DNA from: Planctomycetia bacterium
Lineage (GTDB): Bacteria; Planctomycetota; Planctomycetia; Pirellulales; JACPPG01
Length of the DNA: 64,000 nucleotides
Direction of reading: 5' to 3'
NCBI GenBank assembly: GCA_016191115.1
Contig: JACPPG010000050.1
Span: 76,390 to 140,389 of the forward strand
In this document: positions 1 to 64,000 of the stretch, one piece after another
Position numbering within the stretch: position 1 is the stretch's first letter
Layout of the letters: every line of letters starts with the position of its first letter
Program-made: the position numbers and the translations under genes
Notes under the pieces: model-generated
The model's database searches: none
What the model saw: the letters and a program-made list of their open reading frames with translations, nothing else
Told to the model about the DNA's origin: nothing

Positions 1-1261
1 GCGGTGGCGTCGTGCAATAGAAGCCCGGATAGTTCGCCAGCACCATTTCGACCACGGCATTGGAAAAGGCGCGGCCGACCTTCGACGGGTCCTGCCCCTT
101 GGCGGTGACGCGCAGGAAGGCGCTCGCCTCGGCGTTGATGGCTGCGTCCGGCTTGTCGCTACGGACGAGCTCGCAATCGAGGGCCTCGAACTTTTCGGCG
201 CCGCCCAGCTCGGCAATGAGCGTGCGGCGGGCGAGGTCAGCCTTGGCGTCGATGTCCAGCCCGGTGAGCACGAACGTCATGGCGTTGCGAAACCCGCCCA
301 GGTAGTTGATGCACACCTTGACCTGGCCGGGCGCCGGTTCGCCGCGCACGCCCGATATCCGCACGCGGTCAGGTCCTTCCTGGTTCAGGCGAATCGTGTC
401 AAAACGGGCCACTACGTCGGGATTGGCGTAGCGCTGGCTGTCGATCTCGTACAGAAGCTGCGCCGTCACGGTGCCGACCGACACGAGGCCGCCGGTGCCC
501 GGGTGCTTCGTGATCACGCTCGACCCGTCGGCGTGCATTTCGGCCAGCGGGAAGCCGGGATGCTCGAGGCCGGGCACCTCGCGGAAGAAGGCGTAGTTGC
601 CGCCGGTGCATTGCGCTCCGCATTCCAGCACGTGCCCCGCCACGACCGCGCCCGCCAGGCGATCCCAGTCAGTCGCGGACCAGCCGAAGTGAAACGCCGC
701 CGGGCCGACGACTACCGAGGCGTCAGTCACGCGCGGACAGACGACGACGTCGGCGCCGCGGCGCAATGCCTCGACGATGCCCCAGGCGCCCAAGTAGGCG
801 TTGGCCGACAAGGGCGGCGCCTTCAGCTCATTGAGGGCACGGCCGGTATCCAGGTGCCGCAGCTCGTGCCCCGCGGCCTTTAGTTCCGGCAGCCGCGGCA
901 GCAGATCGTCGCCTTCAATGTGCACGACGCGGGCTTTGATCCCCAGTCGATCGGCCAAGGCGCGCAACTCCGCGGCCAGGCCGGCGGGGTTCAGGCCCCC
1001 GGCGTCGGTGACGATCTTCACGCCGCGGTCGATGGCCAGGCCAAGCGTCTCCTCCATCTGCCGCAGGAACGTGGTGGCATAGCCCTTCGTGGCGTCCTTC
1101 TGCCGCGACTTGAAGAGGATGAGCATCGTCAGCTCGGCCAGGTAGTCGCCCGTCAGGTAGTCGATCGGGCCACCCTCGATCATCTCGCGGGCCGCGGCCA
1201 GGCGGTCGCCGTAGAAGCCAGAGCAGTTGGCGATCCGCAGCGGTTTGGATTCAGCGGCCAT
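1..1261 (-). CDS. AtuA-family (DUF1446) protein, C-terminus cut by window edge
   Basis: The gene reads leftward from an ATG at 1261 and is still open at base 1, so about 420 residues are visible. The protein begins MAAESKPLRIANCSGFYGDR and contains IVTDAGGLNPAGLA and VVCPRVTDASVV, which are typical of the AtuA/DUF1446 family. AtuA is encoded with the acyclic terpene (geranyl-CoA) pathway in Pseudomonas; its exact reaction is not settled. It follows the carboxylase genes on the same strand, which fits a role in degrading a branched acyl-CoA by the geranyl-CoA or methylcrotonyl-CoA type of route. That pathway assignment is inferred from neighbours, while the family call is firm. The gap to the biotin carboxylase gene holds a repeat. 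Confidence 0.85.
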   Translation of the reverse strand, partial: MAAESKPLRIANCSGFYGDRLAAAREMIEGGPIDYLTGDYLAELTMLILFKSRQKDATKGYATTFLRQMEETLGLAIDRGVKIVTDAGGLNPAGLAAELRALADRLGIKARVVHIEGDDLLPRLPELKAAGHELRHLDTGRALNELKAPPLSANAYLGAWGIVEALRRGADVVVCPRVTDASVVVGPAAFHFGWSATDWDRLAGAVVAGHVLECGAQCTGGNYAFFREVPGLEHPGFPLAEMHADGSSVITKHPGTGGLVSVGTVTAQLLYEIDSQRYANPDVVARFDTIRLNQEGPDRVRISGVRGEPAPGQVKVCINYLGGFRNAMTFVLTGLDIDAKADLARRTLIAELGGAEKFEALDCELVRSDKPDAAINAEASAFLRVTAKGQDPSKVGRAFSNAVVEMVLANYPGFYCTTPP

Positions 1262-1300
1262 GACTATCACCACAGAGACGCGGAGGCATCGCGCGGGGGA

Positions 1301-1424
1301 ATGACGAAATCTGAATGTCTAAGGAAGCTCGAAGGACAAAGGTCGAATGTCCGAAAGTTCGGCATTCGGATTTCGTGCTTCGAGCTTCTCTAGGCATTTG
1401 ATTCTCGACATTCGTCATTGGGGC
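1301..1424. repeat. AATGACGAA-type inverted repeat
   Basis: The sequence between the AtuA and biotin carboxylase genes starts with an AATGACGAA block and ends with its complement near 1410-1424. The interior is made of diverged GAATGTC/CGAAGG and GGATTTCG/CTTCGAGC units. Related AATGA/TCATT hairpins occur at 9501-9600 and 40050-40138. It has no coding potential that I can support. Confidence 0.6.
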
Positions 1425-3385
1425 TCCTCGATCACGGCCAGCACCGTGCGGGCCTCGACGTGCGTGGCCTTTTGCACGCGAATTTCCGTCACGCGGCCGG
1501 CCGCCGGCGCGGTTACGGGATAGAACATCTTCATCGACTCGATCACCACGAGCACGTCGCCGGCCGCGACCAGGTCCCCGACTGCCACCTTGACATCATC
1601 CACAACGCCCGGCAAGGGGGCCACGAGCGAGCCGGCCTCGACTTCCTCCTCCGGCGTTGGAAACCGCGCCAGTTCGCGCAGCGCCGACGCCCCTAGCGGA
1701 CTGTCGACGTAACACGTCTCACCGACGCGGTGCACGTCGTAGGCGCGCAGCACGCCGTCGGTTTCCAGTTCCACGCGCGTCGGCGTGCAGGCGCCCACGC
1801 GGACGGTCGCCAGTTCCTCACCGTCGACCGCCAACTTAAGGCACGCGCGATCGCGGCGGTAGCCGACCGCGATCTCGCCATGCGCGGCGGCGAACCGGAC
1901 TTGCTCGAGCTGCGAGGGATTGTTGCGCCAGCCGGCGGGGATACATCGCTGGACGACGGCCGCGGCGCGCCGCTCGGCCTGGGCGGCCAGGGCCGCGGCG
2001 GCGGCGTGCAGCCGCTCGCCCGCCCCATCCACCGAGGGCGCGCCCAGATCGGCCGGCGCGTGACGCTCGAAAAAGTGCGTGTCCGTCTGGCCTGCCAGAA
2101 ACTCCGGATGCCCTAGCACGCGCACCAACAGCTCGCGATTGGTCCGCGGGCCGTGGATGCGTGCCCGCGCGAGGGTCGCCGCCAAGCGCCGGGCGGCCTC
2201 CTCGCGCGTGGCGGCGTGCACGATCACCTTGGCCACCATGGCGTCGTAGTGCGGCGTGATTTCGGAACCGTCGGCCACGCCGGTGTCGACCCGCACGCCC
2301 GGACCCGATGGAACGTCGAAGCGGTGCAGCGTGCCGATCGAGGGCGCGAAATCGCGCGTCGGATCCTCGGCGTACAAGCGGGCTTCGATGGCGTGCCCGG
2401 TGGGCCGCACTTGCCATACCTCTTGCGGCAGGGCCTTCCCCTGCGCGACCAGGATCTGCAGCCGCACCAGGTCCAATCCGGTGATGCACTCGGTGACGGG
2501 ATGCTCCACCTGCAAACGCGTGTTGACCTCGAGGAAGTAGAACTTTCGATTGGGAGCGAGCAAAAACTCGACGGTGCCGGCGCCGACGTAGCCGATCGTT
2601 TCGCCGGCCCGCACCGCGGCGCTGGCGATCGCCGCCCGCAGCTCGTCGTCGAGGGCGACCGAGGGGGCTTCCTCGATCACCTTCTGGTGCCGCCTTTGGA
2701 TCGAGCATTCGCGCTCGAAGAGATGCACGATATTGCCGTGCGTGTCGCCGAAGATTTGGATCTCAATGTGGCGCGGCGCCTCGACGTAGGGCTCCAGGAA
2801 CACGCTGGCGTCGCCAAAGGCGGCGTGGGCTTCGCGCTGCGCTGCCTCGACCGCGGCCGCGAGCGCCGCAGGCTCGCGGACGATGCGCATTCCGCGCCCT
2901 CCGCCACCGGCCGATGCCTTCACGAGAACGGGCCACCCGAGCCGCTCTGCTTCACGCGCTAGCTCCGCCGGGGGTTGCCCGCGCACCTCGACGCTGTCGA
3001 GCACGGCCACGCCCGCGGCCCGCATCCGCCGCTTAGCTTCCAGCTTCGATCCCATCGCGGCAATCGACTCGGCCGTGGGGCCGATGAACGTGATGCCGGC
3101 CGAAGCGACGCAGCGAGCGAATTGGGCGTTCTCGGACAGGAAACCGTAGCCGGGGTGGATGGCCGTGGCGCCGGTGCGGCGGGCGGCCTCGAGCACGGCG
3201 TCGATGCGCAGATAGGTTTCGGCGGCGGCCGCGCCGTCGAGCGGCACCGCCTCGTCGGCCTCGCGGACAAAAAGCGCATCGCGGTCCGGCTTGGAAAACA
3301 CGGCCACGGTCGCGATCCCCATCTCGCGACAGGTCCGCATGACCCGCCGGGCAATCTCGCCGCGATTTGCGATGAGGAGTTTCAT
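1415..3385 (-). CDS. Acyl-CoA carboxylase biotin carboxylase/biotin carrier subunit
   Basis: This 656-residue protein combines an N-terminal biotin carboxylase (MKLLIANRGEIARRVMRTC), an ATP-grasp domain (GGGGRGMRIV, then EVNTRLQVEHPVTE), the carboxylase C-terminal domain and a C-terminal biotinyl domain. The biotin-accepting lysine is in ESMKM, near residue 619. It would carboxylate biotin with ATP and bicarbonate and hand it to the partner carboxyltransferase. The ATG at 3385 is chosen because the family N-terminus starts there; upstream sequence in this frame overlaps the preceding gene. The carboxyltransferase stop lies one base before this ATG, so the pair is probably translationally coupled. 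The substrate may be methylcrotonyl-, geranyl- or another acyl-CoA; AtuA next door favours a branched substrate. Confidence 0.93.
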   Translation of the reverse strand: MKLLIANRGEIARRVMRTCREMGIATVAVFSKPDRDALFVREADEAVPLDGAAAAETYLRIDAVLEAARRTGATAIHPGYGFLSENAQFARCVASAGITFIGPTAESIAAMGSKLEAKRRMRAAGVAVLDSVEVRGQPPAELAREAERLGWPVLVKASAGGGGRGMRIVREPAALAAAVEAAQREAHAAFGDASVFLEPYVEAPRHIEIQIFGDTHGNIVHLFERECSIQRRHQKVIEEAPSVALDDELRAAIASAAVRAGETIGYVGAGTVEFLLAPNRKFYFLEVNTRLQVEHPVTECITGLDLVRLQILVAQGKALPQEVWQVRPTGHAIEARLYAEDPTRDFAPSIGTLHRFDVPSGPGVRVDTGVADGSEITPHYDAMVAKVIVHAATREEAARRLAATLARARIHGPRTNRELLVRVLGHPEFLAGQTDTHFFERHAPADLGAPSVDGAGERLHAAAAALAAQAERRAAAVVQRCIPAGWRNNPSQLEQVRFAAAHGEIAVGYRRDRACLKLAVDGEELATVRVGACTPTRVELETDGVLRAYDVHRVGETCYVDSPLGASALRELARFPTPEEEVEAGSLVAPLPGVVDDVKVAVGDLVAAGDVLVVIESMKMFYPVTAPAAGRVTEIRVQKATHVEARTVLAVIEEPQ

Positions 3386-3386
3386 C

Positions 3387-4994
3387 TCACATCCGAAAGA
3401 CACCAAATTGGTTCGTTCCCCGCACTTCTGCCGAATGGCACGCCGACAGCGCGATCGCGAGCACCGTCCGCGTGTCGCGCGGGTCGATGATGCCGTCGTC
3501 GTAGATGCGGGCGCTTGTGTATGCCGCCAGCGACTCGCTTTCGATCTGGTTTTCGACGAAGGCCCGTTGCGCTTTGTCGGTTTCTTCGTCGTAGGGTCGG
3601 CCGGCCTCGGCCGCGGCGGCCCGCTGCACGATCGACAGCACGCCGGCAAGCTGTTGCGGGCCCATCACGGCCGTCTTGCTGTTGGGCCAGATGAACACGA
3701 AGCGCGGATTGTACGCGCGGCCGCACATGCCGTAGTTGCCGGCCCCGTACGACGCGCCAATCTGTAGCGTGACGTGCGGCACGGTGCTATTCGAGACGGC
3801 GTTGATCATCATCGCGCCATGCTTGATGATCCCGCGCTGCTCGTACTCGCGGCCGACCATGTAGCCCGTCACGTTCTGAATGAACACCAAGGGCACGTCG
3901 TTGCGGTTGGCAAGCTGGATGAACTGCGTGGCCTTCTGCGACTCTTCCGAAAAGAGGACGCCCCGCGCGTTCGCCAAAATGCCCACCGGGTAGCCGTGGA
4001 TCGAGGCCCACCCGGTCACAAGGCTGGTGCCGTAGGCCGGCTTGAACTCGTCGAATTGCGAGCCATCGACAACGCGGGCCAGCACTTCATAGATGTCGGT
4101 CGGGACCTTGAGATCGGCCGGCGCAAGGCCCAGCAAGCCTTCGGCCGCGTACAGCGGCTCCTCGACGCGGCGCGCCGGCGGCGGCCCGAGCTTTTTCCAA
4201 TTCAAATTGGCGACGATCTGCCGGCCGAGCCGTAGCGCGTCCAACTCGTCGACCGCCAGATAGTCGGCCAGGCCGGAAGTGCGGGCGTGCATCTCGGCGC
4301 CGCCCAGCTCCTCGTCCGTGCTCTCCTCGCCGGTGGCCATCTTCACCAACGGCGGCCCGCCCAGAAACACCTTCGCCCGCCCTTTGACGAAAACCGAGTA
4401 ATCGCACATGGCCGGGTTGTAGGCGCCGCCGGCCGTGGAATTGCCGAACACCAGGGCGATCGTCGGGATGCCCACGGCCGAGAGCTGCGTCAAGTCGCGA
4501 AACACGGCGCCGCCGGGCAGAAAGATCTCGGCCTGCCGCGGCAGATCGGCCCCGCCGCTTTCGACGAGGAACAGCACGGGCAACCGGTTCTGGCGGGCGA
4601 TCGCAAGCGCCCGTAGCGACTTGGCGAGCGAGTAGGGGTTGACGGCGCCGCCGCGGACGGTCGGGTCGTTGCCGGTGATCACGCACTCAACGCCCGACAC
4701 CACCCCGATGCCGCCGACGCCCGATCCGCCGACGTGGTACTCAGTGCCAGCCGCCGCGACGCTGGAAAGCTCCAGGAACGCGCTGTCAGGGTCGAGCAAT
4801 AGCTCGATCCGCTCGCGGGCCAATAGCTTGCCGCGTTTATGGTGGCGATCGGTATATTTCGGCCCGCCGCCGGCGCGAGCGGCTGCCAGCAGCTTGTCGA
4901 GCTCTTCGAGCTGCGCAAGCATCGCCGTGCGGTTCGCCTGGTAGACCGGCGAGCTCGTGTCGAGATGAGAAGAGAGGATTTGACGTTTCACGGT
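3387..4994 (-). CDS. Acyl-CoA carboxylase carboxyltransferase subunit (MCC/GCC beta type)
   Basis: The product transfers the carboxyl group from carboxybiotin to an acyl-CoA. Diagnostic stretches are RGKLLARERIELLLDP near the start, GNSTAGGAYNPAMCDYSVF, KVFLGGPPLVKMATGE, NVTGYMVGREYE and the terminal IIDPRDTRTVLAIALS with FGVFRM at the end. These fit LiuB/AtuC-type beta subunits. The GTG at 4994 gives 535 residues, the usual family length. The frame can be extended to a TTG at 5063, but the extra 23 residues do not resemble the family. It is first in the minus-strand block and its stop is one base from the biotin carboxylase start. Confidence 0.92.
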   Translation of the reverse strand, partial: TVKRQILSSHLDTSSPVYQANRTAMLAQLEELDKLLAAARAGGGPKYTDRHHKRGKLLARERIELLLDPDSAFLELSSVAAAGTEYHVGGSGVGGIGVVSGVECVITGNDPTVRGGAVNPYSLAKSLRALAIARQNRLPVLFLVESGGADLPRQAEIFLPGGAVFRDLTQLSAVGIPTIALVFGNSTAGGAYNPAMCDYSVFVKGRAKVFLGGPPLVKMATGEESTDEELGGAEMHARTSGLADYLAVDELDALRLGRQIVANLNWKKLGPPPARRVEEPLYAAEGLLGLAPADLKVPTDIYEVLARVVDGSQFDEFKPAYGTSLVTGWASIHGYPVGILANARGVLFSEESQKATQFIQLANRNDVPLVFIQNVTGYMVGREYEQRGIIKHGAMMINAVSNSTVPHVTLQIGASYGAGNYGMCGRAYNPRFVFIWPNSKTAVMGPQQLAGVLSIVQRAAAAEAGRPYDEETDKAQRAFVENQIESESLAAYTSARIYDDGIIDPRDTRTVLAIALSACHSAEVRGTNQFGVFRM

Positions 4995-5090
4995 GGCGGG
5001 TGCGCCAAATGAGATCGGCTTGGCTAGCCCCCGAACGGTAGCGGCGCGAGAAGGCAGCGTCAACGGTTGACGCGAAGGGTGTTAGCGGCT

Positions 5091-5169
5091 CGGGAGGGCG
5101 AGGCTCCCACCGAGCCGGCAAAAGGACGGCGGTCTTTGATTCCGGCTCGGTGGGAGCCTCGCCCTCCCG
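5091..5169. repeat. Long perfect hairpin (GGGAGGGCGAGG family)
   Basis: Arms of 28 bases at 5091-5118 and 5142-5169 are exact inverted copies around a 23-base loop. The element lies between the divergently transcribed carboxylase and 5291 genes. A second, imperfect copy lies at 50026-50120. It could act as a bidirectional transcript-end structure or be a REP/MITE-like element. Confidence 0.85.
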
Positions 5170-5290
5170 CCGCGCGGTTGACCTTGACCGTCTTGGGCAA
5201 AAGGGGCAACATCTGCCGCCGCCGATGCGCTCGATCGGAGGCTTCTTGCGTTGCCACCTGGTCGGATGAGACCCGCACGGAGTCACAGAG

Positions 5291-6154
5291 ATGGCACGAT
5301 TCTCGATCATTTGGTTTCTGGGCGCGGCGCTCGTGGCTTCGCCAACCGCCAGCGCCGCGGCCCCAGAGCAATATCGCTTCACATACCGGCCGCTCGACGT
5401 GGGTGACCAGGCGACGGACACGATCCGCTTCGCGCTCGATTTGAAGACGATCCTCTCGCAGCGCGGCGAGTTGATCAACGCGACCGATCAGACGGTTGAA
5501 CGCAAGGAGCACGTCGTAGTGGCACGCCTGCCGGCCGGAGCGGGCGAGTCGGCCAAGGCGCGCGTCAAGTTTGAAACCTCCGAGCAGACCACGACCGACC
5601 GCGGTGGCGGCGTTCACGGGCAAGAGCGCCCCGTGGCCAGCAAGACGTACGTCGCCGTGCGCCGGCGCGAAGAGTTGATCGTCACCGACGAGCAAGGCAA
5701 CACGCCGCCGGAGGACGAGCTGAAGATCGTGGCGCGGACGATGGATGGGTTGGGAAAGCCCAATCCATTGGGCGCGTTCTTCGACCGCAAGACCGTGGCG
5801 ATCGGCCAGAGCGTGCGGTTGCCTTTGGAATTCACCCAGACCCTGTTGTCTGGCTGGGACGAAGATCTTGCCCGGCTGCCGCTCGACGTCGTGCTGATGG
5901 GCACGCAGCGCGTGGACGGGCAGCTTTGTGCGCTGTTTCACACGCCGCCGGCAGCGGCCGGTGCGAGCGGCGCCGGCCGGCCACCGATCCAGGGCAAGTT
6001 CCTGATCGAGATCGAGACGTGCCGCGCCGCCCTGGTTGAGTTGTCCGGCCCGGTGGCCACGAACGAAAAGCGCGGCACCGGCGCGGACGAATTCGACGTC
6101 CGCCGCAAAGGCAAACTGCAAGTGGCCGTCCACGTGACGCACAAGCGGCGTTAA
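5291..6154 (+). CDS. Secreted protein of unknown function
   Basis: I do not recognise a family for this 287-residue protein. Its N-terminus (MARFSIIWFLGAALVASPTA followed by SAAAP) is a good Sec signal peptide, probably cleaved after the Ala-rich stretch near residue 23. The rest is mixed alpha/beta with many charged residues, no further membrane segment and no clear catalytic motif. It is divergent from the carboxylase block and convergent with the aldehyde dehydrogenase gene, so context gives no function. A hairpin follows directly at the stop codon. Confidence 0.75.
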   Translation: MARFSIIWFLGAALVASPTASAAAPEQYRFTYRPLDVGDQATDTIRFALDLKTILSQRGELINATDQTVERKEHVVVARLPAGAGESAKARVKFETSEQTTTDRGGGVHGQERPVASKTYVAVRRREELIVTDEQGNTPPEDELKIVARTMDGLGKPNPLGAFFDRKTVAIGQSVRLPLEFTQTLLSGWDEDLARLPLDVVLMGTQRVDGQLCALFHTPPAAAGASGAGRPPIQGKFLIEIETCRAALVELSGPVATNEKRGTGADEFDVRRKGKLQVAVHVTHKRR

Positions 6155-6183
6155 GCCGCCGCGGCCACGCGGCGCGGCGACTT
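6151..6183. terminator. GC-rich hairpin between convergent genes
   Basis: The sequence TAAGCCGCCGCG, a short loop, then CGGCGCGGCGACTTA forms an imperfect hairpin. It spans the stop codons of the convergent genes ending at 6154 and 6182. No T-tract is seen, so bidirectional termination is inferred. The core GCCGCCGCGGCCAC recurs at 17201 and, inverted, at 19191. Confidence 0.5.
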
Positions 6184-7654
6184 ACGCCAAACTCACGGTC
6201 ACCGTCTTCGTCTCGGTGTAGGCGTCCAGGCCCTTTTCGCCCAGCTCGCGGCCCATGCCGGACATCTTGAAGCCGCCAAAGGGCGCCGCGGCGTCGAAGA
6301 CGTCGTAGCAATTGATCCACACGGTGCCGGCCTTCAGCTTGGCGGCCAGGTGGTGGGCCTTGGCGATGTCGCGCGTCCACACGGCCGCCGCCAGGCCGTA
6401 GAACGTGTTGTTGCCGCGCTCGATGATCTCGTCGACGTCCTTGAACTTGAGCACGCTCAGCACCGGTCCAAAAATTTCGTCCTTGGCGATCGACATTTCG
6501 TCGTTGACGCCGGCAAACAGCGTCGGCTCGACGTAGAAGCCCCGCTGGCCGAAACGATTTCCGCCGGTCACGCACTGGGCGCCTTCCTTCTTGCCTACCT
6601 CGATGTAGTGCATGATCTTGTCGAACTGGGCCTTGTCGACCTGCGGTCCTTGCTCGGTCGCCGGATCGAGCGGATCGCCCAGCTTGCGGGTCTTGTTCAT
6701 GCCGGCGATTTTGTCGACCAGCTTGTCGTACACCTTCTCCTGCACGAACAGCCGGCTGCCCGCGCAGCAGCACTGCCCCTGATTGAAGTACAGTCCGAAG
6801 TGTGCGCCGGCCGCCGCGGCGTCGAGGTCCGCGTCGGCGAAGACGATGTTGGGGCTCTTGCCCCCCAGCTCGAAGGTCAGCCGTTTCAAGGTCTGTGACG
6901 CATCGGCCATGATGATTTGGGCCGTCTTGTATTCGCCGGTGAACGCGACCTTGTCCACGTCGCGGTGCTTGACGATCGCCGCGCCGGCCGTGGGGCCGTA
7001 GCCCGGAACGACGTTGATCACGCCGTCGGGGATGCCGGCCTTCTGCGCCAGCCGCGCCATCCGCAAGCAGGTGAGCGGCGTCTGCTCGGCCGGCTTCATG
7101 ACGATCGTGCACCCGGCCGCCAACGCCGGCCCCCACTTCCAGGCCACCATCAGCATGGGGAAGTTCCAAGGGATGATCTGGCCGACGACGCCCACCGGCT
7201 CGCGCCGCGTGTAGGTGAAGTAGTTGCCGCGCACCGGAATCGTCTGCCCGTGAATCTTGTCGGCGAAGCCGGCGTAGTAGCGGAGGCAGTCGATCACGAG
7301 CGGCAGGTCGCCGGCGCGGGAATCGCGAATGGGCTTGCCGTTGTCCAAGGTCTCGAGCGCCGCCAGGTCGTCGAGCTCTTCCTCGATCAGATCGGCCAGC
7401 TTGTTCATCAAGCGGCCGCGGTCGCGGGCGTCCATCTTGCCCCAGGGACCCTTTTCCAACGCGTTGCGGGCCGCCGCGACGGCCAGGTCGACGTCGGCCG
7501 CGTCTCCTTCCGCCACCTTGGCGATCACTTCCTCGGTGGCCGGGTTGATTGTCTCGAACGTCTTGCCGCTCTTAGCGGCCACCCATTTGCCGCCGATGAA
7601 GCATTCAGTCTGCTGAATCTTCGGCCTGATGGTGGGCTGTGCAGTCGTGGCCAT
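6182..7654 (-). CDS. NAD(P)-dependent aldehyde dehydrogenase
   Basis: This 490-residue member of the ALDH superfamily would oxidise an aldehyde to the acid. The catalytic cysteine is in GQCCCAGSR (middle Cys), the general base is the Glu of FELGGKSPN, and [10 protein letters not shown] is the conserved cofactor-binding stretch. One oddity is the segment after the Rossmann strand, which reads FTGEYKTAQ where most relatives have FTGSTEVG, so the second glycine of the cofactor loop is missing. The ATG at 7654 is preceded by AAGGAGG at good spacing. The frame could run further upstream, but only into repeat sequence. The substrate is unknown. Confidence 0.92.
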
Positions 7655-7845
7655 GATCGACCTCCTTGGGACGGGCGTGTGGTGATTTCGGGCGCGCCAA
7701 AACGCAGGACATGCGTTCGACGGATAAACGGGCCGCTGGGCAGCCTCAAAAAGAGATGCGCCCCGGGCACGCTGCATTTGAGCTGCCCAGCCAGGAGAAT
7801 TGTATCCGCTCGCCGGAGAAGCAACTAGGCTCCGGGAGACCAACT

Positions 7846-8002
7846 CAGGGCCGTTCACAGATTCAAGCTTGCCGGCGGCGCGCCGGCGGGAAAGTGGGAC
7901 AGGCACCGAGACGAAACGTTGGTCTGAAAGGGCTTGCGCTGTTTATGCTCGGAGCCAGTCCCATTTTCCCGCCTCGCCATTTTGAAAAACAGAACGGCCG
8001 TG
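7846..8002 (+). mobile_element. 157-bp MITE, copy a
   Basis: This complete copy starts CAGGGCCGTT and ends ACGGCCGTG, with long imperfect inverted ends that would fold into one hairpin. It is flanked by the direct repeat GAGACCAACT at 7836-7845 and 8003-8012, a likely target-site duplication. It carries no transposase gene and lies upstream of the aldehyde dehydrogenase gene. Confidence 0.88.
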
Positions 8003-8128
8003 GAGACCAACTCCGCTGCCGGTGCTTGCTGGCGCCGATCGCGCCGCCCTGGCGCTGAATAAGATACACGAGCGCACCCTGTCACGCGGTTCATCGCTGC
8101 TGCCGCCGTGGAACGCTGGTCGGAATGC

Positions 8129-8285
8129 CAGGGCCGTTCACAGATTCAAGCTTGCCGGCGGCGCACCGGCGGGAAAGTGGGACAGGCACCGAGAGGCAGC
8201 GTTGGTATGAAAGGGCTTGCGCTGTTTGTGCTCGGAGCCAGTCCCATTTTCCCGCCTCGCCATTTTGAAAAACAGAATGGCCCTG
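8129..8285 (+). mobile_element. 157-bp MITE, copy b
   Basis: This second complete copy in the same orientation lies 126 bp after copy a and ends GGCCCTG. It is flanked by GTCGGAATGC at 8119-8128 and 8286-8295. Its own separate duplication shows that it inserted independently of copy a. It sits just upstream of the kinase gene at 8371 and may affect that promoter. Confidence 0.9.
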
Positions 8286-8370
8286 GTCGGAATGCGATTT
8301 GACTGGACCTGGGCCACGTCCGGGCGCTAAGATAGCGGGGCACGCCCCCCGCCTTCGATTGATCCCACGC

Positions 8371-9486
8371 ATGAGCGCCCCCATGTCCTCAACGACGTTC
8401 CTGCAGCCATCGGCCACGTTGACGCTGAGCGGCCATACGACGGCCCGCTGTCCCGACGCCCTGCTCGAAAAATACCAGAACCTAGTCGACGAGCAGCGCA
8501 TGAGCTGGACCGAGCACTTGCGGCTCTTGCGCCTGTTGGGGTCGGGCGGACAGGGCGTCGTCTACTTGAGCGAACGGCGCGGCACCGACAGCTTTACGCT
8601 GCCCGTGGCCGTGAAGATATTCTCGCCGCTGCACTACGAGGACGATCGCACGTACGACGAGGCGATGGGCCGGATCGCGGCGATCGCCGCCCGCGTGGCG
8701 CAGATCCAGCAGGACAACCTGCTCGACGTTCACAATTTCGTCGAGCGCAACCGCATCCGGCTGATGGAGATGGAATGGGTCGACGGCTACGATCTCGATC
8801 GGCTGCTGACGCACCAGATGCTGGAGCGGACGCGTCTGCGCGTCAGCAACCGCCGTTGGGACTATCTCAATAACGTCATCGTCACCGGCGGCCCCTTGCA
8901 GCCGCGGCTAAAGCCGGGCATTGCCATCGCCGTCTTGCGCGAGTGCCTGGGGGCGCTCGCGGCGCTGCACCGGCAGGGCATCGTCCACGGCGACGTCAAG
9001 CCGTCGAACATCATGCTCAAGCGGACGGGCAACGCCAAGATCATCGACATCGGTTCCGCTTTCGACATGGAAGACGCGCCAGCCCGTCGCAGTTGCACTC
9101 CGACGTACGCCGCGCCCGAAGTGCTGGAAGGGGGCGAGTCCTCACCCCGCTCGGATCTGTGCAGCCTGGGCTACGTGCTGATCGAAATGCTATCGGGCAC
9201 GCCGCCGTTTGTCGGCCAGACGACGCTGCGCGATTTGCTGGAAGCGAAACGGATGGTGATCCAGCGGTTGCACGACCGATTGCCGCGCGAAGTGGTGTGC
9301 AACGAGCTATTGATGAACATCGTCCGCAGCCTGGTGGCGCCTGACCCCACGCTGCGGTTCCCCAGCGCCGAGGCCGCCGACCTGGTGAAGGAAGGCGCCG
9401 CCAGCTTCCATCGTCAACTGGTCAAAGGGGACCTGGCCAGCGAATACGAAAACGAAATTCGCCTATGGCTGGAGGAGCTGGACTGA
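8371..9486 (+). CDS. Atypical serine/threonine protein kinase
   Basis: This 371-residue protein has a Hanks-type kinase fold: glycine loop LGSGGQGVVYLSE near residue 55, VAVKIF lysine near 80, and a catalytic loop near 206. The loop reads HGDVKPSN instead of HRDxKxxN, and the metal-binding DFG is DIG (KIIDIGSAF). The activation segment ends in YAAPEVLEGG. The catalytic Asp, Asn and Lys are kept, so activity is possible. The HGD loop marks it as a non-RD kinase that may not need activation-loop phosphorylation. There is no membrane segment or sensor domain. The ATG at 8371 is preferred to an upstream TTG in repeat sequence. Confidence 0.88.
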   Translation: MSAPMSSTTFLQPSATLTLSGHTTARCPDALLEKYQNLVDEQRMSWTEHLRLLRLLGSGGQGVVYLSERRGTDSFTLPVAVKIFSPLHYEDDRTYDEAMGRIAAIAARVAQIQQDNLLDVHNFVERNRIRLMEMEWVDGYDLDRLLTHQMLERTRLRVSNRRWDYLNNVIVTGGPLQPRLKPGIAIAVLRECLGALAALHRQGIVHGDVKPSNIMLKRTGNAKIIDIGSAFDMEDAPARRSCTPTYAAPEVLEGGESSPRSDLCSLGYVLIEMLSGTPPFVGQTTLRDLLEAKRMVIQRLHDRLPREVVCNELLMNIVRSLVAPDPTLRFPSAEAADLVKEGAASFHRQLVKGDLASEYENEIRLWLEELD

Positions 9487-9500
9487 GAAGGCAATGATCC

Positions 9501-9600
9501 ATGCGGAATGACGAATGGGCTCGATCGACGATGGGACCGAGCGCAATCGTCTTGCATTCGTCATTCATCATTCCGCATTCCGCATTCGTCATTCATCATT
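9501..9600. repeat. AATGACGAATG / CATTCGTCATT inverted repeat
   Basis: A GCGGAATGACGAATG block at the left is mirrored by repeated CATTCGTCATTCATCATT and CCGCATT units at the right. It lies between the kinase and the Gfo/Idh gene and is the same general type as 1301-1424 and 40050-40138. Confidence 0.65.
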
Positions 9601-9616
9601 TTTTCGCCGGTGCATC

Positions 9617-10921
9617 ATGATGGACTCTCCGCTTGAACAGAAGACGCGCGTCTCGCGCCGTGACTTTGTCGCCATCGGCGCCGCCGCCGGGACCGCGATC
9701 ACAACGGGCCTCGCCGCCGTGCCGGCGGCCGGGCGCGTGCCGGGCGCCAACGATCGCATTCAATTCGGCGTCATTGGCACCGGCGGCATGGGCTCAGGCC
9801 ACGTCAGCGACCTGGTCAGCCGTGCCGACCGCGACAACGTCCGCTGCGCCGCGGTGTGCGACGTGTACCAGAAGCGGCTGGACAACAATCAAAAGCGCTC
9901 GGGCGGCGACGCTTATACCGACTATCGCAAGCTGCTCGACCGCAAGGATATCGACGCGGTGGTAATCGCCACGCCCGATCACTGGCACGCCAAGCAAGCC
10001 ATCGACGCCATGGAGGCCGGCAAGGACGTGTACCTGCAAAAGCCGATGACGCTGACGATCGCGCAGGCGATCGCCGTGCGCGACGCGGCCAAACGGCTCA
10101 AGCGAAAGCTGCAGGTCGGCACGCAGTACACTTCCGAGCCCGAAGCCTGGGCCGCCCGCCAGGCGATCGCCGAAGGGCGGATCGGCAAAGTGGTCTGGTC
10201 GCAGAACGGCTACTGCCGCAACAGTCGAGAAGGGCAGTTCAATTGGACGATCGACACAGCCGCCGGACCCGACGCGACGGGCGAGAACCACATCGATTGG
10301 GACATGTGGCTCGGGCACGAGTGGGGGCTGGCGCCCAAGATCCCCTTCAACGCCGACCACTTCTTCCGCTTTCGCAAGTATTGGGCCTACAACGGCGGCG
10401 TCGCCACGGACTTGCTCTACCACGCGCTCGCGCCCTTGGTGCTGGCAATTGCGGGACCACAAGGGGAATACCCGCGCAAGGTCGTTTCTGGCGGCGGACA
10501 GTACATCGAGAAGGACGGCCGCGATATTCCCGACAGTCACTTCATGCTGATCGAGTACCCCAGCGAGCACACCGTGCTCTTGGCTAGCGTGATGACCAAC
10601 GACGTGGGCATCCCGCGCATTATCCGCGGCCAGTACGGCACGATCGAGTTCGGCGGCGGCCTCAAGCTGCGCGGCCAGCCAACGTGGAAGGATGAGTTCA
10701 GCGCCAAGAACGCCGGCCAGATGGATGCCACCGTCGCGGCACCGCCGCGCCGCGACCACGTCGGCAATTTTATCGACGCCGTGCGCGGCCAGGCCGAGCT
10801 CGCCTGCAACGAAGACCTCGGCTGCGCCCTCATGGTCGCCATCCGCCTGGGCGAGGACGCCTATCGCCAGAACAAGACCATGCTCTGGGACGCGTCGAAA
10901 GAAGAGGCCGCGGCGGTGTGA
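9617..10921 (+). CDS. Gfo/Idh/MocA family oxidoreductase, Tat-exported
   Basis: The 434-residue protein starts with a twin-arginine signal (VSRRDFVAIGAAAGTAITTG), so it is probably exported folded with its cofactor. A Rossmann motif GVIGTGGMGSGH follows near residue 52. The family motif after it reads VYLQKPMTLT, with Gln in place of the more usual Glu before Lys-Pro. Such proteins oxidise or isomerise sugars and related polyols with NAD(P); planctomycetes carry many of them. The ATG at 9617 is preferred because sequence upstream is the AATGACGAA repeat. The substrate cannot be told from the sequence. Confidence 0.92.
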   Translation: MMDSPLEQKTRVSRRDFVAIGAAAGTAITTGLAAVPAAGRVPGANDRIQFGVIGTGGMGSGHVSDLVSRADRDNVRCAAVCDVYQKRLDNNQKRSGGDAYTDYRKLLDRKDIDAVVIATPDHWHAKQAIDAMEAGKDVYLQKPMTLTIAQAIAVRDAAKRLKRKLQVGTQYTSEPEAWAARQAIAEGRIGKVVWSQNGYCRNSREGQFNWTIDTAAGPDATGENHIDWDMWLGHEWGLAPKIPFNADHFFRFRKYWAYNGGVATDLLYHALAPLVLAIAGPQGEYPRKVVSGGGQYIEKDGRDIPDSHFMLIEYPSEHTVLLASVMTNDVGIPRIIRGQYGTIEFGGGLKLRGQPTWKDEFSAKNAGQMDATVAAPPRRDHVGNFIDAVRGQAELACNEDLGCALMVAIRLGEDAYRQNKTMLWDASKEEAAAV

Positions 10922-11017
10922 CGGGCGGAAGTTGGAGAGGGTGCGCTCGACGACAGCGAGCCGCCGGATTTATCCCGGCTGTCCCGATTGGCGACGGTCC
11001 AGACGCCCGTGCGCGCC

Positions 11018-11060
11018 CGGCATGGCCACGTCGGGAGGTCCTCCGTGGCCATGGCACCCA
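11018..11060. repeat. GGCATGGCCA palindromic repeat, copy 1
   Basis: CGGCATGGCCACGTCGGGAG is followed by the complementary CTCCGTGGCCATGGCACCCA. Similar units occur at 25904-25945 and 54514-54599. It lies between the Gfo/Idh gene and the lipoprotein gene. Confidence 0.75.
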
Positions 11061-11181
11061 ATTCTTCGCGCCAGCGCGGCAGCAGGACCCCGCGCAAAAA
11101 TGGTATACTAGACAGGGACGAGCAGGCGGCGACTTCTTTGCGCCCCCCGCGATTCTAAGTTCGCAAATGGAGGACTCTCCC

Positions 11182-11829
11182 ATGCGACGCCCGTCTTATT
11201 GCACGCTGGGGCTTGCCTTGCTGGGGCTGCTGTTGACTTCTTGCATTCCCACGTCCGAACAACCGCTGTCGCGCGTCGACGAAGCACAACAGGACCCGCG
11301 GTTGTACGGCGTGTGGATGCACAAGGAGGACCAGCCGTCAGAGTTTGCCCAAGTGGTGCACATCGGAGCGGAAGCGGAGAAGCCGCTCGTGCCAGGGAGG
11401 GAGAAACCGGAGCCGGGCTTGATGCAACTGGTGTGCATCAGCCATCACAAGGAGGGTGAGCGGTGGCGCGTGGAGGCGCCGCTTGTCATGCGGTTCTTCG
11501 TCTCGAAGATCGGCGAGGACAGCTTCATCAACGGCTACGTGCCGTTCGATGCGCCGCCCGCGGAGAAGAGTGACGAAGGGAGCGGATACCTCTTCATCAA
11601 GTACGAGGTCGTCGGCGACGAGATCCACGTCTGGTACCCGAACCTCAAGGCGGCCGCCGCGGCGATCGAGAGCGGCGCCCTGACGGGCAAAGTGAAGCGC
11701 GAGCGCGGCGAAGTGCAAAGCGCCGTGTTCACGGACACGACCGCGCACCTGGCCGAGTTCCTCAAGAATGGCGGCATCAAGAAACTGTTTCTCGAAGAGA
11801 GCAAGAACACGTATTGTAGGGTTCGGTGA
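11182..11829 (+). CDS. Lipoprotein of unknown function
   Basis: The 215-residue product begins MRRPSYCTLGLALLGLLLTS and then Cys, a clear lipobox (LLTSC), so it should be lipid-anchored outside the cytoplasm. The remainder is soluble, with no recognised domain or catalytic motif. The ATG at 11182 has GGAGGA eight bases upstream, which decides the start. It stands alone between a Gfo/Idh gene and a convergent WD40 gene. Confidence 0.78.
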   Translation: MRRPSYCTLGLALLGLLLTSCIPTSEQPLSRVDEAQQDPRLYGVWMHKEDQPSEFAQVVHIGAEAEKPLVPGREKPEPGLMQLVCISHHKEGERWRVEAPLVMRFFVSKIGEDSFINGYVPFDAPPAEKSDEGSGYLFIKYEVVGDEIHVWYPNLKAAAAAIESGALTGKVKRERGEVQSAVFTDTTAHLAEFLKNGGIKKLFLEESKNTYCRVR

Positions 11830-11873
11830 ATGCGGCGGGGCGGCCCAACCCGACAAGCCCCGATCGTGATAAC

Positions 11874-13877
11874 TCACTTCACGGCGTCCGACACATCCCA
11901 GAACCTGATCGTGCCGTCCTTCGAGCCGCTGGCCAGCATCTTGCCGTGCCGCGCGAATGCGACGCACGTGACGTCGTCCGTATGGCCGGTGAACCGTCGC
12001 AGCTCCTTCTTATCGGCCAGGTCCCATAAGACGACCGCGTCCCCCTCGCCGTGCGCGCTCGCCAGCAGCCGTTGATCGCCCGAGATAGCAATCGACGTGA
12101 GCTCGCCGGGGCCGCTAAGCGCATGGGTGGTCGTGCCAAGCTCCACGTCGCGGAAGTGAATCTTGCCGCTTCGGTCCGCAACGCACAAAACCTTCAAGCC
12201 GCCGAAATAACGGACGGCCACGATCGGCGCTTCGCCGACGGCGAACCGAGGAACGATCGTCTTGGCGGTATCCGGGTCGGCGATCTCGCAGCTTCCGTCG
12301 GAAAAGCCCATGGCGCACTGTTTGCCCCCGAAGGCGAACGCCGTGGCATTGCTGCCTTGGTACCTTTCCCCGTTCACGATGCGCTCTTCGCTTGCGCGAA
12401 ACGCTTGAATGGCCACGCGCCCTTCGTCATCGGCGAATGCATAGTGGTTTCCACCGGGCGACATGCCCGCCGCCGAAAGCGTCTTCAGTTGCGGGCGATC
12501 GACGACCAAAGGAGCGGTGAAGCTGTTGATCAGCATCGTCCTTGCCTGGCCTTGGCCGTTCTCGCCGGCAACGATGAGAAGCGACTGGCCAAGCGACATG
12601 GCGTTAGCCTTTCCCTCGAATGCCACCGGCGTCAGCAGCGCGTGGCCGGTGGGCACGTCCCACAGCGTGACGTTGTCCGGACCATCCACGGCCCGGCCGA
12701 GTGACACGACGATGAGGTCCGTGTTGTTGTAGAAGTCCAAGCCGATCACGCCGCCGGCGTGCGCCACGATGGGATCGCGGTGGATACAATCGAGGTGATT
12801 TTCGGCGGCGAACTGCTGCGGGATATACTGCGCGGAAGAAAGCCATGTGCGATCGTAGTTCTCGCGTGTGCCCCAAACGGCCGCCGACCACGGATGCTTG
12901 AGCCTTGCCATATGTCCGAGGGTCTTACCGAGCAATTCACCGTCGCGAGTGGTCATCGCCATCCGGCAAATCGTGTTGATCATGAACACGGCGTCGGGAT
13001 TGTCGCGCACCACTCGGTCGAGCCCGCGAGCCACACGCTTCGCGTCCAGCTTCGTCTCGACAAAAAGCCTGTTGCCGAAGTAGCCTCGCAGGTGCTGCGC
13101 GACGCGGGCGAGCATCTCGTCGGCGTCGTCATCGTTCATCTTGGCCGCTAGCTTGTCGAAGTACTGCTCCATTTCACCCGGCTCTCCTTGCCAGCGCGGC
13201 AGCAACAGCTCGGCGAGTGCCCCGTGGGCCGAGTAGTACCACGGGTCGGTGGCCGTCAACTCGGCGACGACCTTGTTGACCCTGTCGCGGTCCCATGATT
13301 GGCAGCGGGCCACGATCAAGAGCTGCCGGTAGATATCGGGGTCATGCCCTGGGAGCTGGCGGGCCTCATCGAGCAGCTCGGAGGCGGCCTGGATCCGTTC
13401 ATTGAAGATTCTCCACCCTTCCGGCGTTACCGTGTCGGCGAATCCCGATCCGCGCGCCGCCCAGGCGCGATTGACGTGATAGGCCGCAGTCGCCAGGTGG
13501 CCGGCGAGCGATTGCGGACGAGTGTCGAGCCATTTCTCCAAATCATCTTCGTGCAGGACTTCCTCGCCTCGCGGGTTCTTGCTCGGCGCGCCCAGCACGC
13601 CGTAGAAGCCGGCCGATTTGTTGTCGGTGCTAAAGGGGAATAGCGTGTGGTCCTTCGCGATCTTGGCGGCCACGGCCTCGACCAAGTCGTAGTCGCCCTT
13701 CTTCAGCGCTCCCAAGACCGCTTGCTGGAACCTGCCGAAGTTGCCGGCCAGCTTCAGGACCGGCTCCGGATCGGGCACGGGGTCTGCCGCCGACGCGGAA
13801 CGTGCCGCGATGAGCGGCGCGCCGACGAGGACCGACGCGGTTAGAAACGCCTGAAATCTCGGATGCAAGCGCGGCAT
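11874..13877 (-). CDS. Secreted DUF4034-like / WD40 repeat protein
   Basis: The 667-residue product has a signal peptide (FLTASVLVGAPLIAARSASA). A DUF4034-like region follows at about 110-270, with AWAARGSGF, EGWRIFNERI and LLPRWQGEPGEM. From about residue 360 to the end there is a beta-propeller-like part. The last repeats are clear WD40 units ending in VVLWDLADKK and TIRFWDVSD with the GH dipeptide in RRFTGHTDDVTCVAF. It is probably a periplasmic protein-interaction scaffold; no enzyme site is visible. A MITE-like element lies upstream. Confidence 0.8.
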   Translation of the reverse strand: MPRLHPRFQAFLTASVLVGAPLIAARSASAADPVPDPEPVLKLAGNFGRFQQAVLGALKKGDYDLVEAVAAKIAKDHTLFPFSTDNKSAGFYGVLGAPSKNPRGEEVLHEDDLEKWLDTRPQSLAGHLATAAYHVNRAWAARGSGFADTVTPEGWRIFNERIQAASELLDEARQLPGHDPDIYRQLLIVARCQSWDRDRVNKVVAELTATDPWYYSAHGALAELLLPRWQGEPGEMEQYFDKLAAKMNDDDADEMLARVAQHLRGYFGNRLFVETKLDAKRVARGLDRVVRDNPDAVFMINTICRMAMTTRDGELLGKTLGHMARLKHPWSAAVWGTRENYDRTWLSSAQYIPQQFAAENHLDCIHRDPIVAHAGGVIGLDFYNNTDLIVVSLGRAVDGPDNVTLWDVPTGHALLTPVAFEGKANAMSLGQSLLIVAGENGQGQARTMLINSFTAPLVVDRPQLKTLSAAGMSPGGNHYAFADDEGRVAIQAFRASEERIVNGERYQGSNATAFAFGGKQCAMGFSDGSCEIADPDTAKTIVPRFAVGEAPIVAVRYFGGLKVLCVADRSGKIHFRDVELGTTTHALSGPGELTSIAISGDQRLLASAHGEGDAVVLWDLADKKELRRFTGHTDDVTCVAFARHGKMLASGSKDGTIRFWDVSDAVK

Positions 13878-13972
13878 GACTTTCCCCCTTGTCTGGTGCG
13901 CATGAAGGGCGCAACGATCTTTCGAGTCTATCGCTCCGCTGCGATGCGATCCATGCTTGCACGCGCGGGGTC

Positions 13973-14090
13973 AGGAGAACTGCAAAGTCCTGGGAGAGGG
14001 GTCAGGCACATTCGGCCGAAGGTCCTTCGGAAGAATTGAGAACCGCATGTGCCGAAAAATGAGCCAGACCCCGGACTTTGCAGTTCTCCT
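13973..14090. mobile_element. Second MITE family: 118-bp element with perfect 18-bp inverted ends
   Basis: AGGAGAACTGCAAAGTCC at 13973-13990 is the exact complement of 14073-14090. The inner part has a second, imperfect pairing around GGGGTCAGGCACAT and ATGTGCC. The direct repeat CGCGCGGGGTC flanks it at 13962-13972 and 14092-14102, a likely 11-bp target duplication. It has no coding capacity. A disrupted copy is at 47754-47953. Confidence 0.85.
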
Positions 14091-14102
14091 CCGCGCGGGG
14101 TC

Positions 14103-14576
14103 GGTATCGCGCATCGTCGTCTCCCGGCGCGTAGCAACCCGAGCTGCCGCGGGAGCTGCCTCATCTCCGGACGCGCCAAAGGCCTCCACCACCGGGAATT
14201 TGCGAAGAATCTTCCGCGAAAACCGCAGGCCGCTCTCACCCATGTGTCGTCGTTGATGATGCCATCTCGCGCACGGCTGGCGAGCGCCTGGCGCGGCCGG
14301 TGTCAGCCGTAAGTCATTTGCTGAACTGGCGAAACGCATCACATAAGCGTGTGCCGGTGCGAATACGCGCCTCCCGCAATCGTAACAATGGGAGCTTTAC
14401 ATAACAAAGATGACATGGGAGTTATAAAAAAATACCCCAAAGATTGAGGGTTGAACTGACTTTGCCGGGCCTCGATCATCGGTGCCAGCATTTGCCGTGC
14501 AAGCGGCACAGGCTGCGGCCGGCATCTGCCGGAGTGGGCTGTTTTGTCACATGGGAATACACAGGGAGGAAACAGG
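14103..14576. other. Gene-free leader region before the one-haem protein
   Basis: No coding region is supported here. The stretch 14380-14450 is clearly more A+T-rich than its surroundings (it includes TTTACATAACAAAG and GTTATAAAAAAATACC). That makes it the most likely promoter area for the gene at 14577, but I cannot assign -35/-10 boxes with normal spacing. Confidence 0.4.
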
Positions 14577-15836
14577 ATGGCACGTTATGTTTTGCCCATG
14601 ATCGTGGCGATCGCTCAGTTGGTTGCTGGTGGCCGATTGCCGGCAGCGATGACTGGAGGACAAGACGGGCAAGAGGCTGACGTAAAAGACGTAAAGGACG
14701 AGGCCCGGCTGCGACTGATGCCGGAGCGCAACGAGAAGTGGCTCCGCGGCTGCCTGCCCAAGGTCGACGACGAGCGCGTGCAAAAGGTCCTCGACGATCC
14801 ACGGCTGATCGTCTACACGGATCGTGAGATGCCCAAGGCCTACCAGTTCTGGGACGGGCTGATGCCGGGCGTGCATCGGGCCAGCTACAACATCTCCGCC
14901 AATTCGAGCGAGCCGTTCGGCAACGGCAACCGGGAATTCCCCTGGGCGGGACCCGCCGGCACGCACAAGGCCCGCAACATGTGGGTCTTCCGGTTCATCC
15001 ATTTGCCTCAGGATGAGAACGGCAAGCTAACGCCGATCGTCTGGTTCCGCACCCGGCTTTCGGGGGATTCGAACCCTGGCTACGGGTGGCGCTTTCCCGC
15101 TGGCGCCGTGGTGGGCGAAGTCCTGATGATGCGGCAGGACGGAGTCGACTATTGTTTCGAGCTGCGGGTGCGTTTCCGCGAGGAAGGAAACTGGGCCGTC
15201 GACGTCTTTCGCCCTTTCCCCCGCGCCGAGGACCTGGTGAAACGGATCCAGGAACTCCGCCCGGACTGGGAGGAGCGGCCAGCGCTGAAAAACGCGATCG
15301 ACTCCTTGTCCGATCCGGGGCCGCTGCCGGAGACGCAGCTTGTGGACAATCATCCTCGCAAGACGTTCAAGCAGACGATGGGCGTGCACGAGCTGCCGGC
15401 GCTAGAGGATGACCGGTTGATCAAGGAGTTGCTATCGCAGACCGTGTTCCGCTCGGCCTTGGGCGAATACTGGATCGAGGGGAGCAACGGCGCCGTGACC
15501 GCCGCCCCCACGACCGACGCCCAATTTCACATCGTGCCCGCCGGCTACCAGGCCGGCTTTGTCGACGTCGATCGCATCTCCTGCATGCGGTGCCACGAGT
15601 CGGTGAACCAGCCGGTCAGCCGCTTCCAGGCGGGGCGCGACTGGTACGGGCGGATCCGCGGCTCGGACGGCATCTTCTCGTTCCACCCTTTCGACCCAAG
15701 CTGCGTGAGCGGCAATGGGTACAGCCAGCCCGTGAAGATGCGGACCGAGCTGGTTTCGGCGGGGGTGATCGAGAAGTACGACCCGGAAAAGCACGACAAG
15801 CTGCGCTACGCCCAAGTCCCTCGGCTGGTCGAATAG
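14577..15836 (+). CDS. Secreted protein with one c-type haem motif
   Basis: This 419-residue protein has an N-terminal signal-like segment (LPMIVAIAQLVAGGRLPAA) and a single CxxCH haem-binding motif, CMRCH, near residue 336. Histidines, tryptophans and acidic residues are frequent, but no other cofactor site is obvious. It is likely a periplasmic or surface protein that carries one covalent haem c; I do not recognise a named family. The ATG at 14577 has GGAGGAAAC in front. No cytochrome partner is encoded nearby. A 157-bp MITE follows 16 bases after the stop. Confidence 0.75.
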   Translation: MARYVLPMIVAIAQLVAGGRLPAAMTGGQDGQEADVKDVKDEARLRLMPERNEKWLRGCLPKVDDERVQKVLDDPRLIVYTDREMPKAYQFWDGLMPGVHRASYNISANSSEPFGNGNREFPWAGPAGTHKARNMWVFRFIHLPQDENGKLTPIVWFRTRLSGDSNPGYGWRFPAGAVVGEVLMMRQDGVDYCFELRVRFREEGNWAVDVFRPFPRAEDLVKRIQELRPDWEERPALKNAIDSLSDPGPLPETQLVDNHPRKTFKQTMGVHELPALEDDRLIKELLSQTVFRSALGEYWIEGSNGAVTAAPTTDAQFHIVPAGYQAGFVDVDRISCMRCHESVNQPVSRFQAGRDWYGRIRGSDGIFSFHPFDPSCVSGNGYSQPVKMRTELVSAGVIEKYDPEKHDKLRYAQVPRLVE

Positions 15837-15852
15837 GCCTGCGGAGTGCCCG

Positions 15853-15992
15853 CAGGGCCGTTCACAGATTCAAGCTTGCCGGCGGCGCACCGGCGGGAAA
15901 GTGGGACAGGCACCGAGACGCAACGTTGGTCTGAAAGGACTTGCGCTGTTTATGCTCGGAGCCAGTCCCATTTTCCCGCCTCGCCATTTTTG
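15853..15992 (+). mobile_element. 157-bp MITE, copy c (right end missing)
   Basis: It matches the other copies from CAGGGCC to CGCCATTTTT but lacks the last 17 or so bases. Even so, GGAGTGCCCG flanks it at 15843-15852 and 15993-16002. It sits between the stop at 15836 and the hairpin at 16031. Confidence 0.85.
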
Positions 15993-16030
15993 GGAGTGCC
16001 CGCTAAGGGCGAATTCTGCTCGATCCGCGG

Positions 16031-16078
16031 CCTGCGCCACGCCCATGATCCCGGGCGTGGCGCAGGCTTGCATCTTTT
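16031..16078 (+). terminator. Rho-independent-like terminator
   Basis: A 14-bp stem (CCTGCGCCACGCCC at 16031-16044 with its complement at 16053-16066) and an 8-base loop are followed by CTTGCATCTTTTT. It probably ends transcripts of the 14577 gene, now separated from it by the MITE. Confidence 0.65.
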
Positions 16079-16170
16079 TGGGGGCGAGAGCGGCGTTCGA
16101 GCCCGCAGCCCTGCCTCTATAGAATTGAGGCGAGGCCGCGCCCAAGGGCTCTTCACGGCGATTGCAGTTC

Positions 16171-17163
16171 ATGCCCACCAACGTCACTCCGCAGTACCAC
16201 AAGGCCGAAGAGGCGTATCGCCGGGCGACGACGCTCGACGAGGAGTTGAAATGCCTCGAGGTCATGCTGCGCGAGATGCCCAAGCACAAGGGCTCCGAAA
16301 AGCTTCAGTCGGAGATCAAGCAGAAGATCAGCCGCGCCAAGAAGGAGCAGGAGGCTGCCAAGAAAACGCCCAGCCGCGGGCATGGCGTCCGCATCCCGCG
16401 GCAGGGGGCCGGCACGGCCGTGCTATTGGGCGCGCCGAACGCGGGGAAGAGCCAGTTGCTCGCCAGCCTTACCCGCGCCACGCCGGAGATCGCCACCTAT
16501 CCGTTTACGACGCGCGTTCCCCTGCCCGGCATGATGACCTTCGAGGACGTGCAGGTGCAATTGATCGACACGCCGCCTGTGACGCACGACATCTTCGAGC
16601 CGTACATGCAAGGGCTGATCCGCGGCGCCGATCTGGCGCTGTTGGTCCTGGACCTTGCCAGCGACGACGGGACCGACGACTGCCAGCAGGTGCTCGACAA
16701 GCTCGACTCGACTAAGACGAGACTTGCCCGGACGCACGCGCTCGACGACGATGATCTGGGCTTGTCGTACACGCAGACGCTGCTGGCCGCGAACAAGATC
16801 GACGTGGCCGACGCGTCGATCCGCCTGGAGCTATTGCACGAGACGAAATCGTGGGACTTCCCGGAATACGTGATCTCGGCCGCGCAGCGCACGGGACTCG
16901 ACGCGTTGCGCTCGGCCATATATGGTGCGCTCGATGTGATTCGCGTTTACACCAAGCTGCCGCACGCCAAGACGCCCGATTATGGTCGGCCGTTCACGAT
17001 CCGCCGCGGCGGCACGCTCATGGACGTGGCGGCGCTCGTACACAAGGATTTCGCCGAGAACCTGAAGTTCGCCCGCGTGTGGGGGGCCAACGTGCACGAC
17101 GGAACCGTGGCCAAGGGGGACCACGTGCTATCGGACAAGGACGTGGTGGAGCTGCATATTTGA
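16171..17163 (+). CDS. DRG/Obg-like GTPase with TGS domain
   Basis: The 330-residue protein has a basic, probably helical N-terminus (about 20-75). The GTPase domain has G1 GAPNAGKS near residue 88, a G2 region TYPFTT, G3 DTPP (DxxG replaced by DTPP) and G4 NKID. A C-terminal TGS domain covers about 250-330 (RPFTIRRGGTLMDVAALVHKD). This layout matches developmentally regulated GTP-binding (DRG)-like proteins, which act on ribosomes in other lineages. The altered G3 glycine is worth noting. The ATG at 16171 is preferred to a TTG nine bases upstream. It is monocistronic by appearance. Confidence 0.87.
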   Translation: MPTNVTPQYHKAEEAYRRATTLDEELKCLEVMLREMPKHKGSEKLQSEIKQKISRAKKEQEAAKKTPSRGHGVRIPRQGAGTAVLLGAPNAGKSQLLASLTRATPEIATYPFTTRVPLPGMMTFEDVQVQLIDTPPVTHDIFEPYMQGLIRGADLALLVLDLASDDGTDDCQQVLDKLDSTKTRLARTHALDDDDLGLSYTQTLLAANKIDVADASIRLELLHETKSWDFPEYVISAAQRTGLDALRSAIYGALDVIRVYTKLPHAKTPDYGRPFTIRRGGTLMDVAALVHKDFAENLKFARVWGANVHDGTVAKGDHVLSDKDVVELHI

Positions 17164-17200
17164 GGAGAGTAGGCGGTAGGCGGTGAAGAGATGTTTAGCC

Positions 17201-17218
17201 GCCGCGGCCACACGGCGT
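17201..17218. repeat. GCCGCCGCGGCCAC repeat (left of polX)
   Basis: TTTAGCCGCCGCGGCCACAC matches, in inverse orientation, 19191-19211 downstream of polX and resembles 6151-6173. The two copies bracket the polX gene. Confidence 0.6.
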
Positions 17219-17280
17219 TGCAGCGGGCGGCAGCTCCGGCCGGGTACCCTCTGGGTGGCTAATCGCTAATCGCTTCCACC

Positions 17281-19002
17281 ATGAAAAACGCCCAGATCGC
17301 CGACGTCTTCGAGCAGGTGGCCGACCTCCTGGAGTTCCAGGGGGCCAATCCGTTCCGGCTGCGCGCCTATCGCAACGGGGCCCGCGCGATTCGCGACCTG
17401 CCGGAGCCGGTCGACAAGCTGGTGAAGGATGAAGAGCGCGATCTGACCGAGATTCCCGGCATCGGCAAGGACCTGGCCGAAAAGATCGTCACGCTGGTCA
17501 ATACCGGCGATCTGCCGATGCTCAAGGAGCTGTGCGCCAAGACACCGCCCTCGGTGCTCGTGCTGTTGCGCGTGCCGGGGCTGGGGCCGAAGAAGGCCGC
17601 GGTGCTGTACAACGACCTGAAGGTTGGTTCGCTCGAAGAGCTGCGCGCGGCTTGCGAGGCGCACCAGGTGCGCGATCTGAAGGGCTTTGGCGAAAAAACC
17701 GAGCAGAAGATTTTCGATGGCCTTTCTATCGCCAGCACCATTGAAGAGCGGATGTACTGGGCCACGGCCGACGAGGTCGCGCAGGCGATTGTCGAGCATC
17801 TCCGCGGCGCGAAGGGCCTGGAAAAGATCGATGCGGCCGGCAGCTACCGCCGCGGACGCGAGACGATCGGCGACCTGGACATCCTGGTCGTATCGAGCAA
17901 GCCGGACCAGATCATGGACCGCCTGGCGAAATACCAGGACGTGGCGGAAGTCATTGCCCGCGGCGACACGAAGATGTCAGTTCGCCTCACGGGCGGATTG
18001 CAAGTCGACGTCCGCGTCGTGCCAGCCGAGTCGTTCGGCGCGGCCTTGCAGTATTTCACCGGATCGAAGGCGCACAATGTCGTGCTGCGCGGCCGGGCCA
18101 AAACGAAGGGCCTGAAGATCAACGAGTACGGCGTCTTCCGCGGCGAAGAGCGGATTGCCGGCGCGACCGAGGAAGAGGTGTACAAAACGCTCGGCCTGCC
18201 GTGCTTCCCGCCCGAGCTGCGCGAGGCGCGCCGCGAGTTCGAATGGGCCGACGCCGGTCACCTGCCGGACCTGGTCGAACGCGCGGACCTGCGCGGCGAC
18301 CTGCACATGCACACGACCGAAACCGACGGCAAGGCGACGCTCGAGGAGATGGTCGCCGCGGCGCGCGAGCGGGGACTTTCGTATATCGCCATCACCGATC
18401 ATTCGAAGCGCGTCTCGATGGCCAACGGCCTGGACGCCACCCGGCTCCGCAAGCAGTGGTCCGAGATCGACCGGCTCAATGCGCGGCTCAAGGGCTTTAC
18501 CGTGCTCAAGGGGGTCGAGGTCGACATCCTGGAAAAAGGGGGGCTCGACCTGGACGACGACGTGCTCTCCGAGGCCGATTGGGTCGTGGCCAGCGTACAC
18601 TATGGGCAAAGCCAGCCGCGCGAACAGATCACCCGGCGGATCGTCGACGCGCTGGCCAATCCGCACGTCTCGGCCATCGCCCACCCGACGGGCCGGCTCA
18701 TCAATCGCCGCAAGGCGTACGAAGTCGACCTGGATGCGGTGTTCAAGGCAGCCCGGCAGCACGGCAAGCTACTGGAGCTGAATGCCAACCCGGCCCGGCT
18801 CGACCTGGACGACGTGGCGTGCGCGGCGGCGAAGGGTTTTGGCATCCCGATCGTGATTTCCAGCGACGCGCACAGCGTGGGCGGGCTGGACGTGCTGCGC
18901 TACGGCGTGCTGCAAGCCCGCCGCGGCGGATTGACGAAAGAAGACGTGGCCAACACGCGTCCTTGGCCGGCGGTGAAGAAGCTGATTGGAAGTAGGGGTT
19001 AG
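17281..19002 (+). CDS. polX: DNA polymerase/3'-5' exonuclease PolX
   Basis: This 573-residue protein fits bacterial PolX, a gap-filling repair polymerase. It has an N-terminal helix-hairpin-helix region (IPGIGKDLAEKI and VPGLGPKKAAVL). The palm nucleotidyltransferase has GSYRRGRETIGDLDILV near residue 187 and the third carboxylate in LQVDVRVV. A C-terminal PHP domain starts at DLHMHTTETDG near residue 341 and includes ITDHSKR and SSDAHSVGG. All metal-binding blocks look intact, so polymerase and PHP exonuclease activity are both expected. Its role would be base-excision repair in the cytoplasm. It appears to be a single-gene unit. Confidence 0.95.
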   Translation: MKNAQIADVFEQVADLLEFQGANPFRLRAYRNGARAIRDLPEPVDKLVKDEERDLTEIPGIGKDLAEKIVTLVNTGDLPMLKELCAKTPPSVLVLLRVPGLGPKKAAVLYNDLKVGSLEELRAACEAHQVRDLKGFGEKTEQKIFDGLSIASTIEERMYWATADEVAQAIVEHLRGAKGLEKIDAAGSYRRGRETIGDLDILVVSSKPDQIMDRLAKYQDVAEVIARGDTKMSVRLTGGLQVDVRVVPAESFGAALQYFTGSKAHNVVLRGRAKTKGLKINEYGVFRGEERIAGATEEEVYKTLGLPCFPPELREARREFEWADAGHLPDLVERADLRGDLHMHTTETDGKATLEEMVAAARERGLSYIAITDHSKRVSMANGLDATRLRKQWSEIDRLNARLKGFTVLKGVEVDILEKGGLDLDDDVLSEADWVVASVHYGQSQPREQITRRIVDALANPHVSAIAHPTGRLINRRKAYEVDLDAVFKAARQHGKLLELNANPARLDLDDVACAAAKGFGIPIVISSDAHSVGGLDVLRYGVLQARRGGLTKEDVANTRPWPAVKKLIGSRG

Positions 19003-19266
19003 GGATTGGGGGTTAGGGGTGAAGACCCTCTCCCCTCACGGGGTGATCACAACGATCTCCCCTCTCCCCCCCGGGCGATTTGCCGGCGTGCGCGCGGCCC
19101 TGCCACCGTGCGACGTGACCAACATGCACTAGAATGGTCTCGACGGGCTGCACGATTCCGTTCCAACGGACCGATGCGCTGAGGTGCTGCGCCGCGTGGC
19201 CGCGGCGGCTAAACGTTCCGTGGTTGCTCCCCCGTACTTGCTACCGCCCCTGCGACCGACGCTCCC
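19003..19266. other. Repeat-bearing gap after polX
   Basis: The gap holds GGGGTTAGGG-like units at 18995-19020, a CCCTCTCCCC block with CACGGGGTGA near 19025-19075, and the inverted GGCCGCGGCGGCTAAAC copy near 19197. No gene is supported. Confidence 0.5.
19191..19211. repeat. GCCGCCGCGGCCAC repeat, inverted (right of polX)
   Basis: CGCGTGGCCGCGGCGGCTAA is the complement of the 17201 copy. With it, this repeat brackets polX. Confidence 0.6.
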
Positions 19267-20430
19267 ATGAAGCTCGCCCTGCTTGGTGCCGACGACGACG
19301 CGCTTGTCATCGCCCGTTCCGTGGCGGAGAGTTCGGAGCACGAATTGGCGTGGGCCTGTGAGCTGGGGGCGGCGGCCGCGACGGTCCGCTCTTTTGCGCC
19401 CAGCGTTCAACTTGCGCCGCATTGGGAGACGCTGGTCGGCGGCACGGTGGCCGACGCCGTGATCGTGGCCCGTGGCGCCAACGACGACGATCGCGCCGAG
19501 CAGCTTCGCAAGCTCGTGCAGGCCGCCGTGCCGCTTTTGATCGTGCATCCCGTGCACGACTCGATGCTGATCTACTACGAGCTCGACATGATCCGCCGCG
19601 AAACTGGCGGCGTCATGCTGCCGTGCGTGCCATATCGGTGGCACGACGGCCTGGCCCGCCTCGACGCGATTGTTCGCGCAGGCGCGGCATCTGACGTCGG
19701 CGCGACGGGGCAGATCGTCCTCGACCGGGCCATGGCCACGCGCACCAGGGCGCTGGTCGAGGCACAGTTTGCCCGCGACGCGGCGCTGTTGCGGGCTCTC
19801 GCCGGCGACTTGACGAGCGTGTCGGCCCTGGCGCCGGCGGGCGACGAAACGGCCGCGTACGCCAACCTGGGCGTGCAACTCACGGGCGCAAGCGGCATTC
19901 TCGTCCGCTGGTCGGTAGGGCCCGTTGAGCACGTGCCCGGTGCCCGGTTGATGCTGGTTGGCGGCTCGGGCAAGGCATCGCTCTATTTGCCCGCCGCGGG
20001 CGAGCCGTCGCGGCTGGAGATCGTACGCGGCGGCGAGACGCGGAACGAATCGATCCCCGCGTGGAGCCCGCCGGCCGCGGCGATCGCGCAGCTTCAGGCG
20101 GCGATGGCCGGCCGCCAAGCGGCGCCGACCTGGCCTGACGCATGCCGCGACGTGGAACTGGCCGAATCGATCGCCCGCAGCCTCGCCAAGGGACGCACGA
20201 TCGAGCTCCACAATGAGGAGCACTCCGAACACGGCACGTTCAAGGGGACGATGACGTCGCTCGGCTGCGGACTGTTGTGGGCCGTGCTGGTCGTATTCTT
20301 GGTTGCCGCGGTGCTGGCGAAAATCACCGGCAACGCCCTTTTCGCTTACGCACCGCACTTCATCCTCGGCGTGCTCGTGCTATTTCTGGCGATTCAATCG
20401 CTGAAGCTGGCGTTTCCCAGCGAGGATTGA
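19267..20430 (+). CDS. Gfo/Idh-like protein with C-terminal membrane segments
   Basis: The 387-residue protein starts MKLALLGADDDALVIARSVA, a Rossmann-like beta-alpha start that lacks the full GxGxxG motif. It has the length and spacing of a degenerate Gfo/Idh protein up to about residue 325. The last 60 residues contain two strong hydrophobic helices (LGCGLLWAVLVVFLVAAVLA and FILGVLVLFLAIQSLKLAF), so the protein is probably membrane-anchored by its C-terminus. The usual EKP catalytic motif is not seen, so an enzymatic role is uncertain. It follows polX after a repeat-filled gap. Confidence 0.6.
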   Translation: MKLALLGADDDALVIARSVAESSEHELAWACELGAAAATVRSFAPSVQLAPHWETLVGGTVADAVIVARGANDDDRAEQLRKLVQAAVPLLIVHPVHDSMLIYYELDMIRRETGGVMLPCVPYRWHDGLARLDAIVRAGAASDVGATGQIVLDRAMATRTRALVEAQFARDAALLRALAGDLTSVSALAPAGDETAAYANLGVQLTGASGILVRWSVGPVEHVPGARLMLVGGSGKASLYLPAAGEPSRLEIVRGGETRNESIPAWSPPAAAIAQLQAAMAGRQAAPTWPDACRDVELAESIARSLAKGRTIELHNEEHSEHGTFKGTMTSLGCGLLWAVLVVFLVAAVLAKITGNALFAYAPHFILGVLVLFLAIQSLKLAFPSED

Positions 20431-20504
20431 AGAAAAAGCCCATGAGTTGGCACCCGTGAGCCTGGCTGCCGCACACGCGCCCGCCCGTCGACCCCCCACC
20501 CTGC

Positions 20505-21485
20505 TCAATCCTTCGCCTGGAAGAACTTCGTCGCCCGGGCCAGGCCGTCGAAGATGAATCGCACCGCCGAATAGTGGCCGGCGTCCATCCATACGATCTC
20601 CGGCTCGCCGAAGGAGCGCCACAGCGATTCGGTGCACTCCTTGGGGATTACCTCGTCGTGGCTGGCGTTGAGCATCAGGATCTTCCGACCGCGCACGTTC
20701 GCGCCGTAAGTCACCGGGTCGATCTGCTTCACCGTGTCGTAGAACTTCCGCTGGTCGCCACCGCGCGCCAGCCACTTCTCGCGGACCTTCGATAGCTCGG
20801 GCGATTGCCAGGCAATCTGCGCCATGTCGCCGCCGGCCAAGAGCAGGCAGATCTTCTGGAACCGCGGCTCGGCCGTCGAAGCAAGCGCGCCGGTGATCCC
20901 GCCCAGGCTGATCCCGAAGATGCCCAGGTCGTCGGCGTCGACCTCATCCTGGGCGGCCAGCCAGGCGGCGCCGCGGCGGATATCGAGCACCGCCTGACGC
21001 ATTCCGGCTACCGTCCCTTCGGGGTCCTCGGAGATCATCCTCGCGGGCGAGCCGGGCTGTTGACGCGGCCCGTAGTACGGCATCTTCACAAACAGCGCGG
21101 CCACTCCGTTTTGGGCGAGCTGCCGGCAGAACAGCCGCGACAGGTCGAAATCGCCTCCCAGGATGTGCAGCGCCACCACGGCCGTGTGCTTGCCGGGCGT
21201 CAACGGGCGAAAGTACTCGCAATGCACCGTGTTGTTGTTTGGGTGGGGCGTCTCGACCGGCGAAGGAAAAGTGACGAGCGAAATCTCGATCGCCGTGGAA
21301 ACCGTCTTCTGAAACTCCTGCCGGAAGGGAAACGCGTGCGGCGCCATCCGGAACAGCTCGCCCAACGACGGTTCCTTGTCGGTCGGATCGAAGCGGACTT
21401 CTCCCTCGCGGGGCGGCGGCAATGCCCACGCGGCCGACGCGAGAACAAAACAAGAAACGAGCGCCGCAAGCAAATGGCGTTTCAC
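20505..21485 (-). CDS. Secreted alpha/beta hydrolase
   Basis: This 326-residue protein has a signal peptide (LLAALVSCFVLASAAWA) and an alpha/beta-hydrolase core. The nucleophile elbow is GISLGG, the acid is probably the Asp in NASHDEVIP, and the histidine is in DAGHYSAV. It resembles dienelactone hydrolase or acetyl-xylan esterase-like enzymes; the substrate is not known. The GTG at 21485 is chosen because the signal peptide starts there and GGGGAAG lies upstream. The frame stays open to 21596, but that part comes from a repeat. It faces the 19267 gene tail to tail. Confidence 0.82.
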   Translation of the reverse strand: MKRHLLAALVSCFVLASAAWALPPPREGEVRFDPTDKEPSLGELFRMAPHAFPFRQEFQKTVSTAIEISLVTFPSPVETPHPNNNTVHCEYFRPLTPGKHTAVVALHILGGDFDLSRLFCRQLAQNGVAALFVKMPYYGPRQQPGSPARMISEDPEGTVAGMRQAVLDIRRGAAWLAAQDEVDADDLGIFGISLGGITGALASTAEPRFQKICLLLAGGDMAQIAWQSPELSKVREKWLARGGDQRKFYDTVKQIDPVTYGANVRGRKILMLNASHDEVIPKECTESLWRSFGEPEIVWMDAGHYSAVRFIFDGLARATKFFQAKD

Positions 21486-21530
21486 GCGGTCTTCCCCTGT
21501 GAGTGTGTGGCACTCGTTGGCCGCTTCAGA

Positions 21531-21676
21531 CGCCGGGCATCCTGCCCGCCGCCCACGTGGCCGCCTCTCTCGGAGACGCGACTCCCCTGCCAGCATCGGC
21601 CTGTTGGCGGGACGCCAAGGCAGGCGTACCGCCGCGGCCGATCCGAAGGCGGGCAGGATGCCCGCCCCCCAAAGGT
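21531..21676. repeat. GGGCAGGATGCCCGC interrupted inverted repeat
   Basis: CGCCGGGCATCCTGCCCGCC at 21531-21550 and GGCGGGCAGGATGCCCGCCC near 21648-21668 form the arms of a large hairpin. A lone unit recurs at 23945-23971. It lies upstream of the hydrolase gene. Confidence 0.75.
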
Positions 21677-21816
21677 GGCTGCAATATACAAGCCGGGGCC
21701 GCCACCGGCAAAGCCGTATTTGCCGGTGGCCGCTGCCCCGCTATCATCCCGCGGGTCTTTTACCCCAGCCGCGGCGTCCCAGTGTCAGACGACCGCGGGG
21801 AAGTGGGGGATGAACC

Positions 21817-21973
21817 CAGGGTCATTCACAGATTCAAGCTTGCCGGCGGCGCACCGGCGGGAAAGTGGGACAGGCACCGAGACGCAACGTTGGTCTGAAG
21901 GGGCTTGCGCTGTTTATGCTCGGAGCCAGTCCCATTTTCCCGCCTCGCCATTTTGAAAAACAGAATGGCCCTG
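21817..21973 (+). mobile_element. 157-bp MITE, copy d
   Basis: This full-length copy has one end base changed (CAGGGTCATT). The flanks GGGGATGAACC (21806-21816) and GGGGATGACC (21974-21983) look like a target duplication with a one-base difference. It lies 64 bases before the GT9 start codon, so it may supply or separate that gene's leader. Confidence 0.87.
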
Positions 21974-22037
21974 GGGGATGACCCCCACGGCTCGCTTTTT
22001 GGGACCGCATATTTCGCTCTTTTCGGAACGGATTCTC

Positions 22038-23069
22038 ATGCGCGACGGTCATCCACGCATCCTTATCGTCCGCCTTAGCGCCATCGGTGATTGCATGCAC
22101 GCGGTGCCGGTGCTGTGCGCGCTCCGCGACCACTTGCCGGGCGCCATGCTCGGTTGGGTCGTCGAGGGACGAACCAGCGAGTTGTTGCGCGGCCACCCGG
22201 CGCTTGACGAATTGATCGTCGCGCCGCGCGGCTGGTTGAAGTCGCCGCGGGCCGTGTGGGACTTGCGCCGCCGGCTTCGCGCATTGCGATTCAACGTAAC
22301 AGTCGACGTGCAGGGATTAACAAAAAGCGCGATCGCGGCGCGGCTGTCGGGTGCCCCGCGACGGCTGGGCTTGGGCGGCGTCGACGGCCGCGAAGTGAGC
22401 CCGTGGCTGAACAACGATCTGGTCGAGGCACACGCCACGCACGTCGTGGAGCGGTATCTGGAAGTGCTTCGCCCGTTGGGAATCACTTCGCCGCGCGTCC
22501 ATTTCGATTTGCCGCGGAACGCGCTTGACGAGCGTCGCGCCGAAGAAATCGCTGTCGCGGCCGGCCTGACGACCGGCTTCGCCGTGATCAACACCGGGGC
22601 CGGCTGGCCGTCGAAGCTATGGCTGCCCGACCGGTTCGCGGCGGTGGCGCGATATCTAGGTCAGGCATGTGGATTGCCATCCCTGGTCGTCTGGGCTGGG
22701 CCTCAAGAACAGGCTGCGGCAGAAGCCATCGTGGCGGCGGGCGGAGGACACGCGCGGTTTGCCCCCGCCACGTCTCTTACCGAGCTTGCCGCCATCGTGC
22801 GACGCGCGCGCCTCTTCGTAAGTAGCGACACGGGGCCGTTGCACCTGGCCGCGGCCGTCGGCACGCCGTGCGTGGGCCTCTTCGGCCCGGTACCGGCCGA
22901 TCGCAACGGCCCCTACGGCGCCGGCCACATGACGGTGCAGAAGATGTGCCTCACGGGCGGGAGCCGCGTGCGACGCCATGCGGGTCCCGAGTCGATGCGG
23001 GCGATCACCGTCGACGACGTGACGCGGGCGTGCGACCTGTTGTTGGGCCGCCCGGCGAAGGCGGCGTAG
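22038..23069 (+). CDS. Glycosyltransferase family 9 (heptosyltransferase-like)
   Basis: The 343-residue protein has the GT9 pattern: ILIVRLSAIGDCMHAVPVL at the N-terminus, VDVQGLTKSAIAARLSG in the acceptor domain, and a C-terminal nucleotide-sugar site with SSDTGPLHLAAAVGTPCVGLFGP. Enzymes of this family add heptose or another sugar to lipopolysaccharide core on the cytoplasmic face. The ATG at 22038 is preferred; sequence upstream is MITE. A DUF4254 gene lies convergently downstream, a partner often seen with such transferases. Confidence 0.92.
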   Translation: MRDGHPRILIVRLSAIGDCMHAVPVLCALRDHLPGAMLGWVVEGRTSELLRGHPALDELIVAPRGWLKSPRAVWDLRRRLRALRFNVTVDVQGLTKSAIAARLSGAPRRLGLGGVDGREVSPWLNNDLVEAHATHVVERYLEVLRPLGITSPRVHFDLPRNALDERRAEEIAVAAGLTTGFAVINTGAGWPSKLWLPDRFAAVARYLGQACGLPSLVVWAGPQEQAAAEAIVAAGGGHARFAPATSLTELAAIVRRARLFVSSDTGPLHLAAAVGTPCVGLFGPVPADRNGPYGAGHMTVQKMCLTGGSRVRRHAGPESMRAITVDDVTRACDLLLGRPAKAA

Positions 23070-23118
23070 ACCGTCCCTTCGCCCGACCTCTCCCGCGGCG
23101 GGGAAAGGAAGTTGTCAG

Positions 23119-23751
23119 TTAGATTGCCGTGGCGCCAGGCAGCGACACGTGCAACGTCCCCTTGCCGGCGGCGTACAAATAGGGATTCATCGTGGGATCG
23201 TTGTACATCTTGAGCTGGCGGTAGACCTTGAGGCGTTTGCGTCCGGCGGCGACGTCGGCCACCAGCTCCGCGAGCGCCCCGGCGAGATCGGTGCGCTGCG
23301 TCTGGCAGATCGCCAGCCGGTCGGCGGCCTTGTGGCGATGCTCGCCGGTCGCGTCGGCGCGGTCGATTTGCTCCTGCAAGTGATAGATCCGCAGGGCCAG
23401 GATCGACAGCCGGTCGATCGCGCTGCCGGGCGTCTCGGTGTTCAGCCGCGCGTCGGCGGCCGGTGCCAGGCCATCGCGCGACAGCGAATCGATCAAGAAC
23501 AGGTCCAGCCGCTCGATGCAATCGTTGCGCTGTTGGTTGTAGCGGTCGATTGCCCGCTTGACTTGCGCCATCTGGCTGTCGCTGGCCTGAGGGCTGCGGG
23601 CGATGTCCTCCTCGTGCCACAGCAGGAAGTTGAACTTGTGCTGCTCGCACACGACCTGCAGGAAGCCGTGGTACGGATTGCGAGTCTCCTCGCGATGCCA
23701 GAGGGCGACCGTGCTCGCGTGCAGATCGAGGACGTCCTGAATCCGAAACAT
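23119..23751 (-). CDS. DUF4254 protein
   Basis: This 210-residue, mostly helical cytoplasmic protein matches DUF4254, including LHASTVALWHREE near the N-terminus, the NFLLWHEEDIARSP block and a C-terminal QLKMYNDPTMNPYLY. The biochemical role of the family is not known; it commonly sits beside lipopolysaccharide glycosyltransferases, as here with GT9. The ATG at 23751 has AAAGGAAT upstream, and longer reading goes into repeat sequence. Confidence 0.88.
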   Translation of the reverse strand: MFRIQDVLDLHASTVALWHREETRNPYHGFLQVVCEQHKFNFLLWHEEDIARSPQASDSQMAQVKRAIDRYNQQRNDCIERLDLFLIDSLSRDGLAPAADARLNTETPGSAIDRLSILALRIYHLQEQIDRADATGEHRHKAADRLAICQTQRTDLAGALAELVADVAAGRKRLKVYRQLKMYNDPTMNPYLYAAGKGTLHVSLPGATAI

Positions 23752-23794
23752 GGGCGATTCCTTTCGAGCGCGTCGCGCTAGGGATCTCATCACC

Positions 23795-23915
23795 AGGGCA
23801 CAAAGAACACAAAGAAGCGGCCTTGATACCCACCGGCAAGTGCAGCGTCGTGCCATACGCTTGACGACGAAGGCCACCATCCTCGTTTTCTTCGTGATCT
23901 TTGTGTCTTTGTGTT
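23795..23915. repeat. CACAAAGAACACAAAGAA inverted repeat
   Basis: GGCACAAAGAACACAAAGAA at the left is mirrored by TTCTTCGTGATCTTTGTGTC and TTTGTG at the right. It lies in the gene-free interval between DUF4254 and the M28 peptidase gene, followed by a GGCGGGCAGGATGCCCGCCC unit at 23945-23971. Confidence 0.65.
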
Positions 23916-23944
23916 TCCCGTCTTGTGAGAAATGCGGGCAAGAT

Positions 23945-23971
23945 CGAAGGCGGGCAGGATGCCCGCCCCCC
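23945..23971. repeat. GGGCAGGATGCCCGC repeat, lone unit
   Basis: GAAGGCGGGCAGGATGCCCG followed by CCCCC is nearly identical to 21645-21670. Confidence 0.75.
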
Positions 23972-24088
23972 GGCAAGCGTGCAGGGGGCGGGATTATAGG
24001 GGCATCCCGCCGAGCGACCAAGGCGATTTCGCGCGGCGGCCTTTGGCCGTCTCGGCTAGAATAGAAGCAAGCCCGGCAGCTTGGGAGC

Positions 24089-24127
24089 TCAGATAATCTC
24101 AGATCTCAGATTATCTCAGATTTGAGA
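24089..24127. repeat. CTCAGAT short tandem/palindromic repeat
   Basis: CTCAGATAAT, CTCAGAT, CTCAGATTAT and CTCAGAT follow each other, and the middle AGATAATCT/AGATTATCT pair is self-complementary. It lies directly upstream of the M28 peptidase gene and could be an operator or leader hairpin; no function is shown. Confidence 0.55.
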
Positions 24128-24172
24128 TTCGGAGAGCTCCCGATTCTCGTCGCTTGGAAGCGCAGGCGTCCG

Positions 24173-25207
24173 ATGGTCATGACCCGGCAGCCCCCCGCCC
24201 GTTCCGTGCCCCCCGCGGCGCAGAAGCACTCGCGGCAGACGTGGTTTTTGGCGGTCGTGGCCGCGATTGGCCTCGTCATCGTCGGCTACATCGTGCTGGT
24301 GGACCTGCCGCAGCGTCGCTCGGCCGCCGCGCCACCGGGCGGGCGGCAACGACTGGCGGACATCCCCTTCGACGGCCAGAGGGCGTATGAGAACCTGAAA
24401 CAGATTTGCGATCTGGGGCCTCGTCCCAGCGGCTCGCCGGCCATGGTCCGGCAGCGCGAGCTATTGCGCAGTTATTTCGAGAAGCTGGGGGCCACGGTTA
24501 GCGAGCAGACCTTTCGCGTCCGGCATCCGCGCGACGGTTCGGCCGTCGAGATGGCCAACATGGTCGTCGCCTTTCAGCCGGAGACGAAGGAACGGTTTCT
24601 GGTCGGCGTGCATTACGACACGCGGCCTTATCCGGACCAGGATCCGGTCGATCCGCGCGGCCGATTCGTCGGCGCCAACGACGGCGCGAGCGGCGTGGCC
24701 CTGCTCATGCAACTTGGCGAGGCCGTCAAGGACATGAAAGGGCGCTACGGCGTGGACTTCGTGTTTTTCGACGGCGAAGAATTTGTTTTTCGCGAAGGGG
24801 ACCCGTACTTCCGCGGCTCCAATCATTTCGCCGAGGAATACGTCGCCAACCCGCCCGGCCATGCCTATCGCCAGGGGGTGGTGCTGGACATGATCGGCGA
24901 CAAGGACCTGCAACTGTTCGAGGAAGGCAATAGCGTGGACTGGCCCCCGTCGCGCGCGGTGGTCAATGCGATCTGGTCGACGGCCAAGAAGCTGGGCGTG
25001 CGCGAGTTTATTGCGCGGCGCGGCCACACCGTCAACGACGATCATCTTGCCCTGTGCCAAAAAGCCAAGATTCCGACGTGCGACGTGATTGATTTCGACT
25101 ACCCGCACTGGCACACTCAAGGGGACACGGCCGACAAGTGCTCGGCGTTGAGCCTGGCCAAGGTGGGCTGGGTGATCGAGGAATGGCTGCGCCGCGGCGT
25201 GCGGTAG
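24173..25207 (+). CDS. Membrane-anchored M28 peptidase / glutaminyl cyclase-like
   Basis: The 344-residue protein has an N-terminal membrane anchor (WFLAVVAAIGLVIVGYIVLV) and an M28 zinc-peptidase domain. The probable metal ligands and base are VGVHYDTRP (His), GANDGASG (Asp), FFDGEEF (Glu-Glu), DMIGDKD (Asp) and PHWHTQGDT (His). The order and the final PHWHT block resemble glutaminyl-peptide cyclotransferases, so it may either trim peptides or cyclise N-terminal Gln. The domain faces the periplasm. Start codons at 24173 and 24179 are both possible, while a TTG at 24122 lies inside a repeat. Confidence 0.85.
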   Translation: MVMTRQPPARSVPPAAQKHSRQTWFLAVVAAIGLVIVGYIVLVDLPQRRSAAAPPGGRQRLADIPFDGQRAYENLKQICDLGPRPSGSPAMVRQRELLRSYFEKLGATVSEQTFRVRHPRDGSAVEMANMVVAFQPETKERFLVGVHYDTRPYPDQDPVDPRGRFVGANDGASGVALLMQLGEAVKDMKGRYGVDFVFFDGEEFVFREGDPYFRGSNHFAEEYVANPPGHAYRQGVVLDMIGDKDLQLFEEGNSVDWPPSRAVVNAIWSTAKKLGVREFIARRGHTVNDDHLALCQKAKIPTCDVIDFDYPHWHTQGDTADKCSALSLAKVGWVIEEWLRRGVR

Positions 25208-25414
25208 GCACGACATTTGGCTGCCAGGTTGAACGTGTGTGCCGCTGCGTGTGCCACTGCTTCGCAGAAGCGGTGCGAAGCGACGACGGACGTCGAAATG
25301 ATGGCAGGTCCGTAGGCGGGGCCGCACGGCTTGCCCTGGTCGGTCAAGCCGTGGCACACGACGTGTAGGCCGCTCACGAAGTGGACCTGTGGAAGATTGC
25401 GAAAGGAACGACGC

Positions 25415-25834
25415 GTGACGATTGCCCTGTTCCCGGCTGGCGTGTTGGGGCTGGCATTGGCGATGCTGGCGGCGCACCGGCGCGCCTGGCGCGCGGCCCA
25501 GGCCCGGGTGCTCGACGCGGCCGACCGCGCCTATCGACTAAACCAGTTCCGGCGGCGCATGAAGTCCAGCACGCTCCTGGCACTCTTGGCGCCGCCGATC
25601 CTGGTCGGGCAGTTGATCGTTCCCTCCGAGTCGCCGGTCATGTTCGTGGCCATCTGGCTCGGCGTGGCCCTAATGACGCTGTGGATCGGCCTTCTGGCCG
25701 TCGTCGACACGGTGGCCTCGGGGCGGCACTTCCGCCGCTTGCACCACGAGCAGCAAGTGGCCCGCGCCCGCCTGAAGATCGAAGTCGACCGACTGCTCGC
25801 GGAACAGACCAGAGTGCCCAAGGCGGGGGACTAG
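25415..25834 (+). CDS. Small membrane protein of unknown function
   Basis: This 139-residue protein has three hydrophobic stretches: FPAGVLGLALAMLA at the start, TLLALLAPPILVGQLIVP, and VMFVAIWLGVALMTLWIGLL. A basic, helical C-terminal tail rich in Arg, Glu and Gln follows. I do not recognise a family. The GTG at 25415 is preferred because AAAGGAA lies upstream and the hydrophobic N-terminus starts there. It stands in the same direction as the peptidase, 208 bases downstream. Confidence 0.6.
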   Translation: MTIALFPAGVLGLALAMLAAHRRAWRAAQARVLDAADRAYRLNQFRRRMKSSTLLALLAPPILVGQLIVPSESPVMFVAIWLGVALMTLWIGLLAVVDTVASGRHFRRLHHEQQVARARLKIEVDRLLAEQTRVPKAGD

Positions 25835-25903
25835 AGGTGCGCGTTGCGGCCTCTGAGTGTGTCGCGTGTGGCTTAAAAGGTGTCGCGGGGTGCCATGAGG
25901 CGC

Positions 25904-25945
25904 CATGCATGGCCACCTCGGCGTAACTCCGTGGCCATGGCGCCC
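25904..25945. repeat. GGCATGGCCA palindromic repeat, copy 2
   Basis: CATGCATGGCCACCTCGGCG is answered by ACTCCGTGGCCATGGCGCCC. It lies between the convergent genes ending at 25834 and 25987. Confidence 0.7.
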
Positions 25946-25986
25946 TCGGCGAGCCTCCTCCGGGTTATCCCGGAGGTCTTCGGCGG

Positions 25987-26904
25987 CTAGCGGTTCTTCC
26001 AGTCGATCCCGGAAAGCGACGCCAGGGCCAACGCCAGGGCATGAGTCCCGTCGCGGGCGTGCCCCTGGGCCGCCAGCGCCACGTACAACTGGTGCGCCAG
26101 GGCCAGGCCCGGCATGGCCAGGTTCATGCGCTTCGACTCCGCCAAGGCGATGCCCATGTCCTTGATGAAATGCTCGACGAAGAAGCCGGGCGCGAAATTG
26201 TTGTCGATGATCCTCGGTCCCAGGTTCGACAGCGACCAACTGCCGGCCGCGCCCGAGGCGACCGATTGCATCACGGTCGGCAAGTCGAGCCCCGCCCGAT
26301 AGCCGTACAACAAGGCTTCGCAAACGCCGATCATGTTCGTGGCGATGAGAATCTGGTTGACCATCTTGGCGTGTTGCCCCGCCCCCGGCGGCCCCTGATG
26401 AACGATCGTCTTGCCCAGCGTCTCCCAGCAGGGGCGGAGCGCCTCGACGACCTCGGTCTCGCCGCCGATCATGATCGACAAGCGGGCTTCGCGGGCGCCG
26501 ACGTCACCGCCAGAGACCGGCGCGTCGACCGCCTGCACGCCTCGCTCCTTGGCGGCCGCGGCGACTTCGCGCGCCAGCGACGGCTCGCTCGTGGTCATGT
26601 CCACCAGGATGTTTCCCGCCTTGCTGCCGGCCAAGGCCCCCTCGGCGCCCAGCAGCACCTGCCGGACATCCGCGGGAAAGCCGACGATCGAGAAGATCAC
26701 GTCAGCCGCCTGCGCGACGGCCTTGGGCGAGTCGGCCCACCGCGCGCCTTTGGCCAACAGCGGCTCGGTTCGGGCCCGCGTGCGGTTGTAGACCGTGACC
26801 TCGAACCCCTTCGCCAACAGATGCCCGCACATGCTTGTGCCCATCACGCCGGTGCCGATCCAGCCGAGCCGCGTCTTTCCAGGAGCAACCGTGGGAACTG
26901 CCAT
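25987..26904 (-). CDS. NAD(P)-dependent beta-hydroxyacid dehydrogenase
   Basis: The 305-residue protein belongs to the 3-hydroxyisobutyrate dehydrogenase / tartronate semialdehyde reductase family. It has the dinucleotide motif [12 protein letters not shown], the substrate-binding signature [11 protein letters not shown], and the catalytic Lys in [10 protein letters not shown]. It would reduce or oxidise a short beta-hydroxyacid in the cytoplasm; which one is not clear. The ATG at 26904 has CGGAGA upstream and matches the family N-terminus. Confidence 0.92.
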
Positions 26905-27065
26905 CGCTGGATATTCTCCGAGAGACCGAGAATGCTGTTCGGCGCGGCCGCGTCCGATCACGCGGCCGCTACGATGGCCGGAGTATACCGTGGCGGACGG
27001 CACGTGTCATGAAGCCAGGGCCATCGCTGGAAAGCACGGCCCGGCGGAGGCGCCGCAGCGCCGCT

Positions 27066-27746
27066 CTACCATCGTTCTTGCGGGCGGCGGAGGATCTCGC
27101 TGACGATGATCGCCTCGCGAATGCTCTGCGGATCGCGCAGCAGCGCAACGAACTCGCCGGCTGGCAAGGAGGCAATCTCGGCGGGCGCTGCCGACGCGAC
27201 GGTTCGTGCCGCAGGCGTCGAGGGGGTCCCTGGGCCTAGTTGACCCACCTTGTGGTCAAACACCTTTTGCAGGTGCGACTGCATCATTTCGTCGGCCTGG
27301 TCGACCTCGGAGGGCCGGGCCACGTCCAGCTTGCGTTCGGCGATGGTGGGCTCGACGTTCGATAGCCCGCGCGTTCTACGCTGTGCGTCGGCGCCTGCCA
27401 CCTCGGCGGTCTTGAGGTCCGCGCGGCCGAACCCGACCGGCTCCGCCAGGCGCGGGCGAACCGGCTTCGGTGGGGGTGGGGCCTGAGTCGCCGCGGGACG
27501 GTTCTCCTTAGCGCCCCGCTGCTGCGCGGCGCGACGCAGAAACTCGCCGACTTCGTCGTCCACCCGTTGCCTTTCGGGCGCGACCGGGGGAATGGGGCGA
27601 TCCACCTTCGGCGGCTTTTGTGGCTTCTTGGCGCCGGTCTCTCCTCCCAAAAGACGATTGAGGATGTAGACCGAGAACATCACGATGGGGACGAGGACTT
27701 TCACCCAATCGTCGGCGTTCGCCAGGAGCGGCACAAAGAACGTCAT
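27066..27746 (-). CDS. Membrane-anchored protein of the FloA cluster, function unknown
   Basis: This 226-residue protein has one N-terminal membrane segment ([20 protein letters not shown]) and a long Pro/Lys/Ala-rich cytoplasmic region. The C-terminal helix ends in [17 protein letters not shown]. No enzyme motif is visible. Its ATG overlaps the floA stop by four bases (ATGA), so the two are probably co-translated and may work in the same membrane domain. Confidence 0.75.
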
Positions 27747-28795
27747 GGCTGTGCTTTCTGGCCATTGCGGACGTGCCCGCCGCCGGCGATGGCCATCCGC
27801 ATTTCCGTGTCGGCTTGAACGTTGCGTAGCTTGTAGTAGTCGAGGATGCCGAGTTTGCCGTCGTGGATCGATTCGGCGATGGCCTTGGGCACTTCGGCAT
27901 CCGCCTCGACGAGCTTGGATCGGCTCTCCTCGATCTGCGCGATCATTTCCTGCTCCTGGGCGACGGCCATCGCGCGGCGCCCCTCGGCGGCGGCGCGGGC
28001 GACGCGCGTGTCGGCCTCGGCCTGGTCGGCCTGCAGACGAGCGCCGATGTTGTCGCCGACGTCAATATCGGCAATGTCGATCGACACGATCTCGAAAGCG
28101 GTCTGAGAGTCGAGCCGCCGCGCCAGCACGGCCTTGGAAATGCGATCCGGGTTCGCGAGCACTTGAAAGTGCGTCTCGGAGGAGCCGATAGCACTGACGA
28201 TCCCTTCGCCCACGCGCGCGATGATCGTTTCCTCCGTGGCGCCGCCGATCAATTGGTCCAGGTTGGCCCGCACGGTGACTCGCGCCTTGACCTTCAACTG
28301 GATGCCGTTCTTTGCCACGGCGTCGAGCGTCTGGCGGGCCTGGCCGCGCGGAGGGCAATCGATGACCTTGGGATAAACGCTCGTCTGCACCGCCTCGAGC
28401 ACGTTGCGGCCGGCCAGGTCGATGGCCGTGGCGAGCTTGAAATCCAGGTCGATCGTTTTGGCCTTGTTGGCGGCGATGATGGCGCGGATCACCAAGGGCA
28501 CGTTGCCGCCGGCCAGGTAGTGCGCCTCGAGCGCTTTGCTGGTGATGCCCGTCGATTCGCCCAGGCCGGCCTGCACGGCCATGATCTTGCTGCGGACGAT
28601 GACCGTCGGATTCACCTTGCGGAAGGTCATGCCCAACAGATCGAAGATGCCGATGCTGGCGCCGGTCGTGACGCTTTGGATGTAGAGTCGAAAGTAGCGG
28701 GCGAAGATGGCGAAGAAGACCAGACCGCCCACCAACAAGGCGAAGAGCGCGACGATCCAAACGATATTGCCGAGTTCCTGGCCGAGCAGAACCAT
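27743..28795 (-). CDS. floA: Flotillin-like protein FloA
   Basis: The 350-residue protein has an N-terminal hydrophobic segment ([18 protein letters not shown]), then the SPFH-like UPF0365 core with [20 protein letters not shown] and [20 protein letters not shown]. An Ala/Glu-rich coiled region ([19 protein letters not shown]) follows. FloA oligomerises in functional membrane microdomains and supports protein complexes there. Two NfeD genes lie upstream on the same strand, the same association as in Bacillus. The ATG at 28795 matches the family start. Confidence 0.94.
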
Positions 28796-28944
28796 GGCTT
28801 GTTCTCCAACGCGCGAGGGGGGCGCGGCACGAATCGATCCAGCCGCTTGCCGCTTGTTTGGCGCCACGGGGGCGCTACGGTTAATTGTAGCGGCGCCTTT
28901 GCGCTACGGCGGCATGGTCCCTGTAGCCTAGGCGCAAGTCGCTG

Positions 28945-29520
28945 TCAAGCAAGGGGATCGTCGAAGGAATCGAGCCCCAAAGAATCCAAAGAACGATTCA
29001 AAGTGTCGTCGCCGGCCGTTGTGGCAGGGCGCTCGTCGGTCCGCCGCACGACGACGCGCGTGCCGCGCACTTCGATCACTTTCACCCATTGGCCGGCCTC
29101 GATCGCCATCCCTTCGCTCACCGCGTCCACCGTTTGATCATCGATATCAATGGCGCCGCTGGGCAGCATCAGCGACTTCGCCTTCCCGACCCGGCCCACC
29201 AGGCTCTTCAGCTCGCGCCGTTTGTCGCTGTCGGGGAGGACTTCCTCGCTCGAGGGGACGGGGAGCAGAATGCGGCGGCCCATGGGCGTCTTGGGCCACC
29301 ATTGCAGCGCGAAAATCAAGCCGGCGGGAACGGCGAAAACCGCCAGCCCCAGAAAGCCGATGCCCGACCAGGGGCCATGGCGAAACGCCACGGCCACCGC
29401 CGAAAGCATCGCCACGAGCGACAGAAACCCGAGCAAGCCGCCCGACGGGACGAACACTTCCAGCACGGCCAGCGCCAGGCCGATCACAAGCAGAATGGCG
29501 GCCCAAACAAGTAGATCCAT
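28945..29520 (-). CDS. NfeD-family membrane protein (short form)
   Basis: This 191-residue protein begins MDLLVWAAILLVIGLALAVL and has about three or four membrane helices, including GGLLGFLSLVAMLSAVAVAF and LGLAVFAVPAGLIFAL. A C-terminal OB-fold NfeD domain follows, with SLVGRVGKAKSLMLPSGAI and VKVIEVRGTRVVVRRTD. NfeD proteins partner with flotillins in the membrane. The gene lies 149 bases before floA and after the long NfeD gene. Confidence 0.9.
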   Translation of the reverse strand: MDLLVWAAILLVIGLALAVLEVFVPSGGLLGFLSLVAMLSAVAVAFRHGPWSGIGFLGLAVFAVPAGLIFALQWWPKTPMGRRILLPVPSSEEVLPDSDKRRELKSLVGRVGKAKSLMLPSGAIDIDDQTVDAVSEGMAIEAGQWVKVIEVRGTRVVVRRTDERPATTAGDDTLNRSLDSLGLDSFDDPLA

Positions 29521-29663
29521 GGCGAAACTCGTTCCATCCACGTACGTGCAAAAAGGCGCTAGCGCAACCCCACTCGCGCTCGATCGCACGAGTTCTGAAG
29601 ATCGAACGGCGTGTGCGACCCGAGCGACCGCCAGGCCGCGCGCCCATCGCGCGAAGGGCCTAT

Positions 29664-31877
29664 CTATGATACCTGACGGACCAGCACGCGGTTGCCGCGC
29701 ACCTCGACCACCCGAACCGGCTGATTCCGCTCGATCACCTCGCCGTCGGCGATCACATCGACCATGTGATCGCCGAACAGGGCCTTGCCGCTGGGCAAAA
29801 GGGGCGTCGCGGTCGTGCCACGGCATCCTAGCAGATGGTCGAGCTGCGCCACAGCTTCCCGCTGGCTGATGACCGAGACTTCCTCGGCCGTGGGCGGCTG
29901 CAGCATCAGCCGGTTGAACATCGGCGCATGGGGCAGATAGCGGTTGATCAGCACGGCGAGCCCCGCCACACCCACGCCGGCTGAAGTCAAAAGCAGCAAG
30001 GAGTTGCGCAACTCCCGCATCTGGTACTCGTTACGCGGCAGCACGAACGTCTGGCTGGCCAGCACCAACGACGCGATCACGAGCAAACCACCCGTCAGCC
30101 CAAATACGCCCAGGCCGGGTAAGACAAATACCTCGAGCAACAGGCAGATCACGCCGGCAAGGAACAAGAGCACTTCCAACCAGCCGGCCGTGCCCCCCAG
30201 ATAGGCGATCCAGAAGTACAGCAGGAAGCAGATCGCGGCAATCAAGCCCCCCAGGCCGATGCCGGGGCTTTGCAGCTCGGCGTAAAGCGCCGCCCCGCCG
30301 ATCAACAATAGCAGCCAACTGACCCCCTGCGAATTAAGGGCGTCGATCAGCACGTGGGCCCAGTTCGGTTCGACCAAAACGGGATCGTTTTCCAGCCCGT
30401 AAAGCGACTTAAATTCACTGAAATCCCGCACCAGATTGCGGGCGACGCCGTAGTCCTCGGCCTCTTCGCCGGTCAGCCCCAAGGGCTGGCCGCGCCGCGT
30501 GACCTCGGCCTCCTGCTTCCATCCGTCGGCATCTCGCCCGCGGGCGACGTCGTCGGGCGTAAAGAATTCCGGCAGCCCGTCCTTCACGCGCACGTAACGG
30601 AACACCGCCAGGTTGGGATCGACCATCGCCGCGGCCAGGGCGGGCGAACGGTTCTTCCGGGCGGCGATCTCGCGCAGGGAGCCGGCCGCCAGGCCGATCT
30701 CGGCTTCGTTCATTGCCGACTCGCCCACGCCCCCGAGCACCGCCGCCGGATGCATCACGATGTGATCGCAGGCCAGGGCGATGAAAGCGGCGTCGGACCG
30801 CGCCTGCGCCGGAATATAGGCCACGGTGCGCTGCTGCCCCGGATCGAGCCCGGCAAGAAAATTGGCCAGGTTGATGGCGTCGGTCGGCGACCCGCCAGGG
30901 CTGTCGATCCACAGGCAGAAGAAGTTCGCCCCCTGCTCGGAGATCTGGCGGCGGATGTCATTCTGCACGCGATCGGTAACCTTGCCGGTGATCGGTCCCT
31001 TGATGTCAATGCGCACGGGCCGCCATTCGCCGTCCAAGGACGGGTCTTCCTCGATGGCGTCGCGCGACAGGCCCAGCGCCTTCGCCACTTCCGCGCGGTT
31101 TTCGGCCAGGCTCTTGACGAAGCCCAGTTCCCACGCCGCCGTGCCGGAAAAGACGCCCGGCCGGCCCGCCGGCTTGATCACTTTCGGCTTCTCGAACGGC
31201 TTCTGCTTGCGCAGCTCGTCCAAGCGCGAAGCCAGCACGTACTCGCGGCTGACGTCGGTCTCGATCATCACCAGCTCGGACGCGGGGTCCAGCATCGCCA
31301 ACGCGACGTCGGCCGGGATGCTCATCCGCCGATTCGCGATCTCGACGTAGGCACTGCGGAAGCTGGGCTCGATCACCGCCTCGAACTCGCCCGCTTTGCC
31401 GATCTCGGCCTCGGGGCTCATGATGATCTCGTCGCAAGCCATGGCGATCAGTACCGAGTGGCCCGAGATCGGCTTGGGGATCCAGGCCACGGTCGTGGCG
31501 CCGTTGAGCGCCGGGCTGGAAAGAAAGCGGGCCAGCTCGCTCGCCTGCCCGAAGTTGGCCCGGCCAGGCTCGATCTCGAAGATGAACACAGGCCACTCGC
31601 CGCGCCGCTTGGCGTCGGTGATCACCGAGTCAACGATCCGCCGGATGCGGTTGTCGACCTTGTCGCTAATGGGAGTGGTGATCCGCACCAGCCGGCCGAC
31701 GCGCTTTTCGGCGGCGCCGGGGGCTTTGCCGCCGGCATCCTGCCCCGAGGCCATGGCCGCCCACGGAACGGCCAGGACCGAGATCAGGACCGGGCTGGCC
31801 AGGATCGCTAGTTCCAGGCCCCGCCATCGGCTGGGGCGGCACGCCCGGACACTCCGTTCGATCGGCCAACGTCCCAT
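29664..31877 (-). CDS. NfeD-type membrane protein with tandem ClpP-like domains
   Basis: The 737-residue protein has a signal sequence (LAILASPVLISVLAVPWAAM) and two ClpP-like serine-protease domains (about 70-260 and 290-480). Four or five membrane helices and a C-terminal NfeD OB-fold (VVEVRGNRVLVRQVS) follow. In the second domain the SDAAFIALACD stretch keeps Ser at the usual nucleophile place; in the first the matching stretch SGHSVLIAMACD has Gly there and Ser one step before. The fold fits membrane-bound NfeD proteases that cut membrane or flotillin-associated proteins. The ATG at 31877 is preferred over a TTG at 31943. It heads the NfeD/FloA group. Confidence 0.85.
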   Translation of the reverse strand: MGRWPIERSVRACRPSRWRGLELAILASPVLISVLAVPWAAMASGQDAGGKAPGAAEKRVGRLVRITTPISDKVDNRIRRIVDSVITDAKRRGEWPVFIFEIEPGRANFGQASELARFLSSPALNGATTVAWIPKPISGHSVLIAMACDEIIMSPEAEIGKAGEFEAVIEPSFRSAYVEIANRRMSIPADVALAMLDPASELVMIETDVSREYVLASRLDELRKQKPFEKPKVIKPAGRPGVFSGTAAWELGFVKSLAENRAEVAKALGLSRDAIEEDPSLDGEWRPVRIDIKGPITGKVTDRVQNDIRRQISEQGANFFCLWIDSPGGSPTDAINLANFLAGLDPGQQRTVAYIPAQARSDAAFIALACDHIVMHPAAVLGGVGESAMNEAEIGLAAGSLREIAARKNRSPALAAAMVDPNLAVFRYVRVKDGLPEFFTPDDVARGRDADGWKQEAEVTRRGQPLGLTGEEAEDYGVARNLVRDFSEFKSLYGLENDPVLVEPNWAHVLIDALNSQGVSWLLLLIGGAALYAELQSPGIGLGGLIAAICFLLYFWIAYLGGTAGWLEVLLFLAGVICLLLEVFVLPGLGVFGLTGGLLVIASLVLASQTFVLPRNEYQMRELRNSLLLLTSAGVGVAGLAVLINRYLPHAPMFNRLMLQPPTAEEVSVISQREAVAQLDHLLGCRGTTATPLLPSGKALFGDHMVDVIADGEVIERNQPVRVVEVRGNRVLVRQVS

Positions 31878-32170
31878 GATTGAGAGCGCCGCAGGTGTTA
31901 CGCCAAAGCAGCGTAAGTAGTTACGCGCTTTAGCCTTTGGCAACGCTAGATTATAGGGCCAGATGCGCGTCAGTCAATTCGCGCGCCGTGGCCGGCACCG
32001 GTCATGCAACCATGAACGAAAAGTAAAGGTTTGCCGGATAAGACGATCGGGTGGGCGCGCCGGCGAACCAACTTTTCGGCGCCCTAACGACGTGGCTTAC
32101 GAGTAGGCGACCGATGGCGCGGGGTGCCAGTGCTGGCATGCCGCCGCAGTGCCTTCCCAGAACGGGATCG

Positions 32171-33307
32171 TCAGCGGCTCTTTGCCGGGCGTGACGCCGG
32201 CTGACTCCGCGCGTCAGCCGCCGCAGTCGGCGGTCGCTGCGCAGGCTGCCCGCGCGGATCGCGGACGGTCGCTGGGCCCGGCCCGGCCGTTGGCGGCATA
32301 TCGGGCGCTTGCTCGACGACCCGTTCCCAACCCCACGGCGTCGCGGGTCGGCTGAAGAAGCTTTTGATGATGGCCCACGGGCCGTTCATCTTTGTGTCGG
32401 AGAACACATATACCTTGTAGTTCTTTGGATTGGGCAGGAACAGCTTGACAGCTTTGGGGAGCATGGTCTTCGTGTCGAGGATGACCTGCACGTGGTCGAA
32501 ATTGGCCGCGTCCTGTTGCGTCCGCGGCCAGGCCTCGATCCAGATCTCGTCGTTGGCGTCCACCGGCGTGATGACGCGCATGAAATGCCGCTGCTTCATG
32601 TCCCCGGCCTTCGCCCCGAACACGAATGGCAGCGGGCCGTTGGTGATGGCCTTCCCTTGCAGCTCCTTCGGCAGGCGATGCTCGATCAGCTTCTTGTTCT
32701 TGGCGTCGAACTCGTAGATCGCCTGGCCGTCGCACACCCAGTGTTCGTCATGCCCCTCGCCGATCTGGTACGAGCCCTTGTCGGGCGCGGCAAAATGGAT
32801 GGCGCCTGCCACTTGGCGCGTCGCCTTCGGCGGCCCGTTTTGCGCTCCGCCGGGCGCCGGACCAAACGTCGAATCGTATTCGAAGAGGTTGAAGCCCGCG
32901 CTGAGCGTCTTCACCTTGTCGCTCTCGCGCTCCCAGGCGTCCAGGATGTGATCCAGCTCGGCCTGTTGCTCGGGCGAAAGCTGCGGTAATGTCTGCTGAA
33001 ACTGGACGGGCACCACCTTCTTTGCGCCCGGCGCCGCCTTGGCTGCCGCCGGTGCGCCCTTCGTGACGGGTTGCGGTGCCGCGGTATTGGGCAGTGTGGC
33101 CGTTTCGGTCGGGCGGCGCGGAGCTGCCGCTCGTGCCCCGGGTGTCGGCTGCTGCTCGGCGGCGACGGCTTCGCCGGCGGATGGCTGCGGGCGCGGCGGA
33201 TTCGCCGTCCGTGGCGCCTTCGTCGCCTGCCCGGCGGCGTCGGCCGCGAGCAATGCGAATGCAACAAACGTGGCCAACGTGGTCCCGTGCGTTCGTAGCG
33301 AGAACAT
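32171..33307 (-). CDS. TIGR03009 planctomycete secreted protein
   Basis: The 378-residue product has a signal peptide (TTLATFVAFALLAADAAGQ), a Pro/Ala-rich linker (about 25-115) and a C-terminal domain of the planctomycete-specific TIGR03009 type. That domain includes GSYQIGEGHDEHWVCDGQAI and YEFDAKNKKLIEHRLPKELQ, plus FDHVQVILDTKTMLPKAV. The fold is probably similar to outer-membrane lipoprotein carriers, but the role is unknown. The ATG at 33307 has GGGAAGGA upstream, which decides the start. It stands alone. Confidence 0.85.
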   Translation of the reverse strand: MFSLRTHGTTLATFVAFALLAADAAGQATKAPRTANPPRPQPSAGEAVAAEQQPTPGARAAAPRRPTETATLPNTAAPQPVTKGAPAAAKAAPGAKKVVPVQFQQTLPQLSPEQQAELDHILDAWERESDKVKTLSAGFNLFEYDSTFGPAPGGAQNGPPKATRQVAGAIHFAAPDKGSYQIGEGHDEHWVCDGQAIYEFDAKNKKLIEHRLPKELQGKAITNGPLPFVFGAKAGDMKQRHFMRVITPVDANDEIWIEAWPRTQQDAANFDHVQVILDTKTMLPKAVKLFLPNPKNYKVYVFSDTKMNGPWAIIKSFFSRPATPWGWERVVEQAPDMPPTAGPGPATVRDPRGQPAQRPPTAAADARSQPASRPAKSR

Positions 33308-33339
33308 CGTTATCCTTCCCGATGTTAACGATTTATTGA

Positions 33340-33410
33340 CTGGTGCCACTGCTCGCCCAGCAGTGGAAAGCGAAGTTGCGGCGCCTACCGCTGGACAAGC
33401 CAGCGGTAGC
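33340..33410. repeat. Two short hairpins between genes
   Basis: CCACTGCTCGCCCAGCAGTGG (33345-33365) and ACCGCTGGACAAGCCAGCGGT (33388-33408) are short inverted repeats between the HAD gene stop (33481) and the TIGR03009 start. They may be a transcript end for the HAD gene or REP-like units. Confidence 0.5.
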
Positions 33411-33480
33411 GTCGAAGAGCGACCTGGAAGACTGCCGTCCGAAATGGGCCGCGGATTGTAACAGCTTTGCCTGTACCGCC

Positions 33481-34095
33481 CTAGACCGATCCAGTCAGCC
33501 AACAGACCAGCCCGTCGGCCTCGCGGAAGCTGCGCAGGCAGTAGCCTGCCAGCTCGGCGCCACGGGCCGCGGAGGGGTCACGGTTGGCGGTGTAGAGCAC
33601 GGTGCGGACGCCGGCGCGACGGCCCGCCTCGATATCGAAGTGAAAGTCGCCGACGACCGCGACCTCACCCGGCTCAAGCCGCCATGCCTCGCAGATTCGC
33701 CAGATTGCCGTGGGATCGGGCTTGGCCGGGGCATCCTCGCGCGTCATCACCGGATCGAACGCCAACTCCAGCCGCGCGAGCGTGCTGTGCGCGACCTCGC
33801 GGCAGTTCCGCGTCAGCACGGCCTGCCGGATGCCCAGTTCCGCAAGCCGGGCGAGAAACTCGCGCACGCCGGGCATCAGCCGCGCGCTATTGGCGCCGGC
33901 CCATTCGTGCCGGGCGAGAATCTCCCGGCACCGCGTGGCCCGCGGCTCGTCGAATCGCTCGATCGCCTCCAGAATGGGCTGCCCCGGCGGAATCCCCATC
34001 TCGCGCCGCATGGCCTCAAAATCCAAACCCGAATCGACGAGCGTCCCATCCAGATCAAAAATCACGCCACGAGTGGAGGGGGCAGAACGGGACAT
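33481..34095 (-). CDS. HAD-family phosphatase
   Basis: This 204-residue protein has the HAD motifs in order: DLDGTLVDS (nucleophile Asp), TRNCREV (motif II), the Lys in APAKPDPTAI (motif III) and VVGDFHFDIEAGRRAG (motif IV). The cap is the small helical insert after motif I, as in phosphoglycolate phosphatase-like enzymes. The substrate is not determined. The ATG at 34095 fits the family, and the next gene upstream on the same strand is the large helicase, 18 bases away. Confidence 0.9.
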   Translation of the reverse strand: MSRSAPSTRGVIFDLDGTLVDSGLDFEAMRREMGIPPGQPILEAIERFDEPRATRCREILARHEWAGANSARLMPGVREFLARLAELGIRQAVLTRNCREVAHSTLARLELAFDPVMTREDAPAKPDPTAIWRICEAWRLEPGEVAVVGDFHFDIEAGRRAGVRTVLYTANRDPSAARGAELAGYCLRSFREADGLVCWLTGSV

Positions 34096-34113
34096 TACCG
34101 ATGAAGCGGACTC

Positions 34114-37100
34114 TTAGTCGGCATAGAGCATGCAATTGCGCTCAAAGAGCCTTTGGGCACTCACGAGCGCTGTTACCTGTTCGCCGAGGACCGCCTTGAG
34201 TTGTTGGCTCGTTGCCCCGTAGCCCAACAGCCGGGACGCCTCAACGATCGCATCGTCTGCAGTGGCCCCGTGTTGGCTGCGTATGATCGCCAACAAGGCG
34301 GCTTGAATTTCTCTTGGCGGCAGCATCTCTGGCTTGCGCAACGTCGGCGAGGCAACGTCAGCACGATTGCGCACCGGAAACCCCGATTGGCCGGCCGGCC
34401 AATAGAACGCCCCCTCACGTGTCACGATTGCTTTGCGCACGACAAGAGCGAGGGCGCGTTCCACCGCCTCGCAAGACCGCTGGCTGGTACGTTTGCCTCC
34501 ACAGAGGTCGACAGCGCGGCGGGCAATTTCATCAGCATGGATGGGACCTTCGTCTCGGATAATCTCGGCTACCAATTGGACGAGCTGATCCGTCGGCAGG
34601 TCCGTCACTGGCCCAGAGGGTGGCAATGCAACGACAGCCTGAAGATACGGGATCGCCACGACGGACGATCGCGGTTTTCCAACTTGCGTGTCCGAGTCGC
34701 GGGGAATTTCGCCGTCAGGCGCGCGAGTCGGCGGAGGGGCCGCAACACGCGAATCCCGGCAGGCCCACTCATCCTTGGCAGCCTTGATGGCGGCGATGGC
34801 CTTGCGCAATTGCTCCTCGGGACGGTGGAACCAATCGGTGCTCCAAACGCGATGAATGATCCAGCCGCGATCCCGGAGAACGGCTTCCCGCAAGCGGTCG
34901 CGGTCGCGCGCCGATCGCGACGAATGGTACATCGCACCGTCGCATTCGATGCCGAGCAGATAGCGTCCCGGTCGCTCGGGATCAACTACGGCTAAATCGA
35001 CGCGGAACCCCGCGATACCCACCTGCGGCTCAATCCGGTATCCGTACCGAGCGAGCGCCGCGCCGACTTGGGCCTCGAATTCGCTTTCATAGTCGCCGCC
35101 CTGCGTCGGCACCGCGATGTCGAGGATGCGGCGCTGGGCAAACGACAAAAATGTCTTCAGCGCGGCCGCGCCGCGCGAGCGGGCGCGTTCCAAGTCGATG
35201 TCGTCGGCCGTTATCGACGAGAATACGACGCACCGATCGCGTGCTCGCGTAATCAGCACATTGAGCCGCCGCTCGCCTCCGTCAACTGCTAGTGGACCGA
35301 ATGTCATCGCCATATGCCCCGATGCGTCCCGCGCGTAGCCAACAGAAATGAATATCACGTCTCTCTCATCGCCTTGAATATTCTCCAAGTTCTTGACGAA
35401 GAATGGGTCTTGCTTGCCCGTGGCAAAGAATTCCTCTATGCCGGATTCTTGTCGACGCAAAACTTCGAGCTCGTCGACGATAGCGTCTCGCTGCGCAACC
35501 GAAAATGCACCAACCCCTAGCGATTTATCGGGAGATTTTCGCGCATGCTCGATGACTGCTTCCGCGACCGCTCGCGCCTCGATGGCATTGGTCGCGGACT
35601 TTCCGCGGTCGAACACACCGCGAGCGACATGCCGAAAGGATAGCCCCGCTTCTTCGCCATCGCGTAACGCGCTAGGCGGAACATACAGGCGATCGCCGTA
35701 AAACTCATGGTTCGATACGGCAATTAGGGAAGGGGAGTGGCTACGATAGTGCCATCTTAGCATCCGCCGGGCAACGCCTTGTGCCATGCATAGCCCCAGT
35801 ATGCTTTCCAAATCGGCCGCGGAGAACTCTGCATCCTCGGTCGTATCGTCATCACCAAGCACTTTGCTAAAAAAACGCGTCGGCGGAAGCTGCTTGTCGT
35901 CACCAACAACGATCATCTGCCGTGCCCGAGCCATGGCGCCCAGTGCGTCGACTGGCTGCACCTGGCTCGCTTCGTCGATCAGGAGGACATCGAAATCGAG
36001 GGCCCCCGGTTCGAGGAACTGCGCGATGGAGATCGGACTCATCATAAAGACGGGCTTGATGGCCTGGACCGCATGACCGGCCTCCTTGAGTAGGCGGCGA
36101 AGGGGAAGATTTTTCCGCTTCTTTTCAATTTCGCGTCGCAGCTTGCCTAATTCACCGACACCGAGCTCACCTTGTGGCAAGCCATCGTAGTGTGCTCGTG
36201 CAACTTGTTCACGCGCCGTATCGATTCTCCGCAAATCGATTTGCTGAAACGCGGCCAATAGTCGCTCGTGGGATTGCCCGTCGAATTGCGCCAACTCAGG
36301 CACTTGGCGAACAACTTGCCGCAGAAGCGCCTCATAGTAGGCGATGTCGAATCGATCGATGGCACCGGCCGTGTCAATCTGGCCCTGGTAGAGTTCGCGT
36401 GCTATCGCGGCCATTCCAGCAGCCTCCAGCCGCGACCATCGTGTCCGAAAGGCGATCCAGCGCGTCAGCGATTCGCGCGCGTCGCGCCATGCCTCTAGCC
36501 GTTGTTTGAGGATTTCCAGCGGAACCTTGCGAAGGTCAGCAATCTCAAACGCCATCTTGGGGTCGAGACGCAAGTCCTGAAATAGGGAATGTGCCTCGTC
36601 TAGTGTTGGCTTAAGCTCGGCGCCAACTTGTTGGACCAGTGTGTGAACACCCGCTCGATCCTCAAGCTTTGCCATCACTTGCCGGAATGACGCCGGGATA
36701 TTTGCATCCCGACAATCTCGTTCCCATTCGTCGATGGCAGCGAGCGCTGCCCAATCCGTCTCGTCGCTACGCCAAAATCGGCCAAACGCTTCCCTGCCCA
36801 ACTCGTCGTTGCCTTGTTTGACAGTTAGGTGCCATAGTGTCCGCTGACCTTCCATCAATAGATCGAGGATGTCGAGCCTTTCTTTCAACGACTTCGGAGG
36901 ATCGATTCTTAGGACGCCGCGCAACAGCGTCTGCGCATCCCGATATTGCCTATTGAACCACCGAAGCCAGGAACGACCGTGAGCGGCGATGTGGCGGCGC
37001 GCTTGCGACACGTCGGCGGACCAGGCGACATCCGCGACGACCGTCTTTAGCTTTGCGCGACATTCCGATAGCATGCCCCCCGCGGTGACCAACTCTGCGA

Positions 37101-38853
37101 CCTCGTCGCGCCGCGACCGCCAAACATCGCTCGCCATGGAGCGGCGATCCATCTTTGGCGCCGCGGCCAGGCGTTGCCCGAGTCGTCCAACCGTTGCTGA
37201 GTCCATCGCACTCGCATCATCGCCGGCGTTGACATCCAGCGCGATGGCAAGAGCTCTTGTCGCTACAATGAGGCGTTCGAGCCGCGCAATCACCCTGGGC
37301 AACCGGGACGCGAGCCGGTCGATGTCAGGGGGTAGCGCCATGTCGAGCATGACGCCGCGCCATGGGTGATGCGTGGGAGGGCCGATCTCCTTCATGTGCT
37401 GAATCGTGTCTTGCAGCAACTCGACGTACTCTCCTCGTTGCGAGAGCGTCCACCGCGCGGCGCCCGTCAATTCAAAATCCGCCGGCGGCACACCTCGCGC
37501 GCGCAGTCGCACCAGACTGCCCATGACGCGAAATGGACTGACACCTGATGGTTCCAGCGGCGTGTGTAGGCGGTCGGCGTGAGCGTTCAGCTTGTCGCGC
37601 GCGGCCTTCAGTTCCTCAGAAACCTGGGCCGCGTTCCCTGTCTTCGGACGGCCAAGCCGCAACGTTTCCGCCAGACTGTCGAGCACGGCGCGCTTGCTTG
37701 CCTTCTGGCTGTGCAATTCCAAGCACACGTCGCCCAAACCAACTTTCGCAAGGCGTCGCTTGACGACCTCGAGTGCCGCCATCTTTTCCGCAACAAACAA
37801 CACCCTTTTGCCTTCCTTGACGGCCGCTGCAATCATGTTCGCGATCGTTTGCGATTTGCCCGTGCCGGGCGGCCCTTGGACAACCAAATGTCTGCCGCGC
37901 CGGGCTTCTTCAAGGGCGAGCGCTTGTGAACTGTCCGCGTCCATTACATGGACCATGTCCAGGGGCTGGATCAGGCCATCGATTTTGTCATCCTCGCCGC
38001 ACAATGGAGGTTCGGCGCTGAATCCTTTATCCAAGAGGCCGACAATGATCGGGTGCCCATCCACCCGGCGGTCCGCTGGCCAGGTGTCCCCGTCGAGGTC
38101 GCGATACATCAAAAACTTCGCGAACGAGAAGAACCATAACACGATGTCGTCGCGACGGACCTCCCAGCGCTTCTGCCCCGCTACGGCGCGACCGACTTCA
38201 TCAAAGTATGCGGAGGGAGATAGATCCTCGACATCCGGAACATCAGGGAACTTAATACCGAACTCCAGGTCGAGCTTTGCCTGCAACGACAAGTTGGTGG
38301 TGACTTCGTCCTCACGAAAGCTCAACTTGAACTTTGCGCCGGCACTTTGGCGATTAAGGGCGACGGGGATTAGAAGCAACGGCGCAAATCGCTCTTGGTC
38401 CGACGACGGACTTTCGGTCCACTTCAAGAAACCGAGGGCCAAGTACAGAATGCTGACGCCTTGCTCCTCCTCAAAAGTCCGGGCGTCGAAGAACATGCGC
38501 AGCAGGCGCTTCTGGAGATTCTCGGACGAGAGGGCCGTTTGCAGCCGGGCATCGACGTGACGCTCTGCCCGTGCATCACTCAACGAGGCATCCTCGTCGG
38601 GCTGGGCAAGCAACGGGGAGACGCTCTGGGACTCGTCGTCATCGGAGGTCACTTTGTCCGCAAGGAAGGTCATTACCTTCCCATCGCGCACTAGTACCCG
38701 AAATACTTCCTCCGACCGCTCGTCAACGATCTCAATTCGGCTCGACCTAGACTTGCCACGTGGCGTGCTCAAGAGCCGATTCCGGCAGGTCAGGTCGAGG
38801 AGTTCTTTGCGATCTCTCTCCAATCGGGCGCGAATCGATTCCACGATTGACAT
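34114..38853 (-). CDS. DUF4011 helicase with Vsr/MTES_1575-like nuclease and DUF3320 end
   Basis: This 1579-residue protein starts with a DUF4011 region (ELLDLTCRNRLLSTPRG). The superfamily 1 helicase core has Walker A GPPGTGKSQTIANM near residue 328, Walker B LIDEASQVQP near 960, GDDKQLPPTRF just after, and RRLNVLITRARDR near 1200. At about 1255-1365 is a restriction-like nuclease (FRVDLAVVDPERP, then LGIECDGAMYH and WSTDWF). A DUF3320-like end follows (IHADEIARRAVDLCGG). Known relatives of this layout include single-gene anti-phage proteins, so defence is likely but unproven. Its base composition looks less GC-biased than its neighbours, which suggests acquisition. It may be co-transcribed with the HAD gene. 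Confidence 0.87.
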   Translation of the reverse strand: MSIVESIRARLERDRKELLDLTCRNRLLSTPRGKSRSSRIEIVDERSEEVFRVLVRDGKVMTFLADKVTSDDDESQSVSPLLAQPDEDASLSDARAERHVDARLQTALSSENLQKRLLRMFFDARTFEEEQGVSILYLALGFLKWTESPSSDQERFAPLLLIPVALNRQSAGAKFKLSFREDEVTTNLSLQAKLDLEFGIKFPDVPDVEDLSPSAYFDEVGRAVAGQKRWEVRRDDIVLWFFSFAKFLMYRDLDGDTWPADRRVDGHPIIVGLLDKGFSAEPPLCGEDDKIDGLIQPLDMVHVMDADSSQALALEEARRGRHLVVQGPPGTGKSQTIANMIAAAVKEGKRVLFVAEKMAALEVVKRRLAKVGLGDVCLELHSQKASKRAVLDSLAETLRLGRPKTGNAAQVSEELKAARDKLNAHADRLHTPLEPSGVSPFRVMGSLVRLRARGVPPADFELTGAARWTLSQRGEYVELLQDTIQHMKEIGPPTHHPWRGVMLDMALPPDIDRLASRLPRVIARLERLIVATRALAIALDVNAGDDASAMDSATVGRLGQRLAAAPKMDRRSMASDVWRSRRDEVAELVTAGGMLSECRAKLKTVVADVAWSADVSQARRHIAAHGRSWLRWFNRQYRDAQTLLRGVLRIDPPKSLKERLDILDLLMEGQRTLWHLTVKQGNDELGREAFGRFWRSDETDWAALAAIDEWERDCRDANIPASFRQVMAKLEDRAGVHTLVQQVGAELKPTLDEAHSLFQDLRLDPKMAFEIADLRKVPLEILKQRLEAWRDARESLTRWIAFRTRWSRLEAAGMAAIARELYQGQIDTAGAIDRFDIAYYEALLRQVVRQVPELAQFDGQSHERLLAAFQQIDLRRIDTAREQVARAHYDGLPQGELGVGELGKLRREIEKKRKNLPLRRLLKEAGHAVQAIKPVFMMSPISIAQFLEPGALDFDVLLIDEASQVQPVDALGAMARARQMIVVGDDKQLPPTRFFSKVLGDDDTTEDAEFSAADLESILGLCMAQGVARRMLRWHYRSHSPSLIAVSNHEFYGDRLYVPPSALRDGEEAGLSFRHVARGVFDRGKSATNAIEARAVAEAVIEHARKSPDKSLGVGAFSVAQRDAIVDELEVLRRQESGIEEFFATGKQDPFFVKNLENIQGDERDVIFISVGYARDASGHMAMTFGPLAVDGGERRLNVLITRARDRCVVFSSITADDIDLERARSRGAAALKTFLSFAQRRILDIAVPTQGGDYESEFEAQVGAALARYGYRIEPQVGIAGFRVDLAVVDPERPGRYLLGIECDGAMYHSSRSARDRDRLREAVLRDRGWIIHRVWSTDWFHRPEEQLRKAIAAIKAAKDEWACRDSRVAAPPPTRAPDGEIPRDSDTQVGKPRSSVVAIPYLQAVVALPPSGPVTDLPTDQLVQLVAEIIRDEGPIHADEIARRAVDLCGGKRTSQRSCEAVERALALVVRKAIVTREGAFYWPAGQSGFPVRNRADVASPTLRKPEMLPPREIQAALLAIIRSQHGATADDAIVEASRLLGYGATSQQLKAVLGEQVTALVSAQRLFERNCMLYAD

Positions 38854-39047
38854 GACGTGCGGGCGCGTGCCCCCTCACACAAAGTTCGCCACTGCCTCGG
38901 ACCGCCGATGGAAGAACTATAGCTTTGGAGGGCGGTCGGTTCCAGCAATGCGGCTGCAAAGCCGGATTTTTGTTGGCTGAACGAACTTTTAGAGACCGAC
39001 ATCGCAGACGCGCGATTGCGCCTACAGTGCAATGCGCGGCGCCTCGA

Positions 39048-40001
39048 TCATACACGCTTGTGGCGGAGAATGTGGATGCCGCGCCAGACGGCCAAGGCCA
39101 GCGCCGCGACGACGGCGGTTTCCAGTAGCAGTTGCCACCACGTCCAGTGCCTTAGCACGTTGGCGGCGTGCCCGGCGAGCGCGATGTGCCCCGGGCCGTA
39201 CCACAAGGGCGCTGCGCCCCGCCGCTGCGCTAGTAGCCAGTTGCGCAGGTCGTACTGCTCGAAGGCCGGCGTCCAGCAGTCGTGGCTCACGGAGTCGAAT
39301 TCCGTGAGATGCACGCGGCCGCCGGCTTGCGCTAGCGCCCTGACCGTGCGGCGGACAAACCGCGGCGGCATCCACTCGTCACGCGTCGAGTGGAAGGCCC
39401 ACACCGGCACGGAAACGAGCCGGTCGATACGCGACACGTCGCCCCCGGGCGACGCCAAGGGCGCGACGGCCGAGAACATTTCCGGGCGTCGCAGGGCCAG
39501 CTCCCAGCAGCCGTTGCCTCCGCTGGAGAGGCCGGCCAGCGACACGCGCTGGGCATCGATGACGCGCGTCCGTAGCGTCTCCTCGAGAATGGCCGCGACG
39601 ACGTTCACCATGTCGTCGGCGCGCGGCGCGCCGCCGGCGCTGCCGCCCGAGGAACCCGGCCAGTAGACCCACTCGGGATTGTCCTTCGGGCACTGCACGG
39701 CCAAGACAAAGAAGGGAAACCGCGACCGCTGCCAAGGCCGCGGAAAAACGAGCGTGTCGAGCCACGTGAGGTGGTGTAGATTGTCGTCGCCCGACTCGCC
39801 GTAGCCGTGCAGCCATACCAGCAGCGGCAGCGGCCGGGCGGCATCCGCCCCGTCGGGCACAAAAAGCCGATAGCGGAACAGGTGGTCCCGATAACCGCCC
39901 CCGGTGTAGCGGTACTCAAGCGGCGTGAAGAGCGCGACGAACTCGGCGTGCAACGCGCCCGGCTGCAAGAGCGACAACGTGAGGATGAGGGCGGGTGACA
40001 T
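39048..40001 (-). CDS. Secreted alpha/beta hydrolase with C-terminal membrane anchor
   Basis: The 317-residue protein has a short signal sequence (ALILTLSLLQPGALHA) and an alpha/beta-hydrolase domain like PHB depolymerase or feruloyl esterase. LLVWLHGYGESG forms the oxyanion region, GLSSGGNG the nucleophile, HSTRDEW the probable acid and SVSHDCW the histidine. A final helix (LLLETAVVAALALAVWRGI) should fix it in the membrane with the catalytic part outside. The ATG at 40001 gives the signal sequence. The natural substrate is unknown. Confidence 0.82.
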   Translation of the reverse strand: MSPALILTLSLLQPGALHAEFVALFTPLEYRYTGGGYRDHLFRYRLFVPDGADAARPLPLLVWLHGYGESGDDNLHHLTWLDTLVFPRPWQRSRFPFFVLAVQCPKDNPEWVYWPGSSGGSAGGAPRADDMVNVVAAILEETLRTRVIDAQRVSLAGLSSGGNGCWELALRRPEMFSAVAPLASPGGDVSRIDRLVSVPVWAFHSTRDEWMPPRFVRRTVRALAQAGGRVHLTEFDSVSHDCWTPAFEQYDLRNWLLAQRRGAAPLWYGPGHIALAGHAANVLRHWTWWQLLLETAVVAALALAVWRGIHILRHKRV

Positions 40002-40049
40002 GGGGAGCGAGTGAGCAATGGTCGGTGGTCAGTGGGCGGCAGATTCAAA

Positions 40050-40138
40050 TGATGAATGCGGAATGATGAATGCGGAATGATGAATGATGAATGAAGGGAC
40101 CGCGGAAGCGAGTCTCTTGTATTCATCATTCATCATTT
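40050..40138. repeat. AATGATGAATG / CATTCATCATT repeat
   Basis: Tandem GATGAATGCGGAATGATG units at the left are mirrored by ATTCATCATTCATCATT at the right. They lie between the pseudopilin stop and the hydrolase gene. Confidence 0.65.
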
Positions 40139-40149
40139 CTATCTCCCGC

Positions 40150-41262
40150 CTAGTTTCCCTCCCCGCGGTCGGGCGTCACGAGCGCCAGGAGCACGTTGGG
40201 ATCGGTTTGCCGCGACAGGCCGGTGACGTGCCCGTCGGCGAAGGCAAAATTGATCTCGGCCGGGTGGAAGCTGTATATCTCGCCGGCGTTGTCGCATTGC
40301 ATCAGGCACTTGCCCGCCGGCGTGTCACGGCCGCTAATGTCGGCGACGGTTTGCGGGTCGGCCCAGGCGCTTTCAAGCGGCTCGTTGCGCATGGTGCGGA
40401 CGCCGTTTTCCCAATGCTCCGGCCGGCCGGCGACCTCGGTCATGGCAATCGTGTTCGACAGGCCGTCGGTGATGTCGCTCGCCCGCAGGCGCACGCTGAA
40501 CTCCACCGTCACAGGCCCCAGGATCGCGGGCGTGACCTTGTTCACCAGCGCCTTCGATTCGACGGCGAACGGCGAGGGGAACATCCCGCGCAATCCCGCC
40601 GGATCGTCTCGCGGCACGTCGTACCCGAAAGTGCGGGCGGTGCCGTCCTCGACGCCGGTGATCACCGTGTAGTCGGTGACGGCGCCTGTGTATTTCGCCG
40701 AGTACTTGGCATCCAGCTTGCCGAGGATAGGGGCGATGATCTTGTGCTGGCGGTACGACTTCGGAAACGCCAGCGACGGCTGGTAGGCGTTCGGCTGCGG
40801 GTCGCGCGGCGGCGCGGAGGGGCACACCGTGACACCCAGGTCGGCGCCGATGGCGGCGGCGTTCGCCGGATCGCAGAACATGCCCTCGGTGTGGTAGTTG
40901 GCGGCCACCGCGGCGGCGTCGAGAAACGGCAAGAGCTCGCTCATGTAGCCGTGGAACTGCCACTGGCTGTCGCCCCCCAACGGCCCGGTGACCCGCACCG
41001 TCATGCCGGAAGGGAACGCGCCGCGTTGCGATTCGCAGTTGGCCAAGGCGAGGCCGAACTGTCGGAGGTTGTTCTGGCACTGGGTCGAGCGGGCCCGTTC
41101 GCGCGCGGCCTGAATCGCGGGGATCGAAAGCGATATCAACAGCCCGATGATGGCGATCACGATCAAGACCTCGATGAGCGTAAAGCCGGTGCGGGCGGAA
41201 GCAGGCAGGCGGCGGTAGGCAGCGGGCCGTTCGAAAGGCGGGCAGCCGGCCGTTTGCCGCAT
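40150..41262 (-). CDS. DUF1559 pseudopilin-like protein
   Basis: This 370-residue protein has a prepilin leader and methylation site ([19 protein letters not shown]), then the DUF1559 body with [16 protein letters not shown] and [18 protein letters not shown]. The end contains [17 protein letters not shown], an exact H-X9-DG motif. Such proteins are abundant in planctomycetes and are thought to be exported by a type II/IV pilus-like machine; individual roles are unknown. The ATG at 41262 is used; an ATG at 41367 is possible but would put a CCCCTCTCCCC hairpin inside the leader. It ends a six-gene unit. Confidence 0.88.
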
Positions 41263-41283
41263 GGCGTCTGTGCTGTCTGCTGC

Positions 41284-41315
41284 CAGCCCCTCTCCCCTTG
41301 CGGGAGAGGGGCTGG
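41284..41315. repeat. CAGCCCCTCTCCCC hairpin
   Basis: CAGCCCCTCTCCCC and GGGAGAGGGGCTG form a strong stem around a 4-5 base loop, just upstream of the chosen pseudopilin start. A pilin start at 41367 would translate it as [12 protein letters not shown]. It probably affects the leader of this gene. Confidence 0.6.
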
Positions 41316-41380
41316 GGGTGAGGGGGCCGCGGCCGCGCATGTTTTGTTGAAGTAGCTTCCCGTGCATCGCTATACCACCC

Positions 41381-41656
41381 CTATCGATTTTGCCACGCCT
41401 TCGCGCCGGCGAGCGCCACAATCGCCAGCCCACAAATCACGGCGTACGTCCGCCACGTCCAAGTCCGGACGTCGATCGTCGAAAGCAGGCCCCACCAGAC
41501 GCGGGGAAATAATTGAAACACAAGCGCCGCGGCGGTCGTCACCAGCAGCAGTTCCAGCCACGGAAACGGGCGAACGTCGTCTGTGTCATCCGTCGCCATA
41601 ATCCTAGTCGTCCGATCCGGCGCCGCCGCGCCTCGCCCGGCCGCGGCCCCGCTCAC
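41381..41656 (-). CDS. Small membrane protein of the MauE-like operon
   Basis: The product is 91 residues from a GTG that overlaps the preceding stop by four bases (GTGA), or 72 residues from an ATG at 41599. It has two hydrophobic helices ([19 protein letters not shown] and [19 protein letters not shown]). I know no family for it. Position between the MauE-like and pseudopilin genes suggests it is a partner of one of them. Confidence 0.6.
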
Positions 41657-42609
41657 AACTCACTCGACACGCGGACCACGGTCCCGTCGTCGACGTCGAT
41701 CACGACGGGCGTGGCGACGAACCATTCTTTGTCCGCCGACAGCAGGCCGCGCGCGAAACCCAGCGGCGCGCCGCTGTCGGCTATTAGCGTATCATCGAAC
41801 GGCGGCACCTCCACAAGCGCCACCTGCCGCGCGCGGCCAAGGTCGGCAAGCCCCTCGTCGGACTCGTAGTTCGCCAATACTTCCTGGCACTTCGGACAGT
41901 CGTGATGATACAGCAGCACGGTCCACTGCCCGACGCTCAGTTGGCTGCCGATATCCGTGTGCGTTAGCAGGGGCAACCGCTTCCCAACCCATCCGTTCGG
42001 CTCCAGCACGACCGACTTCGCATCGGCAGGAATGTCCCCCGCATCGGTCAGTCGGGCAGGAGCCAGCATGGCGATCGCCCACACGACCGTCAGGTTCAGC
42101 GAGACGGCGGCCAGGGCCGCGGGCACCATTCGCCACGCGTGGCGCTCCCGCACCACCTCCGGCGCTTCTGCCGCTGGCACAAGAGCATCGGCCAGATCGC
42201 GCCGCGGCCACCACCACCACAGGGCAAACACCGCCGCCAGATCGCCCACAAACGTCCACCAAGGGCTAACCCGCACGCCGCCGAAGCATCCGCACGACTC
42301 CGCGCCGGACAGGCCGCGATAGAGCGAAACGCACGCGAACAGCGCAAACGCGACAAGCGCCGCGCGCCACGCTCCCCTTCGCGCGAAGCCGGACAGGAGC
42401 CACAGGCCGAGCAGGGCCTCGCCCTCGACAAGCGCCGCGGCGAGCAGGCGCGAGCCGACTGGACTCGCCGCGGCCGGGGCGGACACCAGGTCGTACGCCT
42501 TCAGCCCGGCCGCCACGAGAAGCACCCCGCCCAGCGCGGCGCGCAGTGTGCGCCCCGCACCGGGGCTTATGGCGCCGGCCATGGCCCAGATCGTCTTCGT
42601 GGTTTCCAT
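41653..42609 (-). CDS. MauE-like membrane protein fused to a MauD/thioredoxin-like domain
   Basis: The 318-residue protein has an N-terminal MauE/DoxX-type four-helix domain (about 15-160). It carries the Cys motif ESCGCFGG and the helix WWTFVGDLAAVFALWWWW. A further membrane segment (ALAAVSLNLTVVWAIAML) leads into a C-terminal thioredoxin-like domain with HHDCPKCQEV. In methylamine dehydrogenase clusters, MauE and MauD are separate proteins needed to make the disulfide-rich small subunit; here both appear in one chain. The CPxC pair would face the periplasm. The gene directly upstream encodes a Cys-rich secreted protein, a natural substrate. Confidence 0.8.
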   Translation of the reverse strand: METTKTIWAMAGAISPGAGRTLRAALGGVLLVAAGLKAYDLVSAPAAASPVGSRLLAAALVEGEALLGLWLLSGFARRGAWRAALVAFALFACVSLYRGLSGAESCGCFGGVRVSPWWTFVGDLAAVFALWWWWPRRDLADALVPAAEAPEVVRERHAWRMVPAALAAVSLNLTVVWAIAMLAPARLTDAGDIPADAKSVVLEPNGWVGKRLPLLTHTDIGSQLSVGQWTVLLYHHDCPKCQEVLANYESDEGLADLGRARQVALVEVPPFDDTLIADSGAPLGFARGLLSADKEWFVATPVVIDVDDGTVVRVSSEL

Positions 42610-42669
42610 GGGGCTGTTCGTCTCTAGATGCGTGCCTTCGATTCCCGCCGCAGGGCGCCAATCGACTCA

Positions 42670-43044
42670 CTACGGAGGCTTCGGCGTGCACATGCTGTTG
42701 ACCACCGTTACGGCGAAAGCGCCTTGCGCGCAACCCTGGCCCGTTCCGGGGCACGAGTACTTGCAAGCGGGATCTCCGCATGGACAGGCATTGCACATGA
42801 TGAACGTGGTCCTGTTATTGGGCGCCGGAGCGCTTGAACGATCGTTCACGCTGGCGTTCGGATCGTTCAGGTCGGCGGTGGCGACAAACGCGTAGTGTAT
42901 GTACGAGTTTTGACTGGTGCATATGTCCGTTCCAGAGACGCAGCCGGTGGGGCATGCCGCGAAGCCGCTTGATGCCCAGTCTTCTGCGAGCAGCGCCAGG
43001 GTCGTTGCCCACACTACGATCACAAGCCTTTGCAAGATCACCAT
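42670..43044 (-). CDS. Secreted cysteine-rich small protein
   Basis: This 124-residue protein has a signal peptide (LVIVVWATTLALLAEDWASS) and ten cysteines in the mature part, clustered in ACPTGC and in CNACPCGDPACKYSCPG. Such a number and spacing suggest several disulfides. No family is recognised. The mature part has no tryptophan, so it is not a TTQ-bearing methylamine dehydrogenase subunit. The ATG at 43044 has GGGAGAA upstream. It lies 60 bases before the MauE-MauD-like gene on the same strand. Confidence 0.7.
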   Translation of the reverse strand: MVILQRLVIVVWATTLALLAEDWASSGFAACPTGCVSGTDICTSQNSYIHYAFVATADLNDPNASVNDRSSAPAPNNRTTFIMCNACPCGDPACKYSCPGTGQGCAQGAFAVTVVNSMCTPKPP

Positions 43045-43118
43045 GTCACGATTCTCCCATTGATGTTGCCGCCGATCCGCAGGATGATCAAAACTTTCAC
43101 ATGGGTGAAGGCCGCTCC

Positions 43119-44246
43119 TTACGACCGCGTTCGCTTCCTCCACACCAAGGCTATCAGGACGACCACGCACGCAACGTTCAGAACAATCAGCCACGTCCGC
43201 CCCCCCCGTGAAACGCCGTCCACAGGCGCGTCTGCGATCGTCTTGCCAGCCATCAAATCATCGTACCGAGTGATGTCCATTTCCTCCCGCGACAAGTAGC
43301 GTTTGCCGGCGTCGGTGAGCAGGTAGGTGCGGACTTCTTTGCCAACGTGTTCGTTAATCCACGAGCCGACGGGAAATGTTATCGAAAACAAACCGTCGGG
43401 AATATCGCCGTTGACGCTCGACTGTTGGACCTCGACGCGCCCCCCTTCGGTAAACCGTCGATTGTCATCCAGATTCTTCCAGCTCCATCCCGTCGGCGCG
43501 AGAGGCGGATCGCCGTCTTTCGAGTAGGTGATGACGTGCTCCGACTGGAGCCGCCCCAACCGCTCTAGGCTGAACGCCGTAGGTGCACATGCGGCGGCCG
43601 CGTCGACTTTGATACGCGCCGTCCACTCGGCACCCCGCGGGAACACGAGCGTGGCGATTCTATCGCCGTCAGCCGGAGGCTGCACGCGGACGCTTCCCTC
43701 GTCCACCTCCACAAGCAGCCGGCGCAGCAGGTCGAAGGGGCGGTAGACGAGCGAGATCGCCATCGTGTCGATGCTCACCGTGAGCGTGGTGACAGGCTCT
43801 TCATCGTGCCACTCCTCGCCATAGGGAAACTTGGTGGGACCCTTGCCAAAGAGCGTCCTGGATCCTTGCTCGTTGAATCCACACGCGTAGGCGTTCGCGC
43901 CCAGGGCGTTCGCCCCTTCATCCCAAGACTCGCCGTCGAGCTCGTAGTAAAGCTTGTCCGCCTTGCGGGCATACGTGATCGTCGATCGCAACGTCACGTC
44001 GTGCGGCGGCACGTCAGGCGAAGGAAGCCCCGTCATGACGCCGATTTGCCCTTTGGCGTACGTTCGCCACACCGTGCAAGTGAACCGATACGAGTGCACC
44101 TCGGACTCCCGCTTTCGCCATGCCGCGAGCACGTTCTCCAGCGTGACGTCGTCGGCCCACGCCGGCGCTGGACACCCCACGATGGCGACGGCAAGCAGCG
44201 CTGCAACTGCGCAGAACGTGCGCGATGAGACCACGCTGCCGGTCAT
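43119..44246 (-). CDS. Secreted membrane-anchored protein, LolA-like in outline
   Basis: The 375-residue product has a signal peptide (FCAVAALLAVAIVGCPAPAW), then a beta-rich body that starts LENVLAAWRKRESEVHSYRF. That start is similar in style to TIGR03009/LolA-like domains. A C-terminal helix (WLIVLNVACVVVLIALVWRK) probably anchors it. The family is not certain. The ATG at 44246 has AAAGGAG upstream and is two bases after the DUF1573 stop, so the genes are coupled. A role with the surface proteins of this operon is inferred. Confidence 0.7.
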   Translation of the reverse strand: MTGSVVSSRTFCAVAALLAVAIVGCPAPAWADDVTLENVLAAWRKRESEVHSYRFTCTVWRTYAKGQIGVMTGLPSPDVPPHDVTLRSTITYARKADKLYYELDGESWDEGANALGANAYACGFNEQGSRTLFGKGPTKFPYGEEWHDEEPVTTLTVSIDTMAISLVYRPFDLLRRLLVEVDEGSVRVQPPADGDRIATLVFPRGAEWTARIKVDAAAACAPTAFSLERLGRLQSEHVITYSKDGDPPLAPTGWSWKNLDDNRRFTEGGRVEVQQSSVNGDIPDGLFSITFPVGSWINEHVGKEVRTYLLTDAGKRYLSREEMDITRYDDLMAGKTIADAPVDGVSRGGRTWLIVLNVACVVVLIALVWRKRTRS

Positions 44247-44248
44247 AT

Positions 44249-45358
44249 CTACTCCTTTCCCTCGGACCCTTCGGCAAGGCCGTGCCATGCCACGGGAAGG
44301 AGGATTGTGAGCGGCGCATCGCCCGCGCTCCGAACGACCATCGTGAGCGTTTCGCTTTGGGGCCCGGTGGCGCGAACGATATGCGCAATACGCACTTCGA
44401 TGTCGTGCCCGGACCGCCTGTCCCAATCCGCCGTCAAGGCCGCGTGGTCGCGAACCGACTCGACTTGGAACGGCTCGTTCACCCGCGATCTTAGCGTCAC
44501 CGTGCCGCCAAGCGTTTCGCCCACGCGCCCGGCGCCCAGGTGCAGCTCGTGCGGGTCGGCTTCCACTTCCTCCTCGACGCGGCCAAAGAACACGATGTGC
44601 GCGGTCTCGAGCGGCGGCGAATCCGGCGGCGTGGCCAAGAGCACGATCGTGCCCTCGAAGGGGCCGGGCGGGAGCTCGCTCCGCGGAACCACCGATACCC
44701 GGTGCTCCTGGTCGGAGACGCGCTCGGTCGCGACGGCGGCGACCGACTCGTCGCACCGCGCCACAAGCGACGCGAGCGGGCAGGCACTGTGAACGGCGAT
44801 CACTTTCGCGTCGAACGGATGGCCGCGCGTCAGCTCGTCAAACCGCGCGCACGGAGGCTCGCACTTCAAAAGCTGCTTCACGTACCCGCGCAGCATCCAC
44901 GAGATTCTCGTCGATTCGTCCCCGGCGATCCGTGGCATCAATCGGACGGAAAGGCGGTGGTCGGTGGCCGGGCTGGGACCTTTGAGCAGGTCGACCGTCA
45001 CCAGCACGTCCGTCGCTTCGCCGGCCGGGATCGTTACCGATTCAGGAGCGACGGACGTGCAATTGCAGGTGGCGTCGAAGCGCGCGATGCGCACATCGCG
45101 TTCGGACGTGTTTCTTATGTGCAGCGCGTGCTCGACAGCCGTCGACGCCCACACTTCGCCAAGGAGCAGATTTTGCTCCGCGACGACAAGCGCAGCGGAC
45201 GAAACGACATGGTCGGGCGTCCGGTATGGGTCGCTGCACCCGGCAAGGAGCAACAGACCGGCGCACGTTGCCTGCAGGCCGCGCGTGCGGAAGAAGCCGG
45301 CCGGGCGGGTGTCGCACCCCCCAGGAGCCGCGCGTCGCTGTCGAGAGTTCCTACCCAT
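44249..45358 (-). CDS. DUF1573 lipoprotein
   Basis: The 369-residue protein has a lipobox (GLLLLAGCSD) and a DUF1573 region near residues 60-130, with LHIRNTSERDVRIARFDATC and NCTSVAPESVTIPAGE. This is the Ig-like domain with a CxC pair typical of the family. Further beta-rich Ig-like repeats follow. It should sit on the periplasmic or outer surface, attached by lipid. The ATG at 45358 has AAGGGAG in front. It is the first gene of the operon that continues to the pseudopilin. Confidence 0.85.
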   Translation of the reverse strand: MGRNSRQRRAAPGGCDTRPAGFFRTRGLQATCAGLLLLAGCSDPYRTPDHVVSSAALVVAEQNLLLGEVWASTAVEHALHIRNTSERDVRIARFDATCNCTSVAPESVTIPAGEATDVLVTVDLLKGPSPATDHRLSVRLMPRIAGDESTRISWMLRGYVKQLLKCEPPCARFDELTRGHPFDAKVIAVHSACPLASLVARCDESVAAVATERVSDQEHRVSVVPRSELPPGPFEGTIVLLATPPDSPPLETAHIVFFGRVEEEVEADPHELHLGAGRVGETLGGTVTLRSRVNEPFQVESVRDHAALTADWDRRSGHDIEVRIAHIVRATGPQSETLTMVVRSAGDAPLTILLPVAWHGLAEGSEGKE

Positions 45359-45526
45359 GCCCACTCCCTTGTAGCCGCCGCGACTTTCACGGTCCGGGAA
45401 GGCCGGTGCGGCGCCGCAGTCTACCGAGCGGATGGCGGCTGTCAAGCAGTCGCGCCGAGGAAAAGCGCGCGCTGCGCGCGCACTGCGAACATTCCTCTTG
45501 ACGCCTCATGCGGTGACATACATATG

Positions 45527-47623
45527 TCACTGCCCCGCGCGCGGGCGCGGTCGCCATTGGCGCGGCGCAGCCGCGCTTTCAACACACCCGCGCTGCACGT
45601 CTTCGTCCGTCAAATGGAAGATGCGCGTCGCATACGACACATCTGCCACCGCTGCGAATCGTTGAAAGCGTGACAGATCGAAATGGCGCGCCGGCACGTC
45701 GGCGAACCGGCCGCTGGGCGACAAGGGACGCAGCGCCGACCCGCGAAGATAGTTGACATCGATCGCGTACCAGCCGGGCTGCAGACCTTGGTCTTCTGTT
45801 GCGTCCTCTTTTGCATCGCCCGCCTCACTCGATCGCAGCGGCGGCAGCGCGAACGCGATGCCGGCGATTTCGGGGTTCACAAAGCCGAAATGGGCCAGAT
45901 AAAACGGCCGCGCTTCCGGGTGTGCGTCGTACCACTCCTTCAGATACAGAAGGTCCTGACCCCAGGCGATGCTGCTATCCAAGAGGTGTTCGTGGCCGTG
46001 CGCGGGGCCGCCCACCAGCTCGTTGAAGTACGACAGGCTGTGCGGATAGTAGTAGAGGCTGCTGGCGATCGACCACGCGAGGGCCGCGACGACGAGCATG
46101 GCCGGCAGCCGGCGGCCGGCAGTGGGCAGCGGACCAGCAGGCAGCGGGCGGCAGGCCGTAGGCCGTACGAGCGCGTGGAAGAGAAGCGCCGATTTGCTCG
46201 CCCAGATAAATAGAAACGGAAACATCGGCAGCACGTAGCGGAAGTGGATGCTGAAGCCGGTCTGTGAGCTGACGAGCGCGAGCAGTGCGGCCGCAGGCAG
46301 GAGCACCAACATCTCGTCGCGCCAGGAGCAATGTTGGCCGCCAGCAGATGTGGATGTAGGGTGCTCTGCGAGCACCGATTCAATCGATGGCGACTTTGCT
46401 TGCGAGAGGTCGGTGCGCGCAGCGCACCCGACAACGGCCATGCGGCGGCAGCGGGCAAGCGATATGCCGCCCGCCAAAAAGACCAAGAGCCACGTGCCCA
46501 GCGGCACCTTGATCGCCAGGCCGTAGAGATAGAAGTACCACCAGCCGCGGTCGCGCCACTCGCCGTGCAGATAGGAGCGCATGCCGCGCTCGAAATCGAC
46601 CTTTTGCGCGTCGATCCCTTGTACGTAGTTGGCCGGTAGGGGCAGGGGCAGCGAACCGAGAAAAGAGTCACCAAAACGGTTGCCGGCGACCAGTGCCCTA
46701 TCGCTTTTTGGCGCGCCCGCGAGCATGCGGCTTTGAAAGCGGTAATCGCGCAACGTGCGGCCGGAGCCTTCAAAGCCGTAACCGAGATTGATGATGTAGA
46801 CGCTGAGAACGGCGGTCACTAGCAGCATGCCCGCCTCGCGCAGCCACACTGCCCAGGAGAGGGGGACAGTCCCATTTTGCGTCGAGTACGCCGCAAAATC
46901 GGGACAGTCCCCGGCAGTTCTCGCGCTGCGCCCCTTCCGATCCGGCAAACGATACACAAGCCACAAGACGGGCCACAGTGGATAGAACACCAAGAGCGTC
47001 GTCTTCGTGAGCTCGGCAATACCGAGAACGAGGCCGGTCAGAATCGCGCGCCGCCACGTCGGCTGTTTCAGCCAATGCCAGAACGTGTAGCACGCCGCCA
47101 CCGCAAGCGCCGCGGCCGGAACGTCAGGCATGATCAAAGGCGCGTTCCCCAAAATGTTCGGGCAGAAGCACCAGAGCGCCATCGCCGCCAGGCCGGCCGC
47201 CGCGCCGTAAAGCTCGCGCGCCCACCGATAACAGATCCACGCACCCGCGAGGCTAAAAGGAATGCACGCCCAGCGGCCGAGCGTGTACAGCCAGAACGTG
47301 CGAAAGCCGTTGGCGTTGACGAAGTCGATGCCCACAGTCGTTTCGCTGCGCGTCAACGGGTCGGTGCTGTACGTGGACCATTTGACCGCCGGGCCGGCGA
47401 GCATTACCGGCAGCGCGGCCACCATCCGCGCGAGCGGTGGGTTGACGCGATACAGGTCAAAACGCCCGAATTGCCAGTGGCTGATGCCCGCCGGCAGATG
47501 GCCGACCTCGGACATGACCGGGCTGTGCCGATAGGCGCTCCAGGCAAGCAGGGCCGTGTGCACGGCGAGCAACAAGACGGCAAGGCATGCCACGCGGCCG
47601 CGGCGCCGTATGCCTCGCCCCAT
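45527..47623 (-). CDS. GT39-like membrane glycosyltransferase (ArnT/PMT type)
   Basis: This protein of about 698 residues has many membrane helices. Near its N-terminus it carries the GT39 pattern, with the catalytic-type acid in MSEVGHLPAGISHWQFGRFD and RVNPPLARMVAALPV, then MPDVPAAALAVAACYTFWHW. It would transfer a sugar from a polyprenyl-phosphate donor outside the cytoplasmic membrane. Three stretches look like repeats that were taken into the frame: about residue 240-260 (GDCPDFAAYSTQNGTVPLS), about 405-435 (RTDLSQAKSPSIESVL) and about 500 (RPLPAGPLPTAGRRLPA). The start at 47623 (ATG) is used; an upstream GTG is possible. Confidence 0.82.
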   Translation of the reverse strand: MGRGIRRRGRVACLAVLLLAVHTALLAWSAYRHSPVMSEVGHLPAGISHWQFGRFDLYRVNPPLARMVAALPVMLAGPAVKWSTYSTDPLTRSETTVGIDFVNANGFRTFWLYTLGRWACIPFSLAGAWICYRWARELYGAAAGLAAMALWCFCPNILGNAPLIMPDVPAAALAVAACYTFWHWLKQPTWRRAILTGLVLGIAELTKTTLLVFYPLWPVLWLVYRLPDRKGRSARTAGDCPDFAAYSTQNGTVPLSWAVWLREAGMLLVTAVLSVYIINLGYGFEGSGRTLRDYRFQSRMLAGAPKSDRALVAGNRFGDSFLGSLPLPLPANYVQGIDAQKVDFERGMRSYLHGEWRDRGWWYFYLYGLAIKVPLGTWLLVFLAGGISLARCRRMAVVGCAARTDLSQAKSPSIESVLAEHPTSTSAGGQHCSWRDEMLVLLPAAALLALVSSQTGFSIHFRYVLPMFPFLFIWASKSALLFHALVRPTACRPLPAGPLPTAGRRLPAMLVVAALAWSIASSLYYYPHSLSYFNELVGGPAHGHEHLLDSSIAWGQDLLYLKEWYDAHPEARPFYLAHFGFVNPEIAGIAFALPPLRSSEAGDAKEDATEDQGLQPGWYAIDVNYLRGSALRPLSPSGRFADVPARHFDLSRFQRFAAVADVSYATRIFHLTDEDVQRGCVESAAAPRQWRPRPRAGQ
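46355..46430. repeat. GGGTGC..GCACC repeat inside the GT39 gene
   Basis: TGTAGGGTGCTCTGCGAGCA with CC, and GGTGCGCGCAGCGCACCC, are two hairpins about 45 bases apart. They lie in the coding frame of the glycosyltransferase at a loop between membrane helices. Confidence 0.6.
46855..46923. repeat. GGGGACAGTCCC palindrome inside the GT39 gene
   Basis: GGGGGACAGTCCCATTTTGC and GCAAAATCGGGACAGTCCCC are inverted copies around a short centre. Outer ends AGGAGA and CAGTTCTC resemble the ends of the 13973 MITE family. The frame stays open through the whole element. Confidence 0.75.
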
Positions 47624-47753
47624 GTTGCGAATCGATTTACACACGGCAATGCCTGGCGCGCTGACAAGGCCTCACGATCGCATAGCATGAACGCGGAAGA
47701 TGCGCAGTATGCGCGTCCGCATGAACGACGGCAAACATATCCGCACCGGCGCC

Positions 47754-47953
47754 AGGAGAACTGCAAAGTCCTGGGAGAGGGGGGTCAGGCACAGGGCCAT
47801 CCTGTTTTTCAAAATGGCGAGGCGGGAAAATGGGACTGGCTCCGAGCATAAACAGCGCAAGTCCTTTCAGACCAACGTTGCGTCTCGGTGCCTGTCCCAC
47901 TTTCCCGCCGGTGCGCCGCCGGCAAGCTTGAATCTGTGAACGGCAGTTCTCCT
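47754..47953. mobile_element. Second-family MITE carrying an inserted 157-bp MITE
   Basis: The left end AGGAGAACTGCAAAGTCC and right end GCAGTTCTCCT belong to the 13973 family. Between them lies copy e of the 157-bp family, and the rest of the outer element's interior is missing. CACCGGCGC flanks the composite at 47744-47752 and 47956-47964. Confidence 0.78.
47792..47944 (-). mobile_element. 157-bp MITE, copy e (inside another element)
   Basis: It is in reverse orientation to copies a-d, starts CAGGGCCATC, and loses its last four bases at the junction with CAGTTCTCCT. It has no own target duplication. Confidence 0.82.
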
Positions 47954-47990
47954 GCCACCGGCGCGGAAGAATCTCAGGGGCGAGGGAGAG

Positions 47991-49907
47991 TTACTCGCGC
48001 GCGTCTTCCAGATACGTGTAGCCTTGCAGGCCTTCTTCGTAGAAGCGGGTCAGGCGGCCGGCTTGTTGGAAGTCGAGACGGTTTTCGCGCACCGCCATTT
48101 CCACGTCGTTGCGAAACTGTCGGATCAAATCGTTGGGGTCGAACTCGACGTAGTCGAGCACTTCCCGGACCGTGTCCCCCTTGATGACCGTCTCCAGCAC
48201 GATCTCACCGTTGTCGCCCAGACTGACGTGCACGGCGTTGGTGTCGCCAAATAGATTGTGCATGTCGCCGAGGATTTCCTGATAAGCGCCCAGGAGAAAC
48301 GCGCCCAGGAAATACGGCTCGCCATTGAACGCGTGCAAGGGCAGCGTCCGCTTCACGTCGCGGCGATCGATGAAGGAGTCGATCTTGCCGTCCGAGTCGC
48401 AGGTGATGTCGCCCAGCACCGCGTGGTGCGCCGGCCGCTCGTTCAGACGGTGGATCGGCATCACCGGGAAAAGCTGCTTGATGGCCCAACTGTCGGGCAT
48501 CGACTGGAACAGCGAGAAATTGCAGAAGTACGTCTCGCTCAGCATCGCGTCCAGGCCCAACAGGTCCTCGGGCACGAAGTCCAACTGACGCACCAGCCGC
48601 TGCATCTTGCGGCAGATGGCCCAGAACAGGTTCTCGGCCAGGCTGCGTTGATCGATCGACAGGTAGCCGCCCGTGAACAGGCTCATCGCCATATCGAGCG
48701 CCTGCTGCGCGTCGTGATAGCTCTCCAGCAGGTTGCGGGCGTTGAGGTTGTTGAGCGCGCCGTACAAGTCGACGATCGGCTGCTCGGCCTCCGGCGGGGG
48801 CTCGCTGGGCACCTCGCTTTCGCCCAGCCCGGAGACGCCCAGCACGTTGAACACAAGAGCGCTGTGGTAGGCGACGATAGCCCGGCCGCTTTCGGAGACG
48901 ATCGTGGGGTGGGGCACGCCGGCGTCGTCGCACACGCTTTGGATGTGGTAGACGACGTCGTTGGCGTATTCCTGCAGGGAGTAATTGACGCTGGACTCGA
49001 AATTGGTCTGCGAGCCGTCGTAGTCGACGCCCAATCCGCCGCCCACGTCGAGATACTCGAGCCCCGCGCCGCGCGAGTACAGCTCGGCGTAGACGCGGGC
49101 CGCTTCGTTGAGCGCCTGCTTGATGTGGCGGATGTTGGGGATCTGGCTTCCCAGGTGGAAGTGCAAGAGCTTGAAGCAGTCGTGCATGTCCTGCTGCTTG
49201 AGCTCCTCAAGCGCGCGGAGGATTTCGCTGACGGTGAGGCCGAACTTGGAGCGGAACCCGCCGGAGCTTTGCCAGCGGCCGCCGGCCTTGGCGGCCAGCT
49301 TGACGCGCATGCCGATTTGGGGGCGCACGCCCACTTTGCGCGCGTACTCGAGGATCAGGCCCAGCTCGGTGTACTTCTCGACGACGGGGATCACCTGGCG
49401 GCCGATCTTCTGCGCCATCATCGCCATCTCGATGAACTCGGCGTCCTTGAACCCGTTGCAAATGATGGGCGTCTCATTGGACGCAAGCGCCACGACGGCC
49501 AGCAACTCCGGCTTCGAGCCGGCCTCGAGCCCGAAATGGAACGGCTTCCCGAAGTTCAGCACCTCTTCGACCACCTGCCGCTGCTGATTGACCTTGATCG
49601 GGTAGACGCAGAAATAGTTGCCGCGAAACTGATGGTCCTTCATCGCCTGGGAGAAGGCGGAATGGATCTCGCTCAGCCGGTGCTTGAGCACGTCGGCAAA
49701 GCGGACCAGGATCGGCAGGTCGATGCCGCGGAGCTGCAACGAGTCGATCAATTCCTTCAGGTCGATCGACCGCTGCGGGTCCTTGGTCGGATGGGCGTGA
49801 AGGTGCCCCGACTCGTCGATCGAGAAGTACCCTGCTCCCCAGCGTCCCACTTCGTACAGATCAGCGGCGTCGGACACCGACCAAGGCTTCACCTGCTGGT
49901 CGAGCAT
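47991..49907 (-). CDS. speA: Biosynthetic arginine decarboxylase
   Basis: The 638-residue PLP enzyme turns arginine into agmatine and CO2, the first step of the agmatine route to putrescine and spermidine. Markers are the PLP lysine in CVYPIKVNQQ near residue 100, the HFHLGSQIPNI block, EYLDVGGGLGVDYDGS in the phosphate-binding part and CDSDGKID near the C-terminus. Length and end-to-end order match SpeA. The ATG at 49907 has GGAGA upstream. No other polyamine gene is visible in the window. Confidence 0.95.
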   Translation of the reverse strand: MLDQQVKPWSVSDAADLYEVGRWGAGYFSIDESGHLHAHPTKDPQRSIDLKELIDSLQLRGIDLPILVRFADVLKHRLSEIHSAFSQAMKDHQFRGNYFCVYPIKVNQQRQVVEEVLNFGKPFHFGLEAGSKPELLAVVALASNETPIICNGFKDAEFIEMAMMAQKIGRQVIPVVEKYTELGLILEYARKVGVRPQIGMRVKLAAKAGGRWQSSGGFRSKFGLTVSEILRALEELKQQDMHDCFKLLHFHLGSQIPNIRHIKQALNEAARVYAELYSRGAGLEYLDVGGGLGVDYDGSQTNFESSVNYSLQEYANDVVYHIQSVCDDAGVPHPTIVSESGRAIVAYHSALVFNVLGVSGLGESEVPSEPPPEAEQPIVDLYGALNNLNARNLLESYHDAQQALDMAMSLFTGGYLSIDQRSLAENLFWAICRKMQRLVRQLDFVPEDLLGLDAMLSETYFCNFSLFQSMPDSWAIKQLFPVMPIHRLNERPAHHAVLGDITCDSDGKIDSFIDRRDVKRTLPLHAFNGEPYFLGAFLLGAYQEILGDMHNLFGDTNAVHVSLGDNGEIVLETVIKGDTVREVLDYVEFDPNDLIRQFRNDVEMAVRENRLDFQQAGRLTRFYEEGLQGYTYLEDARE

Positions 49908-50025
49908 CGTCTGGATGTCTCCGTTGGGGAAGGAAATCGAAGCGAATATGTTATCTTATACGAGTTTGGGGCAAGGTCGAGCGCGTTTTTGTCTCGAAAT
50001 GTGCGATCGAGGCACGCGCGCGCAT

Positions 50026-50120
50026 GGGAGGGCGAGGCCGGGCGAGGCTCCCGCCGAGCCGCGCGCCGCCTAGTGACGCATCGATTGCCATTCGCGGCTC
50101 GGCAGGAGTCTCGCCCTCCC
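50026..50120. repeat. GGGAGGGCGAGG hairpin, second copy
   Basis: The arms are GGGAGGGCGAGG plus CTCCCGCCGAGCCGCG on the left and CGCGGCTCGGCAGGAGTCTC plus GCCCTCCC on the right, with a 10-base insert in the left arm. It lies between the divergent speA and 50142 genes, as the 5091 copy lies between another divergent pair. Confidence 0.8.
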
Positions 50121-50141
50121 GGATTCAAGGACCCACTGCAC

Positions 50142-51053
50142 GTGACCGCACTGAGATGGATCGCCAGCAGCTCGGCGAGCGCCCTGCACGCGGCGGCGGC
50201 GCTGCTGCGTGAGCAGCCCCTGGTCGACGGCAATCTGGCTGCCGCGCTCGCCAGCCCCGTGTCCGGCCTGCGAGAGGTCCTGATTGACGAGGCCGTGCCG
50301 GTTGAGGGGTTTTTAGGGCATGCCGTGCCGCTCTCGGCGGGCATCGAGAACTACCGGGAGTTGGCGGCGCTGGTGGTGAAGAAGGTCGCGTGGCGCGACG
50401 CCGGCGAGCGCATCTCCAGCCGGCTGGCCGCCGCGATCGCCGATATCGAGGCGTCCTTTCGGCAAGCCGTACCCGACTGTCTCGAACAGCTTGAGCTTCG
50501 CTTTCCGCCGCTCCGCGAGCAGTGGGAGGCCCGCGGGCCGGGTCTGTTGGCGGCGATGGGCCGGCTGACCGACGCGGAGCTGCTGGTCGAGCAGGCCGAC
50601 ATCGTACTTGTGCACCCTGCGCAGGGCGGCGGCGGCGAGGCGCACATGCCTTACAACTCCGTGAGCTTCGAGGCGGTGCTCGCCAACCCACAATCGCGAC
50701 TGCCCGAGGTGGTCCGGTTGGGTTGGCTTCTGTCGACGTTGAACTTGGACCTGCCGAAGCACAGCGAGCTTGTGCCCTCGGCACGGCTACCGTGGTTGGC
50801 CAAGATGGCGATGGTCCCGCCGGCGCTAGCGGCCGCCGAACACGTCGAGCTGGCCGCGGGGGACGAAGCGTCGCTGCGGCTAGCCCTGACCGCCTGGCGG
50901 CTGGCAATGCCCGAGCGGCCCGACGCGGCCGACACGCTCGCGGCCTGGTGGCGGACTTGCCAGGAGTCGCCGACCAGTTGGCCGGTGGCCCTGGCGGCAC
51001 TAGATCGCATGCTGGAGGAAAGCAGGCAGCAGGCGGGTAGCGATGCTCAATGA
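50142..51053 (+). CDS. Conserved hypothetical protein
   Basis: This 303-residue, Ala/Leu-rich and mainly helical protein starts at a GTG (50142) with AAGGA upstream. I do not recognise a named domain. The block HMPYNSVSFEAVLANPQSRL followed by PEVVRLGWLLSTLNLDLP looks like a conserved core. There is no signal peptide or membrane helix. The frame is open far upstream, but only as antisense of speA. Divergent from speA; its function is unknown. Confidence 0.62.
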   Translation: MTALRWIASSSASALHAAAALLREQPLVDGNLAAALASPVSGLREVLIDEAVPVEGFLGHAVPLSAGIENYRELAALVVKKVAWRDAGERISSRLAAAIADIEASFRQAVPDCLEQLELRFPPLREQWEARGPGLLAAMGRLTDAELLVEQADIVLVHPAQGGGGEAHMPYNSVSFEAVLANPQSRLPEVVRLGWLLSTLNLDLPKHSELVPSARLPWLAKMAMVPPALAAAEHVELAAGDEASLRLALTAWRLAMPERPDAADTLAAWWRTCQESPTSWPVALAALDRMLEESRQQAGSDAQ

Positions 51054-51269
51054 TGGACGCGGAAGATGGCCGGCCGCCTGCACGATTCGCCGCAGGCCCG
51101 AGGCGCTGGTCGTGAAGGCCTTGCCACGGCCCGCCTGGTTATAGGTCCAGCCGGCGCGAGAGTGGCAATCGATCCACTCGCAAGCGGTGAGTGCCCGCAA
51201 TCAATATACTGGGCGGAGATCGGTCAGCTTTGTCGACGCGCGGCGCGGAAAGGCAAAACGAGCGTTGGC

Positions 51270-51426
51270 CAGGGCCATTCTGTTTTTCAAAATGGCGAGG
51301 CGGGAAAATAGGACTGGCTCCGAGCATAAACAGCGCAAGTCCTTTCAGGCCAACGTTGCGTCTTGGTGCCTGTCCCACTTTCCCGCCGGTGCGCCGCCGG
51401 CAAGCTTGAATCTGTGAACGGCCCTG
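51270..51426 (-). mobile_element. 157-bp MITE, copy f
   Basis: This full-length reverse copy starts CAGGGCCATT and ends GGCCCTG. It is flanked by the exact duplication GAGCGTTGGC at 51260-51269 and 51427-51436. The rest of the gap 51054-51471 holds no gene that I can support. Confidence 0.9.
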
Positions 51427-51471
51427 GAGCGTTGGCCACCCGTATTGACCGTGTTGAGCAGAAGGCAATAG

Positions 51472-52038
51472 ACTGAAAAGCGTGGCTCCCATTTCTCTCA
51501 TCTCTATTTTTTCGGGATACGGCTCGGGCGTCTGGAGACGCTGGACGTCAGGGGTTGCGCAAAATTGGAATCCTTGCCGGACGGGATCCGCGTGCGACTG
51601 TGGATCGACGTGGCGCGCTCGGCATTGCGCGCCCTTCCCTGGTCCTTGCGACGCGTTGCCGTGCGATGGAACGGCATGCAAGTGCCCGACCGTGTGGCCT
51701 TCGGCGACCCGGACGACATCGGCGTGGCGGAGATCGTTGGCGAGCCGAACCTCGCTTATCGCAGCGTGCTGCTGGAGAGAGTCGGCCTCGATTGGCTCGT
51801 CGATCACGCGCGGGCGGCGGTTGTCGATCGCGACCTCGATGCCGGCGGAGAGCGGCGGCTGCTGCGGATTCCGTTTGCTGGCGGCGAGGATGTGACGTGC
51901 GTCGAAGTCCGCTGTCCCACGACGGGCCACCGTTACGTCCTGCGCGTTCCGCCCCAGATGCAAACGTGCCGCCAGGCCGTGGCCTGGACCGCCGGGTTCA
52001 GCAACCCGAGCGACTACCAGCCGGTTGCCGAGACGTGA
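51472..52038 (+). pseudogene. C-terminal remnant of a DUF6745-like protein
   Basis: The frame opens at 51472 and ends at 52038 without a convincing start codon (first candidate TTG at 51565). The readable part (LETLDVRGCAKLESLPDGIR, then SVLLERVGLDWLVDHARAA, LLRIPFAGGEDVTCVEVRCP and YVLRVPPQMQTCRQAVAWTA) looks like the C-terminal half of DUF6745 proteins, which normally have a longer N-terminus. The region before it is a MITE. It is therefore best read as a gene relic. Function unknown. Confidence 0.6.
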
Positions 52039-52080
52039 CTCGCGGGGGCCGCCGCGCCGACAACGAACGGTTTGGCTTAG

Positions 52081-52428
52081 CGGTTCCAGCGGTGGCGCTA
52101 CACGAAGGACCGACCGATCAATTATGTCCTGTGGCTCGCCGCGGAGCGGAACTACGTCTGTGCCCGCGCGCAGGCGATTCGCGATTGGAACAAGCCGCAG
52201 GACGTGAGCGAGGACGCGGTCGTGGAGAGGTGGGAAGAAGTCGCGCCCGGCGTCTGGCTGCCGGCCCACATCAGCGTCGTCGATTGCGCGCTCAAAGGCG
52301 GCAAGCTCGAACGCTACGCCGTAAGGTCCATTCCTGAAACTTTCCTGATCGGCAAGGACGGCCTCGTCGTAGCGCATGGCACGCTCGACCAGATCCTATC
52401 AAAGGTGGCCGAACTCCGCAGTCCGTGA
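52081..52428 (+). pseudogene. Chimeric remnant ending in a redoxin C-terminus
   Basis: The open frame follows a stop at 52080. The first part (PINYVLWLAAERNYVCARAQ and WEEVAPGVWLPAHISVVDC) resembles planctomycete secreted proteins. The last 33 residues (YAVRSIPETFLIGKDGLVVA) are the end of a TlpA/thioredoxin-like domain, without its active-site cysteines. A GTG at 52204 could start a 74-residue product, but the piece looks like fused debris of two genes. Confidence 0.55.
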
Positions 52429-52447
52429 ACGACGACGACGGCCCAGC

Positions 52448-54463
52448 CTATACCGGCCGGATTTCCACCCGCGCGTCGTTGAAGCATGCGCCCGCCCCCA
52501 GGTCGGTCAGCGTGTCGGGCGCAAGCGCGTTGGCCGTCTGGCCGTTCGCCGTGTGTTTGGCCCACAGGCCCTTGGGGAGCATGGCCACGCCGGGCCGCAG
52601 CTCGTCGTTTATCTCCGCGACGCACCGCACCTCGCCCGCGCCGTTGAAGACGCGCACCGGATCTCCGTCGGCCACGCCGCGCGCGGCCGCGTCGGCCGGG
52701 TGGATGCCGACCGGCACTTGCTTCCGCACGCGCTGGTAGAGCGTCGACGAAATCGCATCCGACGTGCTGGGCGAGATCAGCGACAGGGGAAACGCGCCGG
52801 TGGCCGGGTCGGCCGTGTAACCGTACAGGCCCGCGGGCGCTTCGCGATCGAGCGCGGCGGGGCATAGGTCGATCTTGCGGTCCGGCGTGGCGGGGAAGAC
52901 GTCGACGAACAGCACCGGCCGATCGCCGCACGCGGGCGCCGCCCGGCCCGTCCGCTCGAGATCGGCGGCGATCCGTGCGCCGTCGCGCGACGTGGCGACG
53001 ATCGCCCGCATTAACTCCGCGGGCGTCTCCGGCTCGCCTGGACGGGCCACGCCCAGCCGCCGGCACAACTCGGCAAACAGCCAGTAGTTGGGGCGCGCCT
53101 CGCCGACCGGCTCGATCACCGGGTCAATCCATTCCAGCGATATGGCCCCGTAGCTGCGCTTGAGCTCGTTGTGCTCCAGGAACGTCGTCGCCGGCAAGAG
53201 GACGTCGGCGTAGCGGGCCGTGTCGGTCAGCACCTGCTCGTGAACGATCGTGAACAGGTCCTCGCGCGCGAGGCCCGCCCGCACTTTGGTTTGAGCCGGC
53301 AGCGTGGCCAGCGGGTTGCAGTCGTAGACGAACAGGGCGCGGATCGGTGGCGCGAAGCCCGGCGCGAGCGCCTCGCCGACGCGATTCATATTGATCAAGC
53401 GCGTCGCCGGCGGGGGCTCGCAGGCGGCGGCCGCCGGGTCCATATCCCAAGCGAATGAATTGGACATGGTGAATCCGCCGCCGCGGACGCCGAACTTGCC
53501 CGCCACCGCCGGAAGCGCAAGCACCGCGGCCACGGCCGAGCCGCCGTTGCGGTTGCGCTCGATCCCCCAGCCGCACCGCACGACCGCGGGCGTGCTGTCG
53601 GCGTACAGCCGCGTCAGCCGCTCGATATCCGCGGCCGCCACGCCCGCCACATCCGCCGCCCGCCCGTAGCTCCACGCTCTCGCGCGATCGCGGAGCGCTT
53701 CGGTGTTGCGGGCGTGCGCGCTGAGGAAACCCAAATCGGCGCGGCCCGACTCAAAGAGGCCATTGATCATCGAAAGCGCCACTGGCAGGTCGGTCCCCGG
53801 CCGGACGGCAAGGTGCAGGTCGGCCTGCCGCGCCAGCGGCGTCCGCCGCGGATCGACGACCACCAATTTGGCGCCGTTCTCTTTGGCCCGCCGCAAGTAC
53901 GGCACCAGGTGGATACCCGACACCGCCGGGTTGCACCCCCAGACGATGATCAAGCGGGCCTGGGGGTAATCGTCATACGCCACGCCGGGCATTTTGCCGT
54001 ACAGCCCCGTCGACGCCGCTGCCGTGGCCGCGGCACACAGCGTCCGCGCGAGCCGCGATGCGCCGAGCCGATGAAACAGCCGCAGGTCGAGCGGGCCGTG
54101 CGTCAGCCAACCGTTCGACCCGCCGTAGCACAACGGCAGGATCGCCTCGCCGCCATGCTCGTGACGAATCGCCTGCAGCCGCTGGACAACGATATCGAGC
54201 GCCTCGTCCCACGTCGCGCGGCGAAACTGCCCGCTCCCTTTCGGCCCGCTTCGCACCGCCGGATAGCGAACCCGATCTTCGCCGTAGACCAACTCGGTGA
54301 AATGGCGCACCTTGCCGCAGATATAGCCGGCCGTGATCTCGTTGTCGCGGCTGCCGTCGAGCTTCACAACGCGGCCGTCCTCGACCGTGACCGTCAGGCT
54401 GCAAGTGTCGGGGCAGTCCAATACGCAGGTGCTCTTGCGCTCGACGACTTCGAGGGTTGCCAT
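52448..54463 (-). CDS. Molybdopterin-dependent oxidoreductase (DMSO reductase family)
   Basis: The 671-residue protein has an N-terminal [4Fe-4S] site (CVLDCPDTC, then Cys in GYICGKVRHF), the molybdopterin domain with NPAVSGIHLVPYLRRAKENG and VVVDPRRTPLARQADLHLAV, and a C-terminal dinucleotide-binding domain (VGIHPADAAARGVADGDPVR). The layout is that of anaerobic-type formate dehydrogenase/nitrate reductase-like enzymes. It lacks a Tat signal, so it is likely cytoplasmic. The electron partner and substrate are unknown; no electron-transfer subunit is encoded beside it. The ATG at 54463 matches the family start. Confidence 0.9.
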   Translation of the reverse strand: MATLEVVERKSTCVLDCPDTCSLTVTVEDGRVVKLDGSRDNEITAGYICGKVRHFTELVYGEDRVRYPAVRSGPKGSGQFRRATWDEALDIVVQRLQAIRHEHGGEAILPLCYGGSNGWLTHGPLDLRLFHRLGASRLARTLCAAATAAASTGLYGKMPGVAYDDYPQARLIIVWGCNPAVSGIHLVPYLRRAKENGAKLVVVDPRRTPLARQADLHLAVRPGTDLPVALSMINGLFESGRADLGFLSAHARNTEALRDRARAWSYGRAADVAGVAAADIERLTRLYADSTPAVVRCGWGIERNRNGGSAVAAVLALPAVAGKFGVRGGGFTMSNSFAWDMDPAAAACEPPPATRLINMNRVGEALAPGFAPPIRALFVYDCNPLATLPAQTKVRAGLAREDLFTIVHEQVLTDTARYADVLLPATTFLEHNELKRSYGAISLEWIDPVIEPVGEARPNYWLFAELCRRLGVARPGEPETPAELMRAIVATSRDGARIAADLERTGRAAPACGDRPVLFVDVFPATPDRKIDLCPAALDREAPAGLYGYTADPATGAFPLSLISPSTSDAISSTLYQRVRKQVPVGIHPADAAARGVADGDPVRVFNGAGEVRCVAEINDELRPGVAMLPKGLWAKHTANGQTANALAPDTLTDLGAGACFNDARVEIRPV

Positions 54464-54513
54464 GTTTACGATTCCTTGCGATACCCGCCGGTGCGGCGAA
54501 GGTTTTCAGCGCG

Positions 54514-54599
54514 GGTGCCATGCCCACGCTCGCGTGGGCATGCGGATTCGTGGCCCGGCATGGCCAGGTCGGAGTACCTCCGCGGCCATGGCACCCAGG
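54514..54599. repeat. GGCATGGCCA palindromic repeat, copy 3 (double hairpin)
   Basis: A small hairpin GTGCCATGCCCACGCTCGCG plus TGGGCATG is followed by the family unit CCGGCATGGCCAGGTCGGAG and CTCCGCGGCCATGGCACCCA. It lies upstream of the molybdopterin gene. Confidence 0.75.
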
Positions 54600-54711
54600 T
54601 TGTAGGTGCAAATCAATGTAGCCTGCGGCCGATGGCGAGAGAACACGATCCCGTCGCCCCGCGGCGAGGGTAAGAGCGATTCGCCGCACGGAAGGTTCGC
54701 GGGCCAGAACC

Positions 54712-55071
54712 TCACAGCCGCTGCAATTGCTCGACGGTTCGATCGCCACCGGCGCTGCCGGTATTGACGGTCGTGGCCGGCTCGAAGACGAGCACCTCGA
54801 CTTCCTCGTTCGCCACCGGCCGGTGCTCGACGCCATGGGGCACGATCAGGAACTCGCCGGCGGAGAGTTCGACGACCCGGTCGCCAAACTCCATGCGGAA
54901 CGAGCCCCGCACGACCAGGAACAGCTCATCCTCCGCCTCGTGATGATGCCACAGGAACGGGCCCAGGAACTTGACCAGCTTTACTTGTTGCCCGTTCAAT
55001 TCGCCGACAATCTTCGGGCTCCAATGATCGGCGAACAGGGCAAACTTCTCGGCGAGGTTTATTTTGTCCAT
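54712..55071 (-). CDS. Cupin-domain protein
   Basis: This 119-residue protein is a single cupin barrel. The metal ligands are in FLWHHHEAEDELFLVVRG (two His and Glu) and IVPHGVEHRP (His). Such small cupins bind a divalent metal and act as isomerases, dioxygenases or sensors; the role here is unknown. The ATG at 55071 is the natural start. It shares a strand with DUF3634 upstream. Confidence 0.9.
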   Translation of the reverse strand: MDKINLAEKFALFADHWSPKIVGELNGQQVKLVKFLGPFLWHHHEAEDELFLVVRGSFRMEFGDRVVELSAGEFLIVPHGVEHRPVANEEVEVLVFEPATTVNTGSAGGDRTVEQLQRL

Positions 55072-55101
55072 TGTTTCCTCTCTCTGAGGCGACGTGATCC
55101 C

Positions 55102-55431
55102 TCACCCGCGGCGCGGACCAGCGGTCCATCCCGATTCGGCCCACCAATTTCGCAACTGCTGCCGGCCCGGTTCCGGGACCTGGCGGGAAAACTTGAGGTT
55201 GATGCGCCCGCCGTGCGTCACGCCGGACACTGCGCCCGTCGTAAGGTTGTGCCCGACAGCCACTTCGCGGACGCGGTGCAGGAAGGCCGAGGTCACCTTT
55301 CCCGCAACGGTGCGCGGCTCACCATTGACGATGCGGACGACAAAGACGCGTCGCCCTCGGCTGGACCGCCACAATCCCCAGGCGATTACGCCGGCGACTA
55401 GAAGCACGAGAAACCTAGTGAACGGCTCCAT
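55102..55431 (-). CDS. DUF3634 membrane protein
   Basis: The 109-residue protein has one N-terminal membrane helix (FLVLLVAGVIAWGLW) and a short domain that matches DUF3634 (VFVVRIVNGEPRTVAGKVTS, then GGRINLKFSRQVPEPGRQQL). The function of the family is unknown. It is 30 bases before the cupin gene on the same strand and may share its transcript. Confidence 0.8.
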   Translation of the reverse strand: MEPFTRFLVLLVAGVIAWGLWRSSRGRRVFVVRIVNGEPRTVAGKVTSAFLHRVREVAVGHNLTTGAVSGVTHGGRINLKFSRQVPEPGRQQLRNWWAESGWTAGPRRG

Positions 55432-55729
55432 CGGATCGCATCATTGACAAACGACCGAAATAAGTGAGCGCCCGACGTGTCATCTCGACTATAGCCCACC
55501 GCTTCGCATGATTCTGGCAGCCGCGCAATGCATCGTCAATTTGCCTGCGTCCCAAAGAAATGGGCAACGGCGGCGAACCAGTCTACGGCTCGACAGCGGC
55601 AAGTCCCTCGACGACAATCCCGAGAGCGCCGTCGGGGCGCGCGGAACATCGGCACGGACAGCCCGCGACGGGCATCGGTTCGCGGCGGGGCTTCGGCGTG
55701 CCGCCGGGCTGAAATCGGAACAGAAGCGC

Positions 55730-56605
55730 ATGCAACGCCTGCTGGCGGCCATCGGCGGACCGATCTTCGCCAAGGAACTCATCGAGACCGCGCGCCGCAA
55801 GCGGTACTTCGTCAACCGCGTCCTCTATGCGGTCACCCTCTTGGTCGTGCTGACGATGGTCTGGAGCGAGGCCAGCTACCTGCGCGGGCCGAATTCGATC
55901 CACCTCACCGCCCGGTTCGCTCGCGAGGTCTTTATCGCCTTGAACATCGTGCAATACGCGGCGGTGTGGTTTTTTGTGCCCGTGTTCGCTTGCGGGCTGG
56001 TGGCCGCGGAGCGCGAGGCGCAGACGCTCGATCTGGTGCTCACCGCGCGATTGAGTGACCGCGAGATCGTGCTTGGCAAGCTGGCCAGCCGTCTGGCGAT
56101 CGTCGCGCAGATCCTGCTTTCGACCCTGCCCGTGATCTGCCTGGTGGGCATGTTCGGCGGCATCGAGGTGCGCAGCGTATCGCGTGCGCTCGCGTCGACG
56201 GTGCTGGCAATGCTGTTTGCCGGCGCATTCTCGATCTACTTCTCGTCCACCAGCCGCAGCCCGGTCGCGGCGCTCGTGCGGACGTACTGGTGGCTGGCGG
56301 TGTGGCTGATCGGCCTGTTCGCGGTCGCCGGAGTCATCGTCGGGGTGTTCAACATCCAACCGCGCAACCCGGCGGCGATCATCATCTGCGGTCAAGCCTA
56401 CATGAATCCGGTGGCGACCTTCATCGCCGGCATCGAGCCCGATCTGGATCGCGAGCTGACGCGCAACTTTGGCGGCTGGTATTCAAGCTTGCCGGCGGCG
56501 CACCGGCGGGAAAGGGGGACAGGCACCGAGACGCAACGTTGGTCTGAAAGGGCTTGCGCTGTTTATGCTCGGAGCCAGTCCCATTTTCCCGCCGCGCCAT
56601 TTTGA
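55730..56605 (+). pseudogene. ABC-2-type permease truncated by a MITE
   Basis: The first 250 residues are a typical ABC-2 membrane protein: IGGPIFAKELIETARRKRYF, then several helices such as VVWFFVPVFACGLVAAERE-like segments and LIGLFAVAGVIVGVFNI. At 56481 the sequence passes into the 157-bp MITE in mid-gene and a tail (YSSLPAAHRRERGTGTETQR and so on) is encoded by the element until a stop at 56605. The C-terminal half of the permease does not resume after the element. No ATPase gene is nearby. The product may be made but is probably inactive. Confidence 0.82.
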
Positions 56606-56622
56606 AAAACAGAGTAGCCCTG
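56481..56622 (+). mobile_element. 157-bp MITE, copy g (left end missing), in ABC permease gene
   Basis: It lacks the first 15 bases and has no target duplication, so a deletion probably removed its left end together with the rest of the permease gene. It ends GTAGCCCTG. Confidence 0.85.
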
Positions 56623-56674
56623 GGCCACCCCCCTGTGGTTGCATTCGGTTCCGCGGTTTCGCGCGCGTTTCAGC

Positions 56675-56711
56675 CAGATTCTGTCCGGTCGGGCCACTAA
56701 ACGGCAATTAC
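56675..56711 (+). promoter_or_regulatory. Shared two-block motif upstream of PEP-CTERM gene
   Basis: CAGATTCTGTCCG (56675-56687) and AAACGGCAATTAC (56699-56711) are separated by 11 bases. The same two blocks with the same spacing lie at 61425-61461. It may be an alternative-sigma promoter or a leader element. Confidence 0.5.
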
Positions 56712-56824
56712 CAAGAGGAGTCGCTCCGGCGCGCTGCCTGCGCGCCGTTCGGTCGCACAATTGCGTCGGCGGAAGAGGGGGGTCAGGTCCGTTCGCACAT
56801 CCAGGGGCGAAGGAGGTGCCGCTA

Positions 56825-57619
56825 ATGCTCCGCATCGAAAGTCGTGTCGCGGCGTTGCGCCTTGGGCAACTCATTTTTGCCGCCGCCATTGCGCTGACGT
56901 TCGGCTCGTTGACCACCGTCGAGGCAGCCGTTTTCACCATCGACCCCAACCTGAGCATGCTCAATTTCAGCGGCACGGACTCCAATGGGGACCCCTTGTC
57001 GCCCCAATCGGCCGATAGCTTCACGGCAAGCTTAAGCGGCACCATCGTGGCCGATGTCGTCGCGGGCACCATCGCCTTTCCAGGCGGAAGCGCGTCGGCG
57101 TTGGAAACGCACCCCGGGCCCTTTTCCCCCTTCGGCCTGCCGGCCAACTTCGCGGGAACGGCGGGGAACCCGGTGGTTGCTGTCTTCGCCATTCGCAACG
57201 AGGTGTCCGACATCGTCGGGGCGGCGCGTCCGATCGACTTCGCCGGGAATTTCTCGGCCGCCGCGGCCCTGCCGATCCTGGCCGGCACGTTCGACTACTT
57301 TGTGCCCAGCCTTGGCGCGGGGTCGATCGACCTGACCGTGTCGCCCGGGTCGACGAGCAACACGCCCGCGCTCGACGGACTCTTGCAGCAGGTAGGCAAT
57401 CAACTGATTCTGACGATCCCCGTCGACACGACAAGCCAGTTCTTTAATGGCCCGTTCTTGCTCGGCACGGCCCGCTACCTGGGCCAGGTGGTGGCGACGG
57501 CCGAAGTGCCGGAGCCGTCGGCCGCGTGGCTGGCCGCGGCCGGTGCGGTGTGCTGCCTGGCGATCGGGCGGCATGCCCGCGCCAAGAACGTTTTGCGGCA
57601 AACACTTGCGAGGAGGTGA
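56825..57619 (+). CDS. PEP-CTERM secreted protein
   Basis: This 264-residue protein has a signal peptide (LGQLIFAAAIALTFGSLTTV ending in EAA), a beta-rich body, and a C-terminal sorting signal: VPEPSAAWLAAAGAVCCLAI followed by basic residues. Exosortase systems cut such signals and place the protein at the outer surface, usually with exopolysaccharide. The ATG at 56825 has GAAGGAGG upstream. The upstream motif at 56675 is shared with the gene at 61791. It lies before the ECF/kinase pair in the same direction. Confidence 0.88.
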   Translation: MLRIESRVAALRLGQLIFAAAIALTFGSLTTVEAAVFTIDPNLSMLNFSGTDSNGDPLSPQSADSFTASLSGTIVADVVAGTIAFPGGSASALETHPGPFSPFGLPANFAGTAGNPVVAVFAIRNEVSDIVGAARPIDFAGNFSAAAALPILAGTFDYFVPSLGAGSIDLTVSPGSTSNTPALDGLLQQVGNQLILTIPVDTTSQFFNGPFLLGTARYLGQVVATAEVPEPSAAWLAAAGAVCCLAIGRHARAKNVLRQTLARR

Positions 57620-57673
57620 TTTCTACGGCTAAATAACGAGGGCTTTGCGACCTGTCGCTGGGTGTCGCCCCTC

Positions 57674-58264
57674 ATGTCGGCCGAGACTTCGTTCGACGAA
57701 TTGCTGACGCGCGTCCGTCGTGGAGACGCGGACGCCGCTTACCAGATCGTCGCGCGGTACGAGTCGGGCATTCGCGTGGCCGTCCGCACGCGGCTGTCCG
57801 ATCCGGCGTTGCGGCGGCAGTTCGATTCGATCGACGTCTGCCAGTCCGTGTTCGCCAGCTTCTTCTTGCGCGCCGCGGCCGGGCAATACGACCTGCACGA
57901 TCCGGCCCAGTTGGTGGCCCTGCTCGCCAAAATGGCGCGCAAGAAACTCGCCATGCAATCGCGGCAGGCGCGACGCAAGCGGCGGGACGCGAGCAAGGTC
58001 CGCAGCCTCGCGGCGTGGGCCGCGCACCTAGAGGCCAAGGACGGCGACCCGGCCCGCGCGGCGATCGGTCGCGACCTCTTGCGGCGTGCCTACGAGCTGA
58101 TGGACCCAGAGGTGCGCGAAATGGCGCAGTTGCGCGCCGACGGCGCGGACTGGTCGCGGATCGCCGTCGTGCTAGGCGGCACGCCCGAAGGGCGCCGCAA
58201 GCAATTCCGTCGCGGGCTGGATCAGACGGCGGAGCTTTTGGGGTTGAACGCGGAAGAGGACTAA
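57674..58264 (+). CDS. ECF-type RNA polymerase sigma factor
   Basis: This 196-residue protein has a sigma2-like N-terminal part (FDELLTRVRRGDADAAYQIV, then DSIDVCQSVFASFF) and a sigma4-like helix-turn-helix near the end (LRADGADWSRIAVVLGGTPE). It belongs to the planctomycete ECF group that is encoded with Ser/Thr kinases. It lies seven bases before the kinase start, so a functional pair is likely. No anti-sigma gene is seen. The ATG at 57674 is preferred to an upstream GTG. Confidence 0.88.
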   Translation: MSAETSFDELLTRVRRGDADAAYQIVARYESGIRVAVRTRLSDPALRRQFDSIDVCQSVFASFFLRAAAGQYDLHDPAQLVALLAKMARKKLAMQSRQARRKRRDASKVRSLAAWAAHLEAKDGDPARAAIGRDLLRRAYELMDPEVREMAQLRADGADWSRIAVVLGGTPEGRRKQFRRGLDQTAELLGLNAEED

Positions 58265-58271
58265 TCAGGCG

Positions 58272-61268
58272 ATGGCCGCCGACCCAAAAACCATCACAGA
58301 CCCGCAAACAGCATTGCCGATCGACGCGGCGATCGCCCGGCTGCGCGACGTGCCACGGAGCTTGCTCCTGGACCTGGCGCGCGAGGACCAGACCGATCGC
58401 TGGCGGCGCGGCCATCGCGTTCTCGTCGAGGAATACTTCCGAGGACTGCCCGATCTGTTGACCGTGACCGAAGAGGCGCTCGTGCTGATCTGCGGCGAAG
58501 TGCTGTTGCGGCGCCAGTTGGGCGAAAGGCCGACGCTGGAGGAATACCGCAAGCGCTTCCCGCAGTACGCCGACAATCTGGCCGTTCAGTTTGAGATCGA
58601 CGACGCGCTGGGCGATCCGTCCGACCCGACGAACCTGGACGAAGCACCACCCACGCCCCGGCAAATGGAACTCCCCGGCTACGAGTTCCTCGAGGAATTG
58701 GGCCGGGGAGCCACGGGCGTTGTCTACCTTGCCCGCCAGAAGTCGCTCAATCGTCAGGTGGCTGTCAAGGTGCTGGCCAGCGGCATGAGCGACGCGAAGC
58801 GGCTGGCCCGGCAGCGCAAGGAGGCGGAGATCCTGGGCCGATTGCACCATCCGCACGTCGTGCAAATTCACGAAGTGATCATCCGCGGCGGGCATCTGCA
58901 CCTGGTGATGGAGTACGTCGACGGGCCAACCTTGCGGGAAAGCACCGGGGGCAAGCCAATCCCCAACAGCAAGGCCGCGTCGCTTGTGCGCACGCTGGCC
59001 GGCACCATCGACGCCGTTCACCAGGCTGGCGTCCTGCATCGCGACCTCAAGCCGTCGAACGTCCTCTTGTCCGCCAGCGGCGAGCCCAAGATCACCGATT
59101 TCGGACTGGCGAAACTGCAGTCGAGCAGCAATTTCGTCACCACCGAGGATTCCGTGCTGGGGACGCCCAGCTACATGGCCCCGGAGCAGGCGACCGGCCG
59201 GGTCCACTCGATCGGTCCTTGGACCGACGTCTATGCGCTGGGCGCCATGCTCTACGAGCTATTGACCGGCCGGGCGCCATTTTTGGGGGCGACCATCCTG
59301 GAGACCCTGAGCCTGGTCTGCAACCAGGAGCCGGTGCCGCCGCGTCACTTGCAGCCCAGCGTGCCGCGCGACCTGGAGACGATCTGCCTGAAATGTCTGT
59401 CGAAGTCGCCGGAGCGTCGCTATGCCACGGCGGCGGCGCTGGCCGACGATCTGACGCGATTCATCGAGGGCCGTCCGATCCTGGCGCGGCGGACGCGGCT
59501 GTGGGAGAAGACCTATCGCTGGTGCCGGCGCAACCCGGCCGTGACGAGTCTCGCGGCCTTGTTGCTGTTGGCGATCGCGGCAGGCTTCGGTGGCGTGTTG
59601 TGGCAATGGCGCCACACGGAGTCGGCATTGCTCAGAGAACAAAGCGCGCGTCAAGAGGCCGACGCCGGCGCCTTGGAGATCCGCGAGCGGAGTGCGCGGC
59701 TCAAGTCGGCAACGAGCCTCTTGGAGCAAGGGCGCGTACACGCCGAAGTGCGTCTCTGGGACGGTGCCGAGGCCGCGTTCTCACGAGCGATCCAGCTCGT
59801 GCCCGATTCGCCCGACGGCTGGGCCGAGCGCGCGCAGTTGTACGCGCGGTTGGGGTTGTGGGAGCTGGCGGCAGCCGATCTGCGCCGGTCTTTTGAGGCA
59901 AAGGAACCAAAGAGCTCGTCGCGTTGGTGGTGGCTTGCCCTGACCAACGTTCGTATGGGCGACACGGTTGGTTATCTGCGGATCCGCGGACGATTGCGCG
60001 ATCGATTCGGTGGGACGACCAATGTAAACGCCGTCTGCGACATGGTTCGGACGGCGTCCTTGTGCGGCGAGCCCACCGCGACTCCGCAGCCGTGGGTGGC
60101 CATGCAGGAGTCCATGGTGGGCGGCCCCCTCCATAACGCGTGGTGTTGCTACTTGCTAGGGCTCGCCTACTACCGGGCCGGTCAGTACGAGGACGCGGTC
60201 CGTGCCTGCCGGCAGTCCCTCGCGTCCGACCAATTCTGGGCGGCGAAGCCGCTCAACTATCCCGTCCTTGCCATGACACACCACGCGCTCGGCCAGGCAG
60301 ACCTCGCCCGGACAGCTCTCGACAACGCGACGGCGGCGATCGAGGAGTGGATGCAGGCACGCTGCGCATTGGGCCCCGAGCCGTGGGTGGTCGACCAAGG
60401 CGCGACGGGCATATGGCCCATCTCGTGTTGGGATTGGCTGGAGAGTCAGTTGTTGTATGACGAGGCCAGGGCACGGTTGGGCCTTGCGCCGGCAGCGGAC
60501 GATTGGCGCGCGCATCTACTGCGCGGGCGATCGTTTGCCGGCCTGCGGCGCTTTGACGAGGCCGAGGGGGAGTACGCCACGGCGTTGCAGCTCGCGCCCG
60601 ACGACGTCCAGACGCGCCTCGAGTCGCATCGTGTGCAGGGTTACCTGCATCTGAGGCGCAAGCAGTGGGATCGCGCGGCCGACCGTTTCGCTAGCGCCAA
60701 GCAGCTTGCGCCTGCCGATACCGACTTGTGGAGATTCGAGGCACTCGCGCACCTGACCGGCGATAACATGGCAGACTTCCGCCGTTTATGCCGCGAAATG
60801 CTGGACCGGTTCGAGCAGACGCAGGATGGCGCAGGCGCCCATGACGTGGTCTACGCGTGTACGCTCGCCCCGGACACGATCCAGGACCCCAAACGCCTCC
60901 TCCCTTTGTCCCGGCTGGGCGCAGGGCGGTACATGGGCGGCAAACGCTTGTTGGGCGCGGCGCACTACAGGGCCGGCGACTACGAGGCAGCCATCGCTGA
61001 TTTCGAGCAAACCATGAAGATCAATCGACTTCTCGGTATGGACTGGTGCTTCCTGGCGATGGCGCACCAGCGCCTCGGCCACTCGGCCGATGCCGCCGAG
61101 TGCCTGGCGACGGCCCGCGCTTGGATCGAGCAGGCCGACGGGCGGGAGTCCGACAACCCGCTCGCGCGCGACGCGGCGTGGGGCCCGTGGCACGACGCCA
61201 GCGACACGCGGCGCGTGCTCGGCGAGGCCGAGGCGCTGGTGATCGGGAAGCCGGCGCGTCGGCCATAG
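58272..61268 (+). CDS. Membrane serine/threonine kinase with TPR-like repeats
   Basis: The 998-residue protein has an N-terminal helical region, then a Hanks-type kinase: glycine loop LGRGATGVVYLARQ near 143, VAVKVL lysine near 165, HRDLKPSN near 256, DFGLAK near 276 and MAPEQ near 302. A membrane helix (SLAALLLLAIAAGFGGVLWQ) covers about 422-446. The large outer domain has TPR-like repeats (such as AEAAFSRAIQLVPDSPDGWA and EAEGEYATALQLAPDDVQTR). It probably senses an outside signal and phosphorylates targets, perhaps the adjacent sigma factor. All catalytic residues are intact. Confidence 0.93.
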   Translation: MAADPKTITDPQTALPIDAAIARLRDVPRSLLLDLAREDQTDRWRRGHRVLVEEYFRGLPDLLTVTEEALVLICGEVLLRRQLGERPTLEEYRKRFPQYADNLAVQFEIDDALGDPSDPTNLDEAPPTPRQMELPGYEFLEELGRGATGVVYLARQKSLNRQVAVKVLASGMSDAKRLARQRKEAEILGRLHHPHVVQIHEVIIRGGHLHLVMEYVDGPTLRESTGGKPIPNSKAASLVRTLAGTIDAVHQAGVLHRDLKPSNVLLSASGEPKITDFGLAKLQSSSNFVTTEDSVLGTPSYMAPEQATGRVHSIGPWTDVYALGAMLYELLTGRAPFLGATILETLSLVCNQEPVPPRHLQPSVPRDLETICLKCLSKSPERRYATAAALADDLTRFIEGRPILARRTRLWEKTYRWCRRNPAVTSLAALLLLAIAAGFGGVLWQWRHTESALLREQSARQEADAGALEIRERSARLKSATSLLEQGRVHAEVRLWDGAEAAFSRAIQLVPDSPDGWAERAQLYARLGLWELAAADLRRSFEAKEPKSSSRWWWLALTNVRMGDTVGYLRIRGRLRDRFGGTTNVNAVCDMVRTASLCGEPTATPQPWVAMQESMVGGPLHNAWCCYLLGLAYYRAGQYEDAVRACRQSLASDQFWAAKPLNYPVLAMTHHALGQADLARTALDNATAAIEEWMQARCALGPEPWVVDQGATGIWPISCWDWLESQLLYDEARARLGLAPAADDWRAHLLRGRSFAGLRRFDEAEGEYATALQLAPDDVQTRLESHRVQGYLHLRRKQWDRAADRFASAKQLAPADTDLWRFEALAHLTGDNMADFRRLCREMLDRFEQTQDGAGAHDVVYACTLAPDTIQDPKRLLPLSRLGAGRYMGGKRLLGAAHYRAGDYEAAIADFEQTMKINRLLGMDWCFLAMAHQRLGHSADAAECLATARAWIEQADGRESDNPLARDAAWGPWHDASDTRRVLGEAEALVIGKPARRP

Positions 61269-61790
61269 CGCACCCTTTCGCCGCCGGCCACTGAGCCGAT
61301 CCCCAGGCGTCAGACTTCGCCCCGCGGCATCCCGCGACAAGGAAATATCGTGCGACCGGTCGACCTCCCTTGGCGGTTCCCGTCCAACCCCGCGCAGGCA
61401 CAACCACGGCGGCAAGTTCTTTCTCAGATTTTGTCCGCCGGGCGTCCCAAACGGCAATTACTACTTCGTGCCGCGCATTAGATCTCCCCGCGGCGCCAAG
61501 CCCGACGATTTCGGTCGCCTGCCCCATCCGAGAGCACGCTACTGGCCCGTGTCGAACGGCCGCAACCCTAGGGCCTGGCCGCCGTACCTTTCTTTGCCGG
61601 CCCATGATTGCCCCCGGCGCGGTGGAAGTGCGCCCGCGGAGACGCCCGAATCTTGGACGGTTATTTCGCGTTAGATGCGGCTGCGGCCCAGCCGGATGCC
61701 AGCAAAAAAAGGAACAGCACCACAGGCCGACATTAGCTGCGCTGGTGACCTTCCGGGCGAATCCCGCCCTTTACCACAGAGGATAGTCAA
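61269..61790. other. Long leader region before the beta-repeat protein
   Basis: No gene is supported in this stretch. It holds the shared two-block motif at 61425-61461. The last 330 bases before the start at 61791 could be a long untranslated leader. Confidence 0.5.
61425..61461 (+). promoter_or_regulatory. Shared two-block motif upstream of beta-repeat protein
   Basis: CAGATTTTGTCCG (61425-61437) and AAACGGCAATTAC (61449-61461) are separated by 11 bases, as at 56675. The right block is identical and the left differs at one base. Confidence 0.5.
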
Positions 61791-64000
61791 ATGACGCGAC
61801 GAGCGGTCTTCGCCACCCGGGCCTTCCCCTTTTTGATGATCGTTCTCGTCCTGGCATTCTCGCCGGCGGAGATTGTTACGGCGGCCACCAAGAACTGGAT
61901 CGCCGGCAGCGGCAATTGGAACACGGGCGGCAATTGGTCTCCGGCCGGCGTGCCGGGAGCGGGCGACGACGTCAACATCAAGCCGACTGACGGCGTCAGC
62001 CGCACAGTAACCTACGACTATCCCGGCCCGCCGGTCGCCCTTAATTCGCTCGGCGTTAATCTCAATAACGGGGTTGGTTCGGCAACGACCACTTTTTCGA
62101 TGTCGGCCAACAACCTTACGACGGGCGAACTGGACGTCGGATGGTCGGGCTCCGGTGGCTCATTCGGCAAAGGCACGTTCACGCAAAGCGGCGGAGTGAC
62201 CACTCTCAACGGCACCGGTTTGTATCTCGGCGTCAACGCCACCGATACGGGAACCTACAATCTCAGCGGCTCTGGCACGCTCGCAGCCAGCTTCGAAGTC
62301 GTCGGCAGCTCCGGGACCGGAATCTTCAATCAAACGGGCGGCTCCAATGCGACTACGGGCGCAGGCAACAATCTCGTTCTCGGCTATTTTGCCGGCTCGA
62401 CCGGCACGTATACCATCAGCGGCGGCACGCTCTCGGTCGGCAGCGATCTCTTCGTGGGTAACTCCGGCACGGGCACGCTCAATATTCAGGGCAACGGATC
62501 GGCGTCCACCAACGTCCTCTCGATCAACAGCGCGAGCGCTGTAAACCTGAACGGCGGCACGCTCCGCTTCAACACCGTCGGCGGCACCGGTGGTTTAAGC
62601 AGGCTCAACTACACCGCCGGCAAGATCCAACTCGCCGGCAACCGCAACCTGTCGACCGACACGACCATCACAACTTTGTACGGCGCTTCGACCACAATCC
62701 CCGCCGGCAAGGAACTGGCGGTAGAGTTTCAGGCCTCTTTGAATCAGAACTTCGCGGATGTCACCGTGAGCGGCGGTCGCCTGACATCGTTCGACTACAT
62801 CGGCGGCGCGGTTCTCCCTGGCGCGATGGAGATTACCGGTGGCGGAATCGCGACGACGGCGGCGGATGCAACGCTTGGCCTAACCGGCGGCACCGTGGGG
62901 GTGACCAATGTCAGGGACCCCGGTTCAACCTGGACCGTCGGCGGCGACCTTTATGTAGGCAAGAGCGGCGGCGGCGACGGCGTCCTCACGATCGAGAACC
63001 AAGCCCTGGTGTACGTCACCGATGAGCTTTCGATTACCAACAACAGCCGCATCGAGCTGCAGGGCGGCACGCTCCGCTTTAACAGGTTCGTGACTGGAAC
63101 AAGCAAGCTCAATTATTACTCCGGCACCGTCCAATACTCCGGCAATCGCAGCGTTGGTGCCAGCGTGGAAATCTCGCTACTCTTCGGCGACGCTCCCGTG
63201 CTCGGCGTGGGTAAGGGCCTGAGCGTGGAGGGTAGTGCCACGCTGGCGAGGACCGTAACCCTCGACGGCGGAACGTTCACCGCCGGTCAGCTTGTAAACG
63301 GCTCCTTGTTGGACCTGAAGCGTGGCACGTTCAACCTCACAAACCAAGCCGTGACCATTGGCTCCGGGGGGCCACTGGGTAGCACGCTCGACGTCAACGA
63401 AGACGTGACCGTCAACGTCACGCTCGGCATCACCAACCAAGGCCTCGTCAGCGGCGACGGGCAGATCGGCGGCACATTCGCCAACGCGGCCGCCGGCGAA
63501 CTCCGCGCCGAGCCGGGCCGGTCGCTCAAGCTGACCGGAGCCAACAACACCAACGCCGGACAGATCAGCCTTTACGGCGGAATGCTCGAATTCACGCAAA
63601 ATCTCACCAACAACTCGGGCGCATTGATCTCGGGCAACGGCACGCTCAAAACCACCACCGGCCTCACCAATAACGGCACGATGAACTTCAGCGGCCTGGC
63701 CAACGTGGTCGGCGATGTCACCAATTCCCCGACCGGGAAGATCATTTCCTCGGGTGGTGGACCAACGACGTTTCTCGACGACGTGACCAACAACGGCGAA
63801 ATTCGCACCAGCGCCGGCTCCTTCACCGTATTTTTTGGATCGGTAAGTGGCGCGGGCACCTACACCGGCACAGGCACAGTGAACTTTGAGGGCGACCTCA
63901 AGCCGGGCAGCAGTCCGGCGTCGGTGTCGTTCGGCGGCAACGTCGTCTTCGGCCCGCAGTCCAGCCTTGTGATCGAGATTGGCGGGATGACTCCAGGCAG
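61791..64000 (+). CDS. Large secreted beta-repeat (autotransporter-type/PEP-CTERM-like) protein, partial
   Basis: The frame is open from the ATG at 61791 to the end of the window (736 codons). The product has a signal peptide (FPFLMIVLVLAFSPAEIVTA) and then KNWIAGSGNWNTGGNWSPAG, the usual start of planctomycete autotransporter-associated beta-strand proteins. Many Gly/Thr/Asn-rich repeat units follow (GTFTQSGGVTTLNGTGLYLG, GTYTISGGTLSVGSDLFVGN). Near the window end FEGDLKPGSSPASVSFGG marks the region that usually precedes a PEP-CTERM signal, which would lie outside. It is probably a large surface protein. Confidence 0.85.
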   Translation, partial: MTRRAVFATRAFPFLMIVLVLAFSPAEIVTAATKNWIAGSGNWNTGGNWSPAGVPGAGDDVNIKPTDGVSRTVTYDYPGPPVALNSLGVNLNNGVGSATTTFSMSANNLTTGELDVGWSGSGGSFGKGTFTQSGGVTTLNGTGLYLGVNATDTGTYNLSGSGTLAASFEVVGSSGTGIFNQTGGSNATTGAGNNLVLGYFAGSTGTYTISGGTLSVGSDLFVGNSGTGTLNIQGNGSASTNVLSINSASAVNLNGGTLRFNTVGGTGGLSRLNYTAGKIQLAGNRNLSTDTTITTLYGASTTIPAGKELAVEFQASLNQNFADVTVSGGRLTSFDYIGGAVLPGAMEITGGGIATTAADATLGLTGGTVGVTNVRDPGSTWTVGGDLYVGKSGGGDGVLTIENQALVYVTDELSITNNSRIELQGGTLRFNRFVTGTSKLNYYSGTVQYSGNRSVGASVEISLLFGDAPVLGVGKGLSVEGSATLARTVTLDGGTFTAGQLVNGSLLDLKRGTFNLTNQAVTIGSGGPLGSTLDVNEDVTVNVTLGITNQGLVSGDGQIGGTFANAAAGELRAEPGRSLKLTGANNTNAGQISLYGGMLEFTQNLTNNSGALISGNGTLKTTTGLTNNGTMNFSGLANVVGDVTNSPTGKIISSGGGPTTFLDDVTNNGEIRTSAGSFTVFFGSVSGAGTYTGTGTVNFEGDLKPGSSPASVSFGGNVVFGPQSSLVIEIGGMTPG

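Follow-up and report, generated by a model that had tools for sequence, protein, structure and literature searches.

The short repeat that is present in seven copies in a 64-kb stretch of a planctomycete genome (the window, contig C89, positions 76390-140389) is a genuine MITE that was once very active and has undergone a large burst in one species. Very probably it is a 157-bp gene-less derivative of an insertion sequence of the ISAs1 family that was moved in trans and generated a 10-bp target duplication. There is strong evidence that the element is of a known kind. Its importance lies in the occurrence, in a planctomycete order that is uncultured, of a high-copy MITE with probable ties to ISAs1, and the sequences of its ends, along with a transposase subgroup proposed as its partner, are now open to direct testing.

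Copies, ends and target duplications

All seven copies listed in the initial annotation were located (Table 1). The four copies described there as complete are exactly 157 bp long, and the 10-base direct repeats reported at copies a, b, c and f were recovered, with both duplications of copy c retained despite its shortened right end. The near-match repeat claimed for copy d amounts to 9 of 10 bases when one end is shifted by one base and 6 of 10 at fixed ends. The motifs CAGGGCC and GGCCCTG proved correct as the ends of the element, with the exception of copy a which terminates in GGCCGTG. As had been claimed, no transposase was found in the window in scans for three families, ISAs1, DDE_Tnp_1 and Y1_Tnp, and an Rfam search of the window at gathering cut-offs yielded no matches.

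Table 1. Copies of the MITE in the 64-kb window, with their flanking repeats
Copy	Position	Strand	State	Flanking repeats
a	7846-8002	+	full, 157 bp	exact 10 bp, GAGACCAACT, 7836-7845 / 8003-8012
b	8129-8285	+	full, 157 bp	exact 10 bp, GTCGGAATGC, 8119-8128 / 8286-8295
c	15853-15990	+	right end shortened	GGAGTGCCCG, 15843-15852 / about 15993-16002
d	21817-21973	+	full, 157 bp	imperfect 10 bp
e	47792-47944	-	left end, outermost 4 bases changed	flanks inspected, no target duplication seen
f	51270-51426	-	full, 157 bp	exact 10 bp, GCCAACGCTC (element strand)
g	56481-56622	+	left 15 bases missing	flanks inspected, no target duplication seen

The genome carrying the window (G000) comprises 6,026,176 bases (6.03 Mb) in 93 contigs and the assembly is 94% complete. 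A genome-wide search for further copies, a check set beforehand, gave 344 matches to the left-end pattern (up to 3 mismatches) and 345 to the right-end pattern (up to 2 mismatches), with none for either reversed control. Copies were then analysed individually in a sample consisting of the window and seven contigs known from earlier loci, together 1,190,606 bases (about 1.19 Mb) or a fifth of the genome. BLAST produced 94 hits corresponding to 89 distinct copies once overlaps were merged: 54 are full, 30 lack part of one end, 2 lack part of each end and 3 lie at contig edges. Extrapolation from the sample density leads to about 450 copies genome-wide, constituting about 1.2% of the genome. This number is high but no record since ERIC reaches 711 copies in one genome, according to a review (PMC10969869).

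The consensus of the 54 full sample copies is also 157 bp, with a median identity of 96.8% between copies and consensus, and it carries no gene. The ends, CAGGGCCGTTCACAGATTCAAG and CAGGGCCATTCTGTTTTTCAAA, constitute terminal inverted repeats that agree at 16 of the 24 outer bases in the consensus, and they enclose a long imperfect palindrome. The earlier suggestion that the whole element can fold as one hairpin was borne out, with a DNA fold of -44.5 kcal/mol (z -5.8) that none of 200 shuffled sequences equalled, while the RNA fold yielded a z value of -8.2.

Target duplications, already seen at window copies, recur in the flanks of most of the further copies. When the ends were fixed at CAG...CTG, exact 10-bp repeats flanked 26 of the 54 full copies, 9 of 10 bases matched in 8 and exact 11-bp repeats occurred in 4; a match of at least 9 of 10 was found for 34 of the 54 copies and for 4 of 20,000 random positions. 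With a tolerance of up to 2 bases in the position of the ends, 47 of the 54 have repeats that are 9-14 bases long and differ at no more than 2 positions, a looser count that overextends some repeats, and the remaining 7 showed no duplication even with shifted ends.

Direct evidence of insertion is provided by the copy at C17:38975, which lies within an inverted repeat some 106 bp in length; three sisters of that repeat, at C47:62264, C47:106814 and C5:27352, lack an insertion. The sequence CCCCTTGCGG is present once in the empty sisters and as an exact duplicate flanking the inserted copy. Among alignments to 22 congener stretches, none spans a MITE site. The longest open frames have a median length of 341 codons at 38 MITE sites and 506 codons at 2000 random sites, a rough proxy for insertion bias that was obtained without gene calling.

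Shortened copies and the assembly

About a third of the sample copies are short by about 4-28 bases at one end, with 4-43 bases lost in the left-shortened set. We consider the shortening to be mainly an effect of k-mer assembly, with an inferred k near 141, because most of the shortened lengths lie close to those of the three copies at contig edges, which keep 137, 137 and 141 bases, and because a MAG whose contigs bear k99 in their names has three of them breaking off 98-100 bases inside its MITE (L141, L145 and L153), as k-mer graphs predict. A biological origin, in which the shortened copies are scars of deletions that started inside one end after failed transposition, is unlikely, although it could account for 30 of the 89 sample copies being cut at one end with clustered limits (the last base lies at 135-143 in 12 of the 13 copies cut on the right, and the first at 5-21 in 14 of the 17 cut on the left), and the losses at the left end span a wider range than would be expected from k-mer assembly alone. 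Against such scars stand the lengths retained at the contig edges and in the k99 MAG, since the lengths observed here are those expected for a k near 141. Copy g also lends the scars some support. A permease frame ends at this copy, and the rest of the gene, known from the congener G002, was not found in a search of the own assembly that lacked a positive control; the junction may be a deletion or a join. If assembly is the main cause, the element also provides an example of repeats leaving marks in k-mer assemblies.

The transposase family

Members of the ISAs1 family have ends starting with CAGGG and they generate 8-10-bp duplications. The MITE fits this rule by virtue of its CAGGGCC ends and 10-bp duplications, and the ISAs1 elements of the order are similar. 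ISAs1 matches were detected in 36 of 97 related genomes and, in several of these, the elements have ends like CAGGGCGATTGCGCC and exact 10-bp duplications. In genome G067 an ISAs1 remnant has a MITE-type end as its 3' boundary. The C-terminus of this remnant, used as a query, matched in 92 of the 396 genomes of the order and revealed a subgroup in which the match to the C-terminus is long.

Full-length ISAs1 elements were characterised in two genomes. Those in G360 are 1248-1249 bp long with ends CAGGGCAACTCAGTTTTTGAATC and CAGGGCAACTCAGTGTTTGATTT, and among seven loci two have an exact 10-bp duplication, one a 9/10 match and four none. The G106 element measures 1246 bp, is bounded by CAGGGCGATTCAAAGTTTCATG and CAGGACTACGCAAAGAATGAAC, and shows an exact 10-bp duplication at four of seven loci, a 9/10 match at one and none at two. 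The right end of the MITE agrees with that of G360 at 17 of 22 bases and its left end with that of G106 at 17 of 22, whereas eight ISAs1 elements outside this subgroup agree with it at no more than 12 of 22. A match by chance at 11 of the 16 positions internal to CAGGGC has a probability of about 3e-4 per comparison, a value that takes no account of the number of ends compared, two dozen, and none of the ISAs1 elements compared has ends identical to those of the MITE. This subgroup of the Pirellulales, assigned to ISAs1 by model NF033564, resembles the MITE in its CAGGGC-type ends, 10-bp duplications and 17 of 22 terminal bases, but the MITE measures only 157 bp and carries no transposase gene.

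The initial annotation had proposed an IS4-like enzyme, a proposal that found no support. Judged from the sequences compared, ISAs1 appears the better-supported family, and it is quite improbable that an IS4-family or other DDE transposase producing duplications of about 10 bp moves the MITE. Some IS4 subgroups do produce duplications compatible with this length, but the own genome yielded no match to PF01609 (DDE_Tnp_1), in a DDE search that covered this family and ISAs1, and the elements found in the order with matching ends belong to ISAs1. Their four proteins all pass the ISAs1 model at 94-149 bits (cut-off 70), whereas the IS4 model, with a cut-off of 115 bits, gives them no more than 28, and in Pfam they match DDE_Tnp_1_assoc and DDE_Tnp_1. 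Thirty DDE_Tnp_1 loci checked for the MITE ends carried only other CAGGGC ends.

On the preferred ISAs1 reading, the ends CAGGGCCGTTCACAGATTCAAG and CAGGGCCATTCTGTTTTTCAAA would be the sites at which a trans-acting transposase binds and cuts, and each insertion would duplicate 10 bp of the target. The partner would be a roughly 1.25-kb ISAs1 element bounded by CAGGGCCGTTCACAGATTC / CAGGGCCATTCTGTTTTTC, now presumably lost or located within unassembled sequence. A full-length insertion sequence with matching terminal bases had been suggested as a search target; elements with similar ends were found in other genomes of the order, as described for G360 and G106, while the own assembly contains no intact ISAs1 partner and only two fragments of other ISAs1 elements. 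Of the earlier claim that an outside transposase moves a MITE, the MITE itself is established by genome-wide copies, duplications and empty sites, and mobilisation in trans is what we infer, given that the assembly yielded no intact partner.

Related genomes and the origin of the interior

A full copy, used as a query against 97 genomes, matched in the own genome, in G024 (five partial matches) and in G015 (one match, to a different MITE carrying the same end); four congeners gave no match to a full copy. The end pattern is present in 9 of 396 genomes of the order, the own genome included, and it has no matches in viral_contigs. A shorter pattern with 3 mismatches occurs in 42 of 397 genomes of the class, where single matches carry little weight because the reversed control, too, matched once in each of at least seven genomes; the clear cases are G015 (106), G110 (35), G203 (15), G257 (12) and G102 (9). 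The 26 named loci belong to two Pirellulales MAGs, taken from match positions to be G015 and G201. Among 29 end-pattern loci examined, 23 are from other genomes and 7 of these 23 have exact 10-11-bp duplications. The MITEs of other Pirellulales share their ends with the own element and differ in their interiors, at least five of which appear unrelated by eye, in addition to an almost empty form, locus L155, which is about 67 bp long and shows a 9/10 duplication by eye.

REP/BIME repeats produce no target duplication and are spread by RAYT. It is most improbable that the element is a palindrome of this type, spread by a RAYT (Y1 transposase) and with incidental end sequences: the core palindrome does occur without MITE ends at the four G024 loci viewed and once in the own sample, and the own genome has three Y1_Tnp matches, with one gene lying between inverted GGGACAGG motifs, but the 10-bp duplications and exact insertion contradict such an origin, as do ends that are conserved across genomes while interiors vary. 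The element resembles a REP pair in its palindromic interior only, and differs from REP/BIME repeats in its defined CAG/CTG ends and its 10-bp target duplications.

A REP origin of the interior of the MITE is nevertheless possible. Loose matches to the core palindrome in the own sample number 176 inside MITEs and 5 outside, two of the latter being the arms of one clear standalone hairpin while the other three look like chance. The idea that all interiors are free-standing REPs was weakened by a count at 255 non-own loci, biased in that many were fetched via the ends, where four cargo palindromes occur 52 times beside a MITE end and twice without one. A fifth palindrome occurs there four times, never beside a MITE end.

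More tentatively, and with somewhat less than even likelihood, a single set of ISAs1-type ends may serve throughout the Pirellulales as a carrier for interchangeable palindromes, with the two-frame ISAs1 subgroup as transposase. One of the interiors is also found as a REP-like repeat that lacks these ends. If this were so, a DDE transposase would spread REP-type hairpins without a RAYT.

Other prokaryotic MITEs, including ERIC, Correia, MITEAba12 and QMITE2, are likewise short, gene-less and present in many copies with inverted ends, and a REP is also involved in QMITE2, according to the review (PMC10969869); as far as compared, the ends and interior of the own element are unrelated to theirs. 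Neither ISAs1 nor Planctomyc appears in that review, and no pairing of such a MITE with ISAs1 in planctomycetes was found in the partial texts searched, which is not proof of absence. Another article lists Paracoccus as a host of ISAs1 members and, for the IS3 and IS5 groups, elements with two ORFs (PMC3281130). In the candidate ISAs1 subgroup of the Pirellulales, the transposase is encoded in two frames, and a conserved T3-4C6 site suggests that slippage may be programmed.

Additional or relocated stretches in the source lineage

The segments flanking window positions 4951-16170 and 34071-47995 are adjacent in the congeners G001, G002 and G004; the source lineage therefore has two extra or moved stretches here, some 11 and 14 kb long, respectively. 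Copies c and e of the 157-bp MITE lie near their right borders. The 14-kb stretch encodes a helicase/nuclease (see table) which yielded a strong match (1845 bits) to the candidate defence model PDC-S37.

Copy g lies at the end of an ABC-2 type permease frame, which terminates within it. The corresponding frame of G002 encodes 670 aa, and the remainder of the permease was not found in the source assembly by a search that carried no positive control.

Features of the window and of the source genome (G000; C, contig)
Feature	Location	Strand	Remarks
Helicase/nuclease	window 34114-38853	-	1579 aa; DUF4011, AAA_11/12, MTES_1575 nuclease, DUF3320
ABC-2 type permease frame	window 55508-56605	+	terminates in MITE copy g
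~106-bp inverted repeat	C47:62263-62372
~106-bp inverted repeat	C47:106816-106922
~106-bp inverted repeat	C5:27350-27455
~106-bp inverted repeat	C17 around 38975

The two-frame ISAs1 transposases

In one subgroup of the ISAs1 insertion sequences, the transposase occupies two overlapping frames in a +1 relation (loci L344:2200-3361 and L354:2329-3562; also L314, L316, L318 and L323). In G360, G033, G350, G106 and G046, a TTT(T)CCCCCC run precedes the HWGIEN motif by 267-271 nt; the run is absent from G215, G203 and the single-frame ISAs1 elements examined. Programmed frameshifting or slippage at this run is possible.

Other repeats

A second small inverted-repeat family of the source genome, about 106 bp long, carries CTAAGGATCGACCGAAAAATAACTTC ends, and its C17 member is host to an inserted MITE copy. 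A different terminal repeat, CAGGAGAACTGCAAAGTC (loci L136, on G181:C139, L093 and L043), occurs on a 1245-bp element adjoining DDE_Tnp_1 matches, and also as single copies close to MITEs in the source genome and G015. Simple repeats of the ATTCATCATTCCGC type form an inverted pair in the window (9555-9601 and 40047-40093; 89% complementary).
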